Both the position numbers and the translations under genes were made by a program. A stretch of 64,000 nt of DNA from Stakelama pacifica (GTDB taxonomy: Bacteria; Pseudomonadota; Alphaproteobacteria; Sphingomonadales; Sphingomonadaceae): assembly GCF_004361835.1 (NCBI RefSeq), contig NZ_SNWD01000002.1, positions 62,001-126,000 on the forward strand, read 5' to 3'. Below, one piece after another: positions 1 through 64,000 of the stretch. Under the pieces are notes generated by a model. That model had not been told where the DNA came from, made no database searches, and was given only the letters and a program-made list of their open reading frames with translations. Positions within the stretch are counted from its first letter, which is position 1. The number at the start of each line of letters is the position of its first letter.

Positions 1-111
1 CGGCGCGGCGATATCGTGCTGATTCCCGTCCGGCTGGGCGTCGGATGGCGGCTGGGCGCCAATGTCGGCTATATGAAGTTCAGCGATCATCAGCGCTGGC
101 TGCCCTTCTGA
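1..111 (+). CDS. EipA family (DUF1134) protein, C-terminal end only
   Basis: The frame is open from the first base to a TGA at 109-111, giving the last 36 residues of a protein whose start lies outside the window. The ending has the look of the DUF1134/EipA family: a VRLGVGWRLGANVGYMKF stretch followed by a short tail ending in LPF. EipA proteins are small periplasmic beta-barrel-like proteins linked to envelope integrity in alphaproteobacteria. That role is family knowledge; only the C-terminal signature is visible here. Confidence 0.72.
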   Translation, partial: RRGDIVLIPVRLGVGWRLGANVGYMKFSDHQRWLPF

Positions 112-171
112 GCGAGGCGCGGGTTCGGGGCGCGGCGCGGTTGCTCGCCGCGCCCCGGGACCCATGCGGGA

Positions 172-1497
172 TCAGGCGAATGCGGTCGCTTCGAACCGGA
201 CCGGCTGCCCGATCGCTGTCTCAGCAAGCTCGCCGTCCCACATCACCTGCTGCCCGCGAATGATCGTGCCGATCGGCTTGCCGGTCAGTTCGCGCCCGGT
301 AAAGGGCGACCATCCGGCGCGTGAGGCGAGCCAGTCCTCGCCCACCATCCAGCGCCGCTTCAGATCGACGATGGTCAGATCGGCATCATAGCCGGGCACG
401 ATCCGTCCCTTACCGACCAGCCCGAAAATCCGCTGCGGCCCGGCGCTGGTCAGGTCGATCAGCCGTTGCAGCGTCAGTCGCCCATGATGGACGTGATCGA
501 GCATCAGCGGCAGCAATGTCTGCACACCGGGCATGCCGCTGGGGCTTTGCGGATAGGGCTTTGCCTTTTCCTCCAGCGTGTGCGGCGCATGGTCCGATCC
601 GAGCACATCGGGAACCCCCTGCCCCAGCCAGTGCCACAGCCCGGCGCGATGCTCGCCCGATCGGATCGGCGGGTTCATCTGGGCATAGGTACCGATCGTC
701 GGATAGGCCTCCTCCGCCGCAAGGGTCAGATGCTGCGGTGTGACCTCGCAGGTTGCGATATCCTTGTGCTGCGACAGCAACTCCAGCTCGGCGGGCGTGG
801 TAATGTGCAGCACATGAATGCGCCGTCGTGCCTCGCGCGCCAGCGTCAGGATGCGCCGTGTTGCGCGGATCGCGCTTTCATCGTCGCGCCATTCGGGGTG
901 GGAGGACGGATCGCCCGCACGGCGCAGATCGGCACGCTCATTCATCCGCGCCTCGTCCTCGGCATGGATAGCCACCCTACGGCTCCCCGATGCCAGAACG
1001 CGCGCAAGCTCTCGATCCTCGGCGACCAGCAGGTCGCCGGTCGAGGCCCCCATGAAAATCTTCACCCCCGCCGTACCCGGCACGCGCTCCAGCTCCTTGA
1101 GCTGTTCGGCATTCGCTGCGGTCGCGCCGACATAAAAGGCATGATCGCACCACATCCGGTTTTTGGCGCGGCGAAGCTTGTCTTCGATCGCCTCGACGCT
1201 GTCGGTATTGGGTTTGGTATTCGGCATTTCGAAAACCGCCGTCACCCCGCCCAGCACCGCCGCCCGGCTGCCGCTTTCCAGATCTTCCTTATGCTCCAGC
1301 CCCGGCTCGCGAAAATGGACCTGCGAATCGATCACGCCGGGCAGGATGTCGAGCCCGGTACAATCGATCACGCGCCCGGCATCGCCGCTGATCCCCAGCC
1401 CGGCGATCCTGCCGTCGCGAATACCGACATCCAGCTTCGCCGGCCCGGACGGCAGGTGCACCGTTCCGCCGGTAAGTTTAAGGTCGAAGCTTTCCAT
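172..1497 (-). CDS. pyrC: Dihydroorotase
   Basis: 441 residues, usual length for class I dihydroorotase, which interconverts carbamoyl-aspartate and dihydroorotate in pyrimidine synthesis. Visible family motifs are VHFREPG near residues 60-66, MPNTKP, HVLHITT, CEVTPQHL and GSDHAPHT, covering most metal ligands and the catalytic Asp. The usual first metal-binding histidine of the H-x-H pair is replaced by glutamine (DSQVHFREP). It diverges from the ygfZ-like gene with only 45 bases between the two starts, so promoters must be compact or overlapping. An allantoinase or hydantoinase paralogue is possible, but the HFREPG context favours pyrC. Confidence 0.88.
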   Translation of the reverse strand: MESFDLKLTGGTVHLPSGPAKLDVGIRDGRIAGLGISGDAGRVIDCTGLDILPGVIDSQVHFREPGLEHKEDLESGSRAAVLGGVTAVFEMPNTKPNTDSVEAIEDKLRRAKNRMWCDHAFYVGATAANAEQLKELERVPGTAGVKIFMGASTGDLLVAEDRELARVLASGSRRVAIHAEDEARMNERADLRRAGDPSSHPEWRDDESAIRATRRILTLAREARRRIHVLHITTPAELELLSQHKDIATCEVTPQHLTLAAEEAYPTIGTYAQMNPPIRSGEHRAGLWHWLGQGVPDVLGSDHAPHTLEEKAKPYPQSPSGMPGVQTLLPLMLDHVHHGRLTLQRLIDLTSAGPQRIFGLVGKGRIVPGYDADLTIVDLKRRWMVGEDWLASRAGWSPFTGRELTGKPIGTIIRGQQVMWDGELAETAIGQPVRFEATAFA

Positions 1498-1542
1498 ATA
1501 CGGGCCCTTTCTTAACGCGTCGCCCGTTCCTACCTGTTCGCT

Positions 1543-2262
1543 ATGACCGATACCAGCCCGCCGACCTGGCTCTCCGACCGCGCCCTGATCCGTGTAGCGG
1601 GGGAGGATGTGCGCGGCTTTCTACAGGGGCTGGTGACTCGCGACGTCAATCTTGTCGGGCCCGATGCGCCGCAATGGGCCGGGCTGCTCAGCGCGCAGGG
1701 AAAGGCGCTGTTTGATTTCATTCTGTGGGATGACGGCGATGCGATCCTGATCGATTGCGAAACGGGCGCGCGCGACTCGCTTGTCCGCCGCCTGTCGCTC
1801 TATCGCCTGCGTCGTGCGATCGCGATCGAGCCGGTCGAAGGCGGCGTGCACTGGTCGCGCGATGGCGACAGCGGGACCCCCGACCCGCGACTTGCCGCGC
1901 TGGGGCGGCGCTGGCTTGGCGCCGCCGATGATCGCCCCGTTACCGGCTGGCGCGAGCATCGCCTCCGCCTTGGGGTAACCGAAGGCGCGGCCGAGCTGGG
2001 TCAGGACAAAATCTTATGGCTCGAATGCAATGCCCGCGAACTAAACGGGGTCAGCTTCGACAAAGGCTGTTTTATCGGGCAGGAAAATACCGCCCGGATG
2101 CATTATCGAAGCAAGGTGAACCGCCGCCTCCTCGTCGTGCCGATCGGCGAAGAGGGACCGCGCACCCGGATCCGCTATCCCGATCTAGGCCTGATGGTCG
2201 AGCATCGCCGGATCGATGCGCTGGACGGCGCAGTGCTCCCCGACTGGATCGAATCCGACTGA
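1543..2262 (+). CDS. ygfZ: YgfZ/GcvT-like folate-binding protein
   Basis: 239 residues. The signature KGCFIGQE motif with its conserved cysteine lies in the C-terminal third (frame DKGCFIGQENTARMHYR). YgfZ/IBA57-type proteins use tetrahydrofolate and help assemble or repair certain Fe-S enzymes, including the tRNA methylthiolation enzyme MiaB. The N-terminal part (AGEDVRGFLQGLVTRDV) is typical of the family. It is cytoplasmic and divergent from dihydroorotase. It is shorter than the E. coli protein (about 326 residues), as usual for alphaproteobacterial forms. Confidence 0.85.
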   Translation: MTDTSPPTWLSDRALIRVAGEDVRGFLQGLVTRDVNLVGPDAPQWAGLLSAQGKALFDFILWDDGDAILIDCETGARDSLVRRLSLYRLRRAIAIEPVEGGVHWSRDGDSGTPDPRLAALGRRWLGAADDRPVTGWREHRLRLGVTEGAAELGQDKILWLECNARELNGVSFDKGCFIGQENTARMHYRSKVNRRLLVVPIGEEGPRTRIRYPDLGLMVEHRRIDALDGAVLPDWIESD

Positions 2263-2302
2263 CCAAAGCGACCGGGCTTTTGCGCAGTCCGGCGCAGGGC
2301 TT

Positions 2303-2545
2303 ATACCGACCTGCGTTGCCCCTGCGGTGCCAGCGTCAGGCCAGGCGATCTGGAGCACCACACCGCCCGCAGCCGCGCATCTCACGCCGCTGCGCGCGAC
2401 CTTAGCGCTACACGCCCACGGCCCCGGCCTCCGCCGGGGCGACGCATAGGGATTAGCGACGAATATGCACCGCGCTTTTCCATAATCGTCGCCCCGGCGC
2501 AGGCCGGGGCCGCCAACGTCTGCCATCACCCCAAGCCAAATCCGC
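2303..2545. repeat. Modular intergenic repeat, copy 1
   Basis: This fills most of the gene-free stretch 2263-2793. It holds a leading module at 2303-2372 also found at 37056-37128, a GC-rich module GGCCCCGGCC...GGGGCGACGCA at 2420-2446, a spacer containing ATATGCACCGCG, and the near reverse complement of the GC-rich module at 2487-2514. A CGTCTGCCA..CCAAGCC tail follows. The two GC-rich modules could pair as a long cruciform. No gene is supported in this stretch. Confidence 0.8.
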
Positions 2546-2735
2546 CTTGTAGCATGTTTCAGGAAGCCGCGACTGACTGACCCGGTCGGGTAACACACAG
2601 GGTTGCTGCACCCGTGCGCAGCTCGCGTTCACGATAGTACCGCAGCTGCGGATCATTCGGCTGCGATATAGGCCGCAAACGGCTTGCCATCCGCTCGGCC
2701 CGGGAACAGCGACACCATCGCCCTTCCCGACACAA

Positions 2736-2767
2736 AGAAAAAGGGAGGCCGGCAAGCCGACCTCCCC
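2736..2767 (-). terminator. Rho-independent terminator of the OmpA-type gene
   Basis: Read on the minus strand, GGGAGG-CGG-loop-CCG-CCTCCC is followed directly by TTTTTC. It lies 26 bases beyond the stop codon of the porin gene. Confidence 0.85.
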
Positions 2768-2793
2768 AATTCTTTGATCCAGAGGATCCTGGC

Positions 2794-3900
2794 TTACATG
2801 CCCGAACCCGGACCGTAGGAAATTTCCACACGGCGGTTCTGGAGTTCGCGCACACCGTCAGCCGTCTGAACGCGAAGATTGGTTTCACCAAATGCTTCGG
2901 TCGAAACGACGCTGTCGGGGATACCGCGCTGCGTCATATACGCCTTGACCGCTTCGGCACGACGCTGGGACAGGCCCATATTGTACTTCGCGGAACCCGA
3001 CGTATCGGTGTAACCGGCCAGCATCACCTGCGCATTGCCGCAATCCTGATATGCCGAGATGGCGTTGTCGAGGATGCTTGCTGCTTCAGGCGTGATGTCC
3101 GCCTTATCCCATCCGAAGAACACGATATACGGTCCCGGGGTGCACACAACCGGTTCCGGCTCAGGTGCCGGCGGCGGCGGGGGAGGAGGCGGCGGGGGCG
3201 GCGGCGGGGGCGGCGGGGGCGGAGGCGTCGGCGCACCGAAGTTATACGTTACGCCGCCCATCAGGCTGTGCGAACGATATTTGCCTTCGAACGAACGACC
3301 GGCCGAATCGACAAAGTCCGCGTCCAGCGTCGAGAAGAAGCGATACTTCAGCGACACGTCCATGTGATCGGTGACCGGCGCATAGATGCCGGCGATGCCC
3401 TGATAGGCGAACACCGTGTCGGAATCGTCGAGGAACTGACCAGCCGCGACTGCGTAGTTGTTCGCCTTTACGCGAGCAACACCCGCACCGCCGCCGACAA
3501 AGCCGCCGACCGAGCCGTCTTCACCACCGAAGTCGAGAAGGCCGTTGACCATGAAGCTGAGCGCGCTGGTGCTGCCGCCGGCGTCATACACGCCTGCCGG
3601 AGCGCCGAGCGTCGTGGTGCTCGAGGTGAAGCTGTCGACGCTGGCGCGCTTATAGCCCACTTCCGCTTCAAGGCGGAACTTGCCGAGATCGTAGCCGACG
3701 ACGCCGTCGGTGTCCCAGCCGTAATTGCTGTCAACCGTGGCGGTGCCAAGGTTGGTGCCAGCATTGCTGATGTCGAAATCAATGTCTTCGACCAGCGTCG
3801 CACCACCATCAATGCCCACATACCACGAATTATCGCGGGCGAGGGCGGGAGTGCTTAGCGCGGTCGTAGCGAGCGCCACAGTAGCGACTAGCTTGCGCAT
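2794..3900 (-). CDS. OmpA family outer-membrane protein with polyproline linker
   Basis: 368 residues. Residues 1-21 are a signal peptide ending ALA. Residues about 22-220 form an eight-strand-type beta-barrel (porin OmpA-like). A run of roughly 19 prolines then an A-P-E-P-E-P stretch forms a rigid linker. Residues about 250-365 are an OmpA C-terminal peptidoglycan-binding domain with the NxGLSQRRAEAVKAYM motif and a terminal NRRVEI. It anchors the outer membrane to the wall. The start follows an AAAGGGG ribosome site and a hairpin terminator follows the gene. The proline codons are a GGC/GGG simple repeat on the plus strand, likely to vary in length between strains. Confidence 0.9.
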   Translation of the reverse strand: MRKLVATVALATTALSTPALARDNSWYVGIDGGATLVEDIDFDISNAGTNLGTATVDSNYGWDTDGVVGYDLGKFRLEAEVGYKRASVDSFTSSTTTLGAPAGVYDAGGSTSALSFMVNGLLDFGGEDGSVGGFVGGGAGVARVKANNYAVAAGQFLDDSDTVFAYQGIAGIYAPVTDHMDVSLKYRFFSTLDADFVDSAGRSFEGKYRSHSLMGGVTYNFGAPTPPPPPPPPPPPPPPPPPPPAPEPEPVVCTPGPYIVFFGWDKADITPEAASILDNAISAYQDCGNAQVMLAGYTDTSGSAKYNMGLSQRRAEAVKAYMTQRGIPDSVVSTEAFGETNLRVQTADGVRELQNRRVEISYGPGSGM

Positions 3901-4010
3901 CTTAATCCCCTTTCAAAGTGTCCTACGGACAGCGCAAACTCCCTAACTAAGGGTTGGTTTCCACGCAAGCCGACAATTCATGCATCTGTGGCGCAAAAGC
4001 CACACTAATT

Positions 4011-4517
4011 TCAATCAATCAGGCCATGGCTCCGAAGCGCGCCCAAAATAGCGGAAATCGCCGCTCTCGCTTCGCTATCGATCGTATCGCCGCGGTCCGG
4101 TTCCGCGATGGCCCCCTGTCGCGCGCCGACCACCTGAATGCCGTCAATCGTCACGCCGGTGCCCCGCAAATCGCCGACTCGCCAGCCACCGTTGCGATAG
4201 AATGCCATGCAGTCATGCTGGCGTGACCAGATGCACATTCCCGGCCTCGGCGCGATGAAGCGCCAGCCGCCTCCGGTCCATCCCGCGATCATACCCGCAT
4301 GTCCCGCCCATTCGCCGCTCGCATCGGCACCTGCCACCCACATATCGCCTTCGGCGCGTTCGGCGGGAGGAGCAGCGGCGCCGATCTCCAGAACGATCGG
4401 CTGCACATGCATATCGAGCAGGGTAAGGGCTTCGTTGTGGAACAGCTCCTTTTGCGCCTGTCCGGCCCAGAGCAGCGGCAAATTCAGCCGGGCGGTATGA
4501 TCTTCGCTGACGCTCAT
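4011..4517 (-). CDS. DUF2793 protein at the distal end of the GTA operon
   Basis: 168 residues from ATG at 4517, chosen because it overlaps the previous stop as ATGA and has AAGGAGGAGGA just upstream; a longer in-frame start at 4562 would lie inside the preceding gene. DUF2793 proteins accompany alphaproteobacterial prophage and GTA tail genes. Visible features are the LPLLWAGQAQKE opening, a W-rich repeat core (WVAG, WTGGGWRF, GGWRVGD) and a short helical tail. Its likely role is an accessory or receptor-contacting tail part, inferred from domain and position as the last gene of the cluster. Confidence 0.82.
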   Translation of the reverse strand: MSVSEDHTARLNLPLLWAGQAQKELFHNEALTLLDMHVQPIVLEIGAAAPPAERAEGDMWVAGADASGEWAGHAGMIAGWTGGGWRFIAPRPGMCIWSRQHDCMAFYRNGGWRVGDLRGTGVTIDGIQVVGARQGAIAEPDRGDTIDSEARAAISAILGALRSHGLID

Positions 4518-6661
4518 TGCTTGTCCTCCTCCTTCAAAGATACCGGCGGCGATCGTCCCCAATCGCCCGCTTGCTGCACCATGGCGTTCGCGTTCCAGCC
4601 CCGCGCGCCCGCATAGCGCGGTTCGGAAAGCGCAAGGACGCGCCCGCCATCGCCGGGATCGAACAGATAAGATTCCGCTGCTTCGCCCAGCGGCGTCTCC
4701 GCGCCGTCGATCCAGAGCCAGCCGCTCCGGCTCCGCCGCACCCAGCTGAGCGCTGCCGTCCCGCCCTCGCGCGTCTCGCGAAAATGTACCGGTGACGGCG
4801 GAACGACTGATCGCCCATCAATCGCGACACGCGCTTCGGGTCCCTGCGCCGGATCGTCATCGGTCCCGATCGCACGAATGCGGATTTCGCCGCCGATCCG
4901 CGCGACGGAAACTGCATGTATTAGCATCGTGTCGCGGTCGATCAGCGTGAACCGATCCCCCGCCGCCATCCCGGCGCGATGCCGCTCGGTTCCCCGCAAT
5001 CCGCGCCGCAGCCCGGAAAGGCGCCAGCGCCGCTCGCCCACCGGCGCAGCCTCGGCAAATTGCAGCAATTCCTCGCCCGCCAGCGCCAGATTGGCGCCGC
5101 CGTCCAGCCGCTGCGCATCGGCATTGTTCAGTGTCATCCAGCCTGCGAACAGCTCGACCTCGATATGGTTGTGCCGATCCTCGATCAGCGCGCTCGCGCT
5201 CGGCGCGGGCGTTACGATCCGGCCTATGACCGCCGCCGGCGCGCTGTTGCCCAGCGGCTGCCAGGACGCGCCGCCATCGCTGGTGAGCATCAGCGCCGCC
5301 TGACGCCAGCCCTTGCCCGCACCGCATGCAGCGATCCCGATACGCGGCGAATCCCAGCTCGTATCGTTGAGCAGCGGCAGTTCGAACGCGGTTACATAGC
5401 TTATCCCTATCCGTTCGTCCGGCGCGGGCAGAACCCGCCCGACGCTCGCCCCGCCCGGCAGCGCCCCGCTCGTCACCCGGCGCAGGTCGAGCGTCACGAC
5501 CATCGCCTCGAACGTCCATCCCGCGACGCGCCAGATGCCCGCCTCGCCCGCAATGCGCACGCACGCCCCCGGGCCCACCGGCAGCTGTGCCCAGTCGAGC
5601 GTAACCCGCCGACGCTCCCGCGCCGCCCGGGCTGCGGCAAGGCTCTGTTCGGCCATCGCCTTTGCCGCCACGGCGCGCATCGCGGCGGGAAGCGCCTGTT
5701 TGCGCTCGCTCCCCGAGCCTTGCGAAACGGCGCGTTGCAGCCCCGCCTGATAATCGCGTTCGGGATCGTAATAAGCCAGCGCCACCGCCGACGGCAGCGA
5801 CAGCGTATCGGCGATCCTGCGCGATTTGACGCCCCCGCCCTCATGCTGCGCCCGCGCCCCGCTATCCGCAATCGTCAGCGGCTCCGCATTCCCGTTAGCC
5901 AGCACGATCCGCCCGGTATCCGGAGCAGCCCAGCATCCGCTCGCTTCGGCCAGCTGTTCGACCACTGCGCGGACATCCTCGCCATAAGCGCAATAGCCGG
6001 TCAGCTTCGTACCCGCCTCGCCCGTCACCAGACCCTGGCTGCTATCGGCCAGCACCGCGCCGATATCGACCTCGCCAGCATCCGCGACGATTTCGAATGT
6101 CAGCGACGGGATGCGGTTGCCGAATGGTTCCAGCGCCATATCCTCGAACACCGCATAAGCGCAGCCGCGATGTGCGGGCGTCACCCCCGCCCCTTCCGCT
6201 GCGACGATCAGCGGATCGGGCACCTGATCCTCGCCGCCCGAATGCAAACGAAAGCCGGTGTGCATCTTGAAGTCGCCCGCCGCGCCGCGCAGCAGCTTTC
6301 CGTCGGCCCAGATGCGCCCCACCGACTGCACTGCCCGCGCCGACAACAGCACCGCAAAGGACGCGCTATAGCTGTAGCGCGTCACTTTCGGCGCGCCCTT
6401 GCCGCCTGACGTGGAGCGATGCTCGATCAGATCGGTCGACCAGATCACCGTGCCCGCCACGCGCATCGTGCCGTACAGGCGCGGTATCGCGCTGCCATAA
6501 GAGGATGTCTGCACCGCCAGTTCGGTCAGCCGTGGCCCCTCGCGCCTTTCGGCAGGGAACAGCACCGACCGGTCGATCGTCCGCCCCAGCGCTGCCCCGA
6601 TCCCGGCACCCAGCGGCCCGCCGATCGCCCCGCCCGCGACTGTCAGCATCAGCGTCGCCAT
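4514..6661 (-). CDS. GTA g15-type tail tip (host-specificity) protein, short form
   Basis: 715 residues. The N-terminus (glycine-rich GGAIGGPLGAGIGAALGRTID, then YGSAIPRLYGTMRVAGTVIW) is the classic opening of GTA/phage tail-tip 'megatron' proteins. A central part carries the Phage-tail_3-like region. RcGTA g15 is about 1,300 residues, so this protein lacks about 590 residues, essentially the TIM-barrel section. A barrel-like section appears instead on the DUF2460 protein encoded at 7873-10164. It should form the tail tip with the DUF2163 hub. Its first 296 bases overlap the peptidase frame upstream. Confidence 0.85.
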   Translation of the reverse strand: MATLMLTVAGGAIGGPLGAGIGAALGRTIDRSVLFPAERREGPRLTELAVQTSSYGSAIPRLYGTMRVAGTVIWSTDLIEHRSTSGGKGAPKVTRYSYSASFAVLLSARAVQSVGRIWADGKLLRGAAGDFKMHTGFRLHSGGEDQVPDPLIVAAEGAGVTPAHRGCAYAVFEDMALEPFGNRIPSLTFEIVADAGEVDIGAVLADSSQGLVTGEAGTKLTGYCAYGEDVRAVVEQLAEASGCWAAPDTGRIVLANGNAEPLTIADSGARAQHEGGGVKSRRIADTLSLPSAVALAYYDPERDYQAGLQRAVSQGSGSERKQALPAAMRAVAAKAMAEQSLAAARAARERRRVTLDWAQLPVGPGACVRIAGEAGIWRVAGWTFEAMVVTLDLRRVTSGALPGGASVGRVLPAPDERIGISYVTAFELPLLNDTSWDSPRIGIAACGAGKGWRQAALMLTSDGGASWQPLGNSAPAAVIGRIVTPAPSASALIEDRHNHIEVELFAGWMTLNNADAQRLDGGANLALAGEELLQFAEAAPVGERRWRLSGLRRGLRGTERHRAGMAAGDRFTLIDRDTMLIHAVSVARIGGEIRIRAIGTDDDPAQGPEARVAIDGRSVVPPSPVHFRETREGGTAALSWVRRSRSGWLWIDGAETPLGEAAESYLFDPGDGGRVLALSEPRYAGARGWNANAMVQQAGDWGRSPPVSLKEEDKQ

Positions 6662-7067
6662 CGCTCTTCTCCCCGCTCGTCACTCGCCAATATCCCTCGA
6701 CCGGCCAGGGCGGATCGCCCGGCCGGAACACCACTTTGCGCAGCATCGCATCGGCATGGACCAGCCCGCCGGGCACCAGCACCGCCAGATGGATCTGCCC
6801 CGGCCCGGCCATCGCGACGAGAACATCGCCGGACGCCGGCACCTCCACGCGCTTCAGCCCGGCGCGCATCAGCGCTGCCTCCGCCTTGCCCCTGTCCCCG
6901 CTGCGCAAGCCATAGCCGGTCGCAACCGGTCCTAGCCGATCGCTCCCCAGCGCCGCCGCGGCCAGCCCCACACAATCCAGCCCGAACGCCGGATCGCGCC
7001 CATGCAGCCGGAACCGCACGCCGATCATCGCCATCGCCGCCTCAGCGGCACGCTCCCCCGGAGTCAT
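6366..7067 (-). CDS. GTA g14-type NlpC/P60 peptidase with long C-terminal overlap
   Basis: The first about 135 residues are a normal NlpC/P60 cell-wall peptidase: catalytic Cys32 in FGLDCVG, His93 in GQIHLAV, and a third polar position at His104. It would open peptidoglycan during DNA delivery. The start overlaps the DUF2163 stop as ATGA. After residue about 135 the frame stays open for another 98 residues inside the tail-tip gene in a different frame. That tail is R/D/G-rich with no family resemblance, so the ancestral stop near 6650 was probably lost. The functional protein may be only the first part. Confidence 0.75.
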   Translation of the reverse strand: MTPGERAAEAAMAMIGVRFRLHGRDPAFGLDCVGLAAAALGSDRLGPVATGYGLRSGDRGKAEAALMRAGLKRVEVPASGDVLVAMAGPGQIHLAVLVPGGLVHADAMLRKVVFRPGDPPWPVEGYWRVTSGEKSDGDADADSRGRGDRRAAGCRDRGSAGADDRPVGAVPCRKARGATADRTGGADILLWQRDTAPVRHDARGGHGDLVDRSDRASLHVRRQGRAESDALQL

Positions 7068-7876
7068 TCGCCCGGATAGCGCGTCAGCAGGTCGATCCCC
7101 GGCAGATACGGCTCTCCGCGAAAATTCCCTGCATTGGCAAAGCGCTCCGCACAGGTCGAAAGCTGTTTGTCACACCCCTCGACCAGCTCGACCAGCGCGC
7201 CTTCCCCCGCAAAGCGCGGCGGGCTGCGCAGCGTGACGGTCGCGCCGTCCGACACCGCAATCGCATCGCGCAGCCCGCTATTGCCGCCGCTCATCCAGCG
7301 CAGCATGCCGCAGCCATAGGCATTGGCGACCGGCTCGGCCCGATCGATCCCCAGCACCGCGCCTTCCACCGCAACCACCCGCGCAAAGCGCCGCCGCCCC
7401 GCCATCGCCACCCGGCACCGCGCATCGCCCAGCATCGCGCGGCATCCGGGTGAGGTCACTTCGTTCACCGGCAGGTCGAGCGCCGCCGCAATCCCGCGCA
7501 GCTCCGCAGTAAAGCCCTGATCCTCCATCGCCACATCGCTGATCGTCCCGCTGGCCAGCACCAGCGGCTCGCTGCCCGTCTCCCAGTCGCAGGCGAACAG
7601 CGTCACTGTCGCCCCTTCCCAGCGCCCGGCGAGCAGATCGGCCTCGCTGATCGCATCGCTGCACATCGCGCCGGCAATCTCGACATTGTCAGGCGCAAAA
7701 TCGGCGCTCCGCTCGATCGCCGAGGGCACCATCCCCGGCGACGCGCGATAGCGAAGGCCATCGATCATCAGATCGCGATCATGCGCGGTCAGCCCGATCG
7801 CTACCCCGTCGCGCCGCTCGATCCGCCAGCAAAAGGTCATGGCGGTCAGCGACCCCTCTAACCACGCCATGCTCAT
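7064..7876 (-). CDS. GTA g13-type DUF2163 baseplate hub protein
   Basis: 270 residues, full length for DUF2163. The N-terminal half (AMTFCWRIERRDGVAIGLTAHDRDL) and the C-terminal half with cysteine-rich motifs (GCRAMLGDARCRV; VEGCDKQLSTCAERF) match the hub protein of RcGTA, which carries an iron-sulfur cluster in that particle. The cysteines needed for such a cluster are present here. The start overlaps the upstream DUF2460 stop by ATGA, and the stop overlaps the peptidase start by ATGA, so the three are translationally coupled. Confidence 0.9.
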   Translation of the reverse strand: MSMAWLEGSLTAMTFCWRIERRDGVAIGLTAHDRDLMIDGLRYRASPGMVPSAIERSADFAPDNVEIAGAMCSDAISEADLLAGRWEGATVTLFACDWETGSEPLVLASGTISDVAMEDQGFTAELRGIAAALDLPVNEVTSPGCRAMLGDARCRVAMAGRRRFARVVAVEGAVLGIDRAEPVANAYGCGMLRWMSGGNSGLRDAIAVSDGATVTLRSPPRFAGEGALVELVEGCDKQLSTCAERFANAGNFRGEPYLPGIDLLTRYPGE

Positions 7877-10164
7877 GCCTCGCGAACCTCGATCAGCGGC
7901 ACCGATGACGCCACCCCTGCCAGAAACGTCGCGCGCGCAACGCTCAGCCGGTCCTCGGCAAAGCGCACCGGCACATCGAAGGAGAAGCCCGCAGTTACCA
8001 CCGCACCGTGCGCGGGCGCTTCGTCCAGCTCGACCCAGCCGCCCTCGGCCAGCGTGAAATTCGCTGTCTCCACCCCCGCCACCGCCACGCGAACGCTGCC
8101 CGCCACCGGCCGGGTGATCCGCCGCTCGCTCTCGCCATGCCGCTTCACCAGCGCAAAGCGGACGCTCTCGCCGTCGCCCGTCCCGATCCGCTGATCGGTC
8201 GCCGCACCTTCGGGGCCGGAGCGGTGATCGAACGGATCGCGCAACCGGAACCCCCGTGCCGGGCCCATCCGCGCGCGATAGAAATCGATCAGCGTCGCGA
8301 TATCGCTTTCGGATCGCACCCCCGGTCCGACATCATAGCGACCCCGTGCCGCTGCCCAGTCGGCATTGCGCTTCTCATATCCGCCCGCGCTGGTGACGAT
8401 CGCGGTCGATACTTCGGTCGTCACTTCGGCCTCGCTGCCCAGCGCAATCGGGAACAGCACATCGTCAAAAGCCTGCACCGCCGCCTCCTCGTCAAAATGA
8501 ATGAAACCGTCGCGCATCACCTGCGGCAGTGCCCAGACGAACGTCGCCGCCACCCCGCGTGCCTGCCCGCGCAGCGCCGCTGCATGAATCGCATCCCATT
8601 GCCCGCGATCCTCGGGGCGAAGCACGAACCCCGCAAAATAATGCTGCTCGTCCGCCGGATAGCCCAGCCGCGCCGCGACTCGCGCAATCGCCCGCGCGCT
8701 CGCCGCTTCATTGCCCGCCTGCGCCCAGTCATAATCTTCGAGCTGCAGGATATCGAAGGCAGGCCGTGCCCAGCCGACCGGCAGGTTCATCCGCTGCACC
8801 TCCGGCGCGCGCGCATCGAGCACCGTCGGCAGATAGGCGAGCAACATCACCACCGCCCCCGGCGCCGCCGCCCTTACCGCATCGCGCAGCGCCAGCGTCG
8901 ACGCCGCCAGCACTGCCCCTGCCTGATCGAGCAAATCGCGCTGCGCCTCCGAAAGCGCCCCGCGCACGTTCGCGATCGCCACCGGCGCCCCACCGAACGC
9001 GTCTTTCGCTGCCGCATCGTACAGGCAGGGCCGCCCATCGGGCATCACCCACCACCAGGGCTCGCCGATCTGAAATTGGACGGCCAGCCCGGCCTCAGCT
9101 GCGATCCCGACGAACGCCGCCGCCACGCTGCGCAAATATCCCATCGCCCCGTCATGCGCGGGCGACAGCAGGGTCGATGGCGGCTCCCATCCGGTCAGCG
9201 CCGGCGACCCATCGCTCGCCCGCTGCTTCCAGTCGTTCCAGCAATGCGCGTCGAACAATTCGTAGGAAAGCGACCAGATCACCCCGAACCCAAGTGCCTT
9301 TGCACAGGCCGCAAAATCGCGATGCCATGCAGCACACGGGGCGTTCAGCGTCCCGCCCTTCAGGCTGACATACAGCCCGCCCGAAACCTGCTCGAGCCGG
9401 AAATAATGGCTCATCCCGACATAATGGACGATATCGCCGCGATAGCCGAGGTGCAGGATGTTACGCAGCACCCGCGCCGGGGTCAGGTGATAGCTGTCGT
9501 CATAGCCGTTCGCGATCCCCAGCCGATGTTCGGGCACGATCGCGTCGCCGATCGCGATGACGCTGCCCGATCCTTCGCAAACGATCTCGCTCAGTTCCGC
9601 CCAGCCCTCGCCCGGCGCGGCGAGCATCGCGTCGCTGCCGTCATAATCGGGCGGCACCAGCGACACGAACATCCGGTCGACATCGCCCGCCCAGACCGGA
9701 TCGGCCTCATCGGGAAGCAAAAACCCCCCGGAAAGCTCGCCGAAATCGAGCCGGACCCGCGCATCTTCGGGCGCGCCGTGCGCATAATTCCACAGCCGCA
9801 CATACCATGCGCGCGGCGCACCCGCGGCATCGCGCCCCTCGATCGTCAGCACCGGCCCGTTGACCGCATCCAGGGCGCGCACCCCCGACGATCGCCAGCG
9901 AAACGACAGCACGCACCGCCGATAATCGCGATCCGTCGCATAGCGCAGCAACGGATGATCGTACGCATCCTCCGACGCCCAGATCAACCCGGCCAGATCA
10001 TCGCGCCGGTAAAAGGCGCACGTCACCCGCAGCGAATCGTGCGCCTCTGCCGTCACCGCCGCCATCATCGGCCTTGGAAAATTCACCGTCCAGAATCGCG
10101 GATCGAACCGCTTGATCGCATCGGCATCCTGCCCGCGCCGCGCCTCGGCAAGCCAATATCCCAT
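7873..10164 (-). CDS. GTA g12-type distal tail protein fused to a glycosidase-like N-terminal region
   Basis: 763 residues. The last 190 or so (from about 570) are a DUF2460 distal-tail domain (SAGGYEKRNADWAAARGRYD, then LIDFYRARMGPARGFRLRDP). In RcGTA that protein is only about 210 residues. Here residues 1-560 are extra: a beta-rich N-terminal part (1-210), then a region resembling a TIM-barrel glycoside hydrolase, with acidic candidates Glu368 in QIGEPWWW and Glu476/Asp477 in QLEDYDW. Hydrolase fold and activity are inference. Together with the short tail-tip protein at 4514-6661 this suggests that the barrel function sits on a different polypeptide. The start overlaps the tape-measure stop by one base. 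Confidence 0.82.
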   Translation of the reverse strand: MGYWLAEARRGQDADAIKRFDPRFWTVNFPRPMMAAVTAEAHDSLRVTCAFYRRDDLAGLIWASEDAYDHPLLRYATDRDYRRCVLSFRWRSSGVRALDAVNGPVLTIEGRDAAGAPRAWYVRLWNYAHGAPEDARVRLDFGELSGGFLLPDEADPVWAGDVDRMFVSLVPPDYDGSDAMLAAPGEGWAELSEIVCEGSGSVIAIGDAIVPEHRLGIANGYDDSYHLTPARVLRNILHLGYRGDIVHYVGMSHYFRLEQVSGGLYVSLKGGTLNAPCAAWHRDFAACAKALGFGVIWSLSYELFDAHCWNDWKQRASDGSPALTGWEPPSTLLSPAHDGAMGYLRSVAAAFVGIAAEAGLAVQFQIGEPWWWVMPDGRPCLYDAAAKDAFGGAPVAIANVRGALSEAQRDLLDQAGAVLAASTLALRDAVRAAAPGAVVMLLAYLPTVLDARAPEVQRMNLPVGWARPAFDILQLEDYDWAQAGNEAASARAIARVAARLGYPADEQHYFAGFVLRPEDRGQWDAIHAAALRGQARGVAATFVWALPQVMRDGFIHFDEEAAVQAFDDVLFPIALGSEAEVTTEVSTAIVTSAGGYEKRNADWAAARGRYDVGPGVRSESDIATLIDFYRARMGPARGFRLRDPFDHRSGPEGAATDQRIGTGDGESVRFALVKRHGESERRITRPVAGSVRVAVAGVETANFTLAEGGWVELDEAPAHGAVVTAGFSFDVPVRFAEDRLSVARATFLAGVASSVPLIEVREA

Positions 10165-10733
10165 TACCCCGCCTCCGCCAGCGCGGCCTTCACCGCGCGC
10201 GCCACCTGCCGCCCTGACCGGGCGAGCGCCTGCGGCGCATCGCCTCCGGCCGCATTGATATTGATCGACACGCGCACCTCACGCGGCCCGCCTGCCGCCT
10301 GCGGCACTACGTTTCCGCTCGTCGTCGGCACGAACAATTCGGGTCCGCGCTCACCGACCAGATAGGGCCGCGCCGGGCTGACCGGTCCGCCCGTCGCCCG
10401 CCCCGGCAGCCCGACCAGCGCGCTCAGCAGCGCTCCCGCCGACGGTGCAGCGCTGCCCTCGCCGCCGCCGCCCAGCAACGCCGCGATACCCCCCTCAATC
10501 GCCTTGGCCGCAATCGTGTCGAGCACCGCGACCGCGACCTTTTCCAGCTCCTCGAACCCCAGCTTTCCGCTGCGGATCGCCCGGATGAGCGTCGTTTCGA
10601 CCGAGCGCTCGGCGCGCTGCACCCCGGCCGCGAACGGTCCCTCCATTTCCTGCCGCATCGAATCCACATCGCGCGAAAAGCCGCGCGTATCGGCGCGAAC
10701 GCTGACCATCAGCCGTTCGATTTCCTCATCCAT
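10164..10733 (-). CDS. GTA g11-type short tape-measure protein
   Basis: 189 residues, far shorter than phage tape measures and in the size class of RcGTA g11 (about 220). Residues 1-60 are helical (DEEIERLMVSVRADTRGFSRD), followed by a glycine-rich hydrophobic centre (AIEGGIAALLGGGGEG) and the conserved RATGGPVSPARPYLVGERGPELF element. It sets tail length and possibly lines the DNA channel. It overlaps the upstream chaperone-like gene by 8 bases. The small size predicts a short tail. Confidence 0.88.
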   Translation of the reverse strand: MDEEIERLMVSVRADTRGFSRDVDSMRQEMEGPFAAGVQRAERSVETTLIRAIRSGKLGFEELEKVAVAVLDTIAAKAIEGGIAALLGGGGEGSAAPSAGALLSALVGLPGRATGGPVSPARPYLVGERGPELFVPTTSGNVVPQAAGGPREVRVSININAAGGDAPQALARSGRQVARAVKAALAEAG

Positions 10734-10923
10734 CGGGATCTGCCTCCATCATCCGGGCGATCAGCACGCTATCGGCGGGCTCCGCCTCGTCGCCCCGCGC
10801 CGCGATCAGCAACGCGGCAAACTCCGCCGGGGTGGCGCGCCAGAACTGATCGGGCGACCAGCCGAACCAGAGCCCGGCCGCCCCGGCCAGCCGCCCGGCA
10901 CGCCGCGCGAACGTTTCGCTCAC
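10726..10923 (-). CDS. GTA g10.1-type tail assembly protein (rcc01693 family)
   Basis: 65 residues. The core WSPDQFWRATPAEFAALLIA is the signature of the small GTA protein encoded between g10 and the tape measure, treated as a tail assembly chaperone partner. The ATG overlaps the g10 stop as ATGA. It probably works with the g10 product in loading the tape measure, by analogy with phage G/GT chaperones; that role is inferred from position. Confidence 0.85.
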   Translation of the reverse strand: MSETFARRAGRLAGAAGLWFGWSPDQFWRATPAEFAALLIAARGDEAEPADSVLIARMMEADPDG

Positions 10924-11228
10924 CGCCCCGCCAATATCTGTTGCAGCAGCATGCGCAGCGCCGGGCTCGCCGCCGCCAGCCCGCCCGCCGTCACAGCCTC
11001 ACCGAACGCCTCGCGGCTCAGCCCCTCGGGCACCGCGACCAGACAATGCCAGAACAGCCCGACCATCTCGCCCAGCGCCAGCCGACCCGCCACCGCCCGC
11101 TCGACCAGCGCGAATAGCGGCCCCAGCTCCCCCTCCGCCGCGACCAGCGCCGCAAAGCTGGGGCGCAGCAGCAACATCTCGCCCCCGACCCGAATCTGCG
11201 CCTCGCCGCGCTCTGGATTGGCGCTCAT
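10920..11228 (-). CDS. GTA g10-family tail protein (GTA_gp10)
   Basis: 102 residues of the gene-transfer-agent gp10 family: MSANPERGEAQIRVGG start, LRPSFAALVAAEGELGPLF centre, and a helical tail. Such proteins are small tail-assembly factors of RcGTA-like particles. The gene overlaps the tail-tube stop by ATGA and the g10.1 start by ATGA. No membrane segment or signal peptide is visible. Confidence 0.88.
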   Translation of the reverse strand: MSANPERGEAQIRVGGEMLLLRPSFAALVAAEGELGPLFALVERAVAGRLALGEMVGLFWHCLVAVPEGLSREAFGEAVTAGGLAAASPALRMLLQQILAGR

Positions 11229-11632
11229 GCGCTCACCACCGGGCCGGAGCTTTCCAGCGCCAGCGTATAGGTCCGCTCGCCATTATGATCGCCGGCATAG
11301 TCCAGCCGGGTAATCAGGAACCGCCCGGTCATCGTCTCGCCGCCCTCGAAGCTCAGCCGATAGTCGTCGATCTGCCCCGAAAGCGCGTTATTCCGCAGCC
11401 GCGTCTCAGCCTCCGACCCGGTAAACACGCCAGCCCCCGACACGCTGACCGACCGGATCCCCGCACCCGACAGCAATTCGCGCCACCCGCCCGAATCCTT
11501 CGACGTGATCGCGACCATCTCGCCATTCACCGAAAGCTGCGTCGTGCGCAGCCCCGCCATCGTGCGATAGGTCGGCGCCGCCGCGCCGTCGCCGATCTTC
11601 AACAGAAATGCGCTGCCCTTTTCGACTGCCAT
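11225..11632 (-). CDS. GTA g9-type major tail tube protein (TP901-1 family)
   Basis: 135 residues. The opening KGSAFLLKIGDGAAAPTYRTMAG and the SGGWRELLSGAGIRSVSVSG and TYTLALESSG segments are typical of TP901-1-like major tail proteins, which stack as hexameric rings to form the tube. Length agrees with RcGTA g9. It lies 17 bases after the g8-type gene, one of few non-overlapping junctions in the tail part of the operon. Confidence 0.9.
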   Translation of the reverse strand: MAVEKGSAFLLKIGDGAAAPTYRTMAGLRTTQLSVNGEMVAITSKDSGGWRELLSGAGIRSVSVSGAGVFTGSEAETRLRNNALSGQIDDYRLSFEGGETMTGRFLITRLDYAGDHNGERTYTLALESSGPVVSA

Positions 11633-11649
11633 TGCCTTGCCTCCCTTGT

Positions 11650-12045
11650 TCAGTTGCTGCGCAGCATGCCCACGCGAAATTCGATAAGGGCACTCCAGTG
11701 CCGCTCGCCCTGCCGCACGATCCGGCTGCGCGTCAGGGTCAGCGCCGCGATCCGCCAGCCCTCACCCAGCGCGGACGGCAGTGCACCGATCGCCGCCTCC
11801 GCCCGCTCCGCCAGCCCGCGCAGCCGTTCGGGCCGCTCGCCCGCATCATGGATCACCACGCTCACCCGCCCGTCGCGCCCCGCCATGTCCTTGGTCGACC
11901 AGTCGGAAAGCTGCGCTTCCTCGACCAGCGCATAGGGCATGGCGGAGCGCAGCGGCGGCGCATCGAACACCGCCGTCACCTCCGCCCCGATCGCATCGGC
12001 CAGCGCCGCCGCAACCGCGCGGCGCAGCGCCTCGCCCCCACTCAT
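11650..12045 (-). CDS. GTA g8-type tail terminator (DUF3168)
   Basis: 131 residues from the ATG at 12045, chosen because it overlaps the upstream stop as ATGA; longer in-frame starts run back into the preceding gene. The sequence has the DUF3168 pattern: ALRRAVAAALADAIG helix, FDAPPLRSAMPYALVEEAQ, then VSVVIHDAGERPERLRGLAERAE. DUF3168 proteins cap the tail tube at the head side. Position between head connectors and tube protein fits. Confidence 0.87.
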   Translation of the reverse strand: MSGGEALRRAVAAALADAIGAEVTAVFDAPPLRSAMPYALVEEAQLSDWSTKDMAGRDGRVSVVIHDAGERPERLRGLAERAEAAIGALPSALGEGWRIAALTLTRSRIVRQGERHWSALIEFRVGMLRSN

Positions 12046-12245
12046 GCCGCCCATCCCGCGATCCAGCGCCACCGCGCATCGTTGATCCATCGCCGCCACA
12101 ATCCCCGTCCGGTCAGCACGACGCCGTCATCGGTCACCTCGACGCCGATCCCCGGCACATCGACCGAACCAGCGATCCGCTTCGCCTCGGCCCGGGCCGC
12201 CTCACGCGCCAGCACCTGCCCGCGCGCCTCCAGTCGTTCGAACAT
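12042..12245 (-). CDS. Small GTA head-tail protein in the g7 position
   Basis: 67 residues, with a helical start (MFERLEARGQVLAREAARAEAKRI), a beta-rich middle (VPGIGVEVTDDGVVLTGRGL) and a Trp-rich end. I do not recognise a named domain. RcGTA g7 (about 110 residues) occupies the same slot between connector and DUF3168, where a stopper protein is expected, so a reduced stopper is the best guess. It overlaps the next gene by ATGA and follows the previous stop after one base, so it is surely translated with them. Confidence 0.7.
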   Translation of the reverse strand: MFERLEARGQVLAREAARAEAKRIAGSVDVPGIGVEVTDDGVVLTGRGLWRRWINDARWRWIAGWAA

Positions 12246-12246
12246 C

Positions 12247-12813
12247 CTATCCTCCCACCGCTGCGCGAAACGCTTGCGGAGCGGCCAGCCGCATCCGCCG
12301 AAAGGGCCGCCACAGCGCCGTCACGGCGGCGGGCGGCGGATCATCCGCGCTGCGCTCATCCGAAAGATGCGCGATCAGCAGCACGACTCCCTGCCGGATG
12401 GCGTGCGGAAGATGCTCCCAGTCCGGCGACAGCCCGGCGCTGAACGTCACCTGCACCCGCCCGGCAATGCCCGGCGCGATCACCCGCACCCAGCCCTCAC
12501 CGCGCGCGTCCACATCCACTGCATAGGCACCGACCGGCAGCGCGAACGCCGCCCCTTCGGCTGGCAGTCCCGCCACCTGGGTGACCGCAGCAACCGGCGC
12601 AGTGGGCAGCGGCATCCATTCGCCGGTCACCGGCAGCACCGCGACATGCTCGCGCAGCATCAGCGCCTGCCCGGTAAACGCCTCGGCGAGGCTCAGCGCA
12701 GCGCCCGCAATTGCCTCGATCCGCGCCTGATTGACGCTGCTTCCATCGCGAAGATAGACGGCGGCTGCATCGCGCGCAGCCGCGATCGCCGCCGCCGGAA
12801 AAGGTGGCTGCAT
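12247..12813 (-). CDS. GTA g6-type head-tail connector (adaptor)
   Basis: 188 residues. An N-terminal helical part (YLRDGSSVNQARIEAIAGAALSL) and a beta-rich middle resemble gp6/HK97-type connectors, with DWEHLPHAIRQGVVLLIAHL as the conserved helix that docks on the portal. It joins the portal to the tail apparatus. It starts 70 bases downstream of the capsid stop, with an SD-like GGAG nearby. No odd features. Confidence 0.85.
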   Translation of the reverse strand: MQPPFPAAAIAAARDAAAVYLRDGSSVNQARIEAIAGAALSLAEAFTGQALMLREHVAVLPVTGEWMPLPTAPVAAVTQVAGLPAEGAAFALPVGAYAVDVDARGEGWVRVIAPGIAGRVQVTFSAGLSPDWEHLPHAIRQGVVLLIAHLSDERSADDPPPAAVTALWRPFRRMRLAAPQAFRAAVGG

Positions 12814-12883
12814 CGATTTTCTCCATTTCGGTTGGTGGGAAGGAACGGGGGGCGCCCGTTTTCACAAAGCGCCCCGGCACCCC

Positions 12884-13945
12884 TCAGTTCGCGGCGAACT
12901 TCATCAGCTTGATCGCCTCCGAATTGCTCACCATCCCGCCGACACGCTTGGTGGCATAGAAATGGACGAACGGTTTGTTGCTGTACGGATCGCGCAGAAT
13001 CTGCGTCGCGCTGCGCTCGGCGATCAGATAGCCCGCCCTGAAATTGCCGAACGCGATTGCCGGCTGGTCGGGCGCGATATCGGGCATATCCTCGGCCTCG
13101 ACCACCGGATAGCCGAGCAATGTAGCGGGCTGCCCCGATGCCAGCGACGGCTGCCACAGAAATGCACCGTCCGCCGTTTTCAGCTTGCGGACATGCGCCA
13201 GCGTCGCCGAATTCATCACGAACACCGCCCCCTGCCGGTACGGCGCGCGCAGCGACTGAACCAGATCGATCAGCAGTTCGTCGGGCTCCTCGCCAAACGC
13301 ACCATCCGCCCCGCTCGGCACATATTGCAGCGTGCCAAAGGCGCGGGTTGCGTCCCCGGTGCGCGCCATGGCGGCGTTCAGGAACCCGCTCGGCCGATTG
13401 ATGCCATTGCCCGCAACGAACGCCGCCCCTTCGGCCCGCGCAAAGTCGCTCGCAATCTCCCCCGCCAGCCAGCTTTCGACATCGAATGCCGCATCGTCGA
13501 GCATCGCCTGACTCGCCGCCGGATTGGCGTAAAGCTCACCCATCGGCGGCGCGATCTCGTTGAACACCGGGCTTGCCGTTTCGGGCCGTGCATCGCCCTC
13601 GCCGGTCCAGCCCGACGGCGTACCGCCGCTCGTCACCAGCTTGCGATAGCCTGCGCTGCCCACCTTCACGACATTGGCGATGCTGCGGATCGGCGAAATA
13701 TCGGCCAGCGTCCGGTCGATCATCGCATCGATTTCCTGCGGCACGGCATAGCCGCCCGCACCGTCGCTCACCCCCGACATCGCCTTCAGCTCGACCGCAC
13801 CACTGCCCGACCGCAAAAACCCGCCGAACAGCTCCGCCCCCGGCGCGGTGCTACCCATCAGCATCGGTCGCGCACCCGGCACGCCCGCTTTCTCCTGCCC
13901 CGCAAAGGTCATGCTCAGCGCATCGCCCGTAATCTGTGTCGTCAT
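12884..13945 (-). CDS. GTA g5-type major capsid protein (HK97 fold)
   Basis: 353 residues. The mature capsid core from about residue 58 is very clear (SGVSDGAGGYAVPQEI, SPIRSIANVV, LYANPAASQAMLDDA, LGYPVVEAEDMPD, YATKRVGG). The region before it is only about 57 residues, glycine/proline-rich and without the heptad coiled coil of the HK97 delta domain or RcGTA g5. The protease for maturation is encoded immediately upstream with an ATGA overlap. A shortened scaffold arm is the notable feature; the core residues look intact. Confidence 0.93.
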   Translation of the reverse strand: MTTQITGDALSMTFAGQEKAGVPGARPMLMGSTAPGAELFGGFLRSGSGAVELKAMSGVSDGAGGYAVPQEIDAMIDRTLADISPIRSIANVVKVGSAGYRKLVTSGGTPSGWTGEGDARPETASPVFNEIAPPMGELYANPAASQAMLDDAAFDVESWLAGEIASDFARAEGAAFVAGNGINRPSGFLNAAMARTGDATRAFGTLQYVPSGADGAFGEEPDELLIDLVQSLRAPYRQGAVFVMNSATLAHVRKLKTADGAFLWQPSLASGQPATLLGYPVVEAEDMPDIAPDQPAIAFGNFRAGYLIAERSATQILRDPYSNKPFVHFYATKRVGGMVSNSEAIKLMKFAAN

Positions 13946-14340
13946 GCTATTTTCTCCTCTTCAACCACCACTGCGTGAACCCGGGCGAGCCGCTGCATCG
14001 GCTGCGCCACTAGGCTGACCTCAATCAGATCCAGCGCCGTTAGTTCACGATATGTTCTTTGGCGTGCCGCCCTGACGCGATATCCGAAGGACAGGCCCGT
14101 CACCCCGCCACCAGCCACCAGCCGCGCCAGCGCCGGATCAGCGATCCTTCCGGTCACGCGAAGCCCGCGCGCATCCTCACCGATCAGCGCAACCTCGCCC
14201 ACCGGCGCACCGCTATGCTGCCACAACAGCGGCACGCCCTCGCGCACCGCACCCGCTCCGAATGCGCCTTTGCGCACCACATCGCCGCCCCGGTCGGGGC
14301 AATCGAAGATCGCGGCATAGCCCGCGAACCGCACGCTCAT
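13942..14340 (-). CDS. GTA g4-type prohead protease (HK97 family S78)
   Basis: 132 residues from ATG at 14340, chosen because it overlaps the upstream stop as ATGA. The N-terminus (VRFAGYAAIFDCPDRGGDVV) and the LLWQHSGAPVG motif, containing the catalytic His, plus GLSFGYRV with the Ser, are the family's hallmarks. It cleaves capsid N-terminal segments during maturation. It is short for the family but holds the core. An in-frame start at 14349 is a weaker alternative. Confidence 0.9.
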   Translation of the reverse strand: MSVRFAGYAAIFDCPDRGGDVVRKGAFGAGAVREGVPLLWQHSGAPVGEVALIGEDARGLRVTGRIADPALARLVAGGGVTGLSFGYRVRAARQRTYRELTALDLIEVSLVAQPMQRLARVHAVVVEEEKIA

Positions 14341-14645
14341 TTCACCCATTCGGAAAAGCCCGTCCGCACGGCGAGGCCGATCAGCACCAGCGCCAGCCCC
14401 AGCCGCACCAGCCAACCGATCGCCGCCTTCAGCGCCGATTTCTTGGCGTCGCGCCATGCCGCCAGCAATTGCCGCAGCTCGCCCATGTCCCTTGCCGCCT
14501 GCGGATCATCCAGCCCCATATGTTTCAGCGCACGCATCGCGCCCAGTTCGCCCGCCTCCTCGACGATCGCGCGCAGCGTCACCCGCGCCGCGCCTGCCGC
14601 CTCTGCCTGTTCGATCAGGTGCGTCAGCACCGGTTCGTTGCTCAT
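14337..14645 (-). CDS. GTA g3.5-type DUF6127 small protein
   Basis: 102 residues. A helical, charged first part (EPVLTHLIEQAEAAGAARVTLRAIVEEAGE) is followed by a single hydrophobic segment at about 75-94 (AIGWLVRLGLALVLIGLAV), so it is probably membrane-associated. It sits between portal and protease, the g3.5 slot of RcGTA-like clusters, and is coupled to the protease gene by ATGA. Function is unknown; family assignment rests on sequence pattern and position. Confidence 0.8.
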   Translation of the reverse strand: MSNEPVLTHLIEQAEAAGAARVTLRAIVEEAGELGAMRALKHMGLDDPQAARDMGELRQLLAAWRDAKKSALKAAIGWLVRLGLALVLIGLAVRTGFSEWVK

Positions 14646-14693
14646 CGCTCATCTCCCTTGCCCTCAGCGCATCGCCTGGCCTACCGGAGCGCC

Positions 14694-14876
14694 ATGCGCC
14701 CCTCGACCGGTCGAATCCTGTTCATGTTCGTGGCACTGCTCGCCGCGCTGCTCGTATTTCTGTGGTGGTCCGACATCATTCTGGTGAAAAAGTGCGAGGC
14801 CCATGGCGGCGTCTGGGACGCCGAAGCCCGCGTCTGCCGAATCGCGCTCCCCCCGATTCACGGCACCTGGACGTAA
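14694..14876 (+). CDS. Small single-span membrane protein, antisense to the GTA operon
   Basis: 60 residues on the strand opposite to the GTA genes, in the 344-base gap between the portal gene and the g3.5-type gene. A CCGGAG ribosome site lies just upstream. Residues 8-24 form a membrane anchor (ILFMFVALLAALLVFLWW), followed by an outside part with two cysteines (KKCEAHGGVWDAEARVCR) that could form a disulfide. Similar short cysteine-pair proteins occur in sphingomonads, but I cannot name a function. It has normal local codon use. It could be a host gene embedded in the cluster. Confidence 0.6.
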   Translation: MRPSTGRILFMFVALLAALLVFLWWSDIILVKKCEAHGGVWDAEARVCRIALPPIHGTWT

Positions 14877-14884
14877 CGCCTCAC

Positions 14885-14966
14885 CGTCATTGCGAGCGAA
14901 GCGAAGCAATCCAGAGCGGCGTCCGTGTCGCTGGATCGCCACGTCGCTACGCGCCTCGCGATTACG
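14885..14966. repeat. CGTCATTGCGAG palindromic repeat, degenerate copy
   Basis: Left arm CGTCATTGCGAG at 14885-14896, the GAAGCAATCCAGAGC core, the CTGGATCGC counter-core, and a decayed right arm CTCGCGATTACG at 14955-14966. It is the same element as at 16355, 21549 and 41389. It lies between the small plus-strand gene and the end of the portal gene. Confidence 0.8.
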
Positions 14967-14989
14967 CCCTGGCCATCGCCCCGCGCGCC

Positions 14990-16117
14990 TCAACCCGCCT
15001 GCCCAATCCCCAGCATCGCCCGCTTCTCCTCATCCGACAGAAACCCCGCCGCGCTCACCTGCGCCCATAGCCTTTCGCGATCCTCGGCCAGCGCCGCCAC
15101 CCGGTCGAGATCGACCGACAGCGCCGCCCCCGGTATCCATCCGGCCAGCATCTGTTCCAGCGCCGACAATATTTTCCCCGTCAGCGGCAGGATCGCCTGC
15201 CGCCACAGCGCGCGGTTCGCCTCGCGATAATTGGCATAGGTGCTGTCGCCGGGCAGCCCGAGCAGCATCGGCGGCACGCCAAAGGCCAGCGCAATCTCGC
15301 GCGCCGCACTCGCCTTCAGCCCGACAAAATCCATATCGGCGGGCGACAGGCTCATCGCCTGCCATTTCAGCCCGCCTTCCAGCAGCATCGGGCGCCCCGC
15401 ATTGGCCGCGCCCGCAAAGGCCGCCTGCATCTCCGCATTCAGCCGCTCGAATTGCTCAGGGGACAGCGACGCTCCATCGCCCGATTCGTACGTCAGCGCC
15501 CCGCTTGGCCGCGCGGCATTGTCGAGCAGCGCCTTGTTCCATTTCGCCGCCGCATTGTGGATCGCGACCGCCCCCGCCGCCGCGCCCAGACACCCCAGCC
15601 CATAATGGTCATCGACCGGATGGAAGCTGCGGATATGCGCCACCTGCGGCCGCCCGCCCGCATCCTCTGCGGCAAGCCGCGTCATCCGCTCCCCCACCCG
15701 ATAGCGATAGGCGACGGGCCACCCTTGCGCATCCGGCTCGACGCTCACCCGTTCGGGACGCAGCGCGAACAATTCGCCGACGCCGCCCGCCCCGTCCGCA
15801 ATCGCCTGCACATAGCCATTGCCGTGCAGCAGCAGATGCGACGCCAGCCTCTCCATCAGCCCCTGCCCGCCAGACGTCGCCCCGATCAGCGCCGCCAGCT
15901 CCGGCGAAGACGCAGCAACCGGCGCGGCCCCCACCCCTTCGGCAACCAGCCGAACCGCCCGCTGCGCCACCGCATTGCCCAGATACGCATCGCGCACCTG
16001 CGCCTCATAGCTGCGCGGCCATTCCCCGATCACCGGCACCCCGGCACTGACACGCGACAACACCGGACGCGACTCCTCGCGCCCGGCCGATTTTCGGCCG
16101 AACCATTTCATACCCAT
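14990..16117 (-). CDS. GTA g3-type portal protein
   Basis: 375 residues, normal for HK97-family portals. Conserved stretches include LLLHGNGYVQAI, HIRSFHPVDDHYGLG, PPMLLGLPGDSTYANYREANRALW and a C-terminal helical wing. It forms the dodecameric DNA gate at the capsid vertex. Unlike the compact tail genes, it is separated from the large terminase by about 2.4 kb holding two host genes and repeats. It is therefore unlikely to be transcribed only with the terminase unless read-through is efficient. Confidence 0.92.
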   Translation of the reverse strand: MGMKWFGRKSAGREESRPVLSRVSAGVPVIGEWPRSYEAQVRDAYLGNAVAQRAVRLVAEGVGAAPVAASSPELAALIGATSGGQGLMERLASHLLLHGNGYVQAIADGAGGVGELFALRPERVSVEPDAQGWPVAYRYRVGERMTRLAAEDAGGRPQVAHIRSFHPVDDHYGLGCLGAAAGAVAIHNAAAKWNKALLDNAARPSGALTYESGDGASLSPEQFERLNAEMQAAFAGAANAGRPMLLEGGLKWQAMSLSPADMDFVGLKASAAREIALAFGVPPMLLGLPGDSTYANYREANRALWRQAILPLTGKILSALEQMLAGWIPGAALSVDLDRVAALAEDRERLWAQVSAAGFLSDEEKRAMLGIGQAG

Positions 16118-16231
16118 CTCCGAAAAAGCCCCATCAGGGAAAATCAGCGAGTGCCCCTCACCCGCTCAGCCCGGAGGCGTCGCCCGCTCCGACCGCCCCA
16201 TCTCCACGCAGCCACAGCGCCGCACGCCAGC

Positions 16232-16437
16232 GGCCCCGGCCCGCGCCGGGGCGACGCACAATGTTAACGGCTTATGTGCACAGCGATTCCCAAAAATCGT
16301 CGCCCCGGCGCAGGCCGGGGCCGCCATCGTCTGCCACCACGCCCCACCCAAAACCGTCATTGCGAGCGCAAGCGAAGCAATCCAGAGCAGCACGCACCAC
16401 ACTGGATTGCCGCGCGGCTACGCCGCTCGCAATGACG
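16232..16437. repeat. Modular intergenic repeat, most complete copy
   Basis: Most of the gene-free stretch 16118-16510. In order: GC-rich module 16232-16257, spacer with CTTATGTGCACAGCG, inverse GC-rich module 16298-16324, CGTCTGCCACC tail, then the CGTCATTGCGAGCG palindrome. That palindrome has 14-base perfect outer arms at 16355-16368 and 16424-16437 and inner arms GCAATCCAG / CTGGATTGC. I see no gene here. Confidence 0.85.
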
Positions 16438-16510
16438 ACTTATGCTTTTCTGAGGTCGGACCGCGCCGAACCGCCGGTTCCGAGCGAAGTCGAGAACCCT
16501 GCCCCAGCCG

Positions 16511-17182
16511 CTACCCCTTGCGCGCCAGCCAGATCACATGCCGCGGCCCCTTGCCGTTGCTGCGCGCCCGCACCGCGACTTCCTCCACCGCAAACCCCGC
16601 CTCACGCACCCGCCGCGCAAAGGCAGGATCGGGCGCCGCCGACCACACGGCCAGCACCCCGCCAGGCTTCAGCGCTGCCTTCGCCCGCGCCAGCCCGGCA
16701 TGCGAATACAGCCCGTCATTGCCCTCACGCACAATCCCGTCCGGCCCGTTATCGACATCGAGCAGGATCGCGTCATACGCCCCCCGCTCCGCCGCAATCA
16801 CCGCACCGACATCGCGGATCACCACCGACACGCGCGGATCGTCCAGACACCCGGCCGCAAGCTCCGCCATCGGCCCGCGCGCCCATTCGATAATCTTGGG
16901 CACCAGCTCAGCAACGACCAGCTCGACCTCGCCCCCAGTCACGGCCAGCGCCTTGCGCAGCGTAAAGCCCATGCCGTACCCGCCGATCAGCCAGCGCTGC
17001 GCACCCCGCTCCGCCAGCCGCTCGGCAGTCAGCGTCGACAGCGCTTCTTCCGACCCGCTCATCCGGCTGTTCATCAATTCGTTGCGCTCGAGCACGATCA
17101 TATAATCGTCGCCCCGGCGGAACAGGCGAAGCGGCTCGCCGCCCGGCACCTGCGCCGTATCGATCAGCTCGCGCGGCGTCAT
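16511..17182 (-). CDS. Spermidine-synthase-like methyltransferase-fold protein
   Basis: 223 residues from ATG at 17182, chosen for its ATGA overlap with the preceding stop. The Rossmann motif LIGGYGMGFTLR stands where spermidine synthases have GGGDG, then VVAELVPKIIEW, an acidic motif DVDNGPDG, and a C-terminal strand pattern. It binds an S-adenosylmethionine-type ligand by family analogy. The altered glycine motif and small size mean the substrate cannot be assigned. It forms a two-gene unit with the NRDE protein, inserted between terminase and portal genes of the GTA. Confidence 0.75.
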   Translation of the reverse strand: MTPRELIDTAQVPGGEPLRLFRRGDDYMIVLERNELMNSRMSGSEEALSTLTAERLAERGAQRWLIGGYGMGFTLRKALAVTGGEVELVVAELVPKIIEWARGPMAELAAGCLDDPRVSVVIRDVGAVIAAERGAYDAILLDVDNGPDGIVREGNDGLYSHAGLARAKAALKPGGVLAVWSAAPDPAFARRVREAGFAVEEVAVRARSNGKGPRHVIWLARKG

Positions 17183-17931
17183 GGCGCGACCTCGGGCCAC
17201 AGAAATTCGACTTCGCTGTCGCCCACCGCATTGCCTTTCGCATCGAAACGCCGCTCGGCGATCACGCCATGTCCTTCGGCATCCACCGTCACCACGGTCG
17301 AACAGCGTGTGCCATAGCGCGGATTGCGGATGAAGATCGGCGATCCCTCCGGCTCATCCCTGTCCCCGCCATATCCCGTCATCCCGCGCGGAGGCTCTTC
17401 ATCGGCCAGCGCCGCAAACAGCGTTTCGCGCTCGCCCGTCCCGCGCTCGATCCATTCGGCCACCGCGCGTTCCAGCTTCTTCGTCTTGGGCCAGGGCTTG
17501 TCCATCACCCCGTTCGACAGGCCATGCATCCCCGGCCCCAATGGCCGCACCAGCCCCTCGGGCCGATTGGTCATGAAGTTCACCTGATCGCCATCGATCG
17601 CGATCAGGTTGAACGGATTATAGGCTTCCGGCAGTGCGCTGACGATCGCCGCGCTCCCCCGCCGCAACATATCGCTGACCAGCGCCCCGCGCGACAATTT
17701 GTGCCGGTCCGGCGGTCCGGCGCGCACATTGGTCACGACCGCAAAGCGCCCGCCTTCCGCAACGCCAAGCCAGGTTCCCCCGCCCAGCACGTCGCGGCCG
17801 CCAATCACCCGCAGCGCATCCTCCCACCGCGCCAGCGGCAGCGCCGCCCGGTCATGAAACTCATCCCGATTGCCTGCGACAACCAGCCGCCACTGCGGAC
17901 TCGCCCGCCACGCCAAAGCCAAAACACACAT
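17179..17931 (-). CDS. NRDE family (TANGO2-like) protein
   Basis: 250 residues. The N-terminus MCVLALAWRA, with Cys2 as the potential N-terminal nucleophile, and the family-defining NRDEFHDRAALPLARW are visible, then GGTWLGV and GALVSDML. TANGO2/NRDE proteins are found in bacteria and mitochondria; roles in heme handling and lipid metabolism have been proposed. The gene ends in an ATGA overlap with the spermidine-synthase-like gene. Nothing suggests a particle function, so it is best read as a host gene in the GTA region. Confidence 0.85.
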   Translation of the reverse strand: MCVLALAWRASPQWRLVVAGNRDEFHDRAALPLARWEDALRVIGGRDVLGGGTWLGVAEGGRFAVVTNVRAGPPDRHKLSRGALVSDMLRRGSAAIVSALPEAYNPFNLIAIDGDQVNFMTNRPEGLVRPLGPGMHGLSNGVMDKPWPKTKKLERAVAEWIERGTGERETLFAALADEEPPRGMTGYGGDRDEPEGSPIFIRNPRYGTRCSTVVTVDAEGHGVIAERRFDAKGNAVGDSEVEFLWPEVAP

Positions 17932-18119
17932 TAGGGTCGAATTTTCTCCGTTTGCGAATCAAGGTTTTCTCGTTATGTTCAATCTGCTCAGATTGATACC
18001 GGGCGTCGTGAAATCCTTAGATGCCGAACCTCGCTGGTGCGAAGCGCGGTGAGTGCTCTCATGATGATCGTCTGCAAGAAAACGAAGTCTGGGCGGTACC
18101 ATAGAGAAGGAGGTGCGCA

Positions 18120-18284
18120 ATGCTCGCGCTCGTTCCGAATTACCAGGCCGGCCCACAGCCGTCTTGGGAATGGTATCATTTGGACGTTCGAAGTAGACCA
18201 GTAGCGAAATCGGTTGAGCCGTTCCCCTCTAAGGGTGCCGCACGTCGCGATTATTATATCCGGTTTACCTCTTCCTTCCTTTGA
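18120..18284 (+). CDS. Unrecognised 54-residue ORF in a low-GC patch
   Basis: ATG at 18120 follows a textbook AAGGAGGTG ribosome site at 6-base spacing. The 54-residue product (MLALVPNYQAGPQPSWEWYH, then VEPFPSKGAARRDYYIRF) is aromatic and basic, with no membrane span or signal peptide. A perfect 24-base palindrome follows 5 bases after the stop. The surrounding 17932-18340 is visibly poorer in G+C than its neighbours. A 25-residue ORF at 17975-18052 lies upstream. I recognise no family. A 47-residue ORF in another frame from 18061 is a less likely alternative because it lacks a ribosome site. Confidence 0.45.
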   Translation: MLALVPNYQAGPQPSWEWYHLDVRSRPVAKSVEPFPSKGAARRDYYIRFTSSFL

Positions 18285-18289
18285 TGCCG

Positions 18290-18313
18290 CCGGGCGAGAA
18301 TATTCTCGCCCGG
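18290..18313. terminator. Perfect palindrome after the small ORF
   Basis: CCGGGCGAGAAT and its exact reverse complement are adjacent, giving a 12-base stem, extended outward by ATGCC/GGCAT. A short TTT follows on the plus strand. It probably ends the transcript of the 54-residue ORF, and may equally act on the minus strand after the large terminase. Confidence 0.65.
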
Positions 18314-18343
18314 TTTGGCATTTCCCGCAACGGTCGACAACAC

Positions 18344-18543
18344 CGTCGCCCCGGCGACGGCCGGGGCCGCCACCGTCTGCCACCCAAGCCAACCCCAAAC
18401 CCGTCATTGCGAGGAGCGCAGCGACGAAGCAATCCAGAGCGCCGCGCGCCGACGCCGGATCACCTCACCCCACACCAACCGCCACCGCCCCGCGCGAGCC
18501 AACGCCACACGCCAACGGACCCGGCCTTCGCCGGGGCGACGCT
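18344..18543. repeat. Modular intergenic repeat, rearranged copy
   Basis: The GC-rich CGTCGCCCCGGCG module at 18344-18366, a CGTCTGCCACC..AAGCC tail, the left arm of the CGTCATTGCGAG element at 18402-18413 without its right arm, and a forward GC-rich module CCCGGCCTTCGCCGGGGCGAC at about 18520-18543. The order differs from other copies. It fills the gap before the large terminase stop. Confidence 0.75.
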
Positions 18544-18575
18544 TGTTGTCGCAACCCGGCGAATAAACACCCCCC

Positions 18576-19868
18576 TCACCCCAACAACCGTATCCCGACC
18601 TGCGCCCGCCGCTTGAGCATCAACTCGGTGAGCCCCCACACCAGCGCATCGGCGCGATCGGGCGACCGCCCCGGCCCTTCATAGCCGCCCCCGCTCACCA
18701 GCCCGCACATCTCATCCTCCAGCGCGGGAAACGCGCCGATATGCGCGACCTTCCCGCCCTCATACAAAGCCGCGACCGGCTCGGCGCGCGCCACCTTCCC
18801 CCGGCTCGCATGGACCAGCTTTACCGGCAGCGCGGCATCGGCGGCAATCAGCACGCTGCGCACCATCTCACCGCCATTATTCGCCTCGGCCACCACCCGA
18901 TCCGCACCATTACGCACCGCGCACGCCGCCACCGCCCGCGCCCAGCGTTCGGGGCTGGTCGCCGCGACGCTCGCATCCTCCAGCACATAGGCTTTCCCAT
19001 CGCGCCCCAGCGCCACCGCAACGATCCCGCACGCATCGCCCTTGCTCCCGGCAGGCGGATCGACCGCTACCACCACCCGGCGCAGCGCAGGCACCGCCCG
19101 CACCCGCACATTCTCCAGCAAGTCGCGACTCCATAACGCCCCCGCGACATCCTCGATCAGTTCGCCGTCCAGCTCCTGCCGACCCAGCCGCGTGCCGCCA
19201 TAATGTTCCTTCACCGCATCGATAAACGCGGGGGGAAGCTGCACATTATCGGTCGTCCGCCCGCGCACCAGCGCCACATCGTCGCGCTTCATCATCTCGC
19301 GCAGCAGCGGGATCGGGCGCGGTGTCGTCGTCACCAGCACGCGCGGTGCTTCGCCCAGCCGCATGCACATCGCCAGATTGTCCCAACATTCCCTCGGATA
19401 CGACCATTTCGCAATCTCATCGCACCATGCGGCGGTAAATTGCGGCCCGCGCAGCCCGTCGGGCCGCTCGCCAGAATGGACAAAGGCCTGCGCGCCATTG
19501 CGCCACACCAGCCGCCCGCGCGACACTTCGAAGGTCGGCAGGTCGTCGTCGCGCACCACGCTCGCCAAAATCCCGCTTTCGCCTTCGATCATAACGCTGC
19601 GCACCTCCGCCATGGTCGCACCGACCAGCGCGATCCGGGCACCCGAGTCGGCTTCGGCAAGGCTACGCACCCATTCCGCGCCGGTTCGCGTCTTGCCGAA
19701 CCCGCGCCCGGCAAGCATCAGCCAGGTCCGCCAGTCGCCCGGCGGCGGCAATTGCCGGGGATCGGCCCATACCTCCCAGGTGCCGAGCAGCGTCTTCCAG
19801 TCCTGATCCCGTTTCTCCAACCTGCGTCGCTCTTCGGCGGTGGCAAGGAGTTCCGCGCGCTCCTTCAC
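18576..19868 (-). CDS. GTA g2-type large terminase (TerL)
   Basis: 430 residues, full length. ATPase: Walker A GRGFGKT at 54-60, Walker B with Asp150-Glu151 in TAAWCDEIAKW. Nuclease: VVVAVDPPAGSKGDACGI with the metal-binding Asp, and a C-terminal DRADALVWGLTELML with a second Asp. It packages DNA into GTA heads by headful. It overlaps the small terminase stop (ATGA). No lesion is visible in the catalytic residues. Confidence 0.94.
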   Translation of the reverse strand: MKERAELLATAEERRRLEKRDQDWKTLLGTWEVWADPRQLPPPGDWRTWLMLAGRGFGKTRTGAEWVRSLAEADSGARIALVGATMAEVRSVMIEGESGILASVVRDDDLPTFEVSRGRLVWRNGAQAFVHSGERPDGLRGPQFTAAWCDEIAKWSYPRECWDNLAMCMRLGEAPRVLVTTTPRPIPLLREMMKRDDVALVRGRTTDNVQLPPAFIDAVKEHYGGTRLGRQELDGELIEDVAGALWSRDLLENVRVRAVPALRRVVVAVDPPAGSKGDACGIVAVALGRDGKAYVLEDASVAATSPERWARAVAACAVRNGADRVVAEANNGGEMVRSVLIAADAALPVKLVHASRGKVARAEPVAALYEGGKVAHIGAFPALEDEMCGLVSGGGYEGPGRSPDRADALVWGLTELMLKRRAQVGIRLLG

Positions 19869-20428
19869 GCCTCCTCTCCTGCATCTCCGGCGTCGTCATT
19901 GTCGATCACCGTGCCCCTCGCGATCTGCGCCGCCGCGATTCTGTCCAGCCGCCGCAGCACTTCGGCCTTGGCCTCTTCCTGCGTCATCCCGCGAATCCCC
20001 GCCACGGCAGGGCCGCCGCCCGTCCGGTCATAGATTTCCGGACGCCGCGCCTTCAGGATGAACATCGCCAGCGCGTCCGAATAATTGCGGACATTGCCGA
20101 CGATCTCGCCGCGATAATACACCGGCTTTTCGACCCCCCGCGTCGCGCGATCGACCAGTTCCGCCTCCAGATTGTCGAGCGCCTCGGCCACCGCCGCATC
20201 CCAGTCGCGTGCGAATTTGGGCTGTTTCGCCCGGTGCGCATAGACGGTCGAACTCGACAACCCCGCCTCGCGCGCCGCCCGGCTGACATTGCCGGTCTGG
20301 CGTAGCACTTCCAGAAAGCACGCCTTGCGCACCGGCAGCGACACGGTGCGCGCCTTCGCGACCGCTTTACGCCTTACCCCTTTGGTTGCTCGCCTCGCAC
20401 CTTGACCGGTCACCCGCTCGCCCACCAT
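19865..20428 (-). CDS. GTA g1-type small terminase (TerS)
   Basis: 187 residues. A basic N-terminus precedes a helix-turn-helix at about 33-65 (FLEVLRQTGNVSRAAREAGL, SSSTVYAHR), then a helical oligomerisation part (ALDNLEAELVDRATRGVEKP, YSDALAMFILKARRPEIY). It recognises or presents DNA to TerL. It is the first gene of the cluster. The ATG has GGGAGGGG upstream, and a hairpin with a T-run ends about 18 bases before the ATG. Confidence 0.85.
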   Translation of the reverse strand: MVGERVTGQGARRATKGVRRKAVAKARTVSLPVRKACFLEVLRQTGNVSRAAREAGLSSSTVYAHRAKQPKFARDWDAAVAEALDNLEAELVDRATRGVEKPVYYRGEIVGNVRNYSDALAMFILKARRPEIYDRTGGGPAVAGIRGMTQEEAKAEVLRRLDRIAAAQIARGTVIDNDDAGDAGEEA

Positions 20429-20445
20429 TCGCCCCTCCCGCGCAC

Positions 20446-20470
20446 AAAAAAAGGCCGTAAAAGCGACCTT
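20446..20470 (-). terminator. Hairpin terminator just upstream of the GTA small terminase
   Basis: On the minus strand AAGGTCG, loop CTTTTA, CGGCCTT, then seven T in a row: a 7-base stem with U-tract. It lies 18 bases before the terS start codon, downstream of the EamA gene and of the promoter-like elements at 20524-20571. It could simply end EamA transcripts, or act as an attenuator for the GTA operon. Confidence 0.65.
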
Positions 20471-20523
20471 CGCCGCCCGGCCCGTCCTCGTCTCGACTCA
20501 CATTTTCTCAGCGTGCCGAACAG

Positions 20524-20571
20524 GTGACACAACAGCGTGACGATGTCAAGAGCAAATAACCTATATGGTTA
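20524..20571 (-). promoter_or_regulatory. Candidate GTA operon control region
   Basis: Contains a TTGACA hexamer on the minus strand (20549 to 20544), two direct GTGAC repeats 13 bases apart (20524-20528, 20537-20541), and a 15-base inverted repeat TAACC-TATAT-GGTTA at 20557-20571 that overlaps the EamA stop codon. No good -10 hexamer sits 17 bases from the TTGACA, so an activator-dependent promoter is possible. This is inference. Confidence 0.35.
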
Positions 20572-21456
20572 CAATCGCGCCCGCACCAGATAGCCCCGGC
20601 GATAGGTTCTGGCGGGCCGCAGGATGATGATCAGCACGCCCAGCACCGCAATCCCGGCGCCTGTGATCAGCAAAATTCCGACCGGATCTCTGGTCAGCCA
20701 TGCGCCAAACACAATCGTAAGGATCGGCGTCATCAGCGTCAGCGGCGCGATCAGGTTCGCGTCATAGGTTTTCAGCATCCGGAAATAGGCGGTGTGCGCG
20801 AGGACCGACACGACCAGCCCCGAAAAGCAAAGCGCCGCCACGAATCGCCATCCCGCAGCAAGCACCGCACTGAACTGCCCGCTTTCCGTAACCGCGCTCA
20901 GCGGCAACAACACGATCACCGACGCCAGCCCGGCCCAGGCCTGAACCTGCGCAGCGCTCGACTCCAATTGTTTCAGCACCACCGCCCCCAGCGCTGCGAC
21001 GGCCGCCGACCCGGCGATCAGGTACAGGCCGCTCGACGCTTCCATGCTCGACGGCGATGCGATGGCGATCACCACGCCGATAAAGGTCACCGCAATCCCG
21101 ACCCCGCGCCGCCAGCCGATCTTTTCCTTCAGCAGCAAAATCGCGAACAGAACCGTCAGCGGCGCACCCGACAAATTCACAATGGCGGCGGAGGCGGGCG
21201 TGGCGCTTTTCAGACCCAAAAACAGCAAGGCGAACGACCCACCACTGATCGCGAAGCCAACCGCAGCGGTTTTGAACCATTGCGGCGGCAGCGTGCGAAA
21301 CACCGGAATCAGCGCGATTGCCACCACGGCGGCACGCAGCGCTGCATAGAAAATCGGCGGCACGCCAAGGTCGCCGACCACCAGCTTGCTGACCACCACA
21401 TTCAGCGCCCAGACCACACAGATCAGCATCAGGCCAAGAAAGCTGCGAAACGGCAT
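20569..21456 (-). CDS. EamA-family (DMT superfamily) transporter
   Basis: 295 residues from ATG at 21456 (MPFRSFLGLMLICVVWALN); a longer start at 21504 adds an unlikely basic leader. About ten hydrophobic helices in two EamA halves, with the usual NVVVSKLVV first-helix pattern and IGVVIAI at the repeat boundary. It exports or imports a small metabolite across the inner membrane; substrate unknown. It stands alone, followed by the GTA operon on the same strand. Confidence 0.85.
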   Translation of the reverse strand: MPFRSFLGLMLICVVWALNVVVSKLVVGDLGVPPIFYAALRAAVVAIALIPVFRTLPPQWFKTAAVGFAISGGSFALLFLGLKSATPASAAIVNLSGAPLTVLFAILLLKEKIGWRRGVGIAVTFIGVVIAIASPSSMEASSGLYLIAGSAAVAALGAVVLKQLESSAAQVQAWAGLASVIVLLPLSAVTESGQFSAVLAAGWRFVAALCFSGLVVSVLAHTAYFRMLKTYDANLIAPLTLMTPILTIVFGAWLTRDPVGILLITGAGIAVLGVLIIILRPARTYRRGYLVRARL

Positions 21457-21548
21457 TGGTGAAAGCTTATCAGCCCTGCGGCAAAAGGCGAGGGCGCGGC
21501 ACAAAAAGCCCTAAGCCAGTGTGGATTGATCCAAACCTGTCGCACCAT

Positions 21549-21634
21549 CGTCATTGCGAGCCCACAGGGCGAAGCAATCCAGAGCGGCGTCCACATCACT
21601 GGATCGCTTCGTCGCTCCGCTTCTCGCGATGACG
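21549..21634. repeat. CGTCATTGCGAG palindromic repeat
   Basis: Arms CGTCATTGCGAG (21549-21560) and CTCGCGATGACG (21623-21634) with inner AATCCAG / CTGGATCGCTTCG arms. Stand-alone copy between the EamA gene start and the dapF stop. Confidence 0.85.
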
Positions 21635-21683
21635 ATTCGTTCAGTGAAGCGCGCTTACCGCCACATCCCGTTACCCACCCGAA

Positions 21684-22631
21684 TCAGTCGAGGCTCGCGA
21701 CCAGCGCCCCCCACGCCTTCGCCTCATCGAACCGCCGGTTATGCACCACCAGTTCGCCCAGCCTGCCCGCCGCCGGATCAATCTCGATTCCTGCGTCATA
21801 GGTGAAGGTCGCATTGCCCCGGATCGACACCAGTCCGCCCGATTCGGGTGCCTGCGCCTCAGCGACGACCATGCCGCCCCGGTTGCGAATCATCACCGCC
21901 GTGCCAAATTCCTTGCGCCCGGTCAGCCCGGCGGCAAAGGCGCTCGCCGCCATCGCACTGCCACAGCTATCGGTCAGGCCGACCCCGCGCTCATAGGTCC
22001 GCACGAACAGGCCTTGCGGCTCGGCCACCACGAAACTCACATTCGCGCGCGCCGGGATCAGGTCCGGCCCCGCCTCGCACCAGTCGCCCAGCGCGACCAG
22101 TTCCGCCTCATCCACCGCATCGACAAAGGTGACCAGATGCGGGTTCGGCATCGCGACGCCGGTAAAGCGCCGCTCGCTCGGCAGGCCCGGAATCTGCGAA
22201 TCCACTACCGGCGCATCGACCTTCACTCCAACATCGGCGGGATCGGTGGATGCCGGTCCGGCGCGCGTTTCGATCGTCACCACGCCATCGGCAATCGCCT
22301 CGCACCGCCGCGCGGTCGCACTGCTGGTCTTCAGCTTCACCCGCGCTTCGTTCAGCCCTGTGAGTTCGAACCCCAGCCGAGCCGTACAGCGCAGCCCGTT
22401 CAGGCACGTCTCGGCCTCGCTCCCGTCGGAATTGAACATCCGCATCCCGAAATCATGGGCCGCATCGCCCGGCGTCAGCAGCAACAGTCCGTCCCCGCCC
22501 ACCGGCCCTTCGCGGTTCGCAAGCAGCCGGGCCACATTCGCCCATTCCTCATCCGAAAGCGTCAGAGCGCGCGCATCGACCAGCGGAAAATCATTCCCCG
22601 ATCCGTGACATTTGATGAAGCTGATCTGCAT
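21684..22631 (-). CDS. dapF: Diaminopimelate epimerase
   Basis: 315 residues from ATG at 22631 (MQISFIKCHGSGNDF), the canonical DapF opening; the frame is open further upstream but without family sequence. It converts LL- to meso-diaminopimelate for lysine and peptidoglycan. Both active-site cysteines are visible: SDGSEAETCLNG and LTDSCGSA. The usual CGNG of the first site is CLNG here, and the second ACGTG is SCGSA, so it is a divergent member. A related isomerase is possible but the frame and length fit dapF. Confidence 0.82.
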   Translation of the reverse strand: MQISFIKCHGSGNDFPLVDARALTLSDEEWANVARLLANREGPVGGDGLLLLTPGDAAHDFGMRMFNSDGSEAETCLNGLRCTARLGFELTGLNEARVKLKTSSATARRCEAIADGVVTIETRAGPASTDPADVGVKVDAPVVDSQIPGLPSERRFTGVAMPNPHLVTFVDAVDEAELVALGDWCEAGPDLIPARANVSFVVAEPQGLFVRTYERGVGLTDSCGSAMAASAFAAGLTGRKEFGTAVMIRNRGGMVVAEAQAPESGGLVSIRGNATFTYDAGIEIDPAAGRLGELVVHNRRFDEAKAWGALVASLD

Positions 22632-22751
22632 GGGGGCGCAATGTACGCACCGCCCACCGGGCAGGCGAGCGGATTTTTGTCCCGTAACGATCCCATGCCA
22701 CGCACACGCCCCTGCTTCCCAAGTCCGGGCCGCTTCGCTAAGCACCAGCGC

Positions 22752-23399
22752 ATGCTACGCCGCCTCTATGACTGGATGCTCGCAAAGGCGGCGCATCGCC
22801 ATGCCGAACGCTGGCTGTTCCTCTTCGCCTTTGTCGAATCGAGCTTTTTCCCGGTGCCCCCGCACCCGCTGCTCGGCCTGATGTGTCTTGCCCAGCCAAA
22901 GCGTGCGCTGCGCTATGGCGCGATCTGCACGATCGGGTCGGTTCTGGGCGGTCTGCTCGGCTATGCCATCGGCTATTTCGTGTACGACGCCTTTGGTCAG
23001 CAATTGCTGCAATGGCTCCACCTTGCCGACAAATTCCCCTCGGCCGCCTGCTACCTTCGCGAATATGGCGCGCAGCTCATCATCGTGAAGGGCGCGACCC
23101 CGATCCCGTTCAAACTGGTGACGATCACCGCAGGCTTCATTCATATGAACCTGTTCACCTTTATCTGGGCAAGCATCGTCAGCCGGGGTTTCCAGTTCAT
23201 GCTGGTCGGCCTGCTCTTCCGCCTGTTCGGCGCATGGGCAAAGGCGTTTATTGAGAAATATCTGGGCCTGCTATCGATCGCCTTCGTCGTGCTGGTGATC
23301 GGCGGCTTCCTGCTCGTCAGCCAGCTTGAGGGCGGCCATGGCGGCGCGAACGACCCGTGCACCAACCCCGCGCCGATCGCCGCGAAACGGGTGGTATAA
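22752..23399 (+). CDS. YqaA/DedA-like inner-membrane protein
   Basis: 215 residues from the ATG at 22752 (MLRRLYDWMLAKAAHRHAER), typical for YqaA-type VTT-domain proteins. About four to five membrane helices; the conserved re-entrant part reads FVESSFFPVPPHPLLGLMCLAQP and GGLLGYAIGYFVYDAFG, with TPIPFKLVTITAGFIHMNL later. Members of this superfamily act in lipid carrier recycling or membrane homeostasis. It diverges from dapF with about 120 bases between starts. Confidence 0.85.
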   Translation: MLRRLYDWMLAKAAHRHAERWLFLFAFVESSFFPVPPHPLLGLMCLAQPKRALRYGAICTIGSVLGGLLGYAIGYFVYDAFGQQLLQWLHLADKFPSAACYLREYGAQLIIVKGATPIPFKLVTITAGFIHMNLFTFIWASIVSRGFQFMLVGLLFRLFGAWAKAFIEKYLGLLSIAFVVLVIGGFLLVSQLEGGHGGANDPCTNPAPIAAKRVV

Positions 23400-23405
23400 C
23401 CCCAA

Positions 23406-23432
23406 TCGTCGCCCCGGCGCAGGCCGGGGCCG
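23406..23432. repeat. GC-rich module of the intergenic repeat, solo copy
   Basis: CGTCGCCCCGGCGCAGGCCGGGG, identical over its length to the module at 2487 and 16298, followed by a diverged CGTCGGCCACCC tail. Located between the YqaA-like gene and the convergent rpoN. Confidence 0.8.
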
Positions 23433-23600
23433 CAAGCGTCGGCCACCCGTCCTGTCGCGCCTGTCCCGGCATCCATCGCTCCGCAAACCCGCCTAATCAG
23501 CCTCTTGCGGAAAAACACGCGCCCCAAAACCCGCTGGTCCTGAGCCCGGCGAAGGACCGCCCTTCTTCTCTTATCAAACCAGCAGTCGGCTCGCGCAGCC

Positions 23601-25094
23601 TTACCCGCCCAGCGCCTTTTGCCGCCGCCGCTGCACCGAAGACCCGATCCCCATCGATTCGCGATATTTCGCCACCGTGCGCCGCGCGATATCGAACCCC
23701 TTCGCCTTCAACAGTTCCACCAGCGTATCATCCGACAAAATCTTCTTCGGCTCTTCCGCCGCGATCAGCGCGCGAATCGCCGACTTCACCGCCTCAGCCG
23801 AAACCGCATCGCCGCCATCGGCTGCCTGAATCGCGCTGGTGAAGAAATATTTCAGCTCGAACAGGCCGCGCGCGCAGCTCAGATATTTGTTGCTGGTCAC
23901 CCGGCTCACGGTCGATTCGTGCATCTCGATCGCATCGGCGACCTGACGCAGCGTCATCGGCTTCAGATGCGCAACGCCGTTCAGGAAGAACGCTTCCTGC
24001 TGCTTCACGATCTCACTCGCGACCCGGATGATCGTGCGCTGTCGCTGGTCGAGCGCTTTCACCAGCCAGTTGGCGCTGGCAAGACAGTCCGAAAGCCAGC
24101 TTTTCGACGCCTTGTCCTGCGGCCCCGAAGACAGTTCGGCATAATAGGACCGGTTGATCAGCACGCGCGGCAGCGTCGCGCTGTTAATCTCGACCGCCCA
24201 GCCGCTGCCGCGCCGCGCAATAAAGATATCGGGCACCACCGCCTGCGCCGCCTCACCGCCGAAGCGCAGGCCGGGCTTGGGATCATAGCCGCGCAGCTCG
24301 CGCACCATATCGGCCATATCCTCGTCATCGACCCGGCATATCCGTTTCAGCCGCGCCATCTCACCGCGCGCTACCAGATCGAGATTGTCGATCAGCGCCG
24401 CCATGCACGGATCGTATCGATCCGCCTCTTTCGCCTGCAGCGCCAGGCATTCGGAAAGCGACCGCGCGCCCACGCCGGTGGGATCAAAGGTCTGGATGAT
24501 CGCCAGCACTGCCTCGACCCGCGCCAGCGGCACGCCCAGCCGGTCCGCAATGTCGCGCAGCGGCACGGTGATATAGCCCGCCTCGTCGATCTGATCGATC
24601 AGATGCGCCGCGATAAACGAATCGCCCCCTGCAATCGCTGCCCCCGCCTGCGCCAGCAGGTGATCGGAAAGACTTTCGGCTCCGCTTGCAAAGCTATCGA
24701 AATCCGGTCCGTCCTCAGGCATCGCCCCCGACGCCGCACCGCCCAGCCCAAGCGCGCCGTCCAGCCCGCCCATCGAATCGGCGGCGCTGTCATGGTGGAA
24801 TGATTCGACCGACAGATCGACATCCAGCGCCGCCTCGCCCGCGCCCTCGCCTTCGCGCAGCAATTCGGTCGCATCGGCGGGCCCATCGCGCATCTCGCGC
24901 ATTTCCGGCTCGCGCTCGCCCGGCCCATCGTCATCGCCACGCGATTCGAGCAGCGGGTTCTTCTCAATCTCTTCGGCGAGATAGGTTTCGATTTCGAGGT
25001 TCGACAGCGCCAGCAGCCGAATCGCCTGCTGAAGCTGCGGCGTCATCACCAGCGATTGCGACTGGCGCAGATCGAGGCGCGGGGCGAGGCTCAT
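23601..25094 (-). CDS. rpoN: RNA polymerase sigma-54 factor
   Basis: 497 residues from ATG at 25094 (MSLAPRLDLRQSQSLVMTPQ), where the conserved glutamine-rich region I begins; the upstream extension overlaps lptB and is not family sequence. Region I (2-55), an acidic linker rich in D/E/G, the core-binding region, the helix-turn-helix (TLRQVADAIEMHESTVSRV) and the C-terminal RpoN box ARRTVAKYRE are all present. It directs enhancer-dependent transcription. It lies 4 bases after lptB, the standard alphaproteobacterial order. Confidence 0.95.
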   Translation of the reverse strand: MSLAPRLDLRQSQSLVMTPQLQQAIRLLALSNLEIETYLAEEIEKNPLLESRGDDDGPGEREPEMREMRDGPADATELLREGEGAGEAALDVDLSVESFHHDSAADSMGGLDGALGLGGAASGAMPEDGPDFDSFASGAESLSDHLLAQAGAAIAGGDSFIAAHLIDQIDEAGYITVPLRDIADRLGVPLARVEAVLAIIQTFDPTGVGARSLSECLALQAKEADRYDPCMAALIDNLDLVARGEMARLKRICRVDDEDMADMVRELRGYDPKPGLRFGGEAAQAVVPDIFIARRGSGWAVEINSATLPRVLINRSYYAELSSGPQDKASKSWLSDCLASANWLVKALDQRQRTIIRVASEIVKQQEAFFLNGVAHLKPMTLRQVADAIEMHESTVSRVTSNKYLSCARGLFELKYFFTSAIQAADGGDAVSAEAVKSAIRALIAAEEPKKILSDDTLVELLKAKGFDIARRTVAKYRESMGIGSSVQRRRQKALGG

Positions 25095-25098
25095 AGCC

Positions 25099-25878
25099 CT
25101 ACAGCGAAAAGCCCTCGCCCAGATACAGCCGCCGGACATTCTCATCGGCGACCAGTTCGGACGGCGAACCGGTGAACAATACCCGCCCGTCATAGATGAT
25201 ATACGCGCGGTCGACGATTTCCAGTGTCTCGCGGACATTGTGATCGGTGATCAGCACGCCGATATCGCGGTTCTTCAACTCGGCGACCAGATCGCGAATA
25301 TCGGCGATCGAGATCGGATCGATGCCGGCAAACGGTTCGTCGAGCAGCATGATCTTCGGATCGGCGGCCAGAGCCCGGGCAATCTCGGCCCGCCGCCGCT
25401 CACCGCCCGACAGCGCCATCGCAGGCGATGCCCGCAACCGGGTCAGGCCGAATTCGTCGAGCAGTTGGTCGAGCCGCCGCTCGCGCGCCGCTTTGTCCGG
25501 TTCGGCAAGCTCCAGCACCGCCATGATATTCTTTTCGACCGACAGCCCGCGAAAGATCGAGGTTTCCTGCGGCAGATAGCCCAGCCCAAGAATGGCGCGG
25601 CGATACATGGGCAGCGGGGTGATATCCTCGCCGTCGAGCATGATTCGCCCGGCATCGGGCTTCACTAGCCCCATCACCGAATAAAAGCTCGTCGTCTTGC
25701 CCGCGCCATTGGGGCCGAGCAGGCCGACAACTTCGCCCCGCGCGACCGACATCGACACATCCGACAGCACGACTCGCTTGTCATAGGATTTGGCGATGGA
25801 AACGACCGCCAGCCCTTTGTCGGGCGGCGTTTCGGTAACCGGCTCCAGTTCGGCAAAGCTGCTCGTATCGTCCATCAT
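25099..25878 (-). CDS. lptB: LPS export ABC transporter ATP-binding protein
   Basis: 259 residues. Walker A GPNGAGKTT, Q-loop YLPQETSIFRG, signature LSGGERRRAEIARAL, Walker B IMLLDEPFAGIDP, and switch His in LITDHNVRETL, all in canonical order. It powers lipopolysaccharide extraction with LptFG. An N-terminal extension of about 20 acidic residues precedes the ABC domain. It stands between lptA and rpoN, with 100 bases separating it from lptA. Confidence 0.95.
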   Translation of the reverse strand: MMDDTSSFAELEPVTETPPDKGLAVVSIAKSYDKRVVLSDVSMSVARGEVVGLLGPNGAGKTTSFYSVMGLVKPDAGRIMLDGEDITPLPMYRRAILGLGYLPQETSIFRGLSVEKNIMAVLELAEPDKAARERRLDQLLDEFGLTRLRASPAMALSGGERRRAEIARALAADPKIMLLDEPFAGIDPISIADIRDLVAELKNRDIGVLITDHNVRETLEIVDRAYIIYDGRVLFTGSPSELVADENVRRLYLGEGFSL

Positions 25879-25978
25879 CTCACCCTATCTGCGCCGAACG
25901 GTTCATGCCACCTCGCGCGCCGACGGCATGAATCGTGCATGATTATCGCGCCGGAGGAAAGGGGGTGCGCCGCGCCCT

Positions 25979-26512
25979 TTAGTTCCGCTTGGGAACCGAG
26001 AAGGTTCCCGTCACCCTGCCGTTGCTGCGCGTCACATTGCCCGAATCGTCGCGCCCGCTGCCGACCGCCGAACCGTCGATCGTCGCGCGCCCGGTGTCGA
26101 GATTGATCGTCACCCGCCCGCCGTTCAGGACATTGCCGCCCTGATTGAGCGTCACATTGCCGAGCAGGGTCACCACGCGGCTGTTCAGGTCATAGACCGC
26201 ATATTGCGAGCGAGCTTTCTGGTCGGGCCGGGTGATGACGACATTGCCCGATGCATCCAGCCGCGACACCTGCGGCGATCCGCCGACAATCTGCCCGGTA
26301 TAATGGACCGTCATCCGCGCCGAATCGAGCGTCATCTCGCCCTGGCGGACCGCGACCGAACCCGACAGAATCGCGCGATTCGCCTTGTCCTGCAATTCGA
26401 TCTGATCAGCCGAGAAATCGATCGGCGCATTGGTATTGTGGCGCGTCTGCGCCGCTGCGCCGCCTGCCAGAACAAGCGCGCCGAGCAAAATCAGGGGCAT
26501 GGGCCGTTTCAT
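25979..26512 (-). CDS. lptA: LPS transport periplasmic protein
   Basis: 177 residues: signal peptide with cleavage near AGGAAAQ, then an OstA-type beta-jellyroll (PIDFSADQIELQDKANRAILSG, MTLDSARMTVHY). LptA bridges LptC to LptDE across the periplasm. Its ATG overlaps the lptC stop by one base (TGATG). Length is normal for alphaproteobacterial LptA. Confidence 0.92.
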   Translation of the reverse strand: MKRPMPLILLGALVLAGGAAAQTRHNTNAPIDFSADQIELQDKANRAILSGSVAVRQGEMTLDSARMTVHYTGQIVGGSPQVSRLDASGNVVITRPDQKARSQYAVYDLNSRVVTLLGNVTLNQGGNVLNGGRVTINLDTGRATIDGSAVGSGRDDSGNVTRSNGRVTGTFSVPKRN

Positions 26513-27156
26513 CAGCGCCCTTTCGCCTGCTTGGGCGCGATCCGCAAGTGGGCATTGCCCTGCAACCGTACCGTACGGTTCTGAAGATCGGCCTGAATCG
26601 AATCGCCGCTGAACGTGCCCAACGGCGTGGTGCCCTCCACCTTCTCGTCGCTCTTCATCGTTCGCTGGTTCAGATCGACGACCGCATTGCGCGTATCGAT
26701 CTTGTACCCGTTCTCGGCGCGGAACGTCGCCGGACCGTCGACCGACACCGTATCCTTCTGCATGTCATAATGGCCCTGACCGGCCTTTAGCTGCGCCGGA
26801 CCATCGGGCAGCTGAATCTCAGCCGACAGATCGTTCAGCCGCACGACCGGTTCCGCCGAACTGCGCTGCACCGCCGATCCGGCGGTCAGCGTGAAGCTGC
26901 GCCCCTTGGTGTCCTCGCCGCGATACTGGGCGCTCACCAGCTTCATTCGTTCCTTCGCCACTTCAACCTTCCGCTTGTCGAGGATGAAGCGCATTTCGGT
27001 ATCGTTCATCAGCGGCGCAATGACCAGAAACGCGGCCAGCACGCCGACCGCTGCCGGAAGCAGCTTTTGCGCAGTCGCTACCACTTTGTCGTGGGGACTG
27101 CCGGGCGCTGCCCATTGCTGGCGCGCGGTTCGGGTGCGGCGCGCTATTTCCGACAT
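26512..27156 (-). CDS. lptC: LPS export system protein LptC
   Basis: 214 residues. A cytoplasmic N-terminus of about 25 residues, one membrane anchor at about 32-50 (LLPAAVGVLAAFLVIAPLM), then a periplasmic jellyroll with the YRGEDTKGRSFTLTA and VSVDGPATFRAENGYKI segments. It links the LptBFG motor to LptA. It sits 12 bases after the RNase D gene and overlaps lptA by one base. Confidence 0.9.
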   Translation of the reverse strand: MSEIARRTRTARQQWAAPGSPHDKVVATAQKLLPAAVGVLAAFLVIAPLMNDTEMRFILDKRKVEVAKERMKLVSAQYRGEDTKGRSFTLTAGSAVQRSSAEPVVRLNDLSAEIQLPDGPAQLKAGQGHYDMQKDTVSVDGPATFRAENGYKIDTRNAVVDLNQRTMKSDEKVEGTTPLGTFSGDSIQADLQNRTVRLQGNAHLRIAPKQAKGR

Positions 27157-27168
27157 GGCCGCCGGTCC

Positions 27169-27786
27169 TCAGGCATGGGCGAAGATATCGATTTCGGGCC
27201 ATCCCGCGAGGTCGAGCGCGGCGCGATGCGGCAGGAAGTCGAAACATGCCTGGGCAAGCTCCGTCCGCCCTTCGCGTGCCAGCCGCTTGTCGAGCTCCGC
27301 CTTCATGCCGTGCAGATAGCGCACATCTGAGGCTGCATATTCGCGCTGCGCGTCCGAAAGTTCCGGCCCGCCCCAGTCGGACGATTGCTGCTGCTTCGAA
27401 ATTTCCGCACCGACCAGCTCGCGCGCCAGATCTTTCAGGCCATGCCGATCGGTATAGGTACGCACCAGCCGCGATGCGATCTTGGTGCAGTATACCGGTG
27501 CCGCGACGACGCCCAGATAACGTTGAATCGCCGCCAGATCGAACCGCGCGAAATGATAGAGTTTCAGCCGCGCCGGATCAGCCAGCACCGCTTTCAGGTT
27601 CGGCGCCGCATAATCGCTGTCGGGGCCGAAGCGCACGAGATGCTCATCGCCCCGCCCGTCGGAAATCTGAACGACGCACAGCCGGTCGCGGGGCGTGATC
27701 AGCCCCATGGTTTCGGTATCGACGGCTACAGCGCCGGGGCCCAGCACGTCGGCGGGCAGGTCTTCTTCATGAAAATAAACGGCCAT
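27169..27786 (-). CDS. rnd: RNase D-type 3'-5' exonuclease
   Basis: 205 residues with only the DEDDy exonuclease domain: VDTETMGL (Exo I), HFARFDLAAI (Exo II) and YAASDVRYL (Exo III). The HRDC domains of the E. coli enzyme are absent, as usual for the short alphaproteobacterial form. Probable role in tRNA/RNA 3'-end processing. It starts the rnd-lptC-lptA-lptB-rpoN run. Confidence 0.88.
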   Translation of the reverse strand: MAVYFHEEDLPADVLGPGAVAVDTETMGLITPRDRLCVVQISDGRGDEHLVRFGPDSDYAAPNLKAVLADPARLKLYHFARFDLAAIQRYLGVVAAPVYCTKIASRLVRTYTDRHGLKDLARELVGAEISKQQQSSDWGGPELSDAQREYAASDVRYLHGMKAELDKRLAREGRTELAQACFDFLPHRAALDLAGWPEIDIFAHA

Positions 27787-27817
27787 CCGATCCGCCTAGC
27801 CCCGAATGGCTGAACGC

Positions 27818-28630
27818 TCAATGGCCGGTATCGGGACTCGCACCATTCTTTGCGTTTTTTCCTTCGCGCGAGCGCCGCGCAAAAATGTTGAGCGCCTCGA
27901 CTCCGGCGGAAAAGGCCATGGCGGTGTAGATATAGCCCTTGGGCACATGCACCCCGAACCCGTCGGCGATCAGCACTACCCCGATCATCAGCAGGAATCC
28001 CAGCGCCAGCATCACCACGGTCGGATTACGCCCGATAAATTCGGCCAGCGGGTTGGCCGCGAACAGCATCACGCCGACCGCGACGATCACTGCGGTCACC
28101 ATTACCGGCAGATCGTCGCTCATCCCGACTGCGGTCAGGATCGAATCGATCGAAAACACCATGTCGAGCGCCAGAATCTGCACGATCGCCGACGCAAAGG
28201 TCAGGCCCTTCCTGCCCTTTTTATCGAGCACCGAATCGGATTCGTGCGAATCGACATTGTGGTGAATCTCGCTCGTCGCTTTCCAGACGAGGAACAGCCC
28301 GCCGCCGATCAGGATCAGGTCGCGCAGCGAAAAGGCGGTTTCGAACGTCGGCTCGCCATGCGGCCCCGGCGCGCCGGTAATGCCCAGATCCACGACCGGC
28401 TTGGTCAGCCCGACCAGCCAGGCGATCATCGACAGCAGCACCAGCCGCAGCCCCAGCGCGAGGATGATACCCACCCGCCGCGCCTTTGCCTGCTGATGTT
28501 CGGGCAGCTTGTTCGACAGGATCGAGATGAACACCAGATTGTCGATGCCCAGCACCACTTCCAGCACAATCAGGGTCAGCAACGCTGCCCAGGCGGAGGG
28601 GTCGGTCAGTAGCGCAGCGATCTCTGCCAT
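27818..28630 (-). CDS. TerC family integral membrane protein
   Basis: 270 residues, seven or eight predicted membrane helices. The family motifs are clear: [15 protein letters not shown] near the N-terminus and [15 protein letters not shown] in the second half, each supplying the acidic residues proposed to bind metal. TerC relatives export manganese or related cations. It is a single gene, 31 bases before the RNase D start on the same strand. Confidence 0.9.
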
Positions 28631-28840
28631 CGGTCCTCACAAAAGCCAAATCGGCGGGGGCCGGATAAGTATCTGATAACGAATCGCAAAGTAAGCACAG
28701 ATTTCGTTCGCGACGCCTGCGATTTTGCGTTACACTGCTTTGTGGTGCAGTTGTTGAAGCGCCCGAAATCCTGCGTTCTTTTCGTCCGGCGCCAGGGCTT
28801 CATGGATACCAAAGGACGAACCGGGAAGATGAACAGGGCA

Positions 28841-29656
28841 ATGAGTTTCGATAAAGGACGCCGGGGTGATCGCGGCGGGCGCGGCAGAGACAAGCGGGAT
28901 TTCTTCGGAGATGAAGGGCCGCAGGATTTCGGGCGCGGCGGCGGTTTTGATGACAGGCGCGGTGGCGGCTTTGGCGGCGGCTTCGGCGGTGGCGATCGCG
29001 GCGGTTTCGGTGGCGGTGATCGTGGCGGTTTCGGCGGCGGTGATCGCGGCGGTTTCGGCGGCGGCGGCGGCGGTGGTTTCCGTGGCGGCGGCGGTGGCGG
29101 CGGGCGCGGCATGCCCCCCCAGGTCGTCGGCGAAGCGACCGGCGTGGTCAAATTCTTCAACGGACAAAAGGGCTTTGGCTTCGTCGTTCGTGATGATGGC
29201 GGCGAAGATGTGTTCGTGCACATTTCTGCGGTCGAGCAGGCAGGGCTTACCGGACTGGCCGAAGGTCAGCCGCTCGGCTTCACGCTCGTCGATCGCGGCG
29301 GCCGCGTCTCGGCGACCGATCTGAAGATCGACGGCGAACCGATGCCGGTCGAAGAGCGCGCACCGCGCGAACGCGAAGGCGGCTTTGGCGGCGGCGCCCC
29401 CGGCGGTGCTCCGCGCGGCGGCCCGCAGCGTCAGCTCACCGGTGAGAAGGCGACCGGAACGGTCAAATTCTTCAACGCGATGAAGGGCTTCGGCTTCATT
29501 CAGCGCGACGATGGTCAGCCCGACGCTTTCGTCCATATCTCCGCCGTCGAACGCGCCGGCATGCCGACGCTGAACGAAGGCGACCGGCTCGAATTCGAGC
29601 TGGAAGTCGATCGTCGCGGCAAATATGCCGCCGTCAATCTGCAGCCGATGCAGTAA
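28841..29656 (+). CDS. Two-domain cold-shock protein with Gly/Arg-rich N-terminus
   Basis: 271 residues from ATG at 28841; starts at 28829 or 28802 are also possible. The first about 95 residues are low complexity, with repeated GGGDRGGF units like RGG RNA-binding proteins. Cold-shock domain 1 has VVKFFNGQKGFGFVVRDD and VFVHISAVEQAG. Domain 2 has TVKFFNAMKGFGFIQRDD and AFVHISAVERAG, so both RNP1-like and RNP2-like motifs are intact in each. A GAPRGG-rich linker separates them. It should bind single-stranded RNA/DNA. The disordered region is unusual for bacterial Csp but known in sphingomonads. Confidence 0.88.
   Translation: MSFDKGRRGDRGGRGRDKRDFFGDEGPQDFGRGGGFDDRRGGGFGGGFGGGDRGGFGGGDRGGFGGGDRGGFGGGGGGGFRGGGGGGGRGMPPQVVGEATGVVKFFNGQKGFGFVVRDDGGEDVFVHISAVEQAGLTGLAEGQPLGFTLVDRGGRVSATDLKIDGEPMPVEERAPREREGGFGGGAPGGAPRGGPQRQLTGEKATGTVKFFNAMKGFGFIQRDDGQPDAFVHISAVERAGMPTLNEGDRLEFELEVDRRGKYAAVNLQPMQ
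28991..29062 (+). repeat. 24-base tandem repeat inside the cold-shock gene
   Basis: Three units of about 24 bases starting at 28991, 29015 and 29039, each encoding G-D-R-G-G-F-G-G. Prone to unit gain or loss without a frameshift. Confidence 0.8.
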
Positions 29657-29683
29657 CGGTTCGCGCGGGTCCGGAATCGCGCG

Positions 29684-30517
29684 ATGCGTCGATACCGATT
29701 CGCGAAAATCATGAGCGGGGTCGCGGCACTGGTCGCGGCCCCGCTGTTCGCGTACAGCCTGCCCGCGCAGCAGGCGGCGCCCGCGCCATCGACGGCGGCA
29801 CCTGCCCGCCCACCGACTCTGCGTGCTGAGGTCCTGGCGCGCCTGCCGCATGACACCAATGCCTTTACCGAGGGGTTGTTCTTCCGCGACGACAAATTCT
29901 TCGAAAGCACCGGTCAGATCGGCATTTCGGACATTCGCGAGGTTGATCCCGCGACCGGCAAGGTCCTTCACCGCGTCGCGATCGATCCCTCGCTGTTCGG
30001 CGAAGGAATTACCGACTGGAAGGATCAGATCCTCAGCGTCACCTGGAAATCGGGCAAGGGCTTCCGGTGGAAGCGCGATTCGCTGAAACCGGTCGGCAGC
30101 TTTCGCTATCCGGGTCAGGGCTGGGGCATGACCTCTTCACCCGATTCGATCATCCTCTCCGACGGTACGCCGCAGCTGCGCTTCATCGATCCGAAGGATT
30201 TTTCGGAAAAGCGACGCCTGACCGTCACGTTTCGCGGCGATCCGATCAACAATCTCAACGAACTCGAATGGGTCGACGGCACGATCCTCGCCAATGTGTG
30301 GCGGGTAAATGCCATCATTCAGATCGATCCGAAAAGCGGCGCGGTGATGAAGGTTATCGATCTCGATCCGCTCGCCCGCGAAATCCATGCCACCGATCCC
30401 GATTCGGTCCCGAACGGCATCGCATGGGATGCCAAACGGCGACGGCTGTTCGTTACCGGCAAGAACTGGCCCACCATCTTTCAGATCGCATGGCCCGCAC
30501 CGCCAGCGACTAACTGA
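29684..30517 (+). CDS. Glutaminyl-peptide cyclotransferase (plant/bacterial type)
   Basis: 277 residues. Signal peptide of about 25 residues (MSGVAALVAAPLFAYSLPAQ), a low-complexity A/P linker, then a five-bladed propeller of the Glu_cyclase_2 family: NAFTEGLFFRDDKFFESTGQ, WKSGKGFRW, DGTPQLRFIDP, LNELEWVDGTILANVW and PNGIAWD. It makes pyroglutamate at peptide N-termini in the periplasm. It overlaps the 3' end of the convergent DNA ligase gene by 8 bases. Confidence 0.88.
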   Translation: MRRYRFAKIMSGVAALVAAPLFAYSLPAQQAAPAPSTAAPARPPTLRAEVLARLPHDTNAFTEGLFFRDDKFFESTGQIGISDIREVDPATGKVLHRVAIDPSLFGEGITDWKDQILSVTWKSGKGFRWKRDSLKPVGSFRYPGQGWGMTSSPDSIILSDGTPQLRFIDPKDFSEKRRLTVTFRGDPINNLNELEWVDGTILANVWRVNAIIQIDPKSGAVMKVIDLDPLAREIHATDPDSVPNGIAWDAKRRRLFVTGKNWPTIFQIAWPAPPATN

Positions 30518-32114
30518 TCATCCGGCGCAGCGTTTCGATTCGATCGGCCTCGGCGGCCGGCTTGTCGCGGCGGATGCGCGCGATCCGGGGAAAGCGCATC
30601 GCGAGCCCCGATTTGTGCCGCTTCGAATCATGCACCGAATCGAACGCTACTTCGAGCACCAGCGTCTTTTCCACCTCGCGCACCGGCCCGAACCGCCCGA
30701 CCGTATGGTTGCGCACAAACCGGTCGAGCCATTTCAGTTCCTCATCGGTAAATCCCGAATAGGCCTTGCCCACCGGCAGCAACTCGCCCGCTTCGTTCCA
30801 GCACCCGAACGTATAGTCGGAATAAAAGCTCGACCGCCTCCCATTACCGCGCTGCGCATACATCATCACGCAATCGGCGGTCAGCGGATCGCGCTTCCAT
30901 TTATACCAGAGCCCCACCCGGCGGCCCGCAACATAGGCCGAATCGCGACGCTTCAGCATCACGCCCTCGATTGCCCCTTCGCGCGCGCCCTCGCGAATTT
31001 CGGCAAGCTGTTCAAAATCCTCGGCTTCGATCAGCGCCGACAGATCGAACCGGTCCGGATCGAGCCGTGCCACAAACGCTTCCAGCCGAGCCCGCCGCGC
31101 TTCCCAGTCCAGCGCGCGCAGGTCCTCCTCGCCGTCGAACAGCAGGTCATAGCAGCGCACGAACGCCGGGCTGTCGCGCAGCATCTTCTTCGTGACGCTC
31201 TTGCGATTGAGCCGCTGCTGCAGCGCGTTGAAACTGGCAGCACCTGCCCCGTCGCCCAGCGCGCCACCCTGCCCTTCGCCGCGGACCAGCAATTCGCCAT
31301 CGACCACGCCCGTCACTTCAAACGCTGACGCGACATCGGGAAAGGCAGCGCTGATATCGTCGCCGGCGCGGCTATAGAGGCGCGTCTCGCCCGCCACCCG
31401 GACGATCTGCACGCGGATGCCGTCCCATTTCCACTCGGCGGCATAATCGGCGAGATTGATGTCGGTATCTTCCAGCGGATGGGCGAGCATGAACGGGCGG
31501 AATACCGGCACATCCGCCGGGGTGGGCTGGCTCCCGCGCCCCTCGCCCCACGCGAATAGTTCGACATAAGGCGGTTTCAGCCCGTGCCAGACCTCCTCCA
31601 CCGCATCCACATCCAGCCCGAAGCCCTGCGCCAGCGCCGTTTTGGCAAGCCGCGCCGACACGCCCACGCGAAGCCCGCCGGTGGCGAGCTTCAACAGCGC
31701 GAACCGCTCCTCCGCCGCCAGCCGGTCGAGCATGTCGGCAAGCACCGCCGCCGCCTCGCCGCGCGACAAATGGGCAAGCCGGTCGATGACATTCGCAACG
31801 CTCAGCGCTTCGCCGCTCAGCGCCGCCGCCCGCGCTTGGTCGGGCTCAGGCCAGAGCAGCCCCACTGTTTCCGCCGTATCGCCGACGAAATCACGGCTCA
31901 TGCGAAAAAGGAGCGGATCGACGCGCTCCTCGATCATCGCGCGGATCACCGATGGCTTTACGCCCTTCAGATCGATGTCACCGGTCAGCGCCGCCATCGC
32001 CCAGCCGCGATCCGGGTCGGGCGCGGCGCGCAGATAATCGGCGATCAGCTTCAGCTTCGCATTGCGCGACCTTGTGTAAATCAGCCGGTCGAGCAGCTCG
32101 GCAAAATCATGCAT
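30510..32114 (-). CDS. ATP-dependent DNA ligase (cisplatin damage response type)
   Basis: 534 residues. An N-terminal helical domain (1-200), then the nucleotidyltransferase with the adenylated Lys229 in EWKWDGIR, followed by YSRAGDDIS, GELLV, LLFDGEEDLRAL, GVMLKRRDSAY and VGLWYKWKRDPL, and an OB domain. This subfamily is usually found with a helicase, nuclease and phosphoesterase; none of those partners lies within this window. Likely a repair ligase in addition to the NAD-dependent replicative enzyme. Confidence 0.9.
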   Translation of the reverse strand: MHDFAELLDRLIYTRSRNAKLKLIADYLRAAPDPDRGWAMAALTGDIDLKGVKPSVIRAMIEERVDPLLFRMSRDFVGDTAETVGLLWPEPDQARAAALSGEALSVANVIDRLAHLSRGEAAAVLADMLDRLAAEERFALLKLATGGLRVGVSARLAKTALAQGFGLDVDAVEEVWHGLKPPYVELFAWGEGRGSQPTPADVPVFRPFMLAHPLEDTDINLADYAAEWKWDGIRVQIVRVAGETRLYSRAGDDISAAFPDVASAFEVTGVVDGELLVRGEGQGGALGDGAGAASFNALQQRLNRKSVTKKMLRDSPAFVRCYDLLFDGEEDLRALDWEARRARLEAFVARLDPDRFDLSALIEAEDFEQLAEIREGAREGAIEGVMLKRRDSAYVAGRRVGLWYKWKRDPLTADCVMMYAQRGNGRRSSFYSDYTFGCWNEAGELLPVGKAYSGFTDEELKWLDRFVRNHTVGRFGPVREVEKTLVLEVAFDSVHDSKRHKSGLAMRFPRIARIRRDKPAAEADRIETLRRMIS

Positions 32115-32147
32115 GACAGCCGAGCCCTCGCCGGTTCGTCGTCACCG

Positions 32148-32333
32148 TCAGTCGATCGCGTCTTTGACCTTCTTGCCCGCCATCAGGCCGAGCACGAGGA
32201 AAATCACGAACAGCGCCAGCGCAATGAAGAACAGTATCTTGGCGATACCGATAAACGCACCGCCGATGCCGCCAAAGCCCAGCACTGCCAGCACGATACC
32301 GATGATCAGAAACGTAAGTGCGAGTTTGAGCAT
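32148..32333 (-). CDS. DUF1328 small membrane protein
   Basis: 61 residues with two hydrophobic segments ([21 protein letters not shown] and [21 protein letters not shown]) and a short basic-acidic tail KKVKDAID. This pattern is that of the YtjA/DUF1328 family, small inner-membrane proteins often induced by stress. No partner gene is evident. Confidence 0.82.
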
Positions 32334-32464
32334 GAAAAATCTCCCTGTTGATTCGCCATGTCAGCGCGCGGAACGCGCCGCTGGTTCCCGGGGGGAGCGA
32401 GCGATTGCTGTTTTTTCCGTACCGGATCGGCCCCGTGATACGAGCCTGCCGTAACCCGGACTTA

Positions 32465-32705
32465 CTGCCAGGATCGTCTTCGCGAGGAACGCAGCGACGC
32501 CGCGATCGGGCGAGGCATGTGCCGCCCCTGGGTTGCCGCGCGCCTTCGGGGCTCGCAATGGTCGCTGTGCTCCTCGCGAGGGCGCGTTCGGGCTTGGGTG
32601 GTGGCAGACGGTAGCGGCCCCGGCCTTCGCCGGGCGACGCTTGTAGAAATCGCGGTGCATACAAGCCGCTAACCATATGCGTCGCCCCGGCGGGAGGCCT
32701 GGGCT
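32465..32705. repeat. Modular intergenic repeat, inverted and decayed copy
   Basis: The whole unit is in reverse orientation: CAGACGG tail, GC-rich module at about 32614-32640, spacer with GGTGCATACAAGCCGCTAAC at about 32653-32672, and the opposite GC-rich module at about 32679-32702. A degraded CGTCATTGCGAG-type element precedes it. It occupies part of the gene-free stretch 32334-33057; in the rest I see only a CGTGTCGAGCGCAGTCGA short repeat near 32903 and the dps terminator. Confidence 0.75.
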
Positions 32706-32996
32706 GATGGCGTGTGCCGCTATGGTGGTGTGGAGCGGGAGCGGTTAATGCGGCGTCATGCCAGGCTGCGGGCGGTGCGGCCCTCTGGATCGCTTGCCGC
32801 TGCACCTTTCACAGGTTCGGATCGACGAAAGGCCCGTTACTCAGCCAGAAAGCCGATATGTGACGCGATAGGCAGATAGAAATCTTCTCATCCCTCCCGT
32901 TCGTGTCGAGCGCAGTCGATCCACGTTTACCGTCGCTATCGACCTCACGCTTCCCGACTTCGCTTCGTAAGCAATCCGTTCAAATATACCGCACGT

Positions 32997-33032
32997 AAAA
33001 AGGGGCGCCCCGCGACGCGGAACGCCCCCTTT
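32997..33032 (-). terminator. Terminator of dps
   Basis: Minus-strand hairpin GGGGCG...CGCCCC with a G+C-rich imperfect inner stem, followed by TTTTT, about 25 bases past the dps stop codon. Confidence 0.8.
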
Positions 33033-33057
33033 GCATCAACCGGCTCCGGCGCCGCGA

Positions 33058-33546
33058 TCAGCGGCGGCTTGCCTCGAACAGGAACCAGGCGCGTTCTTCG
33101 GCCTGGTCGGTCCAGTCGTCGAGGATGCCGCTGGTGGCATTGTCCTTCGCTTCGTCGACAATGTCCTTCGCCTTACGCAGGCTGGCGACCAGCGCGAGAT
33201 TATCCTCGCGCAGTTCGGCGAGCATGTCTTCGGGCTTCACGAAATCGGCGTCATTGTCCTTGATCGACTGATGCCGGGCGACATCGCCGATCGAACGCAG
33301 CGTCGTATTGCCGGTCTTGCGCACCCGCTCGGCAATATCGTCGGTGGTCGCAAGGATTTGCGCTGCCTGTTCGTCGAGCATCAGATGATAGTCGCGGAAA
33401 TGCGGGCCCGAAACGTGCCAGTGGAAGTTCTTCGTCTTGAAATACAGCGCATAGCTGTCGGCCAGAATGCCGTTCAGCGCCTGCGCCACGGTTTTGGTCT
33501 GATTGTCCTTAAGGTCGGTCGGCGTGTCGAGTGCGGTATCGGCCAT
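33058..33546 (-). CDS. dps: Dps ferritin-like DNA-protection protein
   Basis: 162 residues of a four-helix Dps. The ferroxidase motif KNFHWHVSGPHFRDYHLMLDEQ region is intact with both His and the Asp/Glu ligands. The N-terminal tail is short and acidic-neutral, so DNA binding through a lysine-rich tail is not obvious. It stores iron with hydrogen peroxide as oxidant. A 13-base inverted repeat CGTTA-CAC-TAACG lies 35 bases upstream of the start. Confidence 0.93.
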   Translation of the reverse strand: MADTALDTPTDLKDNQTKTVAQALNGILADSYALYFKTKNFHWHVSGPHFRDYHLMLDEQAAQILATTDDIAERVRKTGNTTLRSIGDVARHQSIKDNDADFVKPEDMLAELREDNLALVASLRKAKDIVDEAKDNATSGILDDWTDQAEERAWFLFEASRR

Positions 33547-33580
33547 GATGCAGATTCCCTTTTGTTGAGTCTTCGAAATT

Positions 33581-33593
33581 CGTTACACTAACG
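33581..33593 (-). promoter_or_regulatory. Inverted repeat upstream of dps
   Basis: CGTTA-N3-TAACG, perfect arms, 35-47 bases before the dps start. It may be an operator for a redox or stationary-phase regulator, but no family can be named. It lies in the 312-base gap 33547-33858, whose other content is the rpmG promoter. Confidence 0.35.
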
Positions 33594-33744
33594 ATCCCTG
33601 TGGCGATTGTGTCCCCGCAAACCGCCAAAAATAGCCGATCACAGCAATCGATATTCTGGATCAAAGGCTTACAAAATTTTCTGCATTCATTGGCTGCCGA
33701 TCGGTACTTTTACCGGGTCGCAATGGGTATTCCGGCAGCAGCGC

Positions 33745-33773
33745 TTGACAAAGCGCCCCCTTTTGCGCCATGC
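33745..33773 (+). promoter_or_regulatory. Probable sigma-70 promoter of rpmG
   Basis: TTGACA at 33745-33750, 17-base spacer, CCATGC at 33768-33773. The -35 is consensus; the -10 is weak, as often in sphingomonad ribosomal promoters. A leader of about 80 bases would follow. Confidence 0.5.
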
Positions 33774-33858
33774 GGCGGCGACTGTGAGCGGCGGGCCCGG
33801 CCTTGCTGGGTGATCGCCGCTTTTTACGTTTAATCGAACCCTCGAAGGACATTGGGTC

Positions 33859-34026
33859 ATGGCCAAGCCGACCACCGTGAAGATCAAGCTCGTCAGCTCG
33901 GCTGATACCGGCTTCTTCTACGTTACGAAGAAGAATCCGCGTAACCAGACCGAAAAGCTGAGCTTCCGCAAATATGATCCGATCGCGCGCAAGCACGTCG
34001 ATTTCAAAGAAGCAAAGATGAAGTGA
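33859..34026 (+). CDS. rpmG: 50S ribosomal protein L33
   Basis: 55 residues, beginning [20 protein letters not shown], then [20 protein letters not shown] and ending EAKMK. This is the cysteine-free (zinc-independent) L33 form usual in proteobacteria. ATG at 33859 follows GAAGGAC. A promoter with a consensus TTGACA lies upstream and a hairpin follows the stop. Confidence 0.95.
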
Positions 34027-34031
34027 TTCGC

Positions 34032-34051
34032 CGGCGGGCATCGTCCCGCCG
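34032..34051. terminator. Hairpin after rpmG
   Basis: CGGCGGG-CATCGT-CCCGCCG, a 7-base perfect stem 5 bases after the L33 stop. There is no T-run, so termination strength is doubtful. Confidence 0.5.
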
Positions 34052-34146
34052 TGTGATCATCGCGAATCGAATATCGGGCGGCGCATTCGTGCGCGCGCCC
34101 TTTTCCGCGCGTGTCGTACCAGATGCGTCCCGCGCCGCCGAGTCGC

Positions 34147-34509
34147 TCAGACCAGCGCGAGCACCTCTTCCATGAACCGCGCCACGCCGATCGGCTTCGA
34201 CACATAGGCATTGGCCCCGGCAGCGCGCACGCGCTCTTCATCCTCGCGTCCGACATAGGCGGTCACCGCCATAATCGGCACATCTTTCAACCCGGTATCG
34301 CCGCGCATCTGCCCGATCAGTTCGAGTCCCGTGACATAGGGCAGATGGATGTCGGTGATGACAAGGTCGGGTTCGACTGCGCGCGCGCGTTCGACCGCGT
34401 CGCGCCCGTCGCGAACGGGCTCGGCGGCAAAGCCGTGCGCGCGCAGCAGATCGCAAAATAATTTCAGATTGAGTTCGTTGTCCTCGACAACGAGTACGGT
34501 CTTTGCCAC
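34147..34509 (-). CDS. divK: Cell-cycle response regulator DivK
   Basis: 120 residues, a stand-alone receiver domain. Acidic pocket VVEDNELN, phosphorylatable Asp in DLVITDIHLPYVTG, Thr in AVTAYV, and Lys in VSKPIGV. The NELNLKLF and AHGF segments match DivK, which in alphaproteobacteria relays asymmetry signals to the CckA-CtrA pathway. It is convergent with rpmG and diverges from the DUF3572 gene across about 40 bases. Confidence 0.88.
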   Translation of the reverse strand: MAKTVLVVEDNELNLKLFCDLLRAHGFAAEPVRDGRDAVERARAVEPDLVITDIHLPYVTGLELIGQMRGDTGLKDVPIMAVTAYVGREDEERVRAAGANAYVSKPIGVARFMEEVLALV

Positions 34510-34548
34510 GGCGCTATCTGTCCCATTCCCACAGGCATGCTTTTACCG

Positions 34549-34839
34549 ATGACAGCGCGCGACACCAGCCCGAAGGACGATCCGGCGATCATTGCGCTCG
34601 GCGCGCTGGGGTGGATTTTGCAATCCGATTCGCGCGGTGAACGATTTCTGGCGCTGACCGGACTCGATGTCGACACGCTGCGCGCCCGCGCAGGCACGCC
34701 GCATATCATGATGGCGGCGATCGCCTTTCTCGAAAATCACGAACCCGATCTGATCGCCTGCGCCGACGCACTGGATCGCGCGCCCGCCGATCTGGTAAGC
34801 GCGCGCCGCGCTCTGGAGGATATATGCGACCGCTGCTGA
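34549..34839 (+). CDS. DUF3572 protein
   Basis: 96 residues from ATG at 34549 (MTARDTSPKDDPAIIALGAL); a start at 34537 adds four residues. The conserved core LGALGWILQSDSRGERFLALTGLD and MMAAIAFLENHEPDLIACAD define DUF3572, a small alphaproteobacterial family of unknown function. It overlaps the HAD gene by 16 bases and carries that gene's GGAGG ribosome site in its own coding end, so the two are coupled. Confidence 0.85.
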   Translation: MTARDTSPKDDPAIIALGALGWILQSDSRGERFLALTGLDVDTLRARAGTPHIMMAAIAFLENHEPDLIACADALDRAPADLVSARRALEDICDRC

Positions 34840-35471
34840 TTACCGATTGCGACGAAGTGCTGCTGCACATGGTGCGCCATTTCGGCGCCTGGCTCGACGA
34901 AGCGCATGATATCGATTTCCACATCGAACACGGTAGTTTCGAGCAGGCGATCCGGCGGCGCCCCTCTGGCGATCCGGTCCCCGCCGAGGAAATGTGGTCG
35001 CTCATCAGCGGCTTTTTTCCGGGTCAGATGGACCGCCAGACGCTGGTGCCCCATGCCGAAACCGCGCTGCGCACCATCAGCGGCGTCGCCGATATCGTAA
35101 TCCTCACCAATTTGCAGGACCATTGCCGGACGCACCGGATCGATCAGCTGGCGACGCACGGCATTCGCCACCGCGTCGAATGCAATCAGGGCGGCAAGGG
35201 CAGTCCGGTCGCGCGGCTGGTCGCGGAATTCGGCAACCCCGTGACCGTGTTCGTCGACGATCTCGCCACCCACCACCAGTCGGTGGCCGAGCACGCGCCT
35301 GAGGTTCACCGCTTGCACATGGTCGCTGAACCTGCGCTCGCCCCGCATATTCCCGCTGCGCCGCATGCGCATGCGCGCATCGACGACTGGCGCGCGGCAT
35401 GCGACTGGATTTTAGCACGTTTTCTGGGCGCTCCCGCTGCGCTCGACCCACAGGAGGATGGACGGCAATGA
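34824..35471 (+). CDS. HAD-family hydrolase
   Basis: 215 residues. Motif I TDCDEVL supplies the nucleophile Asp8 and Asp10, motif II TNLQDH, then the Lys region NQGGKGSP, and motif IV VFVDDLATHH. A helical cap lies between residues about 20 and 85. Substrate is unknown. It is between DUF3572 and a RidA-type gene, with an ATGA overlap to the latter, suggesting a metabolite-repair role; that is inference. Confidence 0.85.
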   Translation: MRPLLITDCDEVLLHMVRHFGAWLDEAHDIDFHIEHGSFEQAIRRRPSGDPVPAEEMWSLISGFFPGQMDRQTLVPHAETALRTISGVADIVILTNLQDHCRTHRIDQLATHGIRHRVECNQGGKGSPVARLVAEFGNPVTVFVDDLATHHQSVAEHAPEVHRLHMVAEPALAPHIPAAPHAHARIDDWRAACDWILARFLGAPAALDPQEDGRQ

Positions 35472-35929
35472 CGGATATGATCGATGCACGGCTGAAAGAG
35501 CTCGGCCTCACCTTGCCCGAGGCGGCAGCGCCGGTGGCTTCGTATTTGCCGACGGTGGAACATGGCGGCCTGCTCCATATTTCGGGGCAGCTTCCCTTTC
35601 TCGACGGCGCGCTGATGACCGGGCGCCTGGGTGAAGACCGCGATGTCGACTATGGCAATCAGGCGGCGCAGCGCTGTGCGCTGATGCTGGTCGCGCAGAT
35701 GCGCCGCGCGCTGGGCGATCTTTCACGCGTCGAGCGGATCGTGAAGCTGGGCGTGTTCGTGAACAGCGCGCCGGGCTTTACCGATCAGGCAAAGGTGGCC
35801 AACGGCGCGTCCGAACTGATGCAGGCGCTGTTCGGCGAACCCGGCCGCCATGCGCGCAGCGCGGTCGGCGTCGCGGTACTCCCGCTGGGCGCGGCGGTGG
35901 AAGTCGATGCCATCGTCGCGGTGAAATAA
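35468..35929 (+). CDS. RidA family protein
   Basis: 153 residues from the ATG at 35468, which overlaps the HAD stop as ATGA. The sequence matches the longer YjgF/RidA subgroup: LHISGQLPF, GNQAAQRCALMLVAQMRRALG, VKLGVFVNSAPGFTDQAKVA, GEPGRHARSAVGVAVLPLGA, VEVDAIV. The Arg in HARSAVG is the residue that binds the substrate carboxylate in active deaminases, so enamine/imine hydrolysis is plausible. Trimeric cytosolic enzyme. Confidence 0.9.
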   Translation: MTDMIDARLKELGLTLPEAAAPVASYLPTVEHGGLLHISGQLPFLDGALMTGRLGEDRDVDYGNQAAQRCALMLVAQMRRALGDLSRVERIVKLGVFVNSAPGFTDQAKVANGASELMQALFGEPGRHARSAVGVAVLPLGAAVEVDAIVAVK

Positions 35930-36115
35930 TCGCAGGCAACCTGTTGCAGCGCAGCAACATAAAATGTCTTGCTTTAAACTTTTACGTAAAATTTATTGTG
36001 CAATGGCGGCGAAATCGGCAGGCTTATGTCGTCGCCGTCACCATGCACGCCGAATGATGCACGGGAGGGACGCCGCAGGAGTGACATCGCCACTTTGTTC
36101 ACAGAAAGGGACACG

Positions 36116-36958
36116 ATGCGCTTCTCCACGATTTTGATCGGCGGCATACTTGCCGCCGCAACCGCTACCCCTGCCATGGCGCAGGATACGGCGCCGCCCG
36201 AACCGATCACCATCAGCGGCAGTGCCACGCTGGTCACCGATTATCGCTATCGCGGCGTATCGCAGACCGACAAGGAAATGGCGTTTCAGGCGGGTCTGAC
36301 GGTTAGCCATGAAAGCGGCGTCTATGCCGGTTTCTGGGGTTCGAACCTTGCCGGATGGGGGACGTTCGGCGGATCGAACACCGAACTCGACCTCTTGGGC
36401 GGCGTTGTCGTTCCGGTTGGCGGGGGCGGTAATCTCGACCTCGGTCTGACCTGGATCATGTATCCGGGTGGCGCTGATACCACCGACTTTGCGGAATTGC
36501 ATGCAAAGCTAAGCGGCGAGATCGGGCCGCTCTCGCTCGCCGCCAATGTCTCCTACGCCCCGCCGCAAAAGGCGCTGGGTAAGGTCTATTATACCGGCGC
36601 TGCGGCCGCTGCGGGCACACCCGACGATCCGGGCGATAAGGAAGACAATCTCTATCTGTCGGGCGACGGCGCCTACGCCATCATGAACACGCCGGTGACG
36701 CTGGATGCGCATATCGGCTATTCGGACGGCAATTCGGGCCTTGGCCCCAACGGCACCAGCATCGCGCCGACCGGCACCTATTTCGACTGGTCGCTGGGCG
36801 GCAGTGTCGTGTACAAATCGCTGACGCTGGGCGTACATTATATCGACACCGACATTTCCAAATCGGATGCGGCCTATCTGCTGCCCAATTTCTCAAAGGG
36901 CGGAACGACACCGATCGCCGACGCCACGGTCGTCTTCTCGATCGGGGCGAGCTTCTGA
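36116..36958 (+). CDS. TorF family putative porin
   Basis: 280 residues. Signal peptide of 22 residues ending in AMA before QDTAPPEP. The barrel begins with ISGSATLVTDYRYRGVSQTDKE, the TorF signature, and ends in the expected aromatic GASF. Outer-membrane channel of unknown solute. The ATG at 36116 follows AGAAAGGGA. The 190-base upstream region contains an AT-rich stretch at 35969-35998 likely to hold the promoter. A very strong terminator follows. Confidence 0.9.
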   Translation: MRFSTILIGGILAAATATPAMAQDTAPPEPITISGSATLVTDYRYRGVSQTDKEMAFQAGLTVSHESGVYAGFWGSNLAGWGTFGGSNTELDLLGGVVVPVGGGGNLDLGLTWIMYPGGADTTDFAELHAKLSGEIGPLSLAANVSYAPPQKALGKVYYTGAAAAAGTPDDPGDKEDNLYLSGDGAYAIMNTPVTLDAHIGYSDGNSGLGPNGTSIAPTGTYFDWSLGGSVVYKSLTLGVHYIDTDISKSDAAYLLPNFSKGGTTPIADATVVFSIGASF

Positions 36959-37004
36959 TCGCCTGAGCGCTCTAAGGGGCGGGTGAGCCGATCATCCGCT
37001 CCCG

Positions 37005-37047
37005 ACACAAAACGCCGCGCCGTCACGTACGACGCGGCGTTTTGTGT
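37005..37047. terminator. Strong bidirectional terminator after the porin
   Basis: ACACAAAACGCCGCG (37005-37019) pairs perfectly with CGCGGCGTTTTGTGT (37033-37047), giving a 15-base stem with A-run and T-run flanks inside the stem, so it can stop transcription from either side. Confidence 0.9.
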
Positions 37048-37055
37048 ATCCGATA

Positions 37056-37369
37056 CCGACCTGCGTTGTTTCGAACCTATGGTACCAATGTCAGGCAATC
37101 CGGAGCGTCACACCGCCCGCAGCCCGCCACCATAGCGCGCCACGGCGCCAGCCTGCGCCGGGGCGACGCATTGTGTCAGCGACTTATATGCACCGCGGTT
37201 TTCCGAAATCGTCGCCCCGGCAAAGGCAGGGGCCGCACCCGTTTGCCACCCCAACCCAGATCCGCCTTTGCAAGAAGCGCAGCGACAATTGCGAGTCCCG
37301 AAGCGGCGCTGCAATCCAGAATTACGCGCCCCACCGGATCGCCGCGCGGCTACGCCGCTCGCCATGACG
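37056..37369. repeat. Modular intergenic repeat, full copy with leading module
   Basis: Fills the gene-free stretch 36959-37405 after the terminator. Leading module CCGACCTGCGTTG... (37056-37128) as at 2303, GC-rich module 37146-37170, spacer CTTATATGCACCGCGG, inverse GC-rich module 37209-37234, then the CGACAATTGCGAG element with right arm CTCGCCATGACG at 37358-37369. No gene seen. Confidence 0.82.
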
Positions 37370-37405
37370 ATTGCCTCAGCGAATGACGCTCATCGCCACA
37401 GCTTG

Positions 37406-37819
37406 TTATTGCGGCGTCGTGACTCGCGCATCCTGACCGTCACCGGCGGGCGCTGCGACGATGCTGCGCGTGGTCTCTCCCTTGTCCACCACCTTGGTAT
37501 CGGGATCGCCGACCGAGGAGCGGACGCCCGGATCGGACACATCGTCGCCAGCGGCGTTCAGCGCGTCGCGCTCGATCGTGCTGCGCGGTGCAGCGCCGCC
37601 GAACATTGCCTGCAATGCCTGGCGCGACGCAGGCTCTTCGTTCGCACGCACCGCGCCCGGCTGCGGCGGGACCAGCGCATAATCGGGCGGGATCACCAGC
37701 GGAGGCTGGCGCGCGACGGCAAATTCGTCGGGGCCGCGATTCATCGATGCACTGCGGCTACAGGCGGAGACGAGCACCAGGGCGGTCAGCCCCGCTGCGG
37801 TGACTAGGGTTTTACGCAT
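37406..37819 (-). CDS. DUF3035 lipoprotein
   Basis: 137 residues from ATG at 37819, with GGAG seven bases upstream and a short overlap with lspA. Signal peptide with lipobox LVSAC (Cys about 20). The mature part has the family core FAVARQPPLVIPPDYALVPP and ends in a disordered acidic/polar region. It lies directly after lspA, the enzyme that would process it. DUF3035 function is unknown. Confidence 0.86.
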   Translation of the reverse strand: MRKTLVTAAGLTALVLVSACSRSASMNRGPDEFAVARQPPLVIPPDYALVPPQPGAVRANEEPASRQALQAMFGGAAPRSTIERDALNAAGDDVSDPGVRSSVGDPDTKVVDKGETTRSIVAAPAGDGQDARVTTPQ

Positions 37820-38330
37820 TCGCATTCTCCACTTTGGCGCGCTCGTCCCCCTTTTTGTCACGCACCAGCAGGGCACGGAGCAAAAGGATCAGCACGCCGA
37901 TCGTAATCGCCGCATCGGCGACGTTGAAGACCAAAAAGGGCTGGAAACCACCGAAATGAAGATCGGCATAATCCACCACGAAACCAAGCCGCACGCGGTC
38001 GAGAATATTGCCGAGCGCACCGCCCAGCACCAGCCCCAGCGCGATCAGATCGAACCGGTTCTTCTCCCGCGTGATCCACACCGCCACGCCCAGCGCGATC
38101 GCGGCGGTCAGCGCGACCAGCGCCCAGCGGGTCGCCTCGCTATTGGCCGCAAGCAGGCCGAGCGACACGCCGATATTCTCGACATAGCGCAGATTGAAGA
38201 TCGGCAGGACCGTCATCATGTCGCCCGGCTGGTCGATGCCCAGCGGGCCGGTGACCAGCCATTTCACCGCCTGATCGACCGCGAATATAGCCAGCGCGAC
38301 GAGCAGGGCCATGATTCGGGTGCGTTTCAT
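37812..38330 (-). CDS. lspA: Lipoprotein signal peptidase (signal peptidase II)
   Basis: 172 residues, four membrane helices. Catalytic aspartates lie in VVDYADLHFGG and FNVADAAITIG; the NIGVSLGLLA motif is the second conserved element. It cleaves lipid-modified prolipoproteins at the inner membrane. It starts inside the ileS stop (ATGA overlap) and overlaps the start of the DUF3035 lipoprotein gene, so the ileS-lspA-DUF3035 trio is one operon. Confidence 0.95.
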   Translation of the reverse strand: MKRTRIMALLVALAIFAVDQAVKWLVTGPLGIDQPGDMMTVLPIFNLRYVENIGVSLGLLAANSEATRWALVALTAAIALGVAVWITREKNRFDLIALGLVLGGALGNILDRVRLGFVVDYADLHFGGFQPFLVFNVADAAITIGVLILLLRALLVRDKKGDERAKVENANA

Positions 38331-41257
38331 GCCTTCACAACCTCAGCGCAGCGGTCGCACAATTCGCCGTCCGCCACGACTTCGGGCAGATGCCGCCAGC
38401 ACCGCCCGCATTTATGATATGCGGTGCGCTCTACCCGAATTTCGCCTTCGCCGCGATGAACGGCCGATGAAATGAAAATTTCGGACAGATCCTCGGGCGG
38501 CAGCGGCATTTCCGGCACCCATACTTCGGCTTCGTTGCTCGACCGGATGGTCTTTTCGCGGCGCAGCGGTTCGATGGTCTCGGTCACCCGCTCGCGCAGC
38601 GCACGGATATCGGCCCATTTGGTGCTGATCGCATTGTCACCGGGCAGCGCGGGCAGTTCCGGCCAGGTCAGCAGATGCACCGACCCATCTTCATCCGGGA
38701 AGCGTGTCTGCCACACCTCCTCTGCCGTGAAGACGAGGATCGGCGCGGCATAGCGGACCAGCGCGTGGAAGAGGATATCGAGCACGGTGCGATAGGCGCG
38801 GCGGCGCTGGCTGTCCTCACCATCGCAATACAGGCAATCCTTGCGAATATCGAAGAAGAAGGCCGACAGGTCCTCATTCGCGAAATCGCTCAGCGCGCGG
38901 CCATAGCGATGGAATTGCAGCGAATCGACCGCGCTGCGCAATTCCACGTCCAGCTCGCCGAGCCTGAGCAGGATATACCGCTCCAGCTCCGGCATATCGG
39001 CGACGTCGACCTTTTCGGCATCGGTGAAGCCGTCGAGCGCGCCGAGCATATAGCGGAAGGTGTTGCGGATCTTGCGATATGCGTCCCCGGTGCCCTTCAG
39101 CACTTCGTCGCCGATACGCACATCTTCGAAATAATCGGTACTGGCGACCCAGAGGCGAAGGATATCCGCCCCCGACTGATCGATGACTTTCAGCGGGTCG
39201 ACGATATTGCCGATCGATTTCGACATTTTGCGCCCGTTCTTGTCGAGCGCAAAGCCATGGGTCAGCACCGCATCATAGGGCGCACGACCGCGCGTGCCGC
39301 TGCTTTCGAGCAAGCTCGACTGGAACCAGCCGCGATGCTGATCTGACCCTTCCAGATACAGATCGGCACGAACGCCCTCGCCATAGCGCGCTTCGATCAC
39401 GAAGGCGTGCGTCGATCCCGAATCGAACCAGACGTCGAGAATGTCGGTGACCGGCTCATACTCGGCCAGATGATAATCGGCGCCGAGCAGCGCCTGATGA
39501 TCGGCGGCGAACCATGCATCGGCCCCGCCCTCACGAAATGCCGACAGGATGCGGCCATTGACCGCTTCGTCGCGCAGATAATCGCCACTGGTGCGATGCA
39601 CATAGAGCGGGATCGGCACGCCCCATGCCCGCTGGCGGCTGATCACCCAGTCGGGGCGGCCCTCCACCATCGACCGGATGCGGTTCTTCGACCGTTCGGG
39701 CACCCAGCGCGTATTCTCGATCGCGTCGAGCGCGGTGCCACGCAGCGTCGCGCCATTGTGATTGACCGCGGCGCTAGCCGGGGTGGGCGCGTCCTCATTG
39801 ACGTGCATGCCGGTTGCTTCGGCAATATCCTCACCCACCGCATGGCCTTCGCGCACGCGTTCGGGCAGCGGCTGGTCGAGCGGCGCATCCATCGGGATGA
39901 ACCATTGCGGCGTGCAGCGGAAGATGATCTTCGCCTTGGACCGCCAGCTATGCGGATAGCTGTGCGTGAAATCGTCCGACGCGGCGAGCAGCGCGCCCGC
40001 TTCGCGCAAATCGGTGCAGATCGGCCCGTCGGACGCCACGAACTTCTTGTTGATGACCGAGCCCTGCCCGCCAAGCCACGCCCAGTCGTCGCGATATTTG
40101 CCATCGTCGGTGACCGCGAAAACGGGATCGATCCCGTTCGCCTTGCACAGCAGGAAATCGTCCTCGCCATGGTCCGGCGCCATGTGGACCAGCCCCGTAC
40201 CTGCATCGGTCGTGACGAAATGCGATCCATCGAGGAACGGGCGAGGCTTTGCGTAAAACTCGCCGCGTGCGTGCATCGGGTGGCGCGCTTTCGCCCCAGC
40301 AAGTTGCGAGCCCTCTAGTCCGTGACTTACGAACTTACTCAAAGACTCATTTTCATCGAGACTGTCGGGCTCGTCGTCGAACTTTTCGATTGTTAGGCCA
40401 GTTCGAGCCTTGAACTTATCCAAGAGGTCGAAAGCAACGACATAGCGTTTTCCGTCGCTAGCTTTGAAGTGTTGATAATGGATAGCATTGCCGTAGCTAA
40501 GCGCCTGATTGACCGGAATCGTCCACGGCGTCGTGGTCCAGATTACCGCATGCGCACCGACCAGCTCCGGCGCATTCGGCGCTTCGATGATCTCGAACGC
40601 CACATCGATCTGGGTCGAGGTGATGTCCTCATATTCGACCTCGGCCTCGGCCAGCGCGGTCTTTTCGACCGGCGACCACATCACCGGCTTCGCGCCGCGA
40701 TACAGCTGCCCGCGTTCGGCGAATTTGAGCAACTCGCCCGCGATGATCGCCTCGCTCTCGAACTTCATCGTCAGATACGGATCGGCCCAGTCGCCGATCA
40801 CGCCCAGCCGTTGAAACTGGTCGCGCTGCACATCGACCCATTTCTGGGCATAAGCGCGGCATTCGGCGCGGAACGCGACCGGATCGACCTCGTCCTTGTT
40901 CAGCTTCTTCTTGCGATACTGTTCTTCCACCTTCCATTCGATGGGAAGACCGTGACAGTCCCAGCCGGGCACATAGGGCGCATCCTTGCCCAGCAGCGTC
41001 TGGCTGCGCACCACCAGATCCTTCAGGATCTTGTTCAGCGCATGGCCCATATGCAGGTCGCCATTCGCATAAGGCGGGCCGTCATGCAGGATGAAGCGCT
41101 CCGCACCGGCGCGCGCCTCACGCAGCTTCTGATAGAGATTAATTCGCGCCCAGCGGTCCAGAATGGCGGGCTCTTTCTGCGCAAGCCCTGCCTTCATGGG
41201 GAAATCCGTCTTCGGCAGGAAGACGGTGTCGCGATAGTCCTTGGTTTCTTCGGTCAT
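38327..41257 (-). CDS. ileS: Isoleucyl-tRNA synthetase
   Basis: 976 residues. HIGH-type motif HMGH at about 69-72, editing CP1 domain (about 200-400) with TTTPWTIPVN and GTGLVHMAPDHGEDDF, KMSKS motif in GRKMSKSIGN, and a C-terminal zinc finger CGRCW...CDRC. A stretch at residues about 252-318 (40305-40500) has clearly lower G+C and different codon choice than the rest, although the frame is open. Operon with lspA downstream. Confidence 0.96.
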   Translation of the reverse strand: MTEETKDYRDTVFLPKTDFPMKAGLAQKEPAILDRWARINLYQKLREARAGAERFILHDGPPYANGDLHMGHALNKILKDLVVRSQTLLGKDAPYVPGWDCHGLPIEWKVEEQYRKKKLNKDEVDPVAFRAECRAYAQKWVDVQRDQFQRLGVIGDWADPYLTMKFESEAIIAGELLKFAERGQLYRGAKPVMWSPVEKTALAEAEVEYEDITSTQIDVAFEIIEAPNAPELVGAHAVIWTTTPWTIPVNQALSYGNAIHYQHFKASDGKRYVVAFDLLDKFKARTGLTIEKFDDEPDSLDENESLSKFVSHGLEGSQLAGAKARHPMHARGEFYAKPRPFLDGSHFVTTDAGTGLVHMAPDHGEDDFLLCKANGIDPVFAVTDDGKYRDDWAWLGGQGSVINKKFVASDGPICTDLREAGALLAASDDFTHSYPHSWRSKAKIIFRCTPQWFIPMDAPLDQPLPERVREGHAVGEDIAEATGMHVNEDAPTPASAAVNHNGATLRGTALDAIENTRWVPERSKNRIRSMVEGRPDWVISRQRAWGVPIPLYVHRTSGDYLRDEAVNGRILSAFREGGADAWFAADHQALLGADYHLAEYEPVTDILDVWFDSGSTHAFVIEARYGEGVRADLYLEGSDQHRGWFQSSLLESSGTRGRAPYDAVLTHGFALDKNGRKMSKSIGNIVDPLKVIDQSGADILRLWVASTDYFEDVRIGDEVLKGTGDAYRKIRNTFRYMLGALDGFTDAEKVDVADMPELERYILLRLGELDVELRSAVDSLQFHRYGRALSDFANEDLSAFFFDIRKDCLYCDGEDSQRRRAYRTVLDILFHALVRYAAPILVFTAEEVWQTRFPDEDGSVHLLTWPELPALPGDNAISTKWADIRALRERVTETIEPLRREKTIRSSNEAEVWVPEMPLPPEDLSEIFISSAVHRGEGEIRVERTAYHKCGRCWRHLPEVVADGELCDRCAEVVKA

Positions 41258-41388
41258 CAGGGCCGATGCGTTAAAGCAGGCGCGCGCGCAACAAAAGCGG
41301 GAAATCTATGTAACGGGGCGCTTACGCAGAAAATGGCGCAAACGCCCGGCACGCCCATACCCACCTAAACTCGATTCTATCGCAAAAT

Positions 41389-41476
41389 CGTCATTGCGGG
41401 CCCCGAAGGGGCGCGGCAATCCGGAGCCGCGTGTGCGTCTCTGGATCGCTTCGTCGCTTCGCTTCTCGCAATGACG
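41389..41476. repeat. CGTCATTGCGAG palindromic repeat
   Basis: Left arm CGTCATTGCGGG (41389-41400), core GCAATCCGGAGC, counter-core CTGGATCGCTTCG, right arm CTCGCAATGACG (41465-41476). It lies between ileS and ribF. Confidence 0.85.
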
Positions 41477-41498
41477 ATCGGGTCAGCGACTGCACATG

Positions 41499-42428
41499 CT
41501 ATCCGCCCGCCGTGAGGATCGCCCGTGCGCGATCGCAATCCTCGGCCATTTGGCGTTTAAGCGAATCCATATCGTCGAACTTCGCTTCGGGACGCAGAAA
41601 CTCGATCAGATCGACCTCGATCACCTGCCCGTACAGATCGCCCGAAAAATCGAAGAAATAGGGTTCGAGCAATTCGGTCGGCGGGTCGATGCTCGGTCGG
41701 ATGCCCAGATTCGCTGCACCATCGACCATCCGCCCATCGGGCAGATGCCCACGCACCGCGTAGATTCCGTAGCGCGGCCGCAAATAACTTCCCATGCGCA
41801 GATTTGCCGTGGGATAGCCAAGCTCGCGCCCCAGCTTCGCCCCCGGCTCGACCACCCCGCGAATCGCAAAGGGCCGGGTGAGCAGCGCCGCCGCCGCGCG
41901 CGGATTTCCTTCGCGCAGCAGGTCGCGGATACGGCTGGACGAGACCACCGCATCGCCGTCACCAACCGGCGCGACCGCTTCAGCGGTAAAGCCCAGCTCC
42001 TCGCCCAGCGCGCGCAGCATGGCGACATCGCCCTCGCGCCCCTTGCCAAAGGTGAAATCCTCGCCCGTCACCACTCCGCCCGCGCCCAGCGGCCCGACCA
42101 GATGCTCGGCAAATTGCCGCGCCGTCATCCCGGCCAGCGCCGCGTCAAAGGTGAAGACCAGCATCGCATCCGCGCCCGCTTCCCCGAACAGGCGCTGCCG
42201 CTGATCCAGCGTGGTCAGGCGAAAGGGCGGCGTGTCGGGCCGGAAATAGCGTACCGGATGCGGGTCGAACGTCGCGACGATCGCCGGACGCCCTTCCTGC
42301 CGCGCACGCGCAATCGCGCGCCCGACAACCGCCTGATGCCCGCGATGAAATCCATCGAAATTGCCAAGCGCGACAATCGCCCCCCGATACGGGTCAGCGA
42401 CCGTCGAGCCACCGTCCAGCCGCTCCAT
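41499..42428 (-). CDS. ribF: Bifunctional riboflavin kinase/FAD synthetase
   Basis: 309 residues from ATG at 42428 (MERLDGGST...). FAD synthetase half: IVALGNFDGFHRGHQ nucleotide-binding loop and VVSSSRIRDLL. Riboflavin kinase half: LGYPTANLRMG and YGIYAV. It converts riboflavin to FMN and FAD. A start 12 codons earlier is possible but adds non-family residues. It precedes ileS on the same strand, a common alphaproteobacterial order. Confidence 0.93.
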   Translation of the reverse strand: MERLDGGSTVADPYRGAIVALGNFDGFHRGHQAVVGRAIARARQEGRPAIVATFDPHPVRYFRPDTPPFRLTTLDQRQRLFGEAGADAMLVFTFDAALAGMTARQFAEHLVGPLGAGGVVTGEDFTFGKGREGDVAMLRALGEELGFTAEAVAPVGDGDAVVSSSRIRDLLREGNPRAAAALLTRPFAIRGVVEPGAKLGRELGYPTANLRMGSYLRPRYGIYAVRGHLPDGRMVDGAANLGIRPSIDPPTELLEPYFFDFSGDLYGQVIEVDLIEFLRPEAKFDDMDSLKRQMAEDCDRARAILTAGG

Positions 42429-42485
42429 GCCAAGCGCTATAGGGAAGCAAAACGCCGCTGCCAATCGCGCGGCGCGGCGGCGCGA

Positions 42486-43334
42486 TCAGACATCCTGCGC
42501 CAGCCGTCCGTACAGTTCGGGGCGGCGGTCGCGAAAGAAGCCCATGCCGGCGCGGTGGCGCTTTGCCCGGTCGAGGTCGAGCGTCGCGGTAATCACGCCC
42601 TCTTCCTCTCGCCCAAGCTCGGCCAGCACATCGCCCCATTCGTCGCAGATGAAGCTGGTGCCGTAAAAGGTCTGGTCGCCCTCTTTTCCGATCCGGTTGG
42701 CGGCGATCACCGGCACGACGTTCGACACCGCATGGCCCAGCATCGCGCGCCGCCACATCCGCGCGGTATCGAGCTGATCGTCATAGGGTTCGCTGCCGAT
42801 CGCGGTGGGGTAAAAGAGCACATCCGCGCCCATCAGCATCATCGCGCGCGCCGCTTCCGGATACCATTGGTCCCAGCATACGCCGACTCCCAGCCTCGCC
42901 CCCGGACCGTCCCACACCCGAAATCCGGTATTGCCGGGCCGGAAATAGAATTTCTCCTCATAGCCCGGCCCGTCGGGAATATGGCTCTTGCGATACACGC
43001 CCGCGATCCGTCCATCGGGACCGATCATGGCGAGGCTGTTATAATGATGCGGCCCGTCGCTTTCGAAAAAGCTGGTTGGGATATGGATCGACAATTCGCT
43101 CGCCAGTTTCTGCATGGCGATGACGCTCGGATGTTCGGCGGTTGGCTTTGCGTTGGCGAACAGCGCCTCATCCTCGACGCGGCAGAAATATTCGTCCTCG
43201 AACAATTCGGGCGGCAACACCACCTGCGCGCCGCGCCCCGCCGCTTCGCGGACCAGTTCGGTGACTCGCGCGATATTGGCGGCAGTATCGGTGGAAAAGG
43301 CGCATTGCAGCGCCGCAACGGTGATCTCGCTCAT
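42486..43334 (-). CDS. aguB: N-carbamoylputrescine amidase
   Basis: 282 residues of the nitrilase superfamily. Catalytic triad Glu in PPELFEDEYFC, Lys in YRKSHIPDGPGYEEKFYF, Cys in GVGVCWDQWYPEAAR. The last motif and length match AguB, which splits N-carbamoylputrescine to putrescine, CO2 and ammonia. Its partner aguA is 1.6 kb upstream on the same strand, with two other genes between. Confidence 0.92.
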   Translation of the reverse strand: MSEITVAALQCAFSTDTAANIARVTELVREAAGRGAQVVLPPELFEDEYFCRVEDEALFANAKPTAEHPSVIAMQKLASELSIHIPTSFFESDGPHHYNSLAMIGPDGRIAGVYRKSHIPDGPGYEEKFYFRPGNTGFRVWDGPGARLGVGVCWDQWYPEAARAMMLMGADVLFYPTAIGSEPYDDQLDTARMWRRAMLGHAVSNVVPVIAANRIGKEGDQTFYGTSFICDEWGDVLAELGREEEGVITATLDLDRAKRHRAGMGFFRDRRPELYGRLAQDV

Positions 43335-43375
43335 GCCCGCCTATCTAGTCGCCCCGGACATGGATTACAGCCCCG

Positions 43376-43819
43376 TCATGCGGCAAGCGCCAGCGTGGCC
43401 GGACCGTCCTCGTCATCATTGGCGGAATGTCCCCTTTGCACCCGTGTTCGTTTTGTCCGGGCGCGGGGGCGGAACATGGTCGCGATAATCAGACCAGTCA
43501 CCTGCCGCATCTTGATACCTGCCGAAACTACCAGCGCCGTCGCGACGATATCGACCAGCGTCGTTACCTCGACCGACGCAAGGATCATGCTCAGTTCCGG
43601 CAACGCCATACTGAACAGCAGCATGCCGTCCTGTTCCAGAAGCTGGAACAGCAACAAGCCCAGCACCGCCAGTGCGATCGTCACGATCACCAGCCCGCGA
43701 TTTAATTCGTTCAGCCTGCGCGCAGGAACCTCGATCAGCGCGCGTTCCAGCGATCGGCGCGCCGGTATGTCGGGCAGCACCAACAGCGCGAACCAGAGAA
43801 ACAACAGTGCAACGGTCAT
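43376..43819 (-). CDS. Membrane protein of unknown function
   Basis: 147 residues from ATG at 43819. Hydrophobic segments lie at about 2-17 (TVALLFLWFALLVLP), 41-60 (GLVIVTIALAVLGLLLFQLL), 64-80 (LFSMALPELSMILAS) and about 85-112 (DIVATALVVSAGIKM). The C-terminal 30 residues are basic then acidic. I recognise no family. It sits between aguB and a quinone-oxidoreductase-like gene, all on the same strand with short gaps. Confidence 0.65.
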   Translation of the reverse strand: MTVALLFLWFALLVLPDIPARRSLERALIEVPARRLNELNRGLVIVTIALAVLGLLLFQLLEQDGMLLFSMALPELSMILASVEVTTLVDIVATALVVSAGIKMRQVTGLIIATMFRPRARTKRTRVQRGHSANDDEDGPATLALAA

Positions 43820-43885
43820 GCGGGGCTCCCCTTTACAAGGGAAAGTGGCACCTGCGCCGCCCCCGCACAACCTCGGCTCTGCTGC

Positions 43886-44875
43886 TTATTCCATCACGAT
43901 CGCGACCTTGCCGCGCAAATGGCCGTTTTCGGCGCGGTCATAGGCGGTGCGGATGTCTTCAAATGCGTGTCGCTCGGCGATGGTGACCTTCAGCTTGCCG
44001 TCAGCCATCATCGCGACGACCTGCCCCAGCGCCTTCGGGTCGGGATGCGCCATATAGGTTTCCGCGCGGACCTCATGCTTCGCCGCCGTTTCGCTGTCGG
44101 GTTCGGACAAGGTGGTGATCAGCACGCCGCCCTTGCGCAGCACGCTCCAGGACCGGTCGCGCGTCTCACCGCCGACCAGGTCGAACACCATGTCGACATC
44201 GGCAACCTGATCCTCGAACTGTTCTTTCTTGTAATCGATCACCCGGTCGGCGCCGAGGCCGCGCACAAAATCCAGATCATCGGTTCCGGCGGTTGCGATC
44301 ACCTTGGCGCCCTTCGCCTTTGCCAGCTGAACCGCGACATGGCCAACTCCGCCCGCCGCGCCATGGATCAGCACGCTCTGCCCCTCACGCAAATGGCCAT
44401 GGTCGAACAGGCCCTGCCATGCGGTCATCGCGACCAGCGGCATCGTGCCTGCCTCGACCATATCGACATTGTCGGGAAGCGCGGTCATCTCCATCGCCTT
44501 TACGCGAACGAAGCGGGCATGGCCGCCGCGAACCATCTCGCCCATATGCGCGACGATCCGGTCCCCCCGGCGCAGCATATTATGCGCATCCGGCCCCATA
44601 TTCTCGATCGTGCCCGACACATCACGGCCCAGAATGACGGGAAGCGCAGATTCCTCGACGAACGGCGCTTCACCGTCGCGGATCTTGTAATCCACGGGGT
44701 TCACGCTGGAAGCATGAACACGCAGGACGATTTCATCCTCATGCGCCTGTGGCATGTCCAGATCGCGCAATTCCATCGCATCGGCATCACCGAAGCGGGT
44801 GAGCACATAGCCGCGATTTTGCAGGTCGGGGCGGGTTTCGCGCGTCGTCAGGGTTTCGCTCTGGTCGGTCATCAT
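43886..44875 (-). CDS. NADP-dependent MDR oxidoreductase (quinone oxidoreductase type)
   Basis: 329 residues. GroES-like N-terminal domain (RVHASSVNPVDYKIRDGEAP) and Rossmann domain with GAAGGVGHVAVQLAKAKGAKV. No structural-zinc cysteines are visible, so it is of the zinc-independent quinone oxidoreductase branch. Probably reduces enones or quinones with NADPH; substrate unknown. Ends close to the unknown membrane protein gene. Confidence 0.86.
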   Translation of the reverse strand: MMTDQSETLTTRETRPDLQNRGYVLTRFGDADAMELRDLDMPQAHEDEIVLRVHASSVNPVDYKIRDGEAPFVEESALPVILGRDVSGTIENMGPDAHNMLRRGDRIVAHMGEMVRGGHARFVRVKAMEMTALPDNVDMVEAGTMPLVAMTAWQGLFDHGHLREGQSVLIHGAAGGVGHVAVQLAKAKGAKVIATAGTDDLDFVRGLGADRVIDYKKEQFEDQVADVDMVFDLVGGETRDRSWSVLRKGGVLITTLSEPDSETAAKHEVRAETYMAHPDPKALGQVVAMMADGKLKVTIAERHAFEDIRTAYDRAENGHLRGKVAIVME

Positions 44876-44945
44876 CGGTCTCCTTTGCTGCGGGGAACGC
44901 AGCGAGGCAGGCCGATGATCCGTCAGGCGATGGCGAATGGTCCGG

Positions 44946-45926
44946 TCAGGCGGGAATCTGCTGGCTGATACAGTGGAAGCTGCCGCCGCCGGTCAGGATA
45001 TGGTCGGCGCGAAGCCCCACTGCCTTGCGATCCGGAAACAGCGCACCGATCGCGGCAACCGCGCGGTCATCGCTGTCCTGCCCATAGGTCGGCACCACGA
45101 CGGTCGCATTGCCGATATAGAAATTCATATGGCTGGCCGGGATGATCTCGCCGCTGTCATCCAGAACGCGCCCCGGCGAGGGGATGCGTACAATCTCTAC
45201 CCCGAACGCCGCTGCCGCCCGCGCCGCCTCTGCATAGACTGCGGCATTGGGGTCATCCTCACCCGCTGCCTCCGGAAGCGCGAGCCGGTTCGGCCCGACA
45301 AAGCGCGCCAGATTGTCGACATGCCCATCGGTATGGTCGTTGGCGAGGCCCTCTTCCAGCCACAGCACGCGCGTCGCGCCAAGGTCGCGCTTCAGCCGCG
45401 CCTCGGTCTCCGCCTCGCCCGATTCGGCATTGCGATTGGGGTTGAGCAGGCATTGCCGCGTCGTGACGATCACGCCGGAGCCGTCGCCGTCAATCGCGCC
45501 GCCTTCCAGTACCCAGTCATGTTCGGTGATCGCCATGCCCCGTTTTTGGGCCAGCCGCGCACCGACATCCTCATCGCCCGGATATTCATACTTCCGGCCC
45601 CAGCCGTTGAAGCCGAAGCGGTGCGCGCGCCCCTCGCCATCCAGAATTACGCCGGTATCGCGCAGCCACACATCGCCGAAATGCTCGACCTCGACGCGAA
45701 CGCCGGGATCGACCAGCGCGCGCGCAGTGGCGGCGGCTTCCTCGCTCGCCGCGATCAGCAGCACCGTCTCGCCCGCGCCGCCCGCATGGACGGCATCGGC
45801 AAACGCTGCCGTCTCCCGCTGCGCCGCTTCGAATGCATCCCCCCACAGCTCTTGATGGCTGGGAAAGCCGATCCAGACGGCCTGATGCGGTGCCCATTCG
45901 GGCGGCGGAGCGTGAACGATGGTCAT
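44946..45926 (-). CDS. aguA: Agmatine deiminase
   Basis: 326 residues of the PPADS family. Substrate and catalytic motifs: WIGFPSHQELW, VWLRDTGVILDG, GGAIDGDGSG, DHTDGHVDNLARFV, and the C-terminal catalytic Cys in GGGSFHCISQQIPA. It makes N-carbamoylputrescine from agmatine, the substrate of AguB. Together they give a putrescine route from arginine. Confidence 0.92.
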   Translation of the reverse strand: MTIVHAPPPEWAPHQAVWIGFPSHQELWGDAFEAAQRETAAFADAVHAGGAGETVLLIAASEEAAATARALVDPGVRVEVEHFGDVWLRDTGVILDGEGRAHRFGFNGWGRKYEYPGDEDVGARLAQKRGMAITEHDWVLEGGAIDGDGSGVIVTTRQCLLNPNRNAESGEAETEARLKRDLGATRVLWLEEGLANDHTDGHVDNLARFVGPNRLALPEAAGEDDPNAAVYAEAARAAAAFGVEIVRIPSPGRVLDDSGEIIPASHMNFYIGNATVVVPTYGQDSDDRAVAAIGALFPDRKAVGLRADHILTGGGSFHCISQQIPA

Positions 45927-45968
45927 GGCGCGGGCACCTACCCGCTTCTGTGCAATCGGAAAAGCCCG

Positions 45969-47612
45969 TTACTCAGCGGCGCGCGACTGATCGCGGATTT
46001 TGCGAAATTCCGACGATTCATACCAGTTGGGCCAGCTTGTCCCATCGGCAAGCTCGCGGCCCATTTGATAATAGACCGTCAGATCCTGGATCGCGCCCGA
46101 CCAGTCCCAGTTGGGATCATATTCGTCCTGCGGCTTGTGATAGCGTTGGTCGACATAGTCCTTGTCCGCGGCCTCGCCGGCCTCCTTGCCGCCCTTAACC
46201 AGATCGTTACCGCCCGCCGCGTCGAGCATCGGCACGCCCTTTTTGGCAAAGCTGAAATGGTCGGAACGATAATAGCCGCCCGCCTCGGGATGTGCTTCGG
46301 GTTCGATGGCGCGTTCCTGCGCCGCGACCAGCGGGCGGACCATATCCTCAAGCTCGGATTTTCCCGCACCGGTGATCACGAAATTGTTCACCCGGCCCTT
46401 CACGTTCAGCACGTCCATATTGACGCCGCCAACCGTTTTGGCGAGCGGGAATACCGGGTTTGCGGCATAATAGGCCGACCCCAGCAGCCCCGATTCCTCG
46501 GCCGTCACCGCCAGATAGACCTGACTTCGTTTGGTCGGCCCCGCTTCGACATTCGCCTTTGCCAGCGCGACCAGCCCCGCAACCCCGCTCGCATTGTCGA
46601 GCGCACCGTTGCAGATATCATCGCCTTGAATCGCGTCGCATTTGCCGAGATGGTCCCAATGCGCCGAAAACAGCACGACCTCATCGGGTTTTTCGGTGCC
46701 GGGCAAAATGCCGACGACGTTCTTAGACGCCTGACGCCGGATCGAATTGACGAAGCCGGTGGACGCTTTCACGCCCAGCGGCACCGCCTTGAACCCTTTA
46801 TGCGTTGCAGCCTCGGCAAGTGCGTCGAAATCCTTACCCGCTGCCGCGAACAGCTTCTTTGCAGGATCGAGCTGAATCCAGCCGATCACCTTCGACTGGT
46901 CCATATGGTCGCCGGCAATATCGGGTTCGAGCTGCGGCCCGGTCCAGCTCGACCGCACCACGCCCCAACCATAAGCGGCGGGTTCGGTCTGATGGACGAT
47001 GATCGCGGCGGCAGCACCCTGCCGCGCCGCTTCCTCATATTTGTATGTCCAACGGCCATAATAGGTCATTGCCCGCCCTTCGAACGGGCCTTCACGCGAT
47101 GCGGTCTTCCAGTCGGGATCGTTGACGAGGATGACGACCGTCTTCCCCTTCACATCCACGCCCGCATAATCGTTCCAGCCGCGCTCAGGCGCGTTGATGC
47201 CATAGCCGACGAACACGACATCGCTGTTCAACAGGTCGATTTCCGGCGTTACGCGATAGGTCGCGACGACCATATCGGTGCGGTAATCGAGCGAAAGCGG
47301 CTGTTTGCCTCCCGTGAAGGTCAGCGGCTTTACGTTCTGAGCGGTAATCTGAACGAGCGGCACGTCCTGCAGCCATTTGCCGTTGTTTCCCGGCTTCAGC
47401 CCCGCCGCCTTGAACTGGCTGACGATATATTCAAGCACCGCAGGCTCGGTCTCGCTCGCCGGAGCGCGCCCTTCGAACTTGTCGTCCGAAAGCTCTCTGG
47501 TCACCGTTTTCAGCGTATCGACCGAAATATCGGGCGCTGCCGGTGCGGTTTGCGCATGGCACACAGTACAAACCATTGGCATCACCAACAAAATTGCTGC
47601 CGACAAACGCAT
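45969..47612 (-). CDS. M28 family zinc aminopeptidase, secreted
   Basis: 547 residues from ATG at 47612. Signal peptide of about 20 residues (MRLSAAILLVMPMVCTVCHA). A PA-like insert lies in the first half. Zinc ligands and base appear in order: SAHWDHLG (His, Asp), NGALDNASG (Asp), TAEESGLLGS (Glu-Glu), and YRSDHFSFAKKGVPM (His). It is exported to the periplasm or outside. It diverges from the S9 peptidase across 135 bases, so a joint role in peptide scavenging is likely. Confidence 0.9.
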   Translation of the reverse strand: MRLSAAILLVMPMVCTVCHAQTAPAAPDISVDTLKTVTRELSDDKFEGRAPASETEPAVLEYIVSQFKAAGLKPGNNGKWLQDVPLVQITAQNVKPLTFTGGKQPLSLDYRTDMVVATYRVTPEIDLLNSDVVFVGYGINAPERGWNDYAGVDVKGKTVVILVNDPDWKTASREGPFEGRAMTYYGRWTYKYEEAARQGAAAAIIVHQTEPAAYGWGVVRSSWTGPQLEPDIAGDHMDQSKVIGWIQLDPAKKLFAAAGKDFDALAEAATHKGFKAVPLGVKASTGFVNSIRRQASKNVVGILPGTEKPDEVVLFSAHWDHLGKCDAIQGDDICNGALDNASGVAGLVALAKANVEAGPTKRSQVYLAVTAEESGLLGSAYYAANPVFPLAKTVGGVNMDVLNVKGRVNNFVITGAGKSELEDMVRPLVAAQERAIEPEAHPEAGGYYRSDHFSFAKKGVPMLDAAGGNDLVKGGKEAGEAADKDYVDQRYHKPQDEYDPNWDWSGAIQDLTVYYQMGRELADGTSWPNWYESSEFRKIRDQSRAAE

Positions 47613-47747
47613 CGCCTTCTCCTGAAAACTATATCTGCCCCAGCTTGCCGAAAGCCATACCCCACGTCCAGCCATGGCACCTTTGCATATGGCATTGCGG
47701 CGTGACCCGCGCTGCGGCAATCTGACCGCGAGGGGAGAAATATATCG

Positions 47748-49763
47748 ATGCGTCATTCGTTGCGAAGCGTTACGCTTACGGCTCTGCTAGCCAGCTCGGC
47801 AATCGCTTATGGTGCGACACCGCCGCCGAGGACCGACAGCCATAGCCTGTCGGAAACGGCAAAAGCGTTTGGCCAGTTGCCCGATATTCAAGCCATCAGT
47901 CTGTCGCCCGATGGCAACCGCGCTGCCATCGTGACACCAAACCCGATCGATGGCGGCACCGTACTTGCCATTTCGTCGCTCGAAGGCACCGTATCCACCA
48001 AGCCCATTCTAAAGGTTCCCGGCGGCTCCGCGCGGATCCGATATTGCGGCTGGATCTCCATGCATTCGCTGATCTGCAAATTGCAGGTGACGGCAGATAC
48101 CTATGCGCTGGGCCAGGCGACCGTAACCACCCGCCTGCTCGCGGTTAAGGATGATGGTAGCGACCAGAAAGTGCTTTCTTCTCAGGCTACTCCCTTCTCG
48201 CTTGGATTTTCAAACATCGGGGGATCCATTGTCTATCGCGGAAGCCCTGATCATCCTGATGCGCTCGTCACACACGACTATATTCCGGAATCGACGACCG
48301 GTACGCATCTGGCCAACACATCCGAAGGGGTGGGTCTGGATGCAATCGACCCCGACAGGTTCAGCGCAAAGATGGTAGAGCGCCCCACGGCGATCAGCGA
48401 CGATTATATCGCCGACATGCAGGGCAATGTCCGCATTCGCGTACTCGACCCGGTGAGCGCGAACAGCAGACTCAACAGTCAGCTCGTTTTTCAGTTTCGC
48501 GAAGCGGGAGGCAATCAGTGGCGTGATTTCAGCAGCTATGACCGCCAGACCGAACAGGGCTTTTATCCCGTCCTGGTCGATTCCAAGCAAAATATTGCTT
48601 ATGGATTTGCCAATCTCAACGGTCGCCGGGCCTTGTTTACCAAGCAACTTTCGGAAGGCAGCGCGCCGAAACTCTTATTCTCCCGACCCGATGTCGATGT
48701 CGACGGTTTGCAAACGATCGGGCGGCGCGCGCGCATGGTCGGTGCGAGCTATACAACCGACTTCGAACATATTGAGATGTTCGATCCCCAATTGAAATCG
48801 CTGCTCGCATCTTTTCACAAGGCGCTACCCGATCTTCCTGTCCTTAGCGTGGACGATGCGAGCGACGACGAATCGATATTGCTCATTCGGGCAAGCAGCG
48901 ACACCGATCCGGGCCATTATTACGTTTTTGACAAGAAAACCGGTCATCTCGACGAGGTTTTCCGGATTCGCCCGCAGCTCAAAAATTACGCTCTGGCGCC
49001 GGTGAAGCAGGTCACCATCCCCGCCGATGACGGCGCCTTGATACCGGCATATCTGACCATGCCGGTAGGCAGTGACGGCAAGAACCTTCCCGCCATCGTT
49101 CTGCCGCACGGCGGCCCGAGCGCGCGCGATTCATGGGGGTTCGACTGGCTGAGCCAGTTTTTTGCTGCGCGCGGCTTTGTCGTGCTGCAACCAAATTATC
49201 GCGGTTCCTCCGGATATGGCGACAGCTGGTTTCAGAATAATGGTTTCCGGTCGTGGGACCGGGCGATCAGCGATGTCAACGACACGGGGAGGTGGCTGGT
49301 AAAACAGGGTATCGCCGATCCGGCTAAACTGGCGATCGTTGGATGGTCCTATGGTGGCTATGCCGCCTTGCAGAGCCAGGTTCTCGACCCCGATCTGTTC
49401 AAGGCAGTGGTAGCAATCGCGCCGGTCACTGATTTCGAACTCACCAAGGACGAGAGCCGCAATTATACCAATTACGGTCTGGTGGCAGTGTCAGTCGGCT
49501 CCGGCGAGCACATCGCATCAGGTTCCCCCGCACGCCACGCCGATAGTTTCAAGGCGCCGGTGCTGATGTTCCACGGCACTTCCGATGCGAATGTGGACAT
49601 CATGCAATCGCGCGTCATGCTGGACCGGTTACGCCGCGCCGGAAAACAGGCCGATCTGGTGACGTTCGACGGCTTCGACCACCAGCTTGCCGATGCGAAG
49701 GTCCGGGCCGAAATGCTGGAGAAAGCCGATCAGTTTCTGCACAAAAGCCTGAACATCAAATAA
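47748..49763 (+). CDS. S9 family peptidase (acyl-peptide hydrolase/dipeptidyl peptidase type), secreted
   Basis: 671 residues. Signal peptide of about 23 residues (SVTLTALLASSAIAYG), an N-terminal propeller (about 40-400), then an alpha/beta hydrolase with LPHGGPSARDSWGFDW oxyanion region, nucleophile Ser in GWSYGGYAA, Asp in FHGTSDANVD, and His in DGFDHQLAD. ATG at 47748 follows GAGGGGAG. G+C is visibly lower than in the flanking genes. Confidence 0.9.
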   Translation: MRHSLRSVTLTALLASSAIAYGATPPPRTDSHSLSETAKAFGQLPDIQAISLSPDGNRAAIVTPNPIDGGTVLAISSLEGTVSTKPILKVPGGSARIRYCGWISMHSLICKLQVTADTYALGQATVTTRLLAVKDDGSDQKVLSSQATPFSLGFSNIGGSIVYRGSPDHPDALVTHDYIPESTTGTHLANTSEGVGLDAIDPDRFSAKMVERPTAISDDYIADMQGNVRIRVLDPVSANSRLNSQLVFQFREAGGNQWRDFSSYDRQTEQGFYPVLVDSKQNIAYGFANLNGRRALFTKQLSEGSAPKLLFSRPDVDVDGLQTIGRRARMVGASYTTDFEHIEMFDPQLKSLLASFHKALPDLPVLSVDDASDDESILLIRASSDTDPGHYYVFDKKTGHLDEVFRIRPQLKNYALAPVKQVTIPADDGALIPAYLTMPVGSDGKNLPAIVLPHGGPSARDSWGFDWLSQFFAARGFVVLQPNYRGSSGYGDSWFQNNGFRSWDRAISDVNDTGRWLVKQGIADPAKLAIVGWSYGGYAALQSQVLDPDLFKAVVAIAPVTDFELTKDESRNYTNYGLVAVSVGSGEHIASGSPARHADSFKAPVLMFHGTSDANVDIMQSRVMLDRLRRAGKQADLVTFDGFDHQLADAKVRAEMLEKADQFLHKSLNIK

Positions 49764-49785
49764 GCAACGCGGACAGCCAGCGCAC

Positions 49786-49820
49786 AAAAAAAGGGGAGCG
49801 AAACTTCGCTCCCCTTTTGA
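49786..49820. terminator. Bidirectional terminator between the S9 peptidase gene and rpsD
   Basis: AAAAAAAGGGGAGCGAA, short loop, TTCGCTCCCCTTTT: about 12 paired bases with A-run and T-run on either side, placed between convergent genes. Confidence 0.9.
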
Positions 49821-49840
49821 TAAGCTTGGAAACCTTCGGA

Positions 49841-50455
49841 TCAGCGCGAATAGAATTCGACGACCAGGTTCGGTTCCATCTTCACCGGATAGGGCACTTC
49901 GTCGAGCTGCGGCACGCGGGTGAAGGTCACCTTTGCTGCGCCGTCGGGAGCGACATAATCGGGAATGTCACGCTCGGGCAGGCTCTGCGCTTCGATCACC
50001 AGCGCCATTTCCTGCGCCTTCGAACCCAGCGTGATTTCGTCGCCCGGCACGACGCGGCGCGACGCGATGTTGCACTTCACGCCGTTGACGCGGATGTGGC
50101 CATGGCTGACGAGCTGACGCGAAGCGAAAATGGTCGGCGCGAACTTGGCGCGATACACGACCATGTCGAGGCGCTGTTCCAGCAGGCCGATCAGGTTCTG
50201 CGAGGTATCGCCCTTCATGCTCGAAGCTTCCTCATAGGAACGCTTGAACTGCTTTTCGGTGATGTCGCCGTAATAGCCCTTCAGCTTCTGCTTGGCGCGC
50301 AGCTGAATGCCGTAATCCGACATTTTGCCCTTGCGGCGCTGGCCGTGCTGACCGGGGCCATATTCACGCTTGTTGACCGGGCTCTTTGGACGACCCCAGA
50401 TGTTTTCGCCCATCCGGCGGTCGATTTTATACTTGGCGCTCGAACGCTTCGACAT
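49841..50455 (-). CDS. rpsD: 30S ribosomal protein S4
   Basis: 204 residues of full length. [21 protein letters not shown] is the alphaproteobacterial S4 start; [20 protein letters not shown] and the S4 RNA-binding domain ([27 protein letters not shown]) follow. It is a primary binder of 16S rRNA. It stands alone, with a terminator after it. Confidence 0.96.
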
Positions 50456-50621
50456 ATGTCTCTTTCCTTAACTGCGAACAACGAAGACCGGAGCGCCGCT
50501 TTCACAAACGGCCCGCCGATCAGGTCCCGGTCATCGCCCGCCCATCGGGCAGGACCGCCGCTTCACCGGGGTGCGGGGTCGATCACGAAGTGCGCGCAGC
50601 TAGCCGCGAAGCGCGCGAGAG

Positions 50622-51293
50622 TCAAGCGATGTGCTCATCCCGCTGCAACAGCCGGGTTCGCGCCATGATGCCGAGCAGCGCCGTCATCACCGCCGAAACC
50701 AGCGCGGCGATCCAGAAACTGCGATCCGCCGCCGAACGATAGGCGATCGCGCCCAGCACCGTGCCGAGCAGAAAGCCCAGCCATAGCGCCAGATCGCGCG
50801 CCCATCCGAACCGACTGCCTGTGCCCATCAGCGCATTGGCGAGCCGCTGCCCGAAACGCACCAGCGTCCCGGTCATATAGGTCAGTCCGATGCGGATATC
50901 GCCGTCGCGGCTGAACACGCCATTTTCCGCCCCCATCGCTGCGGCAAGCGAAAGCACGGCGAGCCCGGTGAAACCGGTCATCTGCAAAATGGCGGCAAGG
51001 ACCAGAAACACAGTACAGCTGAGCATCACCACGCCATGCGCAGGGCCGCGAACCGCATCGGCGACGATCGCCGAGATCACCACGCCGCACAGAAAGGCGA
51101 GCAGCAACGACCCTGCGGTAAACACCGGGCCCCAGTCGGAATCGCCGAGGCCGATACCGAACTGGGTGGTATTGCCGCTCATGAACGAGGCAAAATAGCC
51201 GCCGATACTGGTATAAGCGAGGACATCGACGAAACCGGCCAGCGCCGCAAGCAGAAGCGCGATGCCGAAAAGCGGGACAGGGGTACGTTGCAT
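50622..51293 (-). CDS. DUF1275 (YoaK) family membrane protein
   Basis: 223 residues from ATG at 51293. Six hydrophobic segments; the family motifs GFVDVLAYTSIGGYFASFMSGN near the start and AAAMGAENGVFSRDG in the middle are clear. DUF1275 proteins are small transporters of unknown substrate. It diverges from the UPF0126 gene across about 125 bases. Confidence 0.85.
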   Translation of the reverse strand: MQRTPVPLFGIALLLAALAGFVDVLAYTSIGGYFASFMSGNTTQFGIGLGDSDWGPVFTAGSLLLAFLCGVVISAIVADAVRGPAHGVVMLSCTVFLVLAAILQMTGFTGLAVLSLAAAMGAENGVFSRDGDIRIGLTYMTGTLVRFGQRLANALMGTGSRFGWARDLALWLGFLLGTVLGAIAYRSAADRSFWIAALVSAVMTALLGIMARTRLLQRDEHIA

Positions 51294-51418
51294 GGGACAT
51301 CTTTTCGCGCATCGCGGCGCTGCTTTCCAGCCCCCGCGCATGCGAAAAATGATGAAAATCGGTCATTGCGGCAATCCCGATGGTTGCAGGAGCCGCAAAA
51401 GCGATTAGGGGGCGCGCC

Positions 51419-52051
51419 ATGACACCCCCCGTCGCCTGGCAAATCGGCCCGCTCCTGCCCTGGCTCGACCTGCTATCGGTCGCGGTATTCGCCGCCACCG
51501 GTGCGGTTGCAGCCACGCGCGCGGGCCAGACGCTCGTCACCGCCATGTTCTTTGCGCTGATTACCGGCGTGGGGGGCGGAACCCTGCGCGACCTTCTGAT
51601 CGACGCGCCGGTTTTCTGGGTCCATGACCGGGTGGTCGCCGGGATCTGCATCGGCGCGGCGCTGACCGTCTGGCTTACGCCCGAACGCTGGTGGCAGGGA
51701 AAGCTGTTTGCGTGGCTCGATGCTGTCGGGCTTGCCGCCTATGCGGTGTTCGGCGCGGCGAAATCGATGGGCTTTGGCATTCCGCCGGTCCCTGCTGCGG
51801 TGCTGGGCATCGTCAATGCCTGTGCAGGCGGCATTATCCGCGACATGCTCGCCAACGAACCGTCGATCCTGATGCGGCCGGAGCTCTATGTTACTGCGGC
51901 CGCGCTGGCAGCGGCAACTTACGTCACGCTGCATCAGTTCGATACGCCGTCTTTCGCCGCAGCGATTATCGCGACCTTTGCCGGGTTCGGGCTTCGCGGC
52001 GCAGCGCTGCACTGGCGGATCGCGCTTCCCGCCTATCGCGGAAAGCGCTGA
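51419..52051 (+). CDS. TRIC/UPF0126 family cation channel-like protein
   Basis: 210 residues from ATG at 51419. Two repeats of three helices each, with the conserved glycine motifs FAATGAVAATRAG, GVGGGTLRDLL and its repeat NACAGGIIRDML. Bacterial TRIC homologues form trimeric potassium-permeable channels. The longer start at 51380 lies within an unfavourable context. Confidence 0.87.
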   Translation: MTPPVAWQIGPLLPWLDLLSVAVFAATGAVAATRAGQTLVTAMFFALITGVGGGTLRDLLIDAPVFWVHDRVVAGICIGAALTVWLTPERWWQGKLFAWLDAVGLAAYAVFGAAKSMGFGIPPVPAAVLGIVNACAGGIIRDMLANEPSILMRPELYVTAAALAAATYVTLHQFDTPSFAAAIIATFAGFGLRGAALHWRIALPAYRGKR

Positions 52052-52069
52052 TCCGCCCCGACGGCGAAA

Positions 52070-53968
52070 TTATTGCGCCGCGTGCTGAAGGAAGAGGCTG
52101 ACCAGCTTCGTATCTTCAGGCGAAGGCGCGACCGGCCCCAGCCCCGCGCATTGCAGGCAGCGCGCCTGAACCGACCCGGCATCGACCAGCCGCCGTGCAT
52201 CGCCGAACGCCTGTGCCAGCATCGCGCGCCGCTCCATCCCCACCCGGGCGAACAGATCGGTCGTCGCATCGGCGCTGACATGGTCGTTATCCTTATCATC
52301 GCTTTCGCGCAGCAGCGATGCGATCAGCTGTTCGAACTCGCCCGGCTTTTCGGTCAGATATTCGGCATGGACCTTTTTGGGGTCGAGCTTCGCGCGCTTC
52401 GCCGCTTCGGCAATGGCATCGTCCAGCCCGCCGAACTTGTCGACGAGCCCCAGCTGACGCGCATCGCCGCCGACCCACACGCGGCCCTGACCGATCTCAT
52501 TCACGCGCTCCGGCGTCATCTTGCGCGATTTGGCGACGAGGCCGACAAAGCGAGCATAGCCGTTCTCGATCTGCGATTGCAGGATCTGATCGAATTCGGG
52601 CGTGGTGCCCGCATAGATATCGGGCTGCCCCGATAGCGGCGTGGTCTTCACGCCATCGGCATTCACCCCGATCTTTTTCAGCGTATCCTCGAAGGTCGGG
52701 ATGATGCCGAAAATGCCGATCGAACCGGTGATGGTATTGGGTTCGGCGAAGATTTCCTCGCCCGCCGTCGACACCCAGTACCCGCCGCTCGCAGCGAGCG
52801 ATCCCATCGAGGTTACGACCGGGATGCCCTTCGCCTTTGCCTGAAGCAGCGCCTGACGAATCTGTTCAGACGCAAGCGCCGATCCGCCGGGCGAATCGAC
52901 GCGAACCACCAGCGCCTTCAGCTTGTCGTCCTTCAGCGCATCGAGGATCAGGCGCGAAATCGTCTCCCCGCCCGCCATGCCCGGCTTCGCTTCGCCATCG
53001 ACGATCTCACCCGCAACGGTGATGACGCCGATCGCGTCGCCGGTCGTCGGCAGCGGATGCGCGTCGAGCCAGTCCTGATAACCGATCGCTCTGAAGCTCC
53101 CCGCCGGACGGTCATCGGGCGTACCCGCAATCTCCGCCACGCGCTTCCCGAACGCAATCCGGTCGCCCATATGATCGATCAGCTTCGCGTTCATCGAAGC
53201 CTTGGCCAGATCGCCGTTCGCTGCGGCAATCAGCGTTGCCGGGTCAGCGACCATCGCCTTGATATCGGCCTGTGGCCGCAGCTTCGCGACCATTTCCTGC
53301 CACTGGCTGAAAATCGATCCGTACAGCGCCTGCATCGCCTCTTTCGCGGCAGGCGACTGGTCGGAGCGCATATAGGGTTCGACCGCCGACTTATAGGTGC
53401 CGACGCGATAGATATGCGCGTTGACGCCGAGCTTATCGAGCAGCCCCTTATAATAAAGCTGCGACCCGCCCGGTCCGCGGATCAGCACGCCGCCCATCGG
53501 ATCGGACCAGATTTCGCTCGCGGCAGAGGCAAGCATATAGCCCGAATCGGTATAGGCAGTGGCATAGGCCAGCACGGGCTTTCCGCTTTTGCGGACATCG
53601 GCGATCGCGCTCGCCACGCTGGTCAGCGCGGCGGGATAGCCGCCCATGAACCCGTCCAGGTCAAGCACGACCGCCTTCACCCGGTCATCGCCCTTCGCCG
53701 CTTCCAGCGCTCGGGTAACGTCCTGAAGCGCGAATTCGTGCGGGATCGCCTGACCGGTCAGTGCAGCCGTCGGATCGATCCGGGCAGGCTGTTCGGTGAT
53801 CGTCCCATCGAGCGCGAGAAACAGGGCGCCGTCCTCGATCGCCTTATTGTCGGGACGTGCCGACAGCACGGCGAACAGGCCGGCAAAGAAAAGGAGCAGC
53901 AGCGCGAGCACCAGCGCATCCTTGATCCCGACCAAAATTTTCCAGGCGCCGCGTACCAGTCGCACCAT
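52070..53968 (-). CDS. sppA: Signal peptide peptidase SppA, 67K type
   Basis: 632 residues from ATG at 53968; the frame continues further upstream but without family sequence. One membrane anchor (about 17-35, ALVLALLLLFFAGLFAVLS), then tandem S49 domains. The catalytic Lys is in RVGTYKSAVEP of the first domain and Ser in MGSLAASGGYWVS of the second, the Ser/Lys dyad of the family. It degrades cleaved signal peptides at the inner membrane. Convergent with the UPF0126 gene. Confidence 0.93.
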   Translation of the reverse strand: MVRLVRGAWKILVGIKDALVLALLLLFFAGLFAVLSARPDNKAIEDGALFLALDGTITEQPARIDPTAALTGQAIPHEFALQDVTRALEAAKGDDRVKAVVLDLDGFMGGYPAALTSVASAIADVRKSGKPVLAYATAYTDSGYMLASAASEIWSDPMGGVLIRGPGGSQLYYKGLLDKLGVNAHIYRVGTYKSAVEPYMRSDQSPAAKEAMQALYGSIFSQWQEMVAKLRPQADIKAMVADPATLIAAANGDLAKASMNAKLIDHMGDRIAFGKRVAEIAGTPDDRPAGSFRAIGYQDWLDAHPLPTTGDAIGVITVAGEIVDGEAKPGMAGGETISRLILDALKDDKLKALVVRVDSPGGSALASEQIRQALLQAKAKGIPVVTSMGSLAASGGYWVSTAGEEIFAEPNTITGSIGIFGIIPTFEDTLKKIGVNADGVKTTPLSGQPDIYAGTTPEFDQILQSQIENGYARFVGLVAKSRKMTPERVNEIGQGRVWVGGDARQLGLVDKFGGLDDAIAEAAKRAKLDPKKVHAEYLTEKPGEFEQLIASLLRESDDKDNDHVSADATTDLFARVGMERRAMLAQAFGDARRLVDAGSVQARCLQCAGLGPVAPSPEDTKLVSLFLQHAAQ

Positions 53969-54107
53969 TGCTTCTCCCGCACATTTCGCCGCCCAATACG
54001 GCGCGCACCGGCGTACACAAAGAGTCTTACCCCGGCAATACGCCCGCGCTCCCGCCAAAAAAGCAATTGCGGCAAACCGCCTCCCGCCTGCTACAGGCCG
54101 CTGCATC

Positions 54108-55508
54108 ATGGAATCGCCCGTCATCAGCCATCCGCCGCTTACCGGCAGCGCGCCCGCCGACTGGCGGGGCGAGCTGCGCGCGCTATGGCGGCTCGCATGG
54201 CCGCTGGTCGCCGCGAATCTGTTGCAGATGGCAGTCTATGCCAGCGATGTGATCTTCGTCGCGCGGCTGGGTACCGAAGCGCTCGCTGCGGCAACGCTGG
54301 GCGTTTATTATTACACCGTGCTGATGTTCGCGCTGATCGGACTGGTCACCGCGGCGTCGCCGGTCATCGCTGCCGAGCTCGGCCGTCGTCGCCATGCGGT
54401 GCGCGAGGTTCGGCGCTCGTTCCGCATGGCTTTATGGGTCGGCACCATCGCCGCACTGCCGCTTTTCCCCTTCCTGCTGTTCGGCGAATCCATGCTTCGC
54501 CTGCTGGGGCAGGATGCAGCGGCTGCAGCGGCGGCGGGCCGCTATCTCGACATATTGCTGGTCGCGATGATCCCGACCATGGCCTCGGCGGTGCTGCGCA
54601 TTACCGTGTCGGCGCTGGGTCGCCCCGGCTGGGCACTGGCGGTCACGGCGCTTGCGCTTGGCGTCAACATTATCGGCAACTGGGTGCTGGTGTTCGGAAA
54701 TCTGGGCTTCCCGGCGCTCGGACTCGAGGGCGCTGCGCTGGCGAGCACGATCACCAGCCTTGCGATGCTCGGCGCCTATATCGTCATCCTGTTCACCGAC
54801 CGGCATCTGCGCCGCTATCACCTGTTCGGCAATTGGTGGCGGACCGAATGGAGCCGTTTCTGGGAGCTGGTCCGGCTCGGCGTTCCGATCGCGCTGACGA
54901 TGACGTTCGAAGGCGCGGTGTTCAGTGCCGCAGCCTTTCTGATGGGCCTGATCGGCGTTACTGAGGTCGCCGCCCATGCGGTCGCGCTGCAGATCGCGGC
55001 GCTTTCCTTTCAGGTGCCATGGGGCATCGGACAGGCAGCGACCATTCGCGTCGGCATGGCCTATGGCGCGCGCGATCATCGCTGGATCGAAGTGGCCGGG
55101 CGCGTGGCGCTGGCCATGGGGATCGGCTTCATGGCGCTGACCGCGGTCGCGCTATGGGTAGCGCCGCGATTCTTCGTATCGCTATATCTGGACGTCAATG
55201 ACGCCAATGCGCGCACCGTCGCGCTGGCGGTCGAATATCTCGCTATCGCTGCCGTGTTCCAGCTGTTCGACGGGGCGCAGGCAGTCGCGGCGGGCGTGCT
55301 GCGCGGGCTTCAGGATACGCGGGTGCCGATGATCATCGCCGGATTTTCCTATTGGGCGGCAGGATTCGGCACCGCCATCCTGTTCGGCTTCACGCTCGGT
55401 TATGCGGGTGTCGGCATCTGGATCGGGCTCGCTACCGGACTCGCTTTCGCCGCCGTGATGCTGTGCGGACGCTGGGGCATGCGGGCGCGGCTGGGGCTTT
55501 TGCCGTAG
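54108..55508 (+). CDS. MATE family efflux transporter
   Basis: 466 residues from ATG at 54108, which overlaps nothing upstream. Twelve hydrophobic segments in two halves; the NorM-type motifs LAWPLVAANLLQMAVYASDVIF and LGVPIALTMTFEGAVFSAAAF mark the start of each half. It exports cationic drugs or metabolites driven by Na+ or H+. It diverges from sppA across about 140 bases. Confidence 0.9.
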   Translation: MESPVISHPPLTGSAPADWRGELRALWRLAWPLVAANLLQMAVYASDVIFVARLGTEALAAATLGVYYYTVLMFALIGLVTAASPVIAAELGRRRHAVREVRRSFRMALWVGTIAALPLFPFLLFGESMLRLLGQDAAAAAAAGRYLDILLVAMIPTMASAVLRITVSALGRPGWALAVTALALGVNIIGNWVLVFGNLGFPALGLEGAALASTITSLAMLGAYIVILFTDRHLRRYHLFGNWWRTEWSRFWELVRLGVPIALTMTFEGAVFSAAAFLMGLIGVTEVAAHAVALQIAALSFQVPWGIGQAATIRVGMAYGARDHRWIEVAGRVALAMGIGFMALTAVALWVAPRFFVSLYLDVNDANARTVALAVEYLAIAAVFQLFDGAQAVAAGVLRGLQDTRVPMIIAGFSYWAAGFGTAILFGFTLGYAGVGIWIGLATGLAFAAVMLCGRWGMRARLGLLP

Positions 55509-55566
55509 CGACAACACGGCTCGGCCCGCACCGTCATCGCAATGCAAATTTTTGTTCCCATACCCG

Positions 55567-55595
55567 TTGACGACACCGCACGGCGTTCGCATATC
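55567..55595 (+). promoter_or_regulatory. Candidate groESL promoter
   Basis: TTGACG at 55567-55572, 17-base spacer, CATATC at 55590-55595, ending 8 bases before the CIRCE element. Transcription would start within or just before CIRCE, as in other HrcA-controlled operons. Confidence 0.5.
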
Positions 55596-55603
55596 CCGTT
55601 CCG

Positions 55604-55630
55604 TTAGCACTCGCATTAGGTGAGTGCTAA
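55604..55630 (+). promoter_or_regulatory. CIRCE operator (HrcA site)
   Basis: TTAGCACTC-N9-GAGTGCTAA with perfect 9-base arms, 31 bases before the groES start. This is the canonical HrcA heat-shock repressor target. Confidence 0.97.
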
Positions 55631-55661
55631 AACTCAATTTATGCAGGAAAGGATAGCGCGC

Positions 55662-55949
55662 ATGAACTTTCGTCCGCTGCACGACCGCGTGCTCGTTCGC
55701 CGCGTTGAGGCCGAAGAAAAGACGGCCGGCGGCATCATCATCCCCGACACCGCCAAGGAAAAGCCGCAGGAAGGCGAAGTCGTCGCCGCCGGTGCAGGCG
55801 CCAAGTCGGAAGATGGCAAGGTGACCCCCCTCGACGTGAAGGCGGGCGACCGCATTCTGTTCGGCAAATGGTCCGGCACCGAAGTACGCGTTCAGGGCGA
55901 AGACCTTCTGATCATGAAGGAAAGCGACATTCTGGGCATCGTAGCCTGA
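55662..55949 (+). CDS. groES: Co-chaperonin GroES
   Basis: 95 residues from ATG at 55662 ([20 protein letters not shown]); an upstream in-frame ATG at 55620 lies inside CIRCE and is not used. Mobile loop [20 protein letters not shown] and the roof GVVAAG-type hairpin are normal. It caps the GroEL cavity. 114 bases separate it from groEL. Confidence 0.97.
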
Positions 55950-56039
55950 CGATATCGCTCGCTCCGGCAGCCATGCCGGAGCCGCCCGAAAGGGCGCGCA
56001 TCTTGAAATCTACCGTTCCCGGCCGTGTCGCCGGGATAA

Positions 56040-57716
<1,677 letters not shown>

Positions 57717-57770
57717 TCCATGGCGTCGGGGCCGGGACTGCCGGCCCCGCCAACCATTTGCGAAAGATTT

Positions 57771-57805
57771 GGGCCGGAGGTGGCGACACCTTCCGGCCCT
57801 TTTCT
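57771..57805 (+). terminator. groEL terminator
   Basis: GGGCCGGAGGTG, loop GCGA, CACCTTCCGGCCC then TTTTC: a 12-13 base stem with T-run. A second hairpin GGGGCCGG-N5-CCGGCCCC lies at 57728-57748. Confidence 0.9.
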
Positions 57806-57871
57806 TTGGCGCAAGGGGATGCAACGCAGGGACGGCGCAACCCTTCCCCGGGTCGGGCGGTTTGAAGCGGC

Positions 57872-58330
57872 ATGAACCGCGTCGCCGCCCCGCCCATCCC
57901 GATCGACAGCCTGATTTTCGGCTATGGCCCGATGCTTCCCTTCATCGCTGCCGCGCTTGCCTGCTGGGCGATGCCTGCCCCATGGCCCAGCATTGCGGTG
58001 TGGCTGATGACGATATGGGGTGCGATGATCCTCACCTTTGTCGGCGGCGTCCGGCGCGGATTCGGGTTCGGCTATCGCGGCGCATGCACCGGGGTCGAGA
58101 TCGCGACGATGCTGGTGTATTTCATTACCGCGGGCCTCGCGCTGCTCCTGCCCTGGCCCGCGCTCTCGGTATTCCTGCTGGCGGCAGGCTTCGCGCTCGC
58201 TGCGATCCTCGACACCCGCGCCGCGCTCAAAGGCAATGCCCCTGCCCATTTCGCCGCGCTGCGTATCCCGCAATTCGGCATAGCTACGGTGAGCCTGCTT
58301 ATCGCGGGGCTGTCGCTTTATTCCCGATAG
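57872..58330 (+). CDS. DUF3429 membrane protein
   Basis: 152 residues, five hydrophobic segments. The conserved GFGYGPMLPF-like opening (FGYGPMLPFIAAALACW) and WGAMILTFVGGVRRGFGFG are the DUF3429 signature. Function unknown. It follows groEL after a terminator and so has its own promoter. Confidence 0.85.
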   Translation: MNRVAAPPIPIDSLIFGYGPMLPFIAAALACWAMPAPWPSIAVWLMTIWGAMILTFVGGVRRGFGFGYRGACTGVEIATMLVYFITAGLALLLPWPALSVFLLAAGFALAAILDTRAALKGNAPAHFAALRIPQFGIATVSLLIAGLSLYSR

Positions 58331-58480
58331 CGCATCGCGATGCTCCGCTTCACCCAAGCAACCCGGAGACCCCAGCTTTCGCTGGGGGTGACGACTGGTG
58401 GCGAGGGTCGCAACATGCGGATAGGTCCACCTCGACGCAGGATATGAGCGGATTTCTCCATCCAGATACGCCTTGATATT

Positions 58481-58563
58481 TATCGAAAATCGATACTGCT
58501 TTATTGACTATCGATAAATTCGAGTTTATCGAAATTCGATAAGAGAGATATCGTAGGTCGATA
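58481..58563 (+). promoter_or_regulatory. Cluster of TATCGA-N3-TCGATA operator-like repeats
   Basis: Perfect or near-perfect copies at 58481-58495, 58527-58541 and 58549-58563 (one mismatch), plus a half-degenerate copy at 58509-58523. They cover a TTGACT-like -35 at 58504-58509 and run to 5 bases before the next start codon. Likely bound by the XRE-type regulator encoded two genes on. Confidence 0.75.
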
Positions 58564-58567
58564 CATC

Positions 58568-59077
58568 ATGAATGTTCTGAAACTGTCGCGCTTCCTTGTG
58601 CGGGGATTATTCTGGCTCAACATTCTGGCAGGCGCGGGATTCGTCGCCGTTCTGGCATGGTGGGCGGTGTCGCCGGATGTCATTCTGACGGCGGTAGGTA
58701 CAAAATACGGTATCGATCAGGCGCCGATGGTGCTGAACTTTATGAGGCTGGCACTCATACTTGGCGCCGTCGCCGCAATTCCCGTTGGCCTGTTGCTGGC
58801 TCTGCTATCGCGAATGATCGATACCGTGGGTCAGGGAACGCCCTTCATCACCGCCAATGCCGTCAGACTTCGGAAAATGGCGTGGCTGATCCTGGGTTTT
58901 CAGCTTCTCGATCTGCTGGGGGGCCTCCTCTCCTTCTATGCCCAAAAGAACGATATCGACTGGATCGGCTGGAGCCCGTCACTGCTTGGCTGGCTGCTCG
59001 TCCTGCTCCTGTTCATCCTCGCCGGCATCTTCGAACAGGGTGTTGCGATGCGCGATGATCTTGAGGGAACGGTCTGA
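58568..59077 (+). CDS. DUF2975 membrane protein
   Basis: 169 residues, four helices (LFWLNILAGAGFVAVLAWW, LILGAVAAIPVGLLLALL, MAWLILGFQLLDLLGGLL, LLGWLLVLLLFILAGIFEQG). The segment SRMIDTVGQGTPFITANAVRLRKMAW is the DUF2975 core. Members are typically paired with a small XRE-type regulator, as here with a one-base overlap (TGATG). The start codon sits right behind the operator cluster. Confidence 0.88.
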   Translation: MNVLKLSRFLVRGLFWLNILAGAGFVAVLAWWAVSPDVILTAVGTKYGIDQAPMVLNFMRLALILGAVAAIPVGLLLALLSRMIDTVGQGTPFITANAVRLRKMAWLILGFQLLDLLGGLLSFYAQKNDIDWIGWSPSLLGWLLVLLLFILAGIFEQGVAMRDDLEGTV

Positions 59078-59298
59078 TGCCGATCACCGTCAAGCTCGAC
59101 GACCTGCTCCATGCGCGGCGGATGACGCTTACCGAATTGTCCGACCGGGTCGGCATTACGCTCGCCAATCTTTCGGTTCTCAAGACCGGAAAAGCCAAAG
59201 CGATCCGCTTTTCGACCCTCGAAGCTGTTTGCCGCGCGCTCGACTGCCAGCCCGGCGACATTTTCGTTTTCGAAGAAGATGAGGAGACCGAACAATGA
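59077..59298 (+). CDS. XRE-type transcriptional regulator (YozG-like)
   Basis: 73 residues, essentially one helix-turn-helix domain: LDDLLHARRMTLTELSDRVG, ITLANLSVLKTGKAKAIRFS, TLEAVCRALDCQPGDIFVF, with an acidic tail. Close in layout to the YozG regulators that accompany DUF2975 proteins. The probable targets are the inverted repeats at 58481-58563, giving autoregulation of the operon. Coupled to both neighbours (TGATG and ATGA overlaps). Confidence 0.88.
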   Translation: MPITVKLDDLLHARRMTLTELSDRVGITLANLSVLKTGKAKAIRFSTLEAVCRALDCQPGDIFVFEEDEETEQ

Positions 59299-60083
59299 AG
59301 TGGCTGAAGCATTTTGGAACTGATCTGGTCGGGGCGCATTTCGACGGTGCGCGAACGCTTTATGCGCTGCGCTGGATGTTCGGGGCCATCATCCTTTGGG
59401 AGTTCGCCCAGCACGTCGTGGAATATCGCATCGGCATGTTTGAAAATGTCGAGACTGCGCGTGCCGTGCCCATGAACAGTTCGCGCATGATGTTGGGCTG
59501 GATCAAGATGCTGTCGGTTTATGTCGGCGGTTTTTTCGTTCTGCGCTACCTTGGAACGGTGCGCGCCAATCGCGCCGTATCAGCGCCGGGCATCGCCTTT
59601 CTGCGGTACCTTCCTTATCTGATCTATTCGTTGATCCTGTTTGGAGCACTATTCTACGCCCGCCAATATCTCGCCGAAGACAAGGTGCTGCCCGTCCAGG
59701 CCACAATCGGCCTTGGCCAGGTTTTTATCGAGCCGCTGCTGATGGCGTGGATAGTATCGAGCGCAACGGACGGAGCCGTACCCAATCCAATCGCCTCGGC
59801 GCGAAGAACCGGCCTGCTCTACCTTTACGCCCTGCCGCTCTTCTTCGTCGGGCGGCTACCGATCAATATCCTTCATCAAATGCTCAATCGCTATGCGGTC
59901 GGGCGGGAGCCGATACTGTTATGGCCGATGCTTGTCGTTGATGCGGTGGTTGTGGGTCTGATTGTTGCGATCATTCCCGCTATCTCTGTGCGCGTCGCTA
60001 TGCGCATCGATGAGCGAACCGCGCGGCGCGAAGAAATCCGGGCTGCAAATGCTCGCCTCGCGACGCCCCTTCCTTCGGCCTGA
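59295..60083 (+). CDS. Six-helix membrane protein of unknown function
   Basis: 262 residues with six hydrophobic segments at about 22-42, 66-88, 104-127, 137-158, 172-192 and 207-236. The last loop is rich in Arg/Glu (RVAMRIDERTARREEIRAAN). I recognise no family. Its ATG overlaps the regulator stop (ATGA), so it is the third member of the DUF2975-regulator operon. Confidence 0.7.
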   Translation: MKWLKHFGTDLVGAHFDGARTLYALRWMFGAIILWEFAQHVVEYRIGMFENVETARAVPMNSSRMMLGWIKMLSVYVGGFFVLRYLGTVRANRAVSAPGIAFLRYLPYLIYSLILFGALFYARQYLAEDKVLPVQATIGLGQVFIEPLLMAWIVSSATDGAVPNPIASARRTGLLYLYALPLFFVGRLPINILHQMLNRYAVGREPILLWPMLVVDAVVVGLIVAIIPAISVRVAMRIDERTARREEIRAANARLATPLPSA

Positions 60084-60091
60084 TTACATTT

Positions 60092-60119
60092 TTCCTCGGC
60101 ATCAGAAAATGCCGAGGAA
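60092..60119. terminator. Bidirectional hairpin overlapping the AsmA gene end
   Basis: TTCCTCGGCAT, loop CAGAAA, ATGCCGAGGAA: an 11-base perfect stem between convergent genes. The right arm is also the coding sequence for the last residues of the AsmA-like protein. Confidence 0.8.
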
Positions 60120-62279
60120 TTTCTTGCGCTGCTCCTTCTTCTCGCCCTTGTCCTGTTTGCCGTCTTCGCTCGTTGCGGTGGTGCCATTGCCGACATCGTC
60201 GCGCTTTTCGCCCTTTGCGGTGCGCTGAGCGCTTGCCTTTGCGCCTGCCAGAACGGGGCCGCAGGCGGTTGCCTTTGCATCGCCGATATCGACGAACGAC
60301 AGGACCGACGCGACCGGCGTGGCGACCAGCCCCAGGCCTATGGCCGTGCCTGCGCGAGCCAGCAGGTCGCCGCTGATCGGATCGATAGCGGGTTTGGCGA
60401 AATAGCCCTTGATCGCGACCGGGGACTGGCCGGAGAACAGCGAGAATTTCTTTGAATCGGCGCGGAAGGCAAGGTCGAGCGCCTCGTTCCGGAAACTGAA
60501 TCCGCCACGGCCAATCATCACATTCTTCGCAGTGTCGATCAGGATCGGGTCCGCCGCCGCCACGCCATCGCGCACCGTGAAGCCGATCAGCCCGCAATTA
60601 ATCTCGACCGGCTGTTTCAGCTTATCCTCGAACATCTTCTGGACGAAAGTACCGATATCAATCTCGGCAAGCTGCGCATTGCGCGCCCAGAAGGTGCCTT
60701 TGGGCATGATGATGGCGATCCGGCCATCGGCGTTGCTGAGCGATTCATGCACCGAATCGCCCCGCCCGGTGAGCTTCACCCGCGCCTTCAACACGCCGCT
60801 GGTCCCCGATTGCTCCACCCCCCATCCGGCGAGCAGGACGCCCATCGGCGTCGGCGACAGGCGTATATCATAATCGGTAACGACAGGATCGCGCCGTGCA
60901 TCGATGCTGATGTCCGAACTGACATGCCCGCGCGCCATGTCGAAGGTAAGCGGCGACAATTTGAGCAGCCGGTTGTCGAGGTTCAGCGTCAGATCGGCAT
61001 TCGAAACAGGCAGGTTCGGCGCGCGGATCGTACGCACGCGATAGCGGATTTCGGCATCCACATTGGCGAGCGCGTCGATTCGCAGCTTTGCATCGGGAAG
61101 CACACGGGGATGCCCGCCAATTTGCTCGATCGCGCCCTTCGCACCCTGTTCCGCCAGACGGTTGGGGTCATAGCCGATGAACGGCCCGACATCGACGATA
61201 TCGAGCGTCCGGGTGGAAAGGTCGCCGGTGAGCTTCAACCGTGGCTCGCCCAGCCGAACGGTGAGTTTGCCCGAAAGGTCGCTATCGCCGAATTTGCCTT
61301 TCAAACCCGTCAGCCGCCATTCGTCCCCCGCCTTGGTAAAGGCTGTCGTCAGGTGATAGCGGCGCGTATCGGGGATGGGGACGCCCAGCACCGCGAACAG
61401 GCTGGCGAGATTCGCGCCGCGCACATCGGCATGCAGATCGGCTCCGTCCAGCTCGGTCGCGCCGGGCAACGTACCGCTGACATCGCCGCGCGCATCGGCA
61501 GTCGTCACGCGCATGGCTAGCTGATTGCGCCCGCCCGAAACCGTATCGTCGGGCGAAAGCAGCGCGCCGAGCACGTTGAAGGGGGTTCCGCGCGCCTCCC
61601 CCGTCCCCTTGAACCGCAGCGCCTGACCGATGCGCGAACCACTTGTCGCCACGGTATCGAACCGGATGTCGGCACCAAGCTGCCCCTTGGGATCGCTATA
61701 GCGAAGCTGCGTACCTGCGAAGCGGGCCCGCGTGATCGTCGGCAGGTCGAGCGGCTTTCCCTTTTCCTTCGGATCGCCAAAGGTCCAGCTGTTGCGCGCA
61801 TGGTCGGCATCCCATTCGAAATCCACCGTCGCGCCGTCGAGCGCCAGTCGATGGACCCGGCGCTGACCGATCAGGAAACTCAGCGTCGCGATATCGGCAT
61901 CGATTCGCTGGGCCTGAAAGAAATTGCGCTGCTTCGCCCAGTCGGGGTTGGAAACGCTGAGGCCATCGGCACGAAAATGCACATCAATCGGGTTGAAATA
62001 GAATTGAAAGTCGCCAGCCACCTGAACGTTGCGATGCGACAGGCGGCTGGCGATGCTTTCGAACGGGCCTTTCAGGAACCGCCCTTTGGTGATGAAAAGG
62101 ATCAGCCAGCACAGAAACAACGCGGCGATCAGGCCATACAGGACGCGAATCGCGATCCGTGCCCAACGCGGTGCACGGGCGGGCACCATCGGCGGAATGC
62201 GGGACCATGTCCGGCTTGCACGATCGCGCCACCGGGCGGTAACGCTGTCTGGCGAAGCAGAAGCATGAGCATTGTTCAT
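60102..62279 (-). CDS. AsmA family protein
   Basis: 725 residues. A basic N-terminus, one membrane anchor at about 45-66 (VLYGLIAALFLCWLILFITKG), then a long beta-rich periplasmic part typical of AsmA/TamB-like bridges: LKGPFESIASRLSHRNVQVAGDF at the start and an AsmA_2-like C-terminal section with PVAIKGYFAKPAIDPISGD. The last 50 residues are low complexity, Lys/Glu/Asp-rich. Members take part in lipid or envelope transport. Start at 62279 is the first ATG; it leaves a reasonable cytoplasmic segment. Confidence 0.87.
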   Translation of the reverse strand: MNNAHASASPDSVTARWRDRASRTWSRIPPMVPARAPRWARIAIRVLYGLIAALFLCWLILFITKGRFLKGPFESIASRLSHRNVQVAGDFQFYFNPIDVHFRADGLSVSNPDWAKQRNFFQAQRIDADIATLSFLIGQRRVHRLALDGATVDFEWDADHARNSWTFGDPKEKGKPLDLPTITRARFAGTQLRYSDPKGQLGADIRFDTVATSGSRIGQALRFKGTGEARGTPFNVLGALLSPDDTVSGGRNQLAMRVTTADARGDVSGTLPGATELDGADLHADVRGANLASLFAVLGVPIPDTRRYHLTTAFTKAGDEWRLTGLKGKFGDSDLSGKLTVRLGEPRLKLTGDLSTRTLDIVDVGPFIGYDPNRLAEQGAKGAIEQIGGHPRVLPDAKLRIDALANVDAEIRYRVRTIRAPNLPVSNADLTLNLDNRLLKLSPLTFDMARGHVSSDISIDARRDPVVTDYDIRLSPTPMGVLLAGWGVEQSGTSGVLKARVKLTGRGDSVHESLSNADGRIAIIMPKGTFWARNAQLAEIDIGTFVQKMFEDKLKQPVEINCGLIGFTVRDGVAAADPILIDTAKNVMIGRGGFSFRNEALDLAFRADSKKFSLFSGQSPVAIKGYFAKPAIDPISGDLLARAGTAIGLGLVATPVASVLSFVDIGDAKATACGPVLAGAKASAQRTAKGEKRDDVGNGTTATSEDGKQDKGEKKEQRKKFLGIF

Positions 62280-62446
62280 TCGCGATAAAAGCGCCGGCAG
62301 GGCATGAGTTCCGCACGCTCCTCGCTTGCCAAGACGAAGCGGTTACGCTATGCGCCCGCCTTTCCGCGCGACCATTAAGGAACTGGCCGGCCATCAAGGG
62401 CTGCCGAGTCCGTTCGCAGGCCGCGCATCATGCGAAAGGAGACAAA

Positions 62447-62650
62447 ATGCCCAAGCTCAAGACGAAGAGCGGCGTTAAGAAGCGCTTCAAATTCACCGCC
62501 ACTGGCAAGGTGAAGCACGGCGTGGCCGGCAAGCGGCACCGCCTTAGCAGCCATAACGCCAAATATATTCGCCAGAATCGTGGCACGTCCGTGCTTTCCG
62601 ATTCGGATGCCGGTCATGTGCGCCTCTGGGCGCCGTACGGCCTGAAGTAA
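62447..62650 (+). CDS. rpmI: 50S ribosomal protein L35
   Basis: 67 residues: MPKLKTKSGVKKRFKFTATG start, KRHRLSSHNAKYIRQNRGT middle. An AAAGGAG ribosome site precedes the ATG. infC is not directly upstream, unlike in many bacteria. Followed after 13 bases by rplT. Confidence 0.97.
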   Translation: MPKLKTKSGVKKRFKFTATGKVKHGVAGKRHRLSSHNAKYIRQNRGTSVLSDSDAGHVRLWAPYGLK

Positions 62651-62663
62651 GGAGTAACGGACC

Positions 62664-63029
62664 ATGGCACGCATCAAACGTGGTACGACCACCAAGGCGA
62701 AGCATAAAAGGATTCTGGATCAGGCGAAGGGCTATTATGGCCGTCGCAAGAACACGATCCGTATCGCACGTCAGGCCGTCGAAAAGGCCGGTCAGTACGC
62801 CTATCGCGACCGTAAGGTTAAGAAGCGCAATTTCCGCGCGCTGTGGATTCAGCGCATCAATGCGGGCGTTCGCGCAGAAGGCCTGACCTACAGCCAGTTC
62901 ATGCACGGGCTGAAGCTCGCCGGTATCGATCTGGACCGCAAGGTTCTGGCCGACATCGCAATGCATGAAGGCGAAGCGTTTAGCGCCATCGTCGCTCAGG
63001 CGAAGGCGGCTCTGCCTCAGGCCGCTTAA
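62664..63029 (+). CDS. rplT: 50S ribosomal protein L20
   Basis: 121 residues: [80 protein letters not shown]. All segments are typical. It assembles early on 23S rRNA. A strong terminator follows, so pheS has its own promoter. Confidence 0.97.
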
Positions 63030-63054
63030 ATTTCGGCCTGACAGCGACGCGCTA

Positions 63055-63093
63055 AAAAAGGGGCGCGGGTGGAACTGCCACCCGCGCCCTTTT
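63055..63093 (+). terminator. Terminator after rplT
   Basis: AAAAAAG, GGGCGCGGGTGG (63061-63072), AACTG loop, CCACCCGCGCCC (63078-63089), TTTT. A 12-base perfect stem. Confidence 0.93.
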
Positions 63094-63122
63094 CGTATCT
63101 TCAGGCCGGTTGCCCTCCCCGT

Positions 63123-63200
63123 AATCCCGCGCAAGCGGGAATCCAGAAGCCGCAAGCAAGCGTCAGGTTGCTCTGGACCCCCGCGTTCGCGGGGATACGA
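63123..63200. repeat. Composite hairpin repeat between rplT and pheS
   Basis: Two small hairpins, TCCCGCGCAAGCGGGA (63125-63140) and CCCCGCGTTCGCGGGG (63179-63194), flank inner arms TCCAGA / TCTGGA. A different family from the CGTCATTGCGAG element but with the same nested design. It takes up much of the gap 63030-63336; the rest holds the terminator and the pheS leader, with no gene. Confidence 0.65.
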
Positions 63201-63336
63201 CAGGGAAGCGACTGTCACCTATTCGTACGGAAAATTGCGCCATGGGTTGATCTTGCACGCGGCTTAGGCTTCGAAGCGGACCAGCCTAATCTTTCCGAAC
63301 TTTTCGCTCGTTAAGGCCGCATGGCCGGATGGAGAC

Positions 63337-64000
63337 ATGATCTTGGACACCGATCTCGACCAGCTTCGCGAGGATTTGCTCGCCGCGATCGACACCGCCG
63401 CCGGGCTGGAGGCGCTCGACGCGGTGCGCGTCCATGCGCTGGGCAAGCAGGGCGTCATCACCGCCATGCTGAAATCCTTGGGCAAGATGACGCCCGAAGA
63501 GCGTCAGGAAAACGGCCCACGCATCCACGCGCTTCGCGAGGCGGTGACCGACGCCATCGCTGCACGCAAGGAAAAGCTCGAAAATGCGCAGCTTGAGGCG
63601 CAGCTCGCCGCCGAACGCATGGACATGACGCTGCCGGTCGATGCCGTGCGCCCCGGAAGCATCCACCCGGTGAGCCAAGTGATGGACGAACTCGCCGAAA
63701 TCTTCGCTGATCTCGGCTTCGCGGTCGCCAGCGGGCCCGAGATCGAAGACGACTGGCACAATTTCACCGCGCTCAACATCCCTGAGACGCACCCGGCGCG
63801 CGCGATGCACGACACCTTCTATTTCCCGAAAGGCGAAGATGGAAAGCAGGCGCATCTGCTGCGCACCCACACCTCGCCGGTGCAGATCCGCACGATGATG
63901 CAGGGCAAGCCGCCGGTGCGCATCATTGCGCCGGGCCGCGTCTATCGCAGCGACAGCGACGCCACCCACACGCCGATGTTCCACCAGATCGAAGGACTGG
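63337..64000 (+). CDS. pheS: Phenylalanyl-tRNA synthetase alpha chain, 5' part
   Basis: ATG at 63337; the frame is open to the window end (221 codons). The N-terminal coiled-coil arm ([34 protein letters not shown]) and catalytic core motifs ([82 protein letters not shown]) are those of PheS. Partner pheT is expected beyond the window. Confidence 0.96.

What the first reader, a model, noticed from the sequence alone, without database searches (positions are those of the whole stretch)
4011..20428. A complete-looking gene-transfer-agent locus in a sphingomonad
Seen: one strand carries, in RcGTA order, small and large terminase, portal, a g3.5-type protein, protease, capsid, connectors, tail terminator, tube, two small tail proteins, short tape measure, distal tail, hub, peptidase and tail-tip protein. 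All frames are open and key catalytic residues are present. Known: RcGTA-like clusters occur across Alphaproteobacteria and package random host DNA; spikes, lysis and fibre genes are usually encoded elsewhere. Inference: this strain may still make particles.
Basis: partly seen in the sequence, partly recalled or inferred. Interest (0 to 1): 0.72.

Follow-up and report, generated by a model that had tools for sequence, protein, structure and literature searches.

The report
Sphingomonad gene-transfer agent, rebuilt tail tip
This bacterium carries an intact-looking gene-transfer agent (a domesticated phage that, where studied, ships host DNA between cells), and across its family the barrel-shaped part of the tail tip has been replaced by a different, phage-N4-like module attached to another tail protein.

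Summary
[quoted passage not shown] Such clusters in Sphingomonadales are already in print.

(1) Two host-type genes (TANGO2/NRDE, SpeE-like) separate TerL and portal. (2) The 'distal tail' gene g12 encodes 763 aa: a distal-tail domain plus about 560 extra N-terminal residues, a carbohydrate-binding-module-like domain and a TIM barrel, homologous to the N4 sheath proteins gp65 and gp64. (3) The tail-tip protein g15 lacks RcGTA megatron's 'peripheral' TIM-barrel domain (PF13547).

This is family-wide: PF23845 in 80 of 119 genomes, PF13547 over cut-off in 0 of the same 119. Phage relatives carry the same module on the hub, again with a short megatron. The two modules show no sequence homology, so this looks like replacement, not relocation. 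One published study notes only that g12 and g15 differ in length in Sphingomonadales.

Likely function: a glycan-binding, perhaps glycan-cleaving, collar at the tail tip; untested, as is particle production.

The parts
19865..20428 (-). g1-type small terminase (187 aa, HTH)
   Evidence: PHROG 4044 terminase small subunit E 7e-33; weak HTH hits below cut-off
18576..19868 (-). g2 large terminase (430 aa)
   Evidence: Pfam Terminase_6N 3e-25 and 6C 3e-22; nucleotide-binding and nuclease motifs seen by eye in the translation (motif names recalled)
17179..17931 (-). TANGO2/NRDE-family gene, not a GTA gene, between g2 and g3
   Evidence: Pfam TANGO2 3e-54; between g2 and g3 in 2 of 56 loci
16511..17182 (-). 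SpeE-like (spermidine synthase domain) gene, not a GTA gene, between g2 and g3
   Evidence: Pfam Spermine_synth 6e-7; between g2 and g3 in 11 of 56 loci
14990..16117 (-). g3 portal (375 aa)
   Evidence: Pfam Phage_portal 2e-73; RcGTA portal E 1e-102
14337..14645 (-). g3.5-position protein, DUF6127
   Evidence: Pfam DUF6127 5e-28
13942..14457 (-). g4 prohead protease
   Evidence: Pfam Peptidase_S78 6e-17
12884..13945 (-). g5 major capsid (353 aa)
   Evidence: Pfam Phage_capsid 3e-87; RcGTA capsid E 4e-84
12247..12813 (-). g6 adaptor
   Evidence: TIGR02215 7e-14; RcGTA adaptor E 1e-5
12042..12245 (-). 67-aa ORF in the g7 (stopper) position; a similar ORF in the three relatives looked at (L182, L184, L188); function unproven
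   Evidence: translations; no Pfam or NCBIfam hit
11650..12099 (-). g8 tail terminator
   Evidence: Pfam Tail_completion_gp17 1e-9; no PHROG hit
11225..11632 (-). g9 tail tube
   Evidence: Pfam Phage_tail_2 9e-44
10920..11228 (-). g10
   Evidence: Pfam Phage_TAC_11 (GTA-gp10) 2e-19
10726..10923 (-). g10.1
   Evidence: Pfam Phage_TAC_6 9e-10
10164..10733 (-). g11 short tape measure (189 aa)
   Evidence: PHROG 30701 (unknown function) 2e-65; tape-measure PHROGs, best 2e-11
9532..10164 (-). g12 residues 1-211: NCTSP_N domain, N4 gp65-like, carbohydrate-binding-module-like beta-sandwich
   Evidence: PF23844 1.6e-99; N4 sheath chain Z 17.5 over 184 residues, CBM11/CBM30 chains at Z 8-9
8485..9531 (-). 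g12 residues 212-560: TIM barrel, N4 gp64-like
   Evidence: PF23845 2.9e-172; N4 gp64 Z 29.4 over 302 residues, 29% identity
7873..8469 (-). g12 residues 566-763: distal tail (DUF2460) domain
   Evidence: DUF2460 2e-65; RcGTA distal tail E 2e-38
7064..7876 (-). g13 hub
   Evidence: TIGR02218 5e-55; Gp84_N 5e-50
6366..7067 (-). g14 peptidase-type protein; overlaps g15 by 296 bases
   Evidence: PHROG 329 2e-6; junction; no Pfam hit
4514..6661 (-). g15 short megatron (715 aa), lacking the peripheral TIM-barrel domain
   Evidence: matches RcGTA megatron 23-210 and 791-1274 only; NF048004 387.9 bits against cut-off 800
4011..4562 (-). DUF2793 protein, probable tail-fibre anchor
   Evidence: Pfam DUF2793 2e-28; phage R4C chain 8gtc_S E 2e-9

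Best explanation
It is a vertically kept RcGTA-like gene-transfer agent of the Sphingomonadaceae lineage whose tail tip has been rebuilt. RcGTA's trimeric megatron carries a peripheral TIM-barrel domain; here that domain is gone. Instead the distal tail protein, a hexamer in RcGTA, carries at its N-terminus a two-domain module: a carbohydrate-binding-module-like beta-sandwich and a glycoside-hydrolase-like TIM barrel. Both are homologous to the six-fold receptor-binding sheath (gp65, gp64) of phage N4. Inferred, not shown: six copies form a collar at the tail tip that binds, and perhaps cuts, the surface polysaccharide of recipient cells, the kind of job shown for RcGTA's separate tailspike TspA. 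DNA then passes through the short tube, hub and megatron as in RcGTA; production would be switched on by a GafZ-like activator and ended by the holin/endolysin pair encoded elsewhere. Separate likelihoods, my judgement: RcGTA-like cluster 0.95; module replacement 0.9; still making particles 0.6; glycan-acting collar 0.5; catalytic barrel 0.35.
For: Homology and order. Barrel and distal tail domain in one open frame: 82 of 85 genome loci and 147 of 158 virus-collection loci, which were fetched by two queries with this module. PF23845 in 80 of 119 family genomes (three of them split in pieces); PF13547 over cut-off in 0 of the same 119. At class level 29 of 289 carry PF13547 and 4 of 289 PF23845, with none in common. 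g15 joins its N- and C-parts with 29-101 aa between in 80 of 80 loci, against an estimated 443-745 aa in 25 megatrons of other Alphaproteobacteria. N4 homology by sequence and fold; the N4 sheath is six-fold and gp65 is receptor-binding (PMC12633501, passages). RcGTA's distal tail is a hexamer whose N-terminal Ala2 meets the baseplate, and megatron's peripheral domain is residues 230-744 (PMC7296036, passages). D222, E302, E368, E476, D479, D552 are identical in 40 aligned sequences, five of them non-GTA. Pooled dN/dS of the three g12 parts 0.17-0.20 in 20 pairs. Shared flank. Lysis and regulator genes.
Against: No particle, enzyme or transfer data. A shared fold shows no function, and I could not point to the usual pair of catalytic glutamates at beta4 and beta7: E368 sits at beta4, but the beta7 end reads YFAGF with no acid (the rule is recalled). 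Over all 1837 pairs with g12 N-domain plus barrel dS of 0.05-0.75, median dN/dS per gene is higher (0.23-0.83), and for eight genes (g1, g6, g8, g10, g10.1, g11, g13, g14) the highest single pair exceeds 1. Some relatives have lost the cluster by deletion. g14 lacks the stop position of most relatives and the stopper is unproven. TspA was not looked for. Spearman agreement of the barrel's distances with other cluster genes is only moderate (0.34-0.54). The N-domain's third and fourth fold matches, just above the CBMs, are complex I assembly intermediates (Z 9.1-9.2).
Confidence: 0.6

Rival explanations
1. An ordinary, still mobile prophage (or a recent remnant of one) that happens to share RcGTA-like genes.
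For: The integrase-bearing phage record L271/G463 and the prophage-like locus L180 share tail-tip genes and much of their order.
Against: No integrase, replication or lysis family among the 20 ORFs of the cluster region scanned in Pfam; an OmpA-family gene within 3 kb downstream in 78 of 85 loci; family-wide occurrence; the 80 virus-collection loci kept of 586 confirmed lie on contigs of at most 19.8 kb.
Confidence: 0.04
2. A GTA cluster that no longer makes particles, kept by recent descent or for another use.
For: Five of six examined relatives with a megatron match but no PF23845 have lost large parts of the cluster; g14 stop position lost; host genes between g2 and g3; higher dN/dS medians over all pairs; no wet evidence.
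Against: Pooled dN/dS 0.10-0.36 per gene and no pair at or above 1 among the 20 close pairs; window against nearest relative L182 0.18-0.44 for the 15 GTA genes compared, g1 not compared; lysis and regulator genes present.
Confidence: 0.3
3. The g12 module is a purely structural or receptor-binding sheath, without enzyme activity.
For: Its closest solved relatives are N4 sheath gp64/gp65, described as sheath and receptor binder in the passages I read (PMC12633501); no clear pair of catalytic acids.
Against: After N4, the next fold matches of the barrel are glycoside hydrolases (beta-galactosidase, beta-amylase, PgaB) and acids at strand ends are invariant.
Confidence: 0.4
4. The megatron peripheral domain simply moved from g15 to g12 (relocation of one module).
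For: Similar size (about 515 and 560 aa), both described as TIM barrels, loss in one gene and gain in the other.
Against: Profile comparison finds no homology (best probability 0.6%); the g12 module is N4-like in sequence and fold and each carries its own Pfam family.
Confidence: 0.06

Closest known systems
RcGTA of Rhodobacter capsulatus (PMC7296036, PMC13420450; passages)
   Same: Gene order and homologous portal, capsid, adaptor, distal tail, hub and megatron ends; a lysis pair encoded elsewhere (that RcGTA's is too is recalled).
   Different: g15 lacks the peripheral TIM-barrel domain (230-744); g12 has an N4-like N-terminal module; two host genes between g2 and g3; a DUF2793 gene is inside the cluster; the GafZ-like protein has no GafY part beside it in the 3.4 kb seen.
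RcGTA-like clusters of Sphingomonadales (PMC6821227, PMC7360931, PMC8067484; passages)
   Same: This is one of them; widespread occurrence is already published.
   Different: In the passages I read the domain change is not described; [quoted passage not shown]
Phage N4 non-contractile sheath gp65/gp64 (PDB 9lc0, 9yf4, 9yf5)
   Same: g12 N-domain matches the gp65 chain 51-373 and g12 262-563 matches gp64 98-417; six-fold in N4.
   Different: Two subunits in N4; here one chain fused to a distal tail domain on an RcGTA-type tail tip.
Phages and prophages with PF23844/45 fused to an RcGTA-type hub (L180, L269-L276)
   Same: The module, a short megatron where measurable and, in L180 and L271, a DUF2793 gene beside it.
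   Different: The module is on the hub (g13); the distal tail protein is separate where found; L271 has an integrase.
Marine siphophage vB_DshS-R4C (PMC10276861; passages)
   Same: RcGTA-type tail tip with a fibre protein; the DUF2793 protein matches chain 8gtc_S.
   Different: Megatron of 1447 aa; distal tail protein of 214 aa.

Membership tests
RcGTA-like (alphaproteobacterial type I) GTA | At least 9 RcGTA head-tail homologues with no more than 5,000 bp between neighbours (criterion in PMC6821227) | tested here: met
   g2, g3, g4, g5, g6, g8, g9, g10, g10.1, g12 (C-part), g13, g15 by profile; largest gap about 2.5 kb (g2-g3). The criterion's own BlastP coverage rule was not run.
RcGTA-like (alphaproteobacterial type I) GTA | Fixed, vertically kept chromosomal position | tested here: met
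   OmpA-family gene within 3 kb downstream of the cluster in 78 of 85 loci; the ORF at 1543-2262 found in 47 and the amidohydrolase gene in 31 of 85; the other flank is not shared (EamA 0, RpoN 0, VTT 7, LptB 2 of 85). No host-gene tree was made.
RcGTA-like (alphaproteobacterial type I) GTA | Genes under purifying selection | tested here: met
   Pooled dN/dS 0.10-0.36 for 15 GTA genes in close pairs; g1 only, median 0.64 over 36 pairs; medians over all 1837 pairs 0.23-0.83
RcGTA-like (alphaproteobacterial type I) GTA | Megatron with peripheral TIM-barrel domain (RcGTA form) | tested here: not met
   g15 matches only the two ends; no PF13547 match in the genome. Taken as variation within the group, since published surveys count Sphingomonadales clusters as RcGTA-like.
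RcGTA-like (alphaproteobacterial type I) GTA | Packages mostly random host DNA in particles | not testable with these tools
   needs culture
RcGTA-like (alphaproteobacterial type I) GTA | Dedicated regulator and lysis genes elsewhere in the genome | tested here: met
   PF11351 GTA_holin_3TM with GH108 endolysin; DUF6456 next to a divergent XRE-type gene. That DUF6456 marks GafA/GafZ is recalled, not taken from a call.
Non-contractile tail sheath (N4-type, PF23844/PF23845) | Both domains present in order | tested here: met
   PF23844 at 17-206 and PF23845 at 211-554
Non-contractile tail sheath (N4-type, PF23844/PF23845) | Forms a six-fold sheath round the tail and binds a receptor | not testable with these tools
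   structure of the particle needed
Glycoside hydrolase | Active-site acids and measured activity | tested here: inconclusive
   invariant acids and GH-like fold, but no clear catalytic pair and no assay
Active prophage | Integrase, replication or lysis genes with the structural genes | tested here: not met
   none among the 20 ORFs of the region scanned in Pfam; the rest of the genome was not scanned for integrases

The most novel reading that the evidence does not exclude
In Sphingomonadaceae GTAs a six-copy, N4-related glycan-binding and glycan-cutting collar on the distal tail protein has replaced the three-copy megatron TIM barrel (and, in function, the RcGTA tailspike TspA), so that the particle carries its own capsule- or biofilm-opening enzyme matched to sphingomonad exopolysaccharide.
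Probability: 0.3. Interest if true: 0.72.

Novelty: new variant of a known kind. Interest (0 to 1): 0.5.

Why it matters
[quoted passage not shown] A bacterial family that lacks one of these and has an unrelated barrel on a neighbouring protein is a natural replacement experiment: it suggests that a barrel at the tail tip is needed, and it predicts what to measure. It may also mean that surveys using the RcGTA megatron with a high coverage filter (that preprint used more than 75%) under-count sphingomonad GTAs, and that GTA tail tips kept changing by module exchange after domestication or came in more than one form.

Tried and rejected
Relocation of the megatron barrel into g12: rejected on profile comparison. 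RcGTA megatron did not appear among the listed fold matches of the g12 model (at most 50 rows shown); that says nothing either way. Spearman correlation of gene distances was too noisy to date the fusion. TspA, GafY, CckA/CtrA and competence genes were not searched. The class-wide samples hold only four genomes of the window's family, so the mutual exclusion of the two barrels rests mainly. Of 16 family genomes with a megatron match but no PF23845 (comparison) I looked at six: five have lost large parts of the cluster, G001 is a different prophage-like element with a separate distal tail protein and a 1167-aa megatron; ten were not examined. Three of 85 loci do not show barrel and distal tail domain in one open frame (L136, L148, L167). 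L099 was left out by a naming slip in my script. The g14 query was cut to its first 133 residues in my scripts (from then on). L351-L354 were fetched but not analysed. The dN/dS method is Nei-Gojobori in my own script, without a codon model or a pseudogene control.
Full report
WHAT IS THERE. The window is C2:62001-126000 of a 3.98 Mb, 31-contig genome. By its g12 relatives it is a sphingomonad: the best named match is Stakelama sediminis at 76%, with many Sphingomonas species close behind. [quoted passage not shown] Solved RcGTA proteins are matched by the portal (E 1e-102), capsid (4e-84), g15 (5e-52), distal tail part of g12 (2e-38) and adaptor (1e-5).

Between large terminase and portal lie about 2.5 kb holding a TANGO2/NRDE gene (17179-17931, E 3e-54) and a SpeE-like gene (16511-17182, E 6e-7), with repeat-like sequence on either side. 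A SpeE-like gene sits there in 11 of 56 relatives' loci and a TANGO2 gene in 2 of 56; the gap ranges from 21 to 2809 bases. The g3.5-position ORF is a DUF6127 protein. A 67-aa ORF in the stopper position has no family match in Pfam or NCBIfam. g14 overlaps g15 by 296 bases; in 74 of 83 relatives' loci g14 ends at or before base 4 of g15, in 2 it overlaps by 5-30 bases and in 7 by more, up to 290, so the long overlap is unusual but has arisen more than once. Downstream of g15 a DUF2793 protein matches a chain of the R4C tail-tip structure 8GTC (E 2e-9); Kogay et al. list DUF2793 as a tail fibre protein co-evolving with GTA genes (PMC10883770, passages).

THE TAIL TIP. g12 is 763 aa where RcGTA's distal tail protein is 210 aa. 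Residues 567-761 are DUF2460; residues 17-206 and 211-554 match PF23844 and PF23845, the 'non-contractile tail sheath' N-domain and TIM barrel. g15 is 715 aa where RcGTA's megatron is 1304 aa; it matches RcGTA residues 23-210 and 791-1274. RcGTA's megatron domains are iris 1-46, adhesin-like 47-229, peripheral 230-744, central 745-984 and fibre-binding 985-1304 (PMC7296036, passages), so the missing part is the peripheral domain.

DISTRIBUTION. PF23845 is in 80 of 119 family genomes (in three of them, G042, G044 and G093, only as split pieces) and 42 of 61 genus genomes (four of those only partial). PF13547, the megatron barrel, reaches its cut-off in 0 of the same 119 family genomes (one match at E 0.001 below cut-off). 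Across the class, PF13547 is in 29 of 289 and PF23845 in 4 of 289, with no genome in both lists. Megatron matches occur in 94 of 119 family genomes and none reaches the model's 800-bit cut-off. In 80 named relatives plus five unnamed ones, barrel and distal tail domain are in one open frame in 82 of 85, and g15 joins its N- and C-parts in one frame with 29-101 aa between them in 80 of 80 where both were found; in 25 RcGTA-type megatrons of other Alphaproteobacteria the same stretch was estimated at 443-745 aa.

WHERE THE MODULE COMES FROM. Profile comparison of g12 1-565 with that megatron stretch finds nothing (best probability 0.6%). The module's relatives are phage proteins: in a phage collection its first 560 residues match 322 of 50,697 records, 223 of them Escherichia phages; the rows listed include phi92, V5 and Phapecoctavirus types and phages of Pseudomonas, Achromobacter, Acinetobacter and, as labelled, Campylobacter (60 of 322 rows seen). 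Among solved structures it matches N4 gp64 by sequence (E 2e-40) and the N4 sheath (E 7e-19) (profile 1e-17). In N4 the heterodimer of gp64 and gp65 forms a six-fold non-contractile sheath and gp65 is the receptor-binding protein (PMC12633501, passages). A predicted model of g12 (mean pLDDT 81) aligns its barrel to gp64 at Z 29.4 (302 residues, 2.8 A, 29% identity); after the two N4 entries the rows are glycoside hydrolases, led by a Thermus beta-galactosidase (Z 23.6), a beta-amylase (22.4) and PgaB (22.1). The N-domain, predicted alone (mean pLDDT 80), aligns to the N4 sheath chain at residues 51-373, Z 17.5 (184 residues, 3.3 A, 23%); the next rows are two complex I assembly intermediates (Z 9.1-9.2) and carbohydrate-binding modules of families 11 and 30 (Z 8-9). 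A fold does not prove function, and Z near 8 can mean only a common arrangement.

INTERMEDIATES. In genome G334 of another family (L180) and in eight virus-collection records (L269-L276) the same two domains are fused to the hub (g13) instead. The distal tail protein is separate in L180 and in the 6 of 8 records where it was found; the megatron is short in L180 and in the 7 of 8 records where it could be measured. One of five such records checked has an integrase. In the virus-collection loci as a whole the GTA form dominates, 147 of 158 having barrel and distal tail domain in one frame, and all 127 of the 158 in which both ends of the megatron were found have the short form; these loci were fetched with the module as query, so they are not an independent sample of phages. 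That pattern is what one expects if the two barrels do the same job. Acids D222, E302, E368, E476, D479 and D552 are identical in all 40 sequences compared (35 GTA, 5 non-GTA).

IS IT A LIVING GTA? For 20 disjoint close pairs of loci (19 taken from the list printed, plus the window with L182), pooled dN/dS per gene runs from 0.10 (tail tube) to 0.36 (terminator) over 15 GTA genes; the g12 parts are 0.20, 0.17 and 0.17; no single pair reaches 1. Over all 1837 pairs with g12 N-domain plus barrel dS of 0.05-0.75 the medians are higher, 0.23-0.83, and in eight genes the highest pair exceeds 1; I put this down to saturation in GC-rich codons but did not prove it. One flank is shared: the OmpA-family gene at 2794-3900 has a match within 3 kb downstream of the cluster in 78 of 85 loci; the genes of the other flank are not shared. 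The genome holds one GTA-type holin (PF11351) directly after a GH108 endolysin, and one DUF6456 gene divergent from an XRE-type gene, which resembles the RogA/gafYZ control of Caulobacter (PMC9632790, passages); that DUF6456 marks GafZ is recalled. Against this, five of six examined relatives with a megatron match but no PF23845 have lost large parts of the cluster, so decay happens in the family.

MECHANISM. Shown: the parts, their order and their homologies. Established for RcGTA: the distal tail protein is a hexamer, its N-terminal Ala2 contacts the baseplate, and the tail carries twenty-one oligosaccharide-binding sites (PMC7296036, passages). Inferred: six N-terminal modules here project next to the place where RcGTA's peripheral domains sit, bind surface polysaccharide, and may cut it. 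In RcGTA a separate tailspike, TspA, degrades biofilm and docks on tube, distal tail and megatron peripheral loop; it was found in Rhodobacterales but not in other Alphaproteobacteria with megatron (PMC13420450, passages). A built-in collar would be an alternative solution.

KNOWN AND NEW. GTA clusters in Sphingomonadales are known (PMC6821227, PMC7360931, PMC9765227, and a Sphingomonas AAP5 cluster in PMC8067484; passages). [quoted passage not shown] I found no description of the replacement in the listings of ten searches of the held open-access library or in the passages read from 15 papers; subscription papers and supplements were not searched. I rate it a new variant of a known kind.

Noticed in passing
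MT840053.1 (L350): A 5.4 kb 'Bacteriophage sp.' record from human faecal samples encodes a g12 relative (63.6% identity over 91%); probably a sphingomonad GTA fragment rather than a phage.
   Followed up: partly
L189-L346: IMG/VR holds many sphingomonad-type GTA clusters filed as viruses: 147 of 158 fetched loci have the GTA-type g12 fusion.
   Followed up: partly
L146, L174: Records titled Arthrobacter sp. TPD3018 and Bacillus sp. 2B10 carry sphingomonad-type clusters (g12 67% and 69% identical), probably mislabelled or contaminated assemblies.
   Followed up: no
PDB 8gtc chain S: A 230-aa chain of the R4C tail-tip entry is named Ribonuclease III in the PDB list but matches the DUF2793 protein of the cluster and is probably the tail fibre.
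   Followed up: no
window 14886, 16356, 16426, 18403, 21550: REP-like repeats (GTCATTGCGAG...) lie in gaps of the cluster, around the two inserted host genes and beyond its upstream end.
   Followed up: partly
window 6366-6661: g14 overlaps g15 by 296 bases; 7 of 83 relatives' loci also overlap by more than 30 bases, so the usual stop next to the g15 start has been lost repeatedly.
   Followed up: partly
L181 (G001): A prophage-like element with a hub of 536 aa and a megatron of 1167 aa, both with extra stretches that match no Pfam family: perhaps a third tail-tip module type.
   Followed up: no
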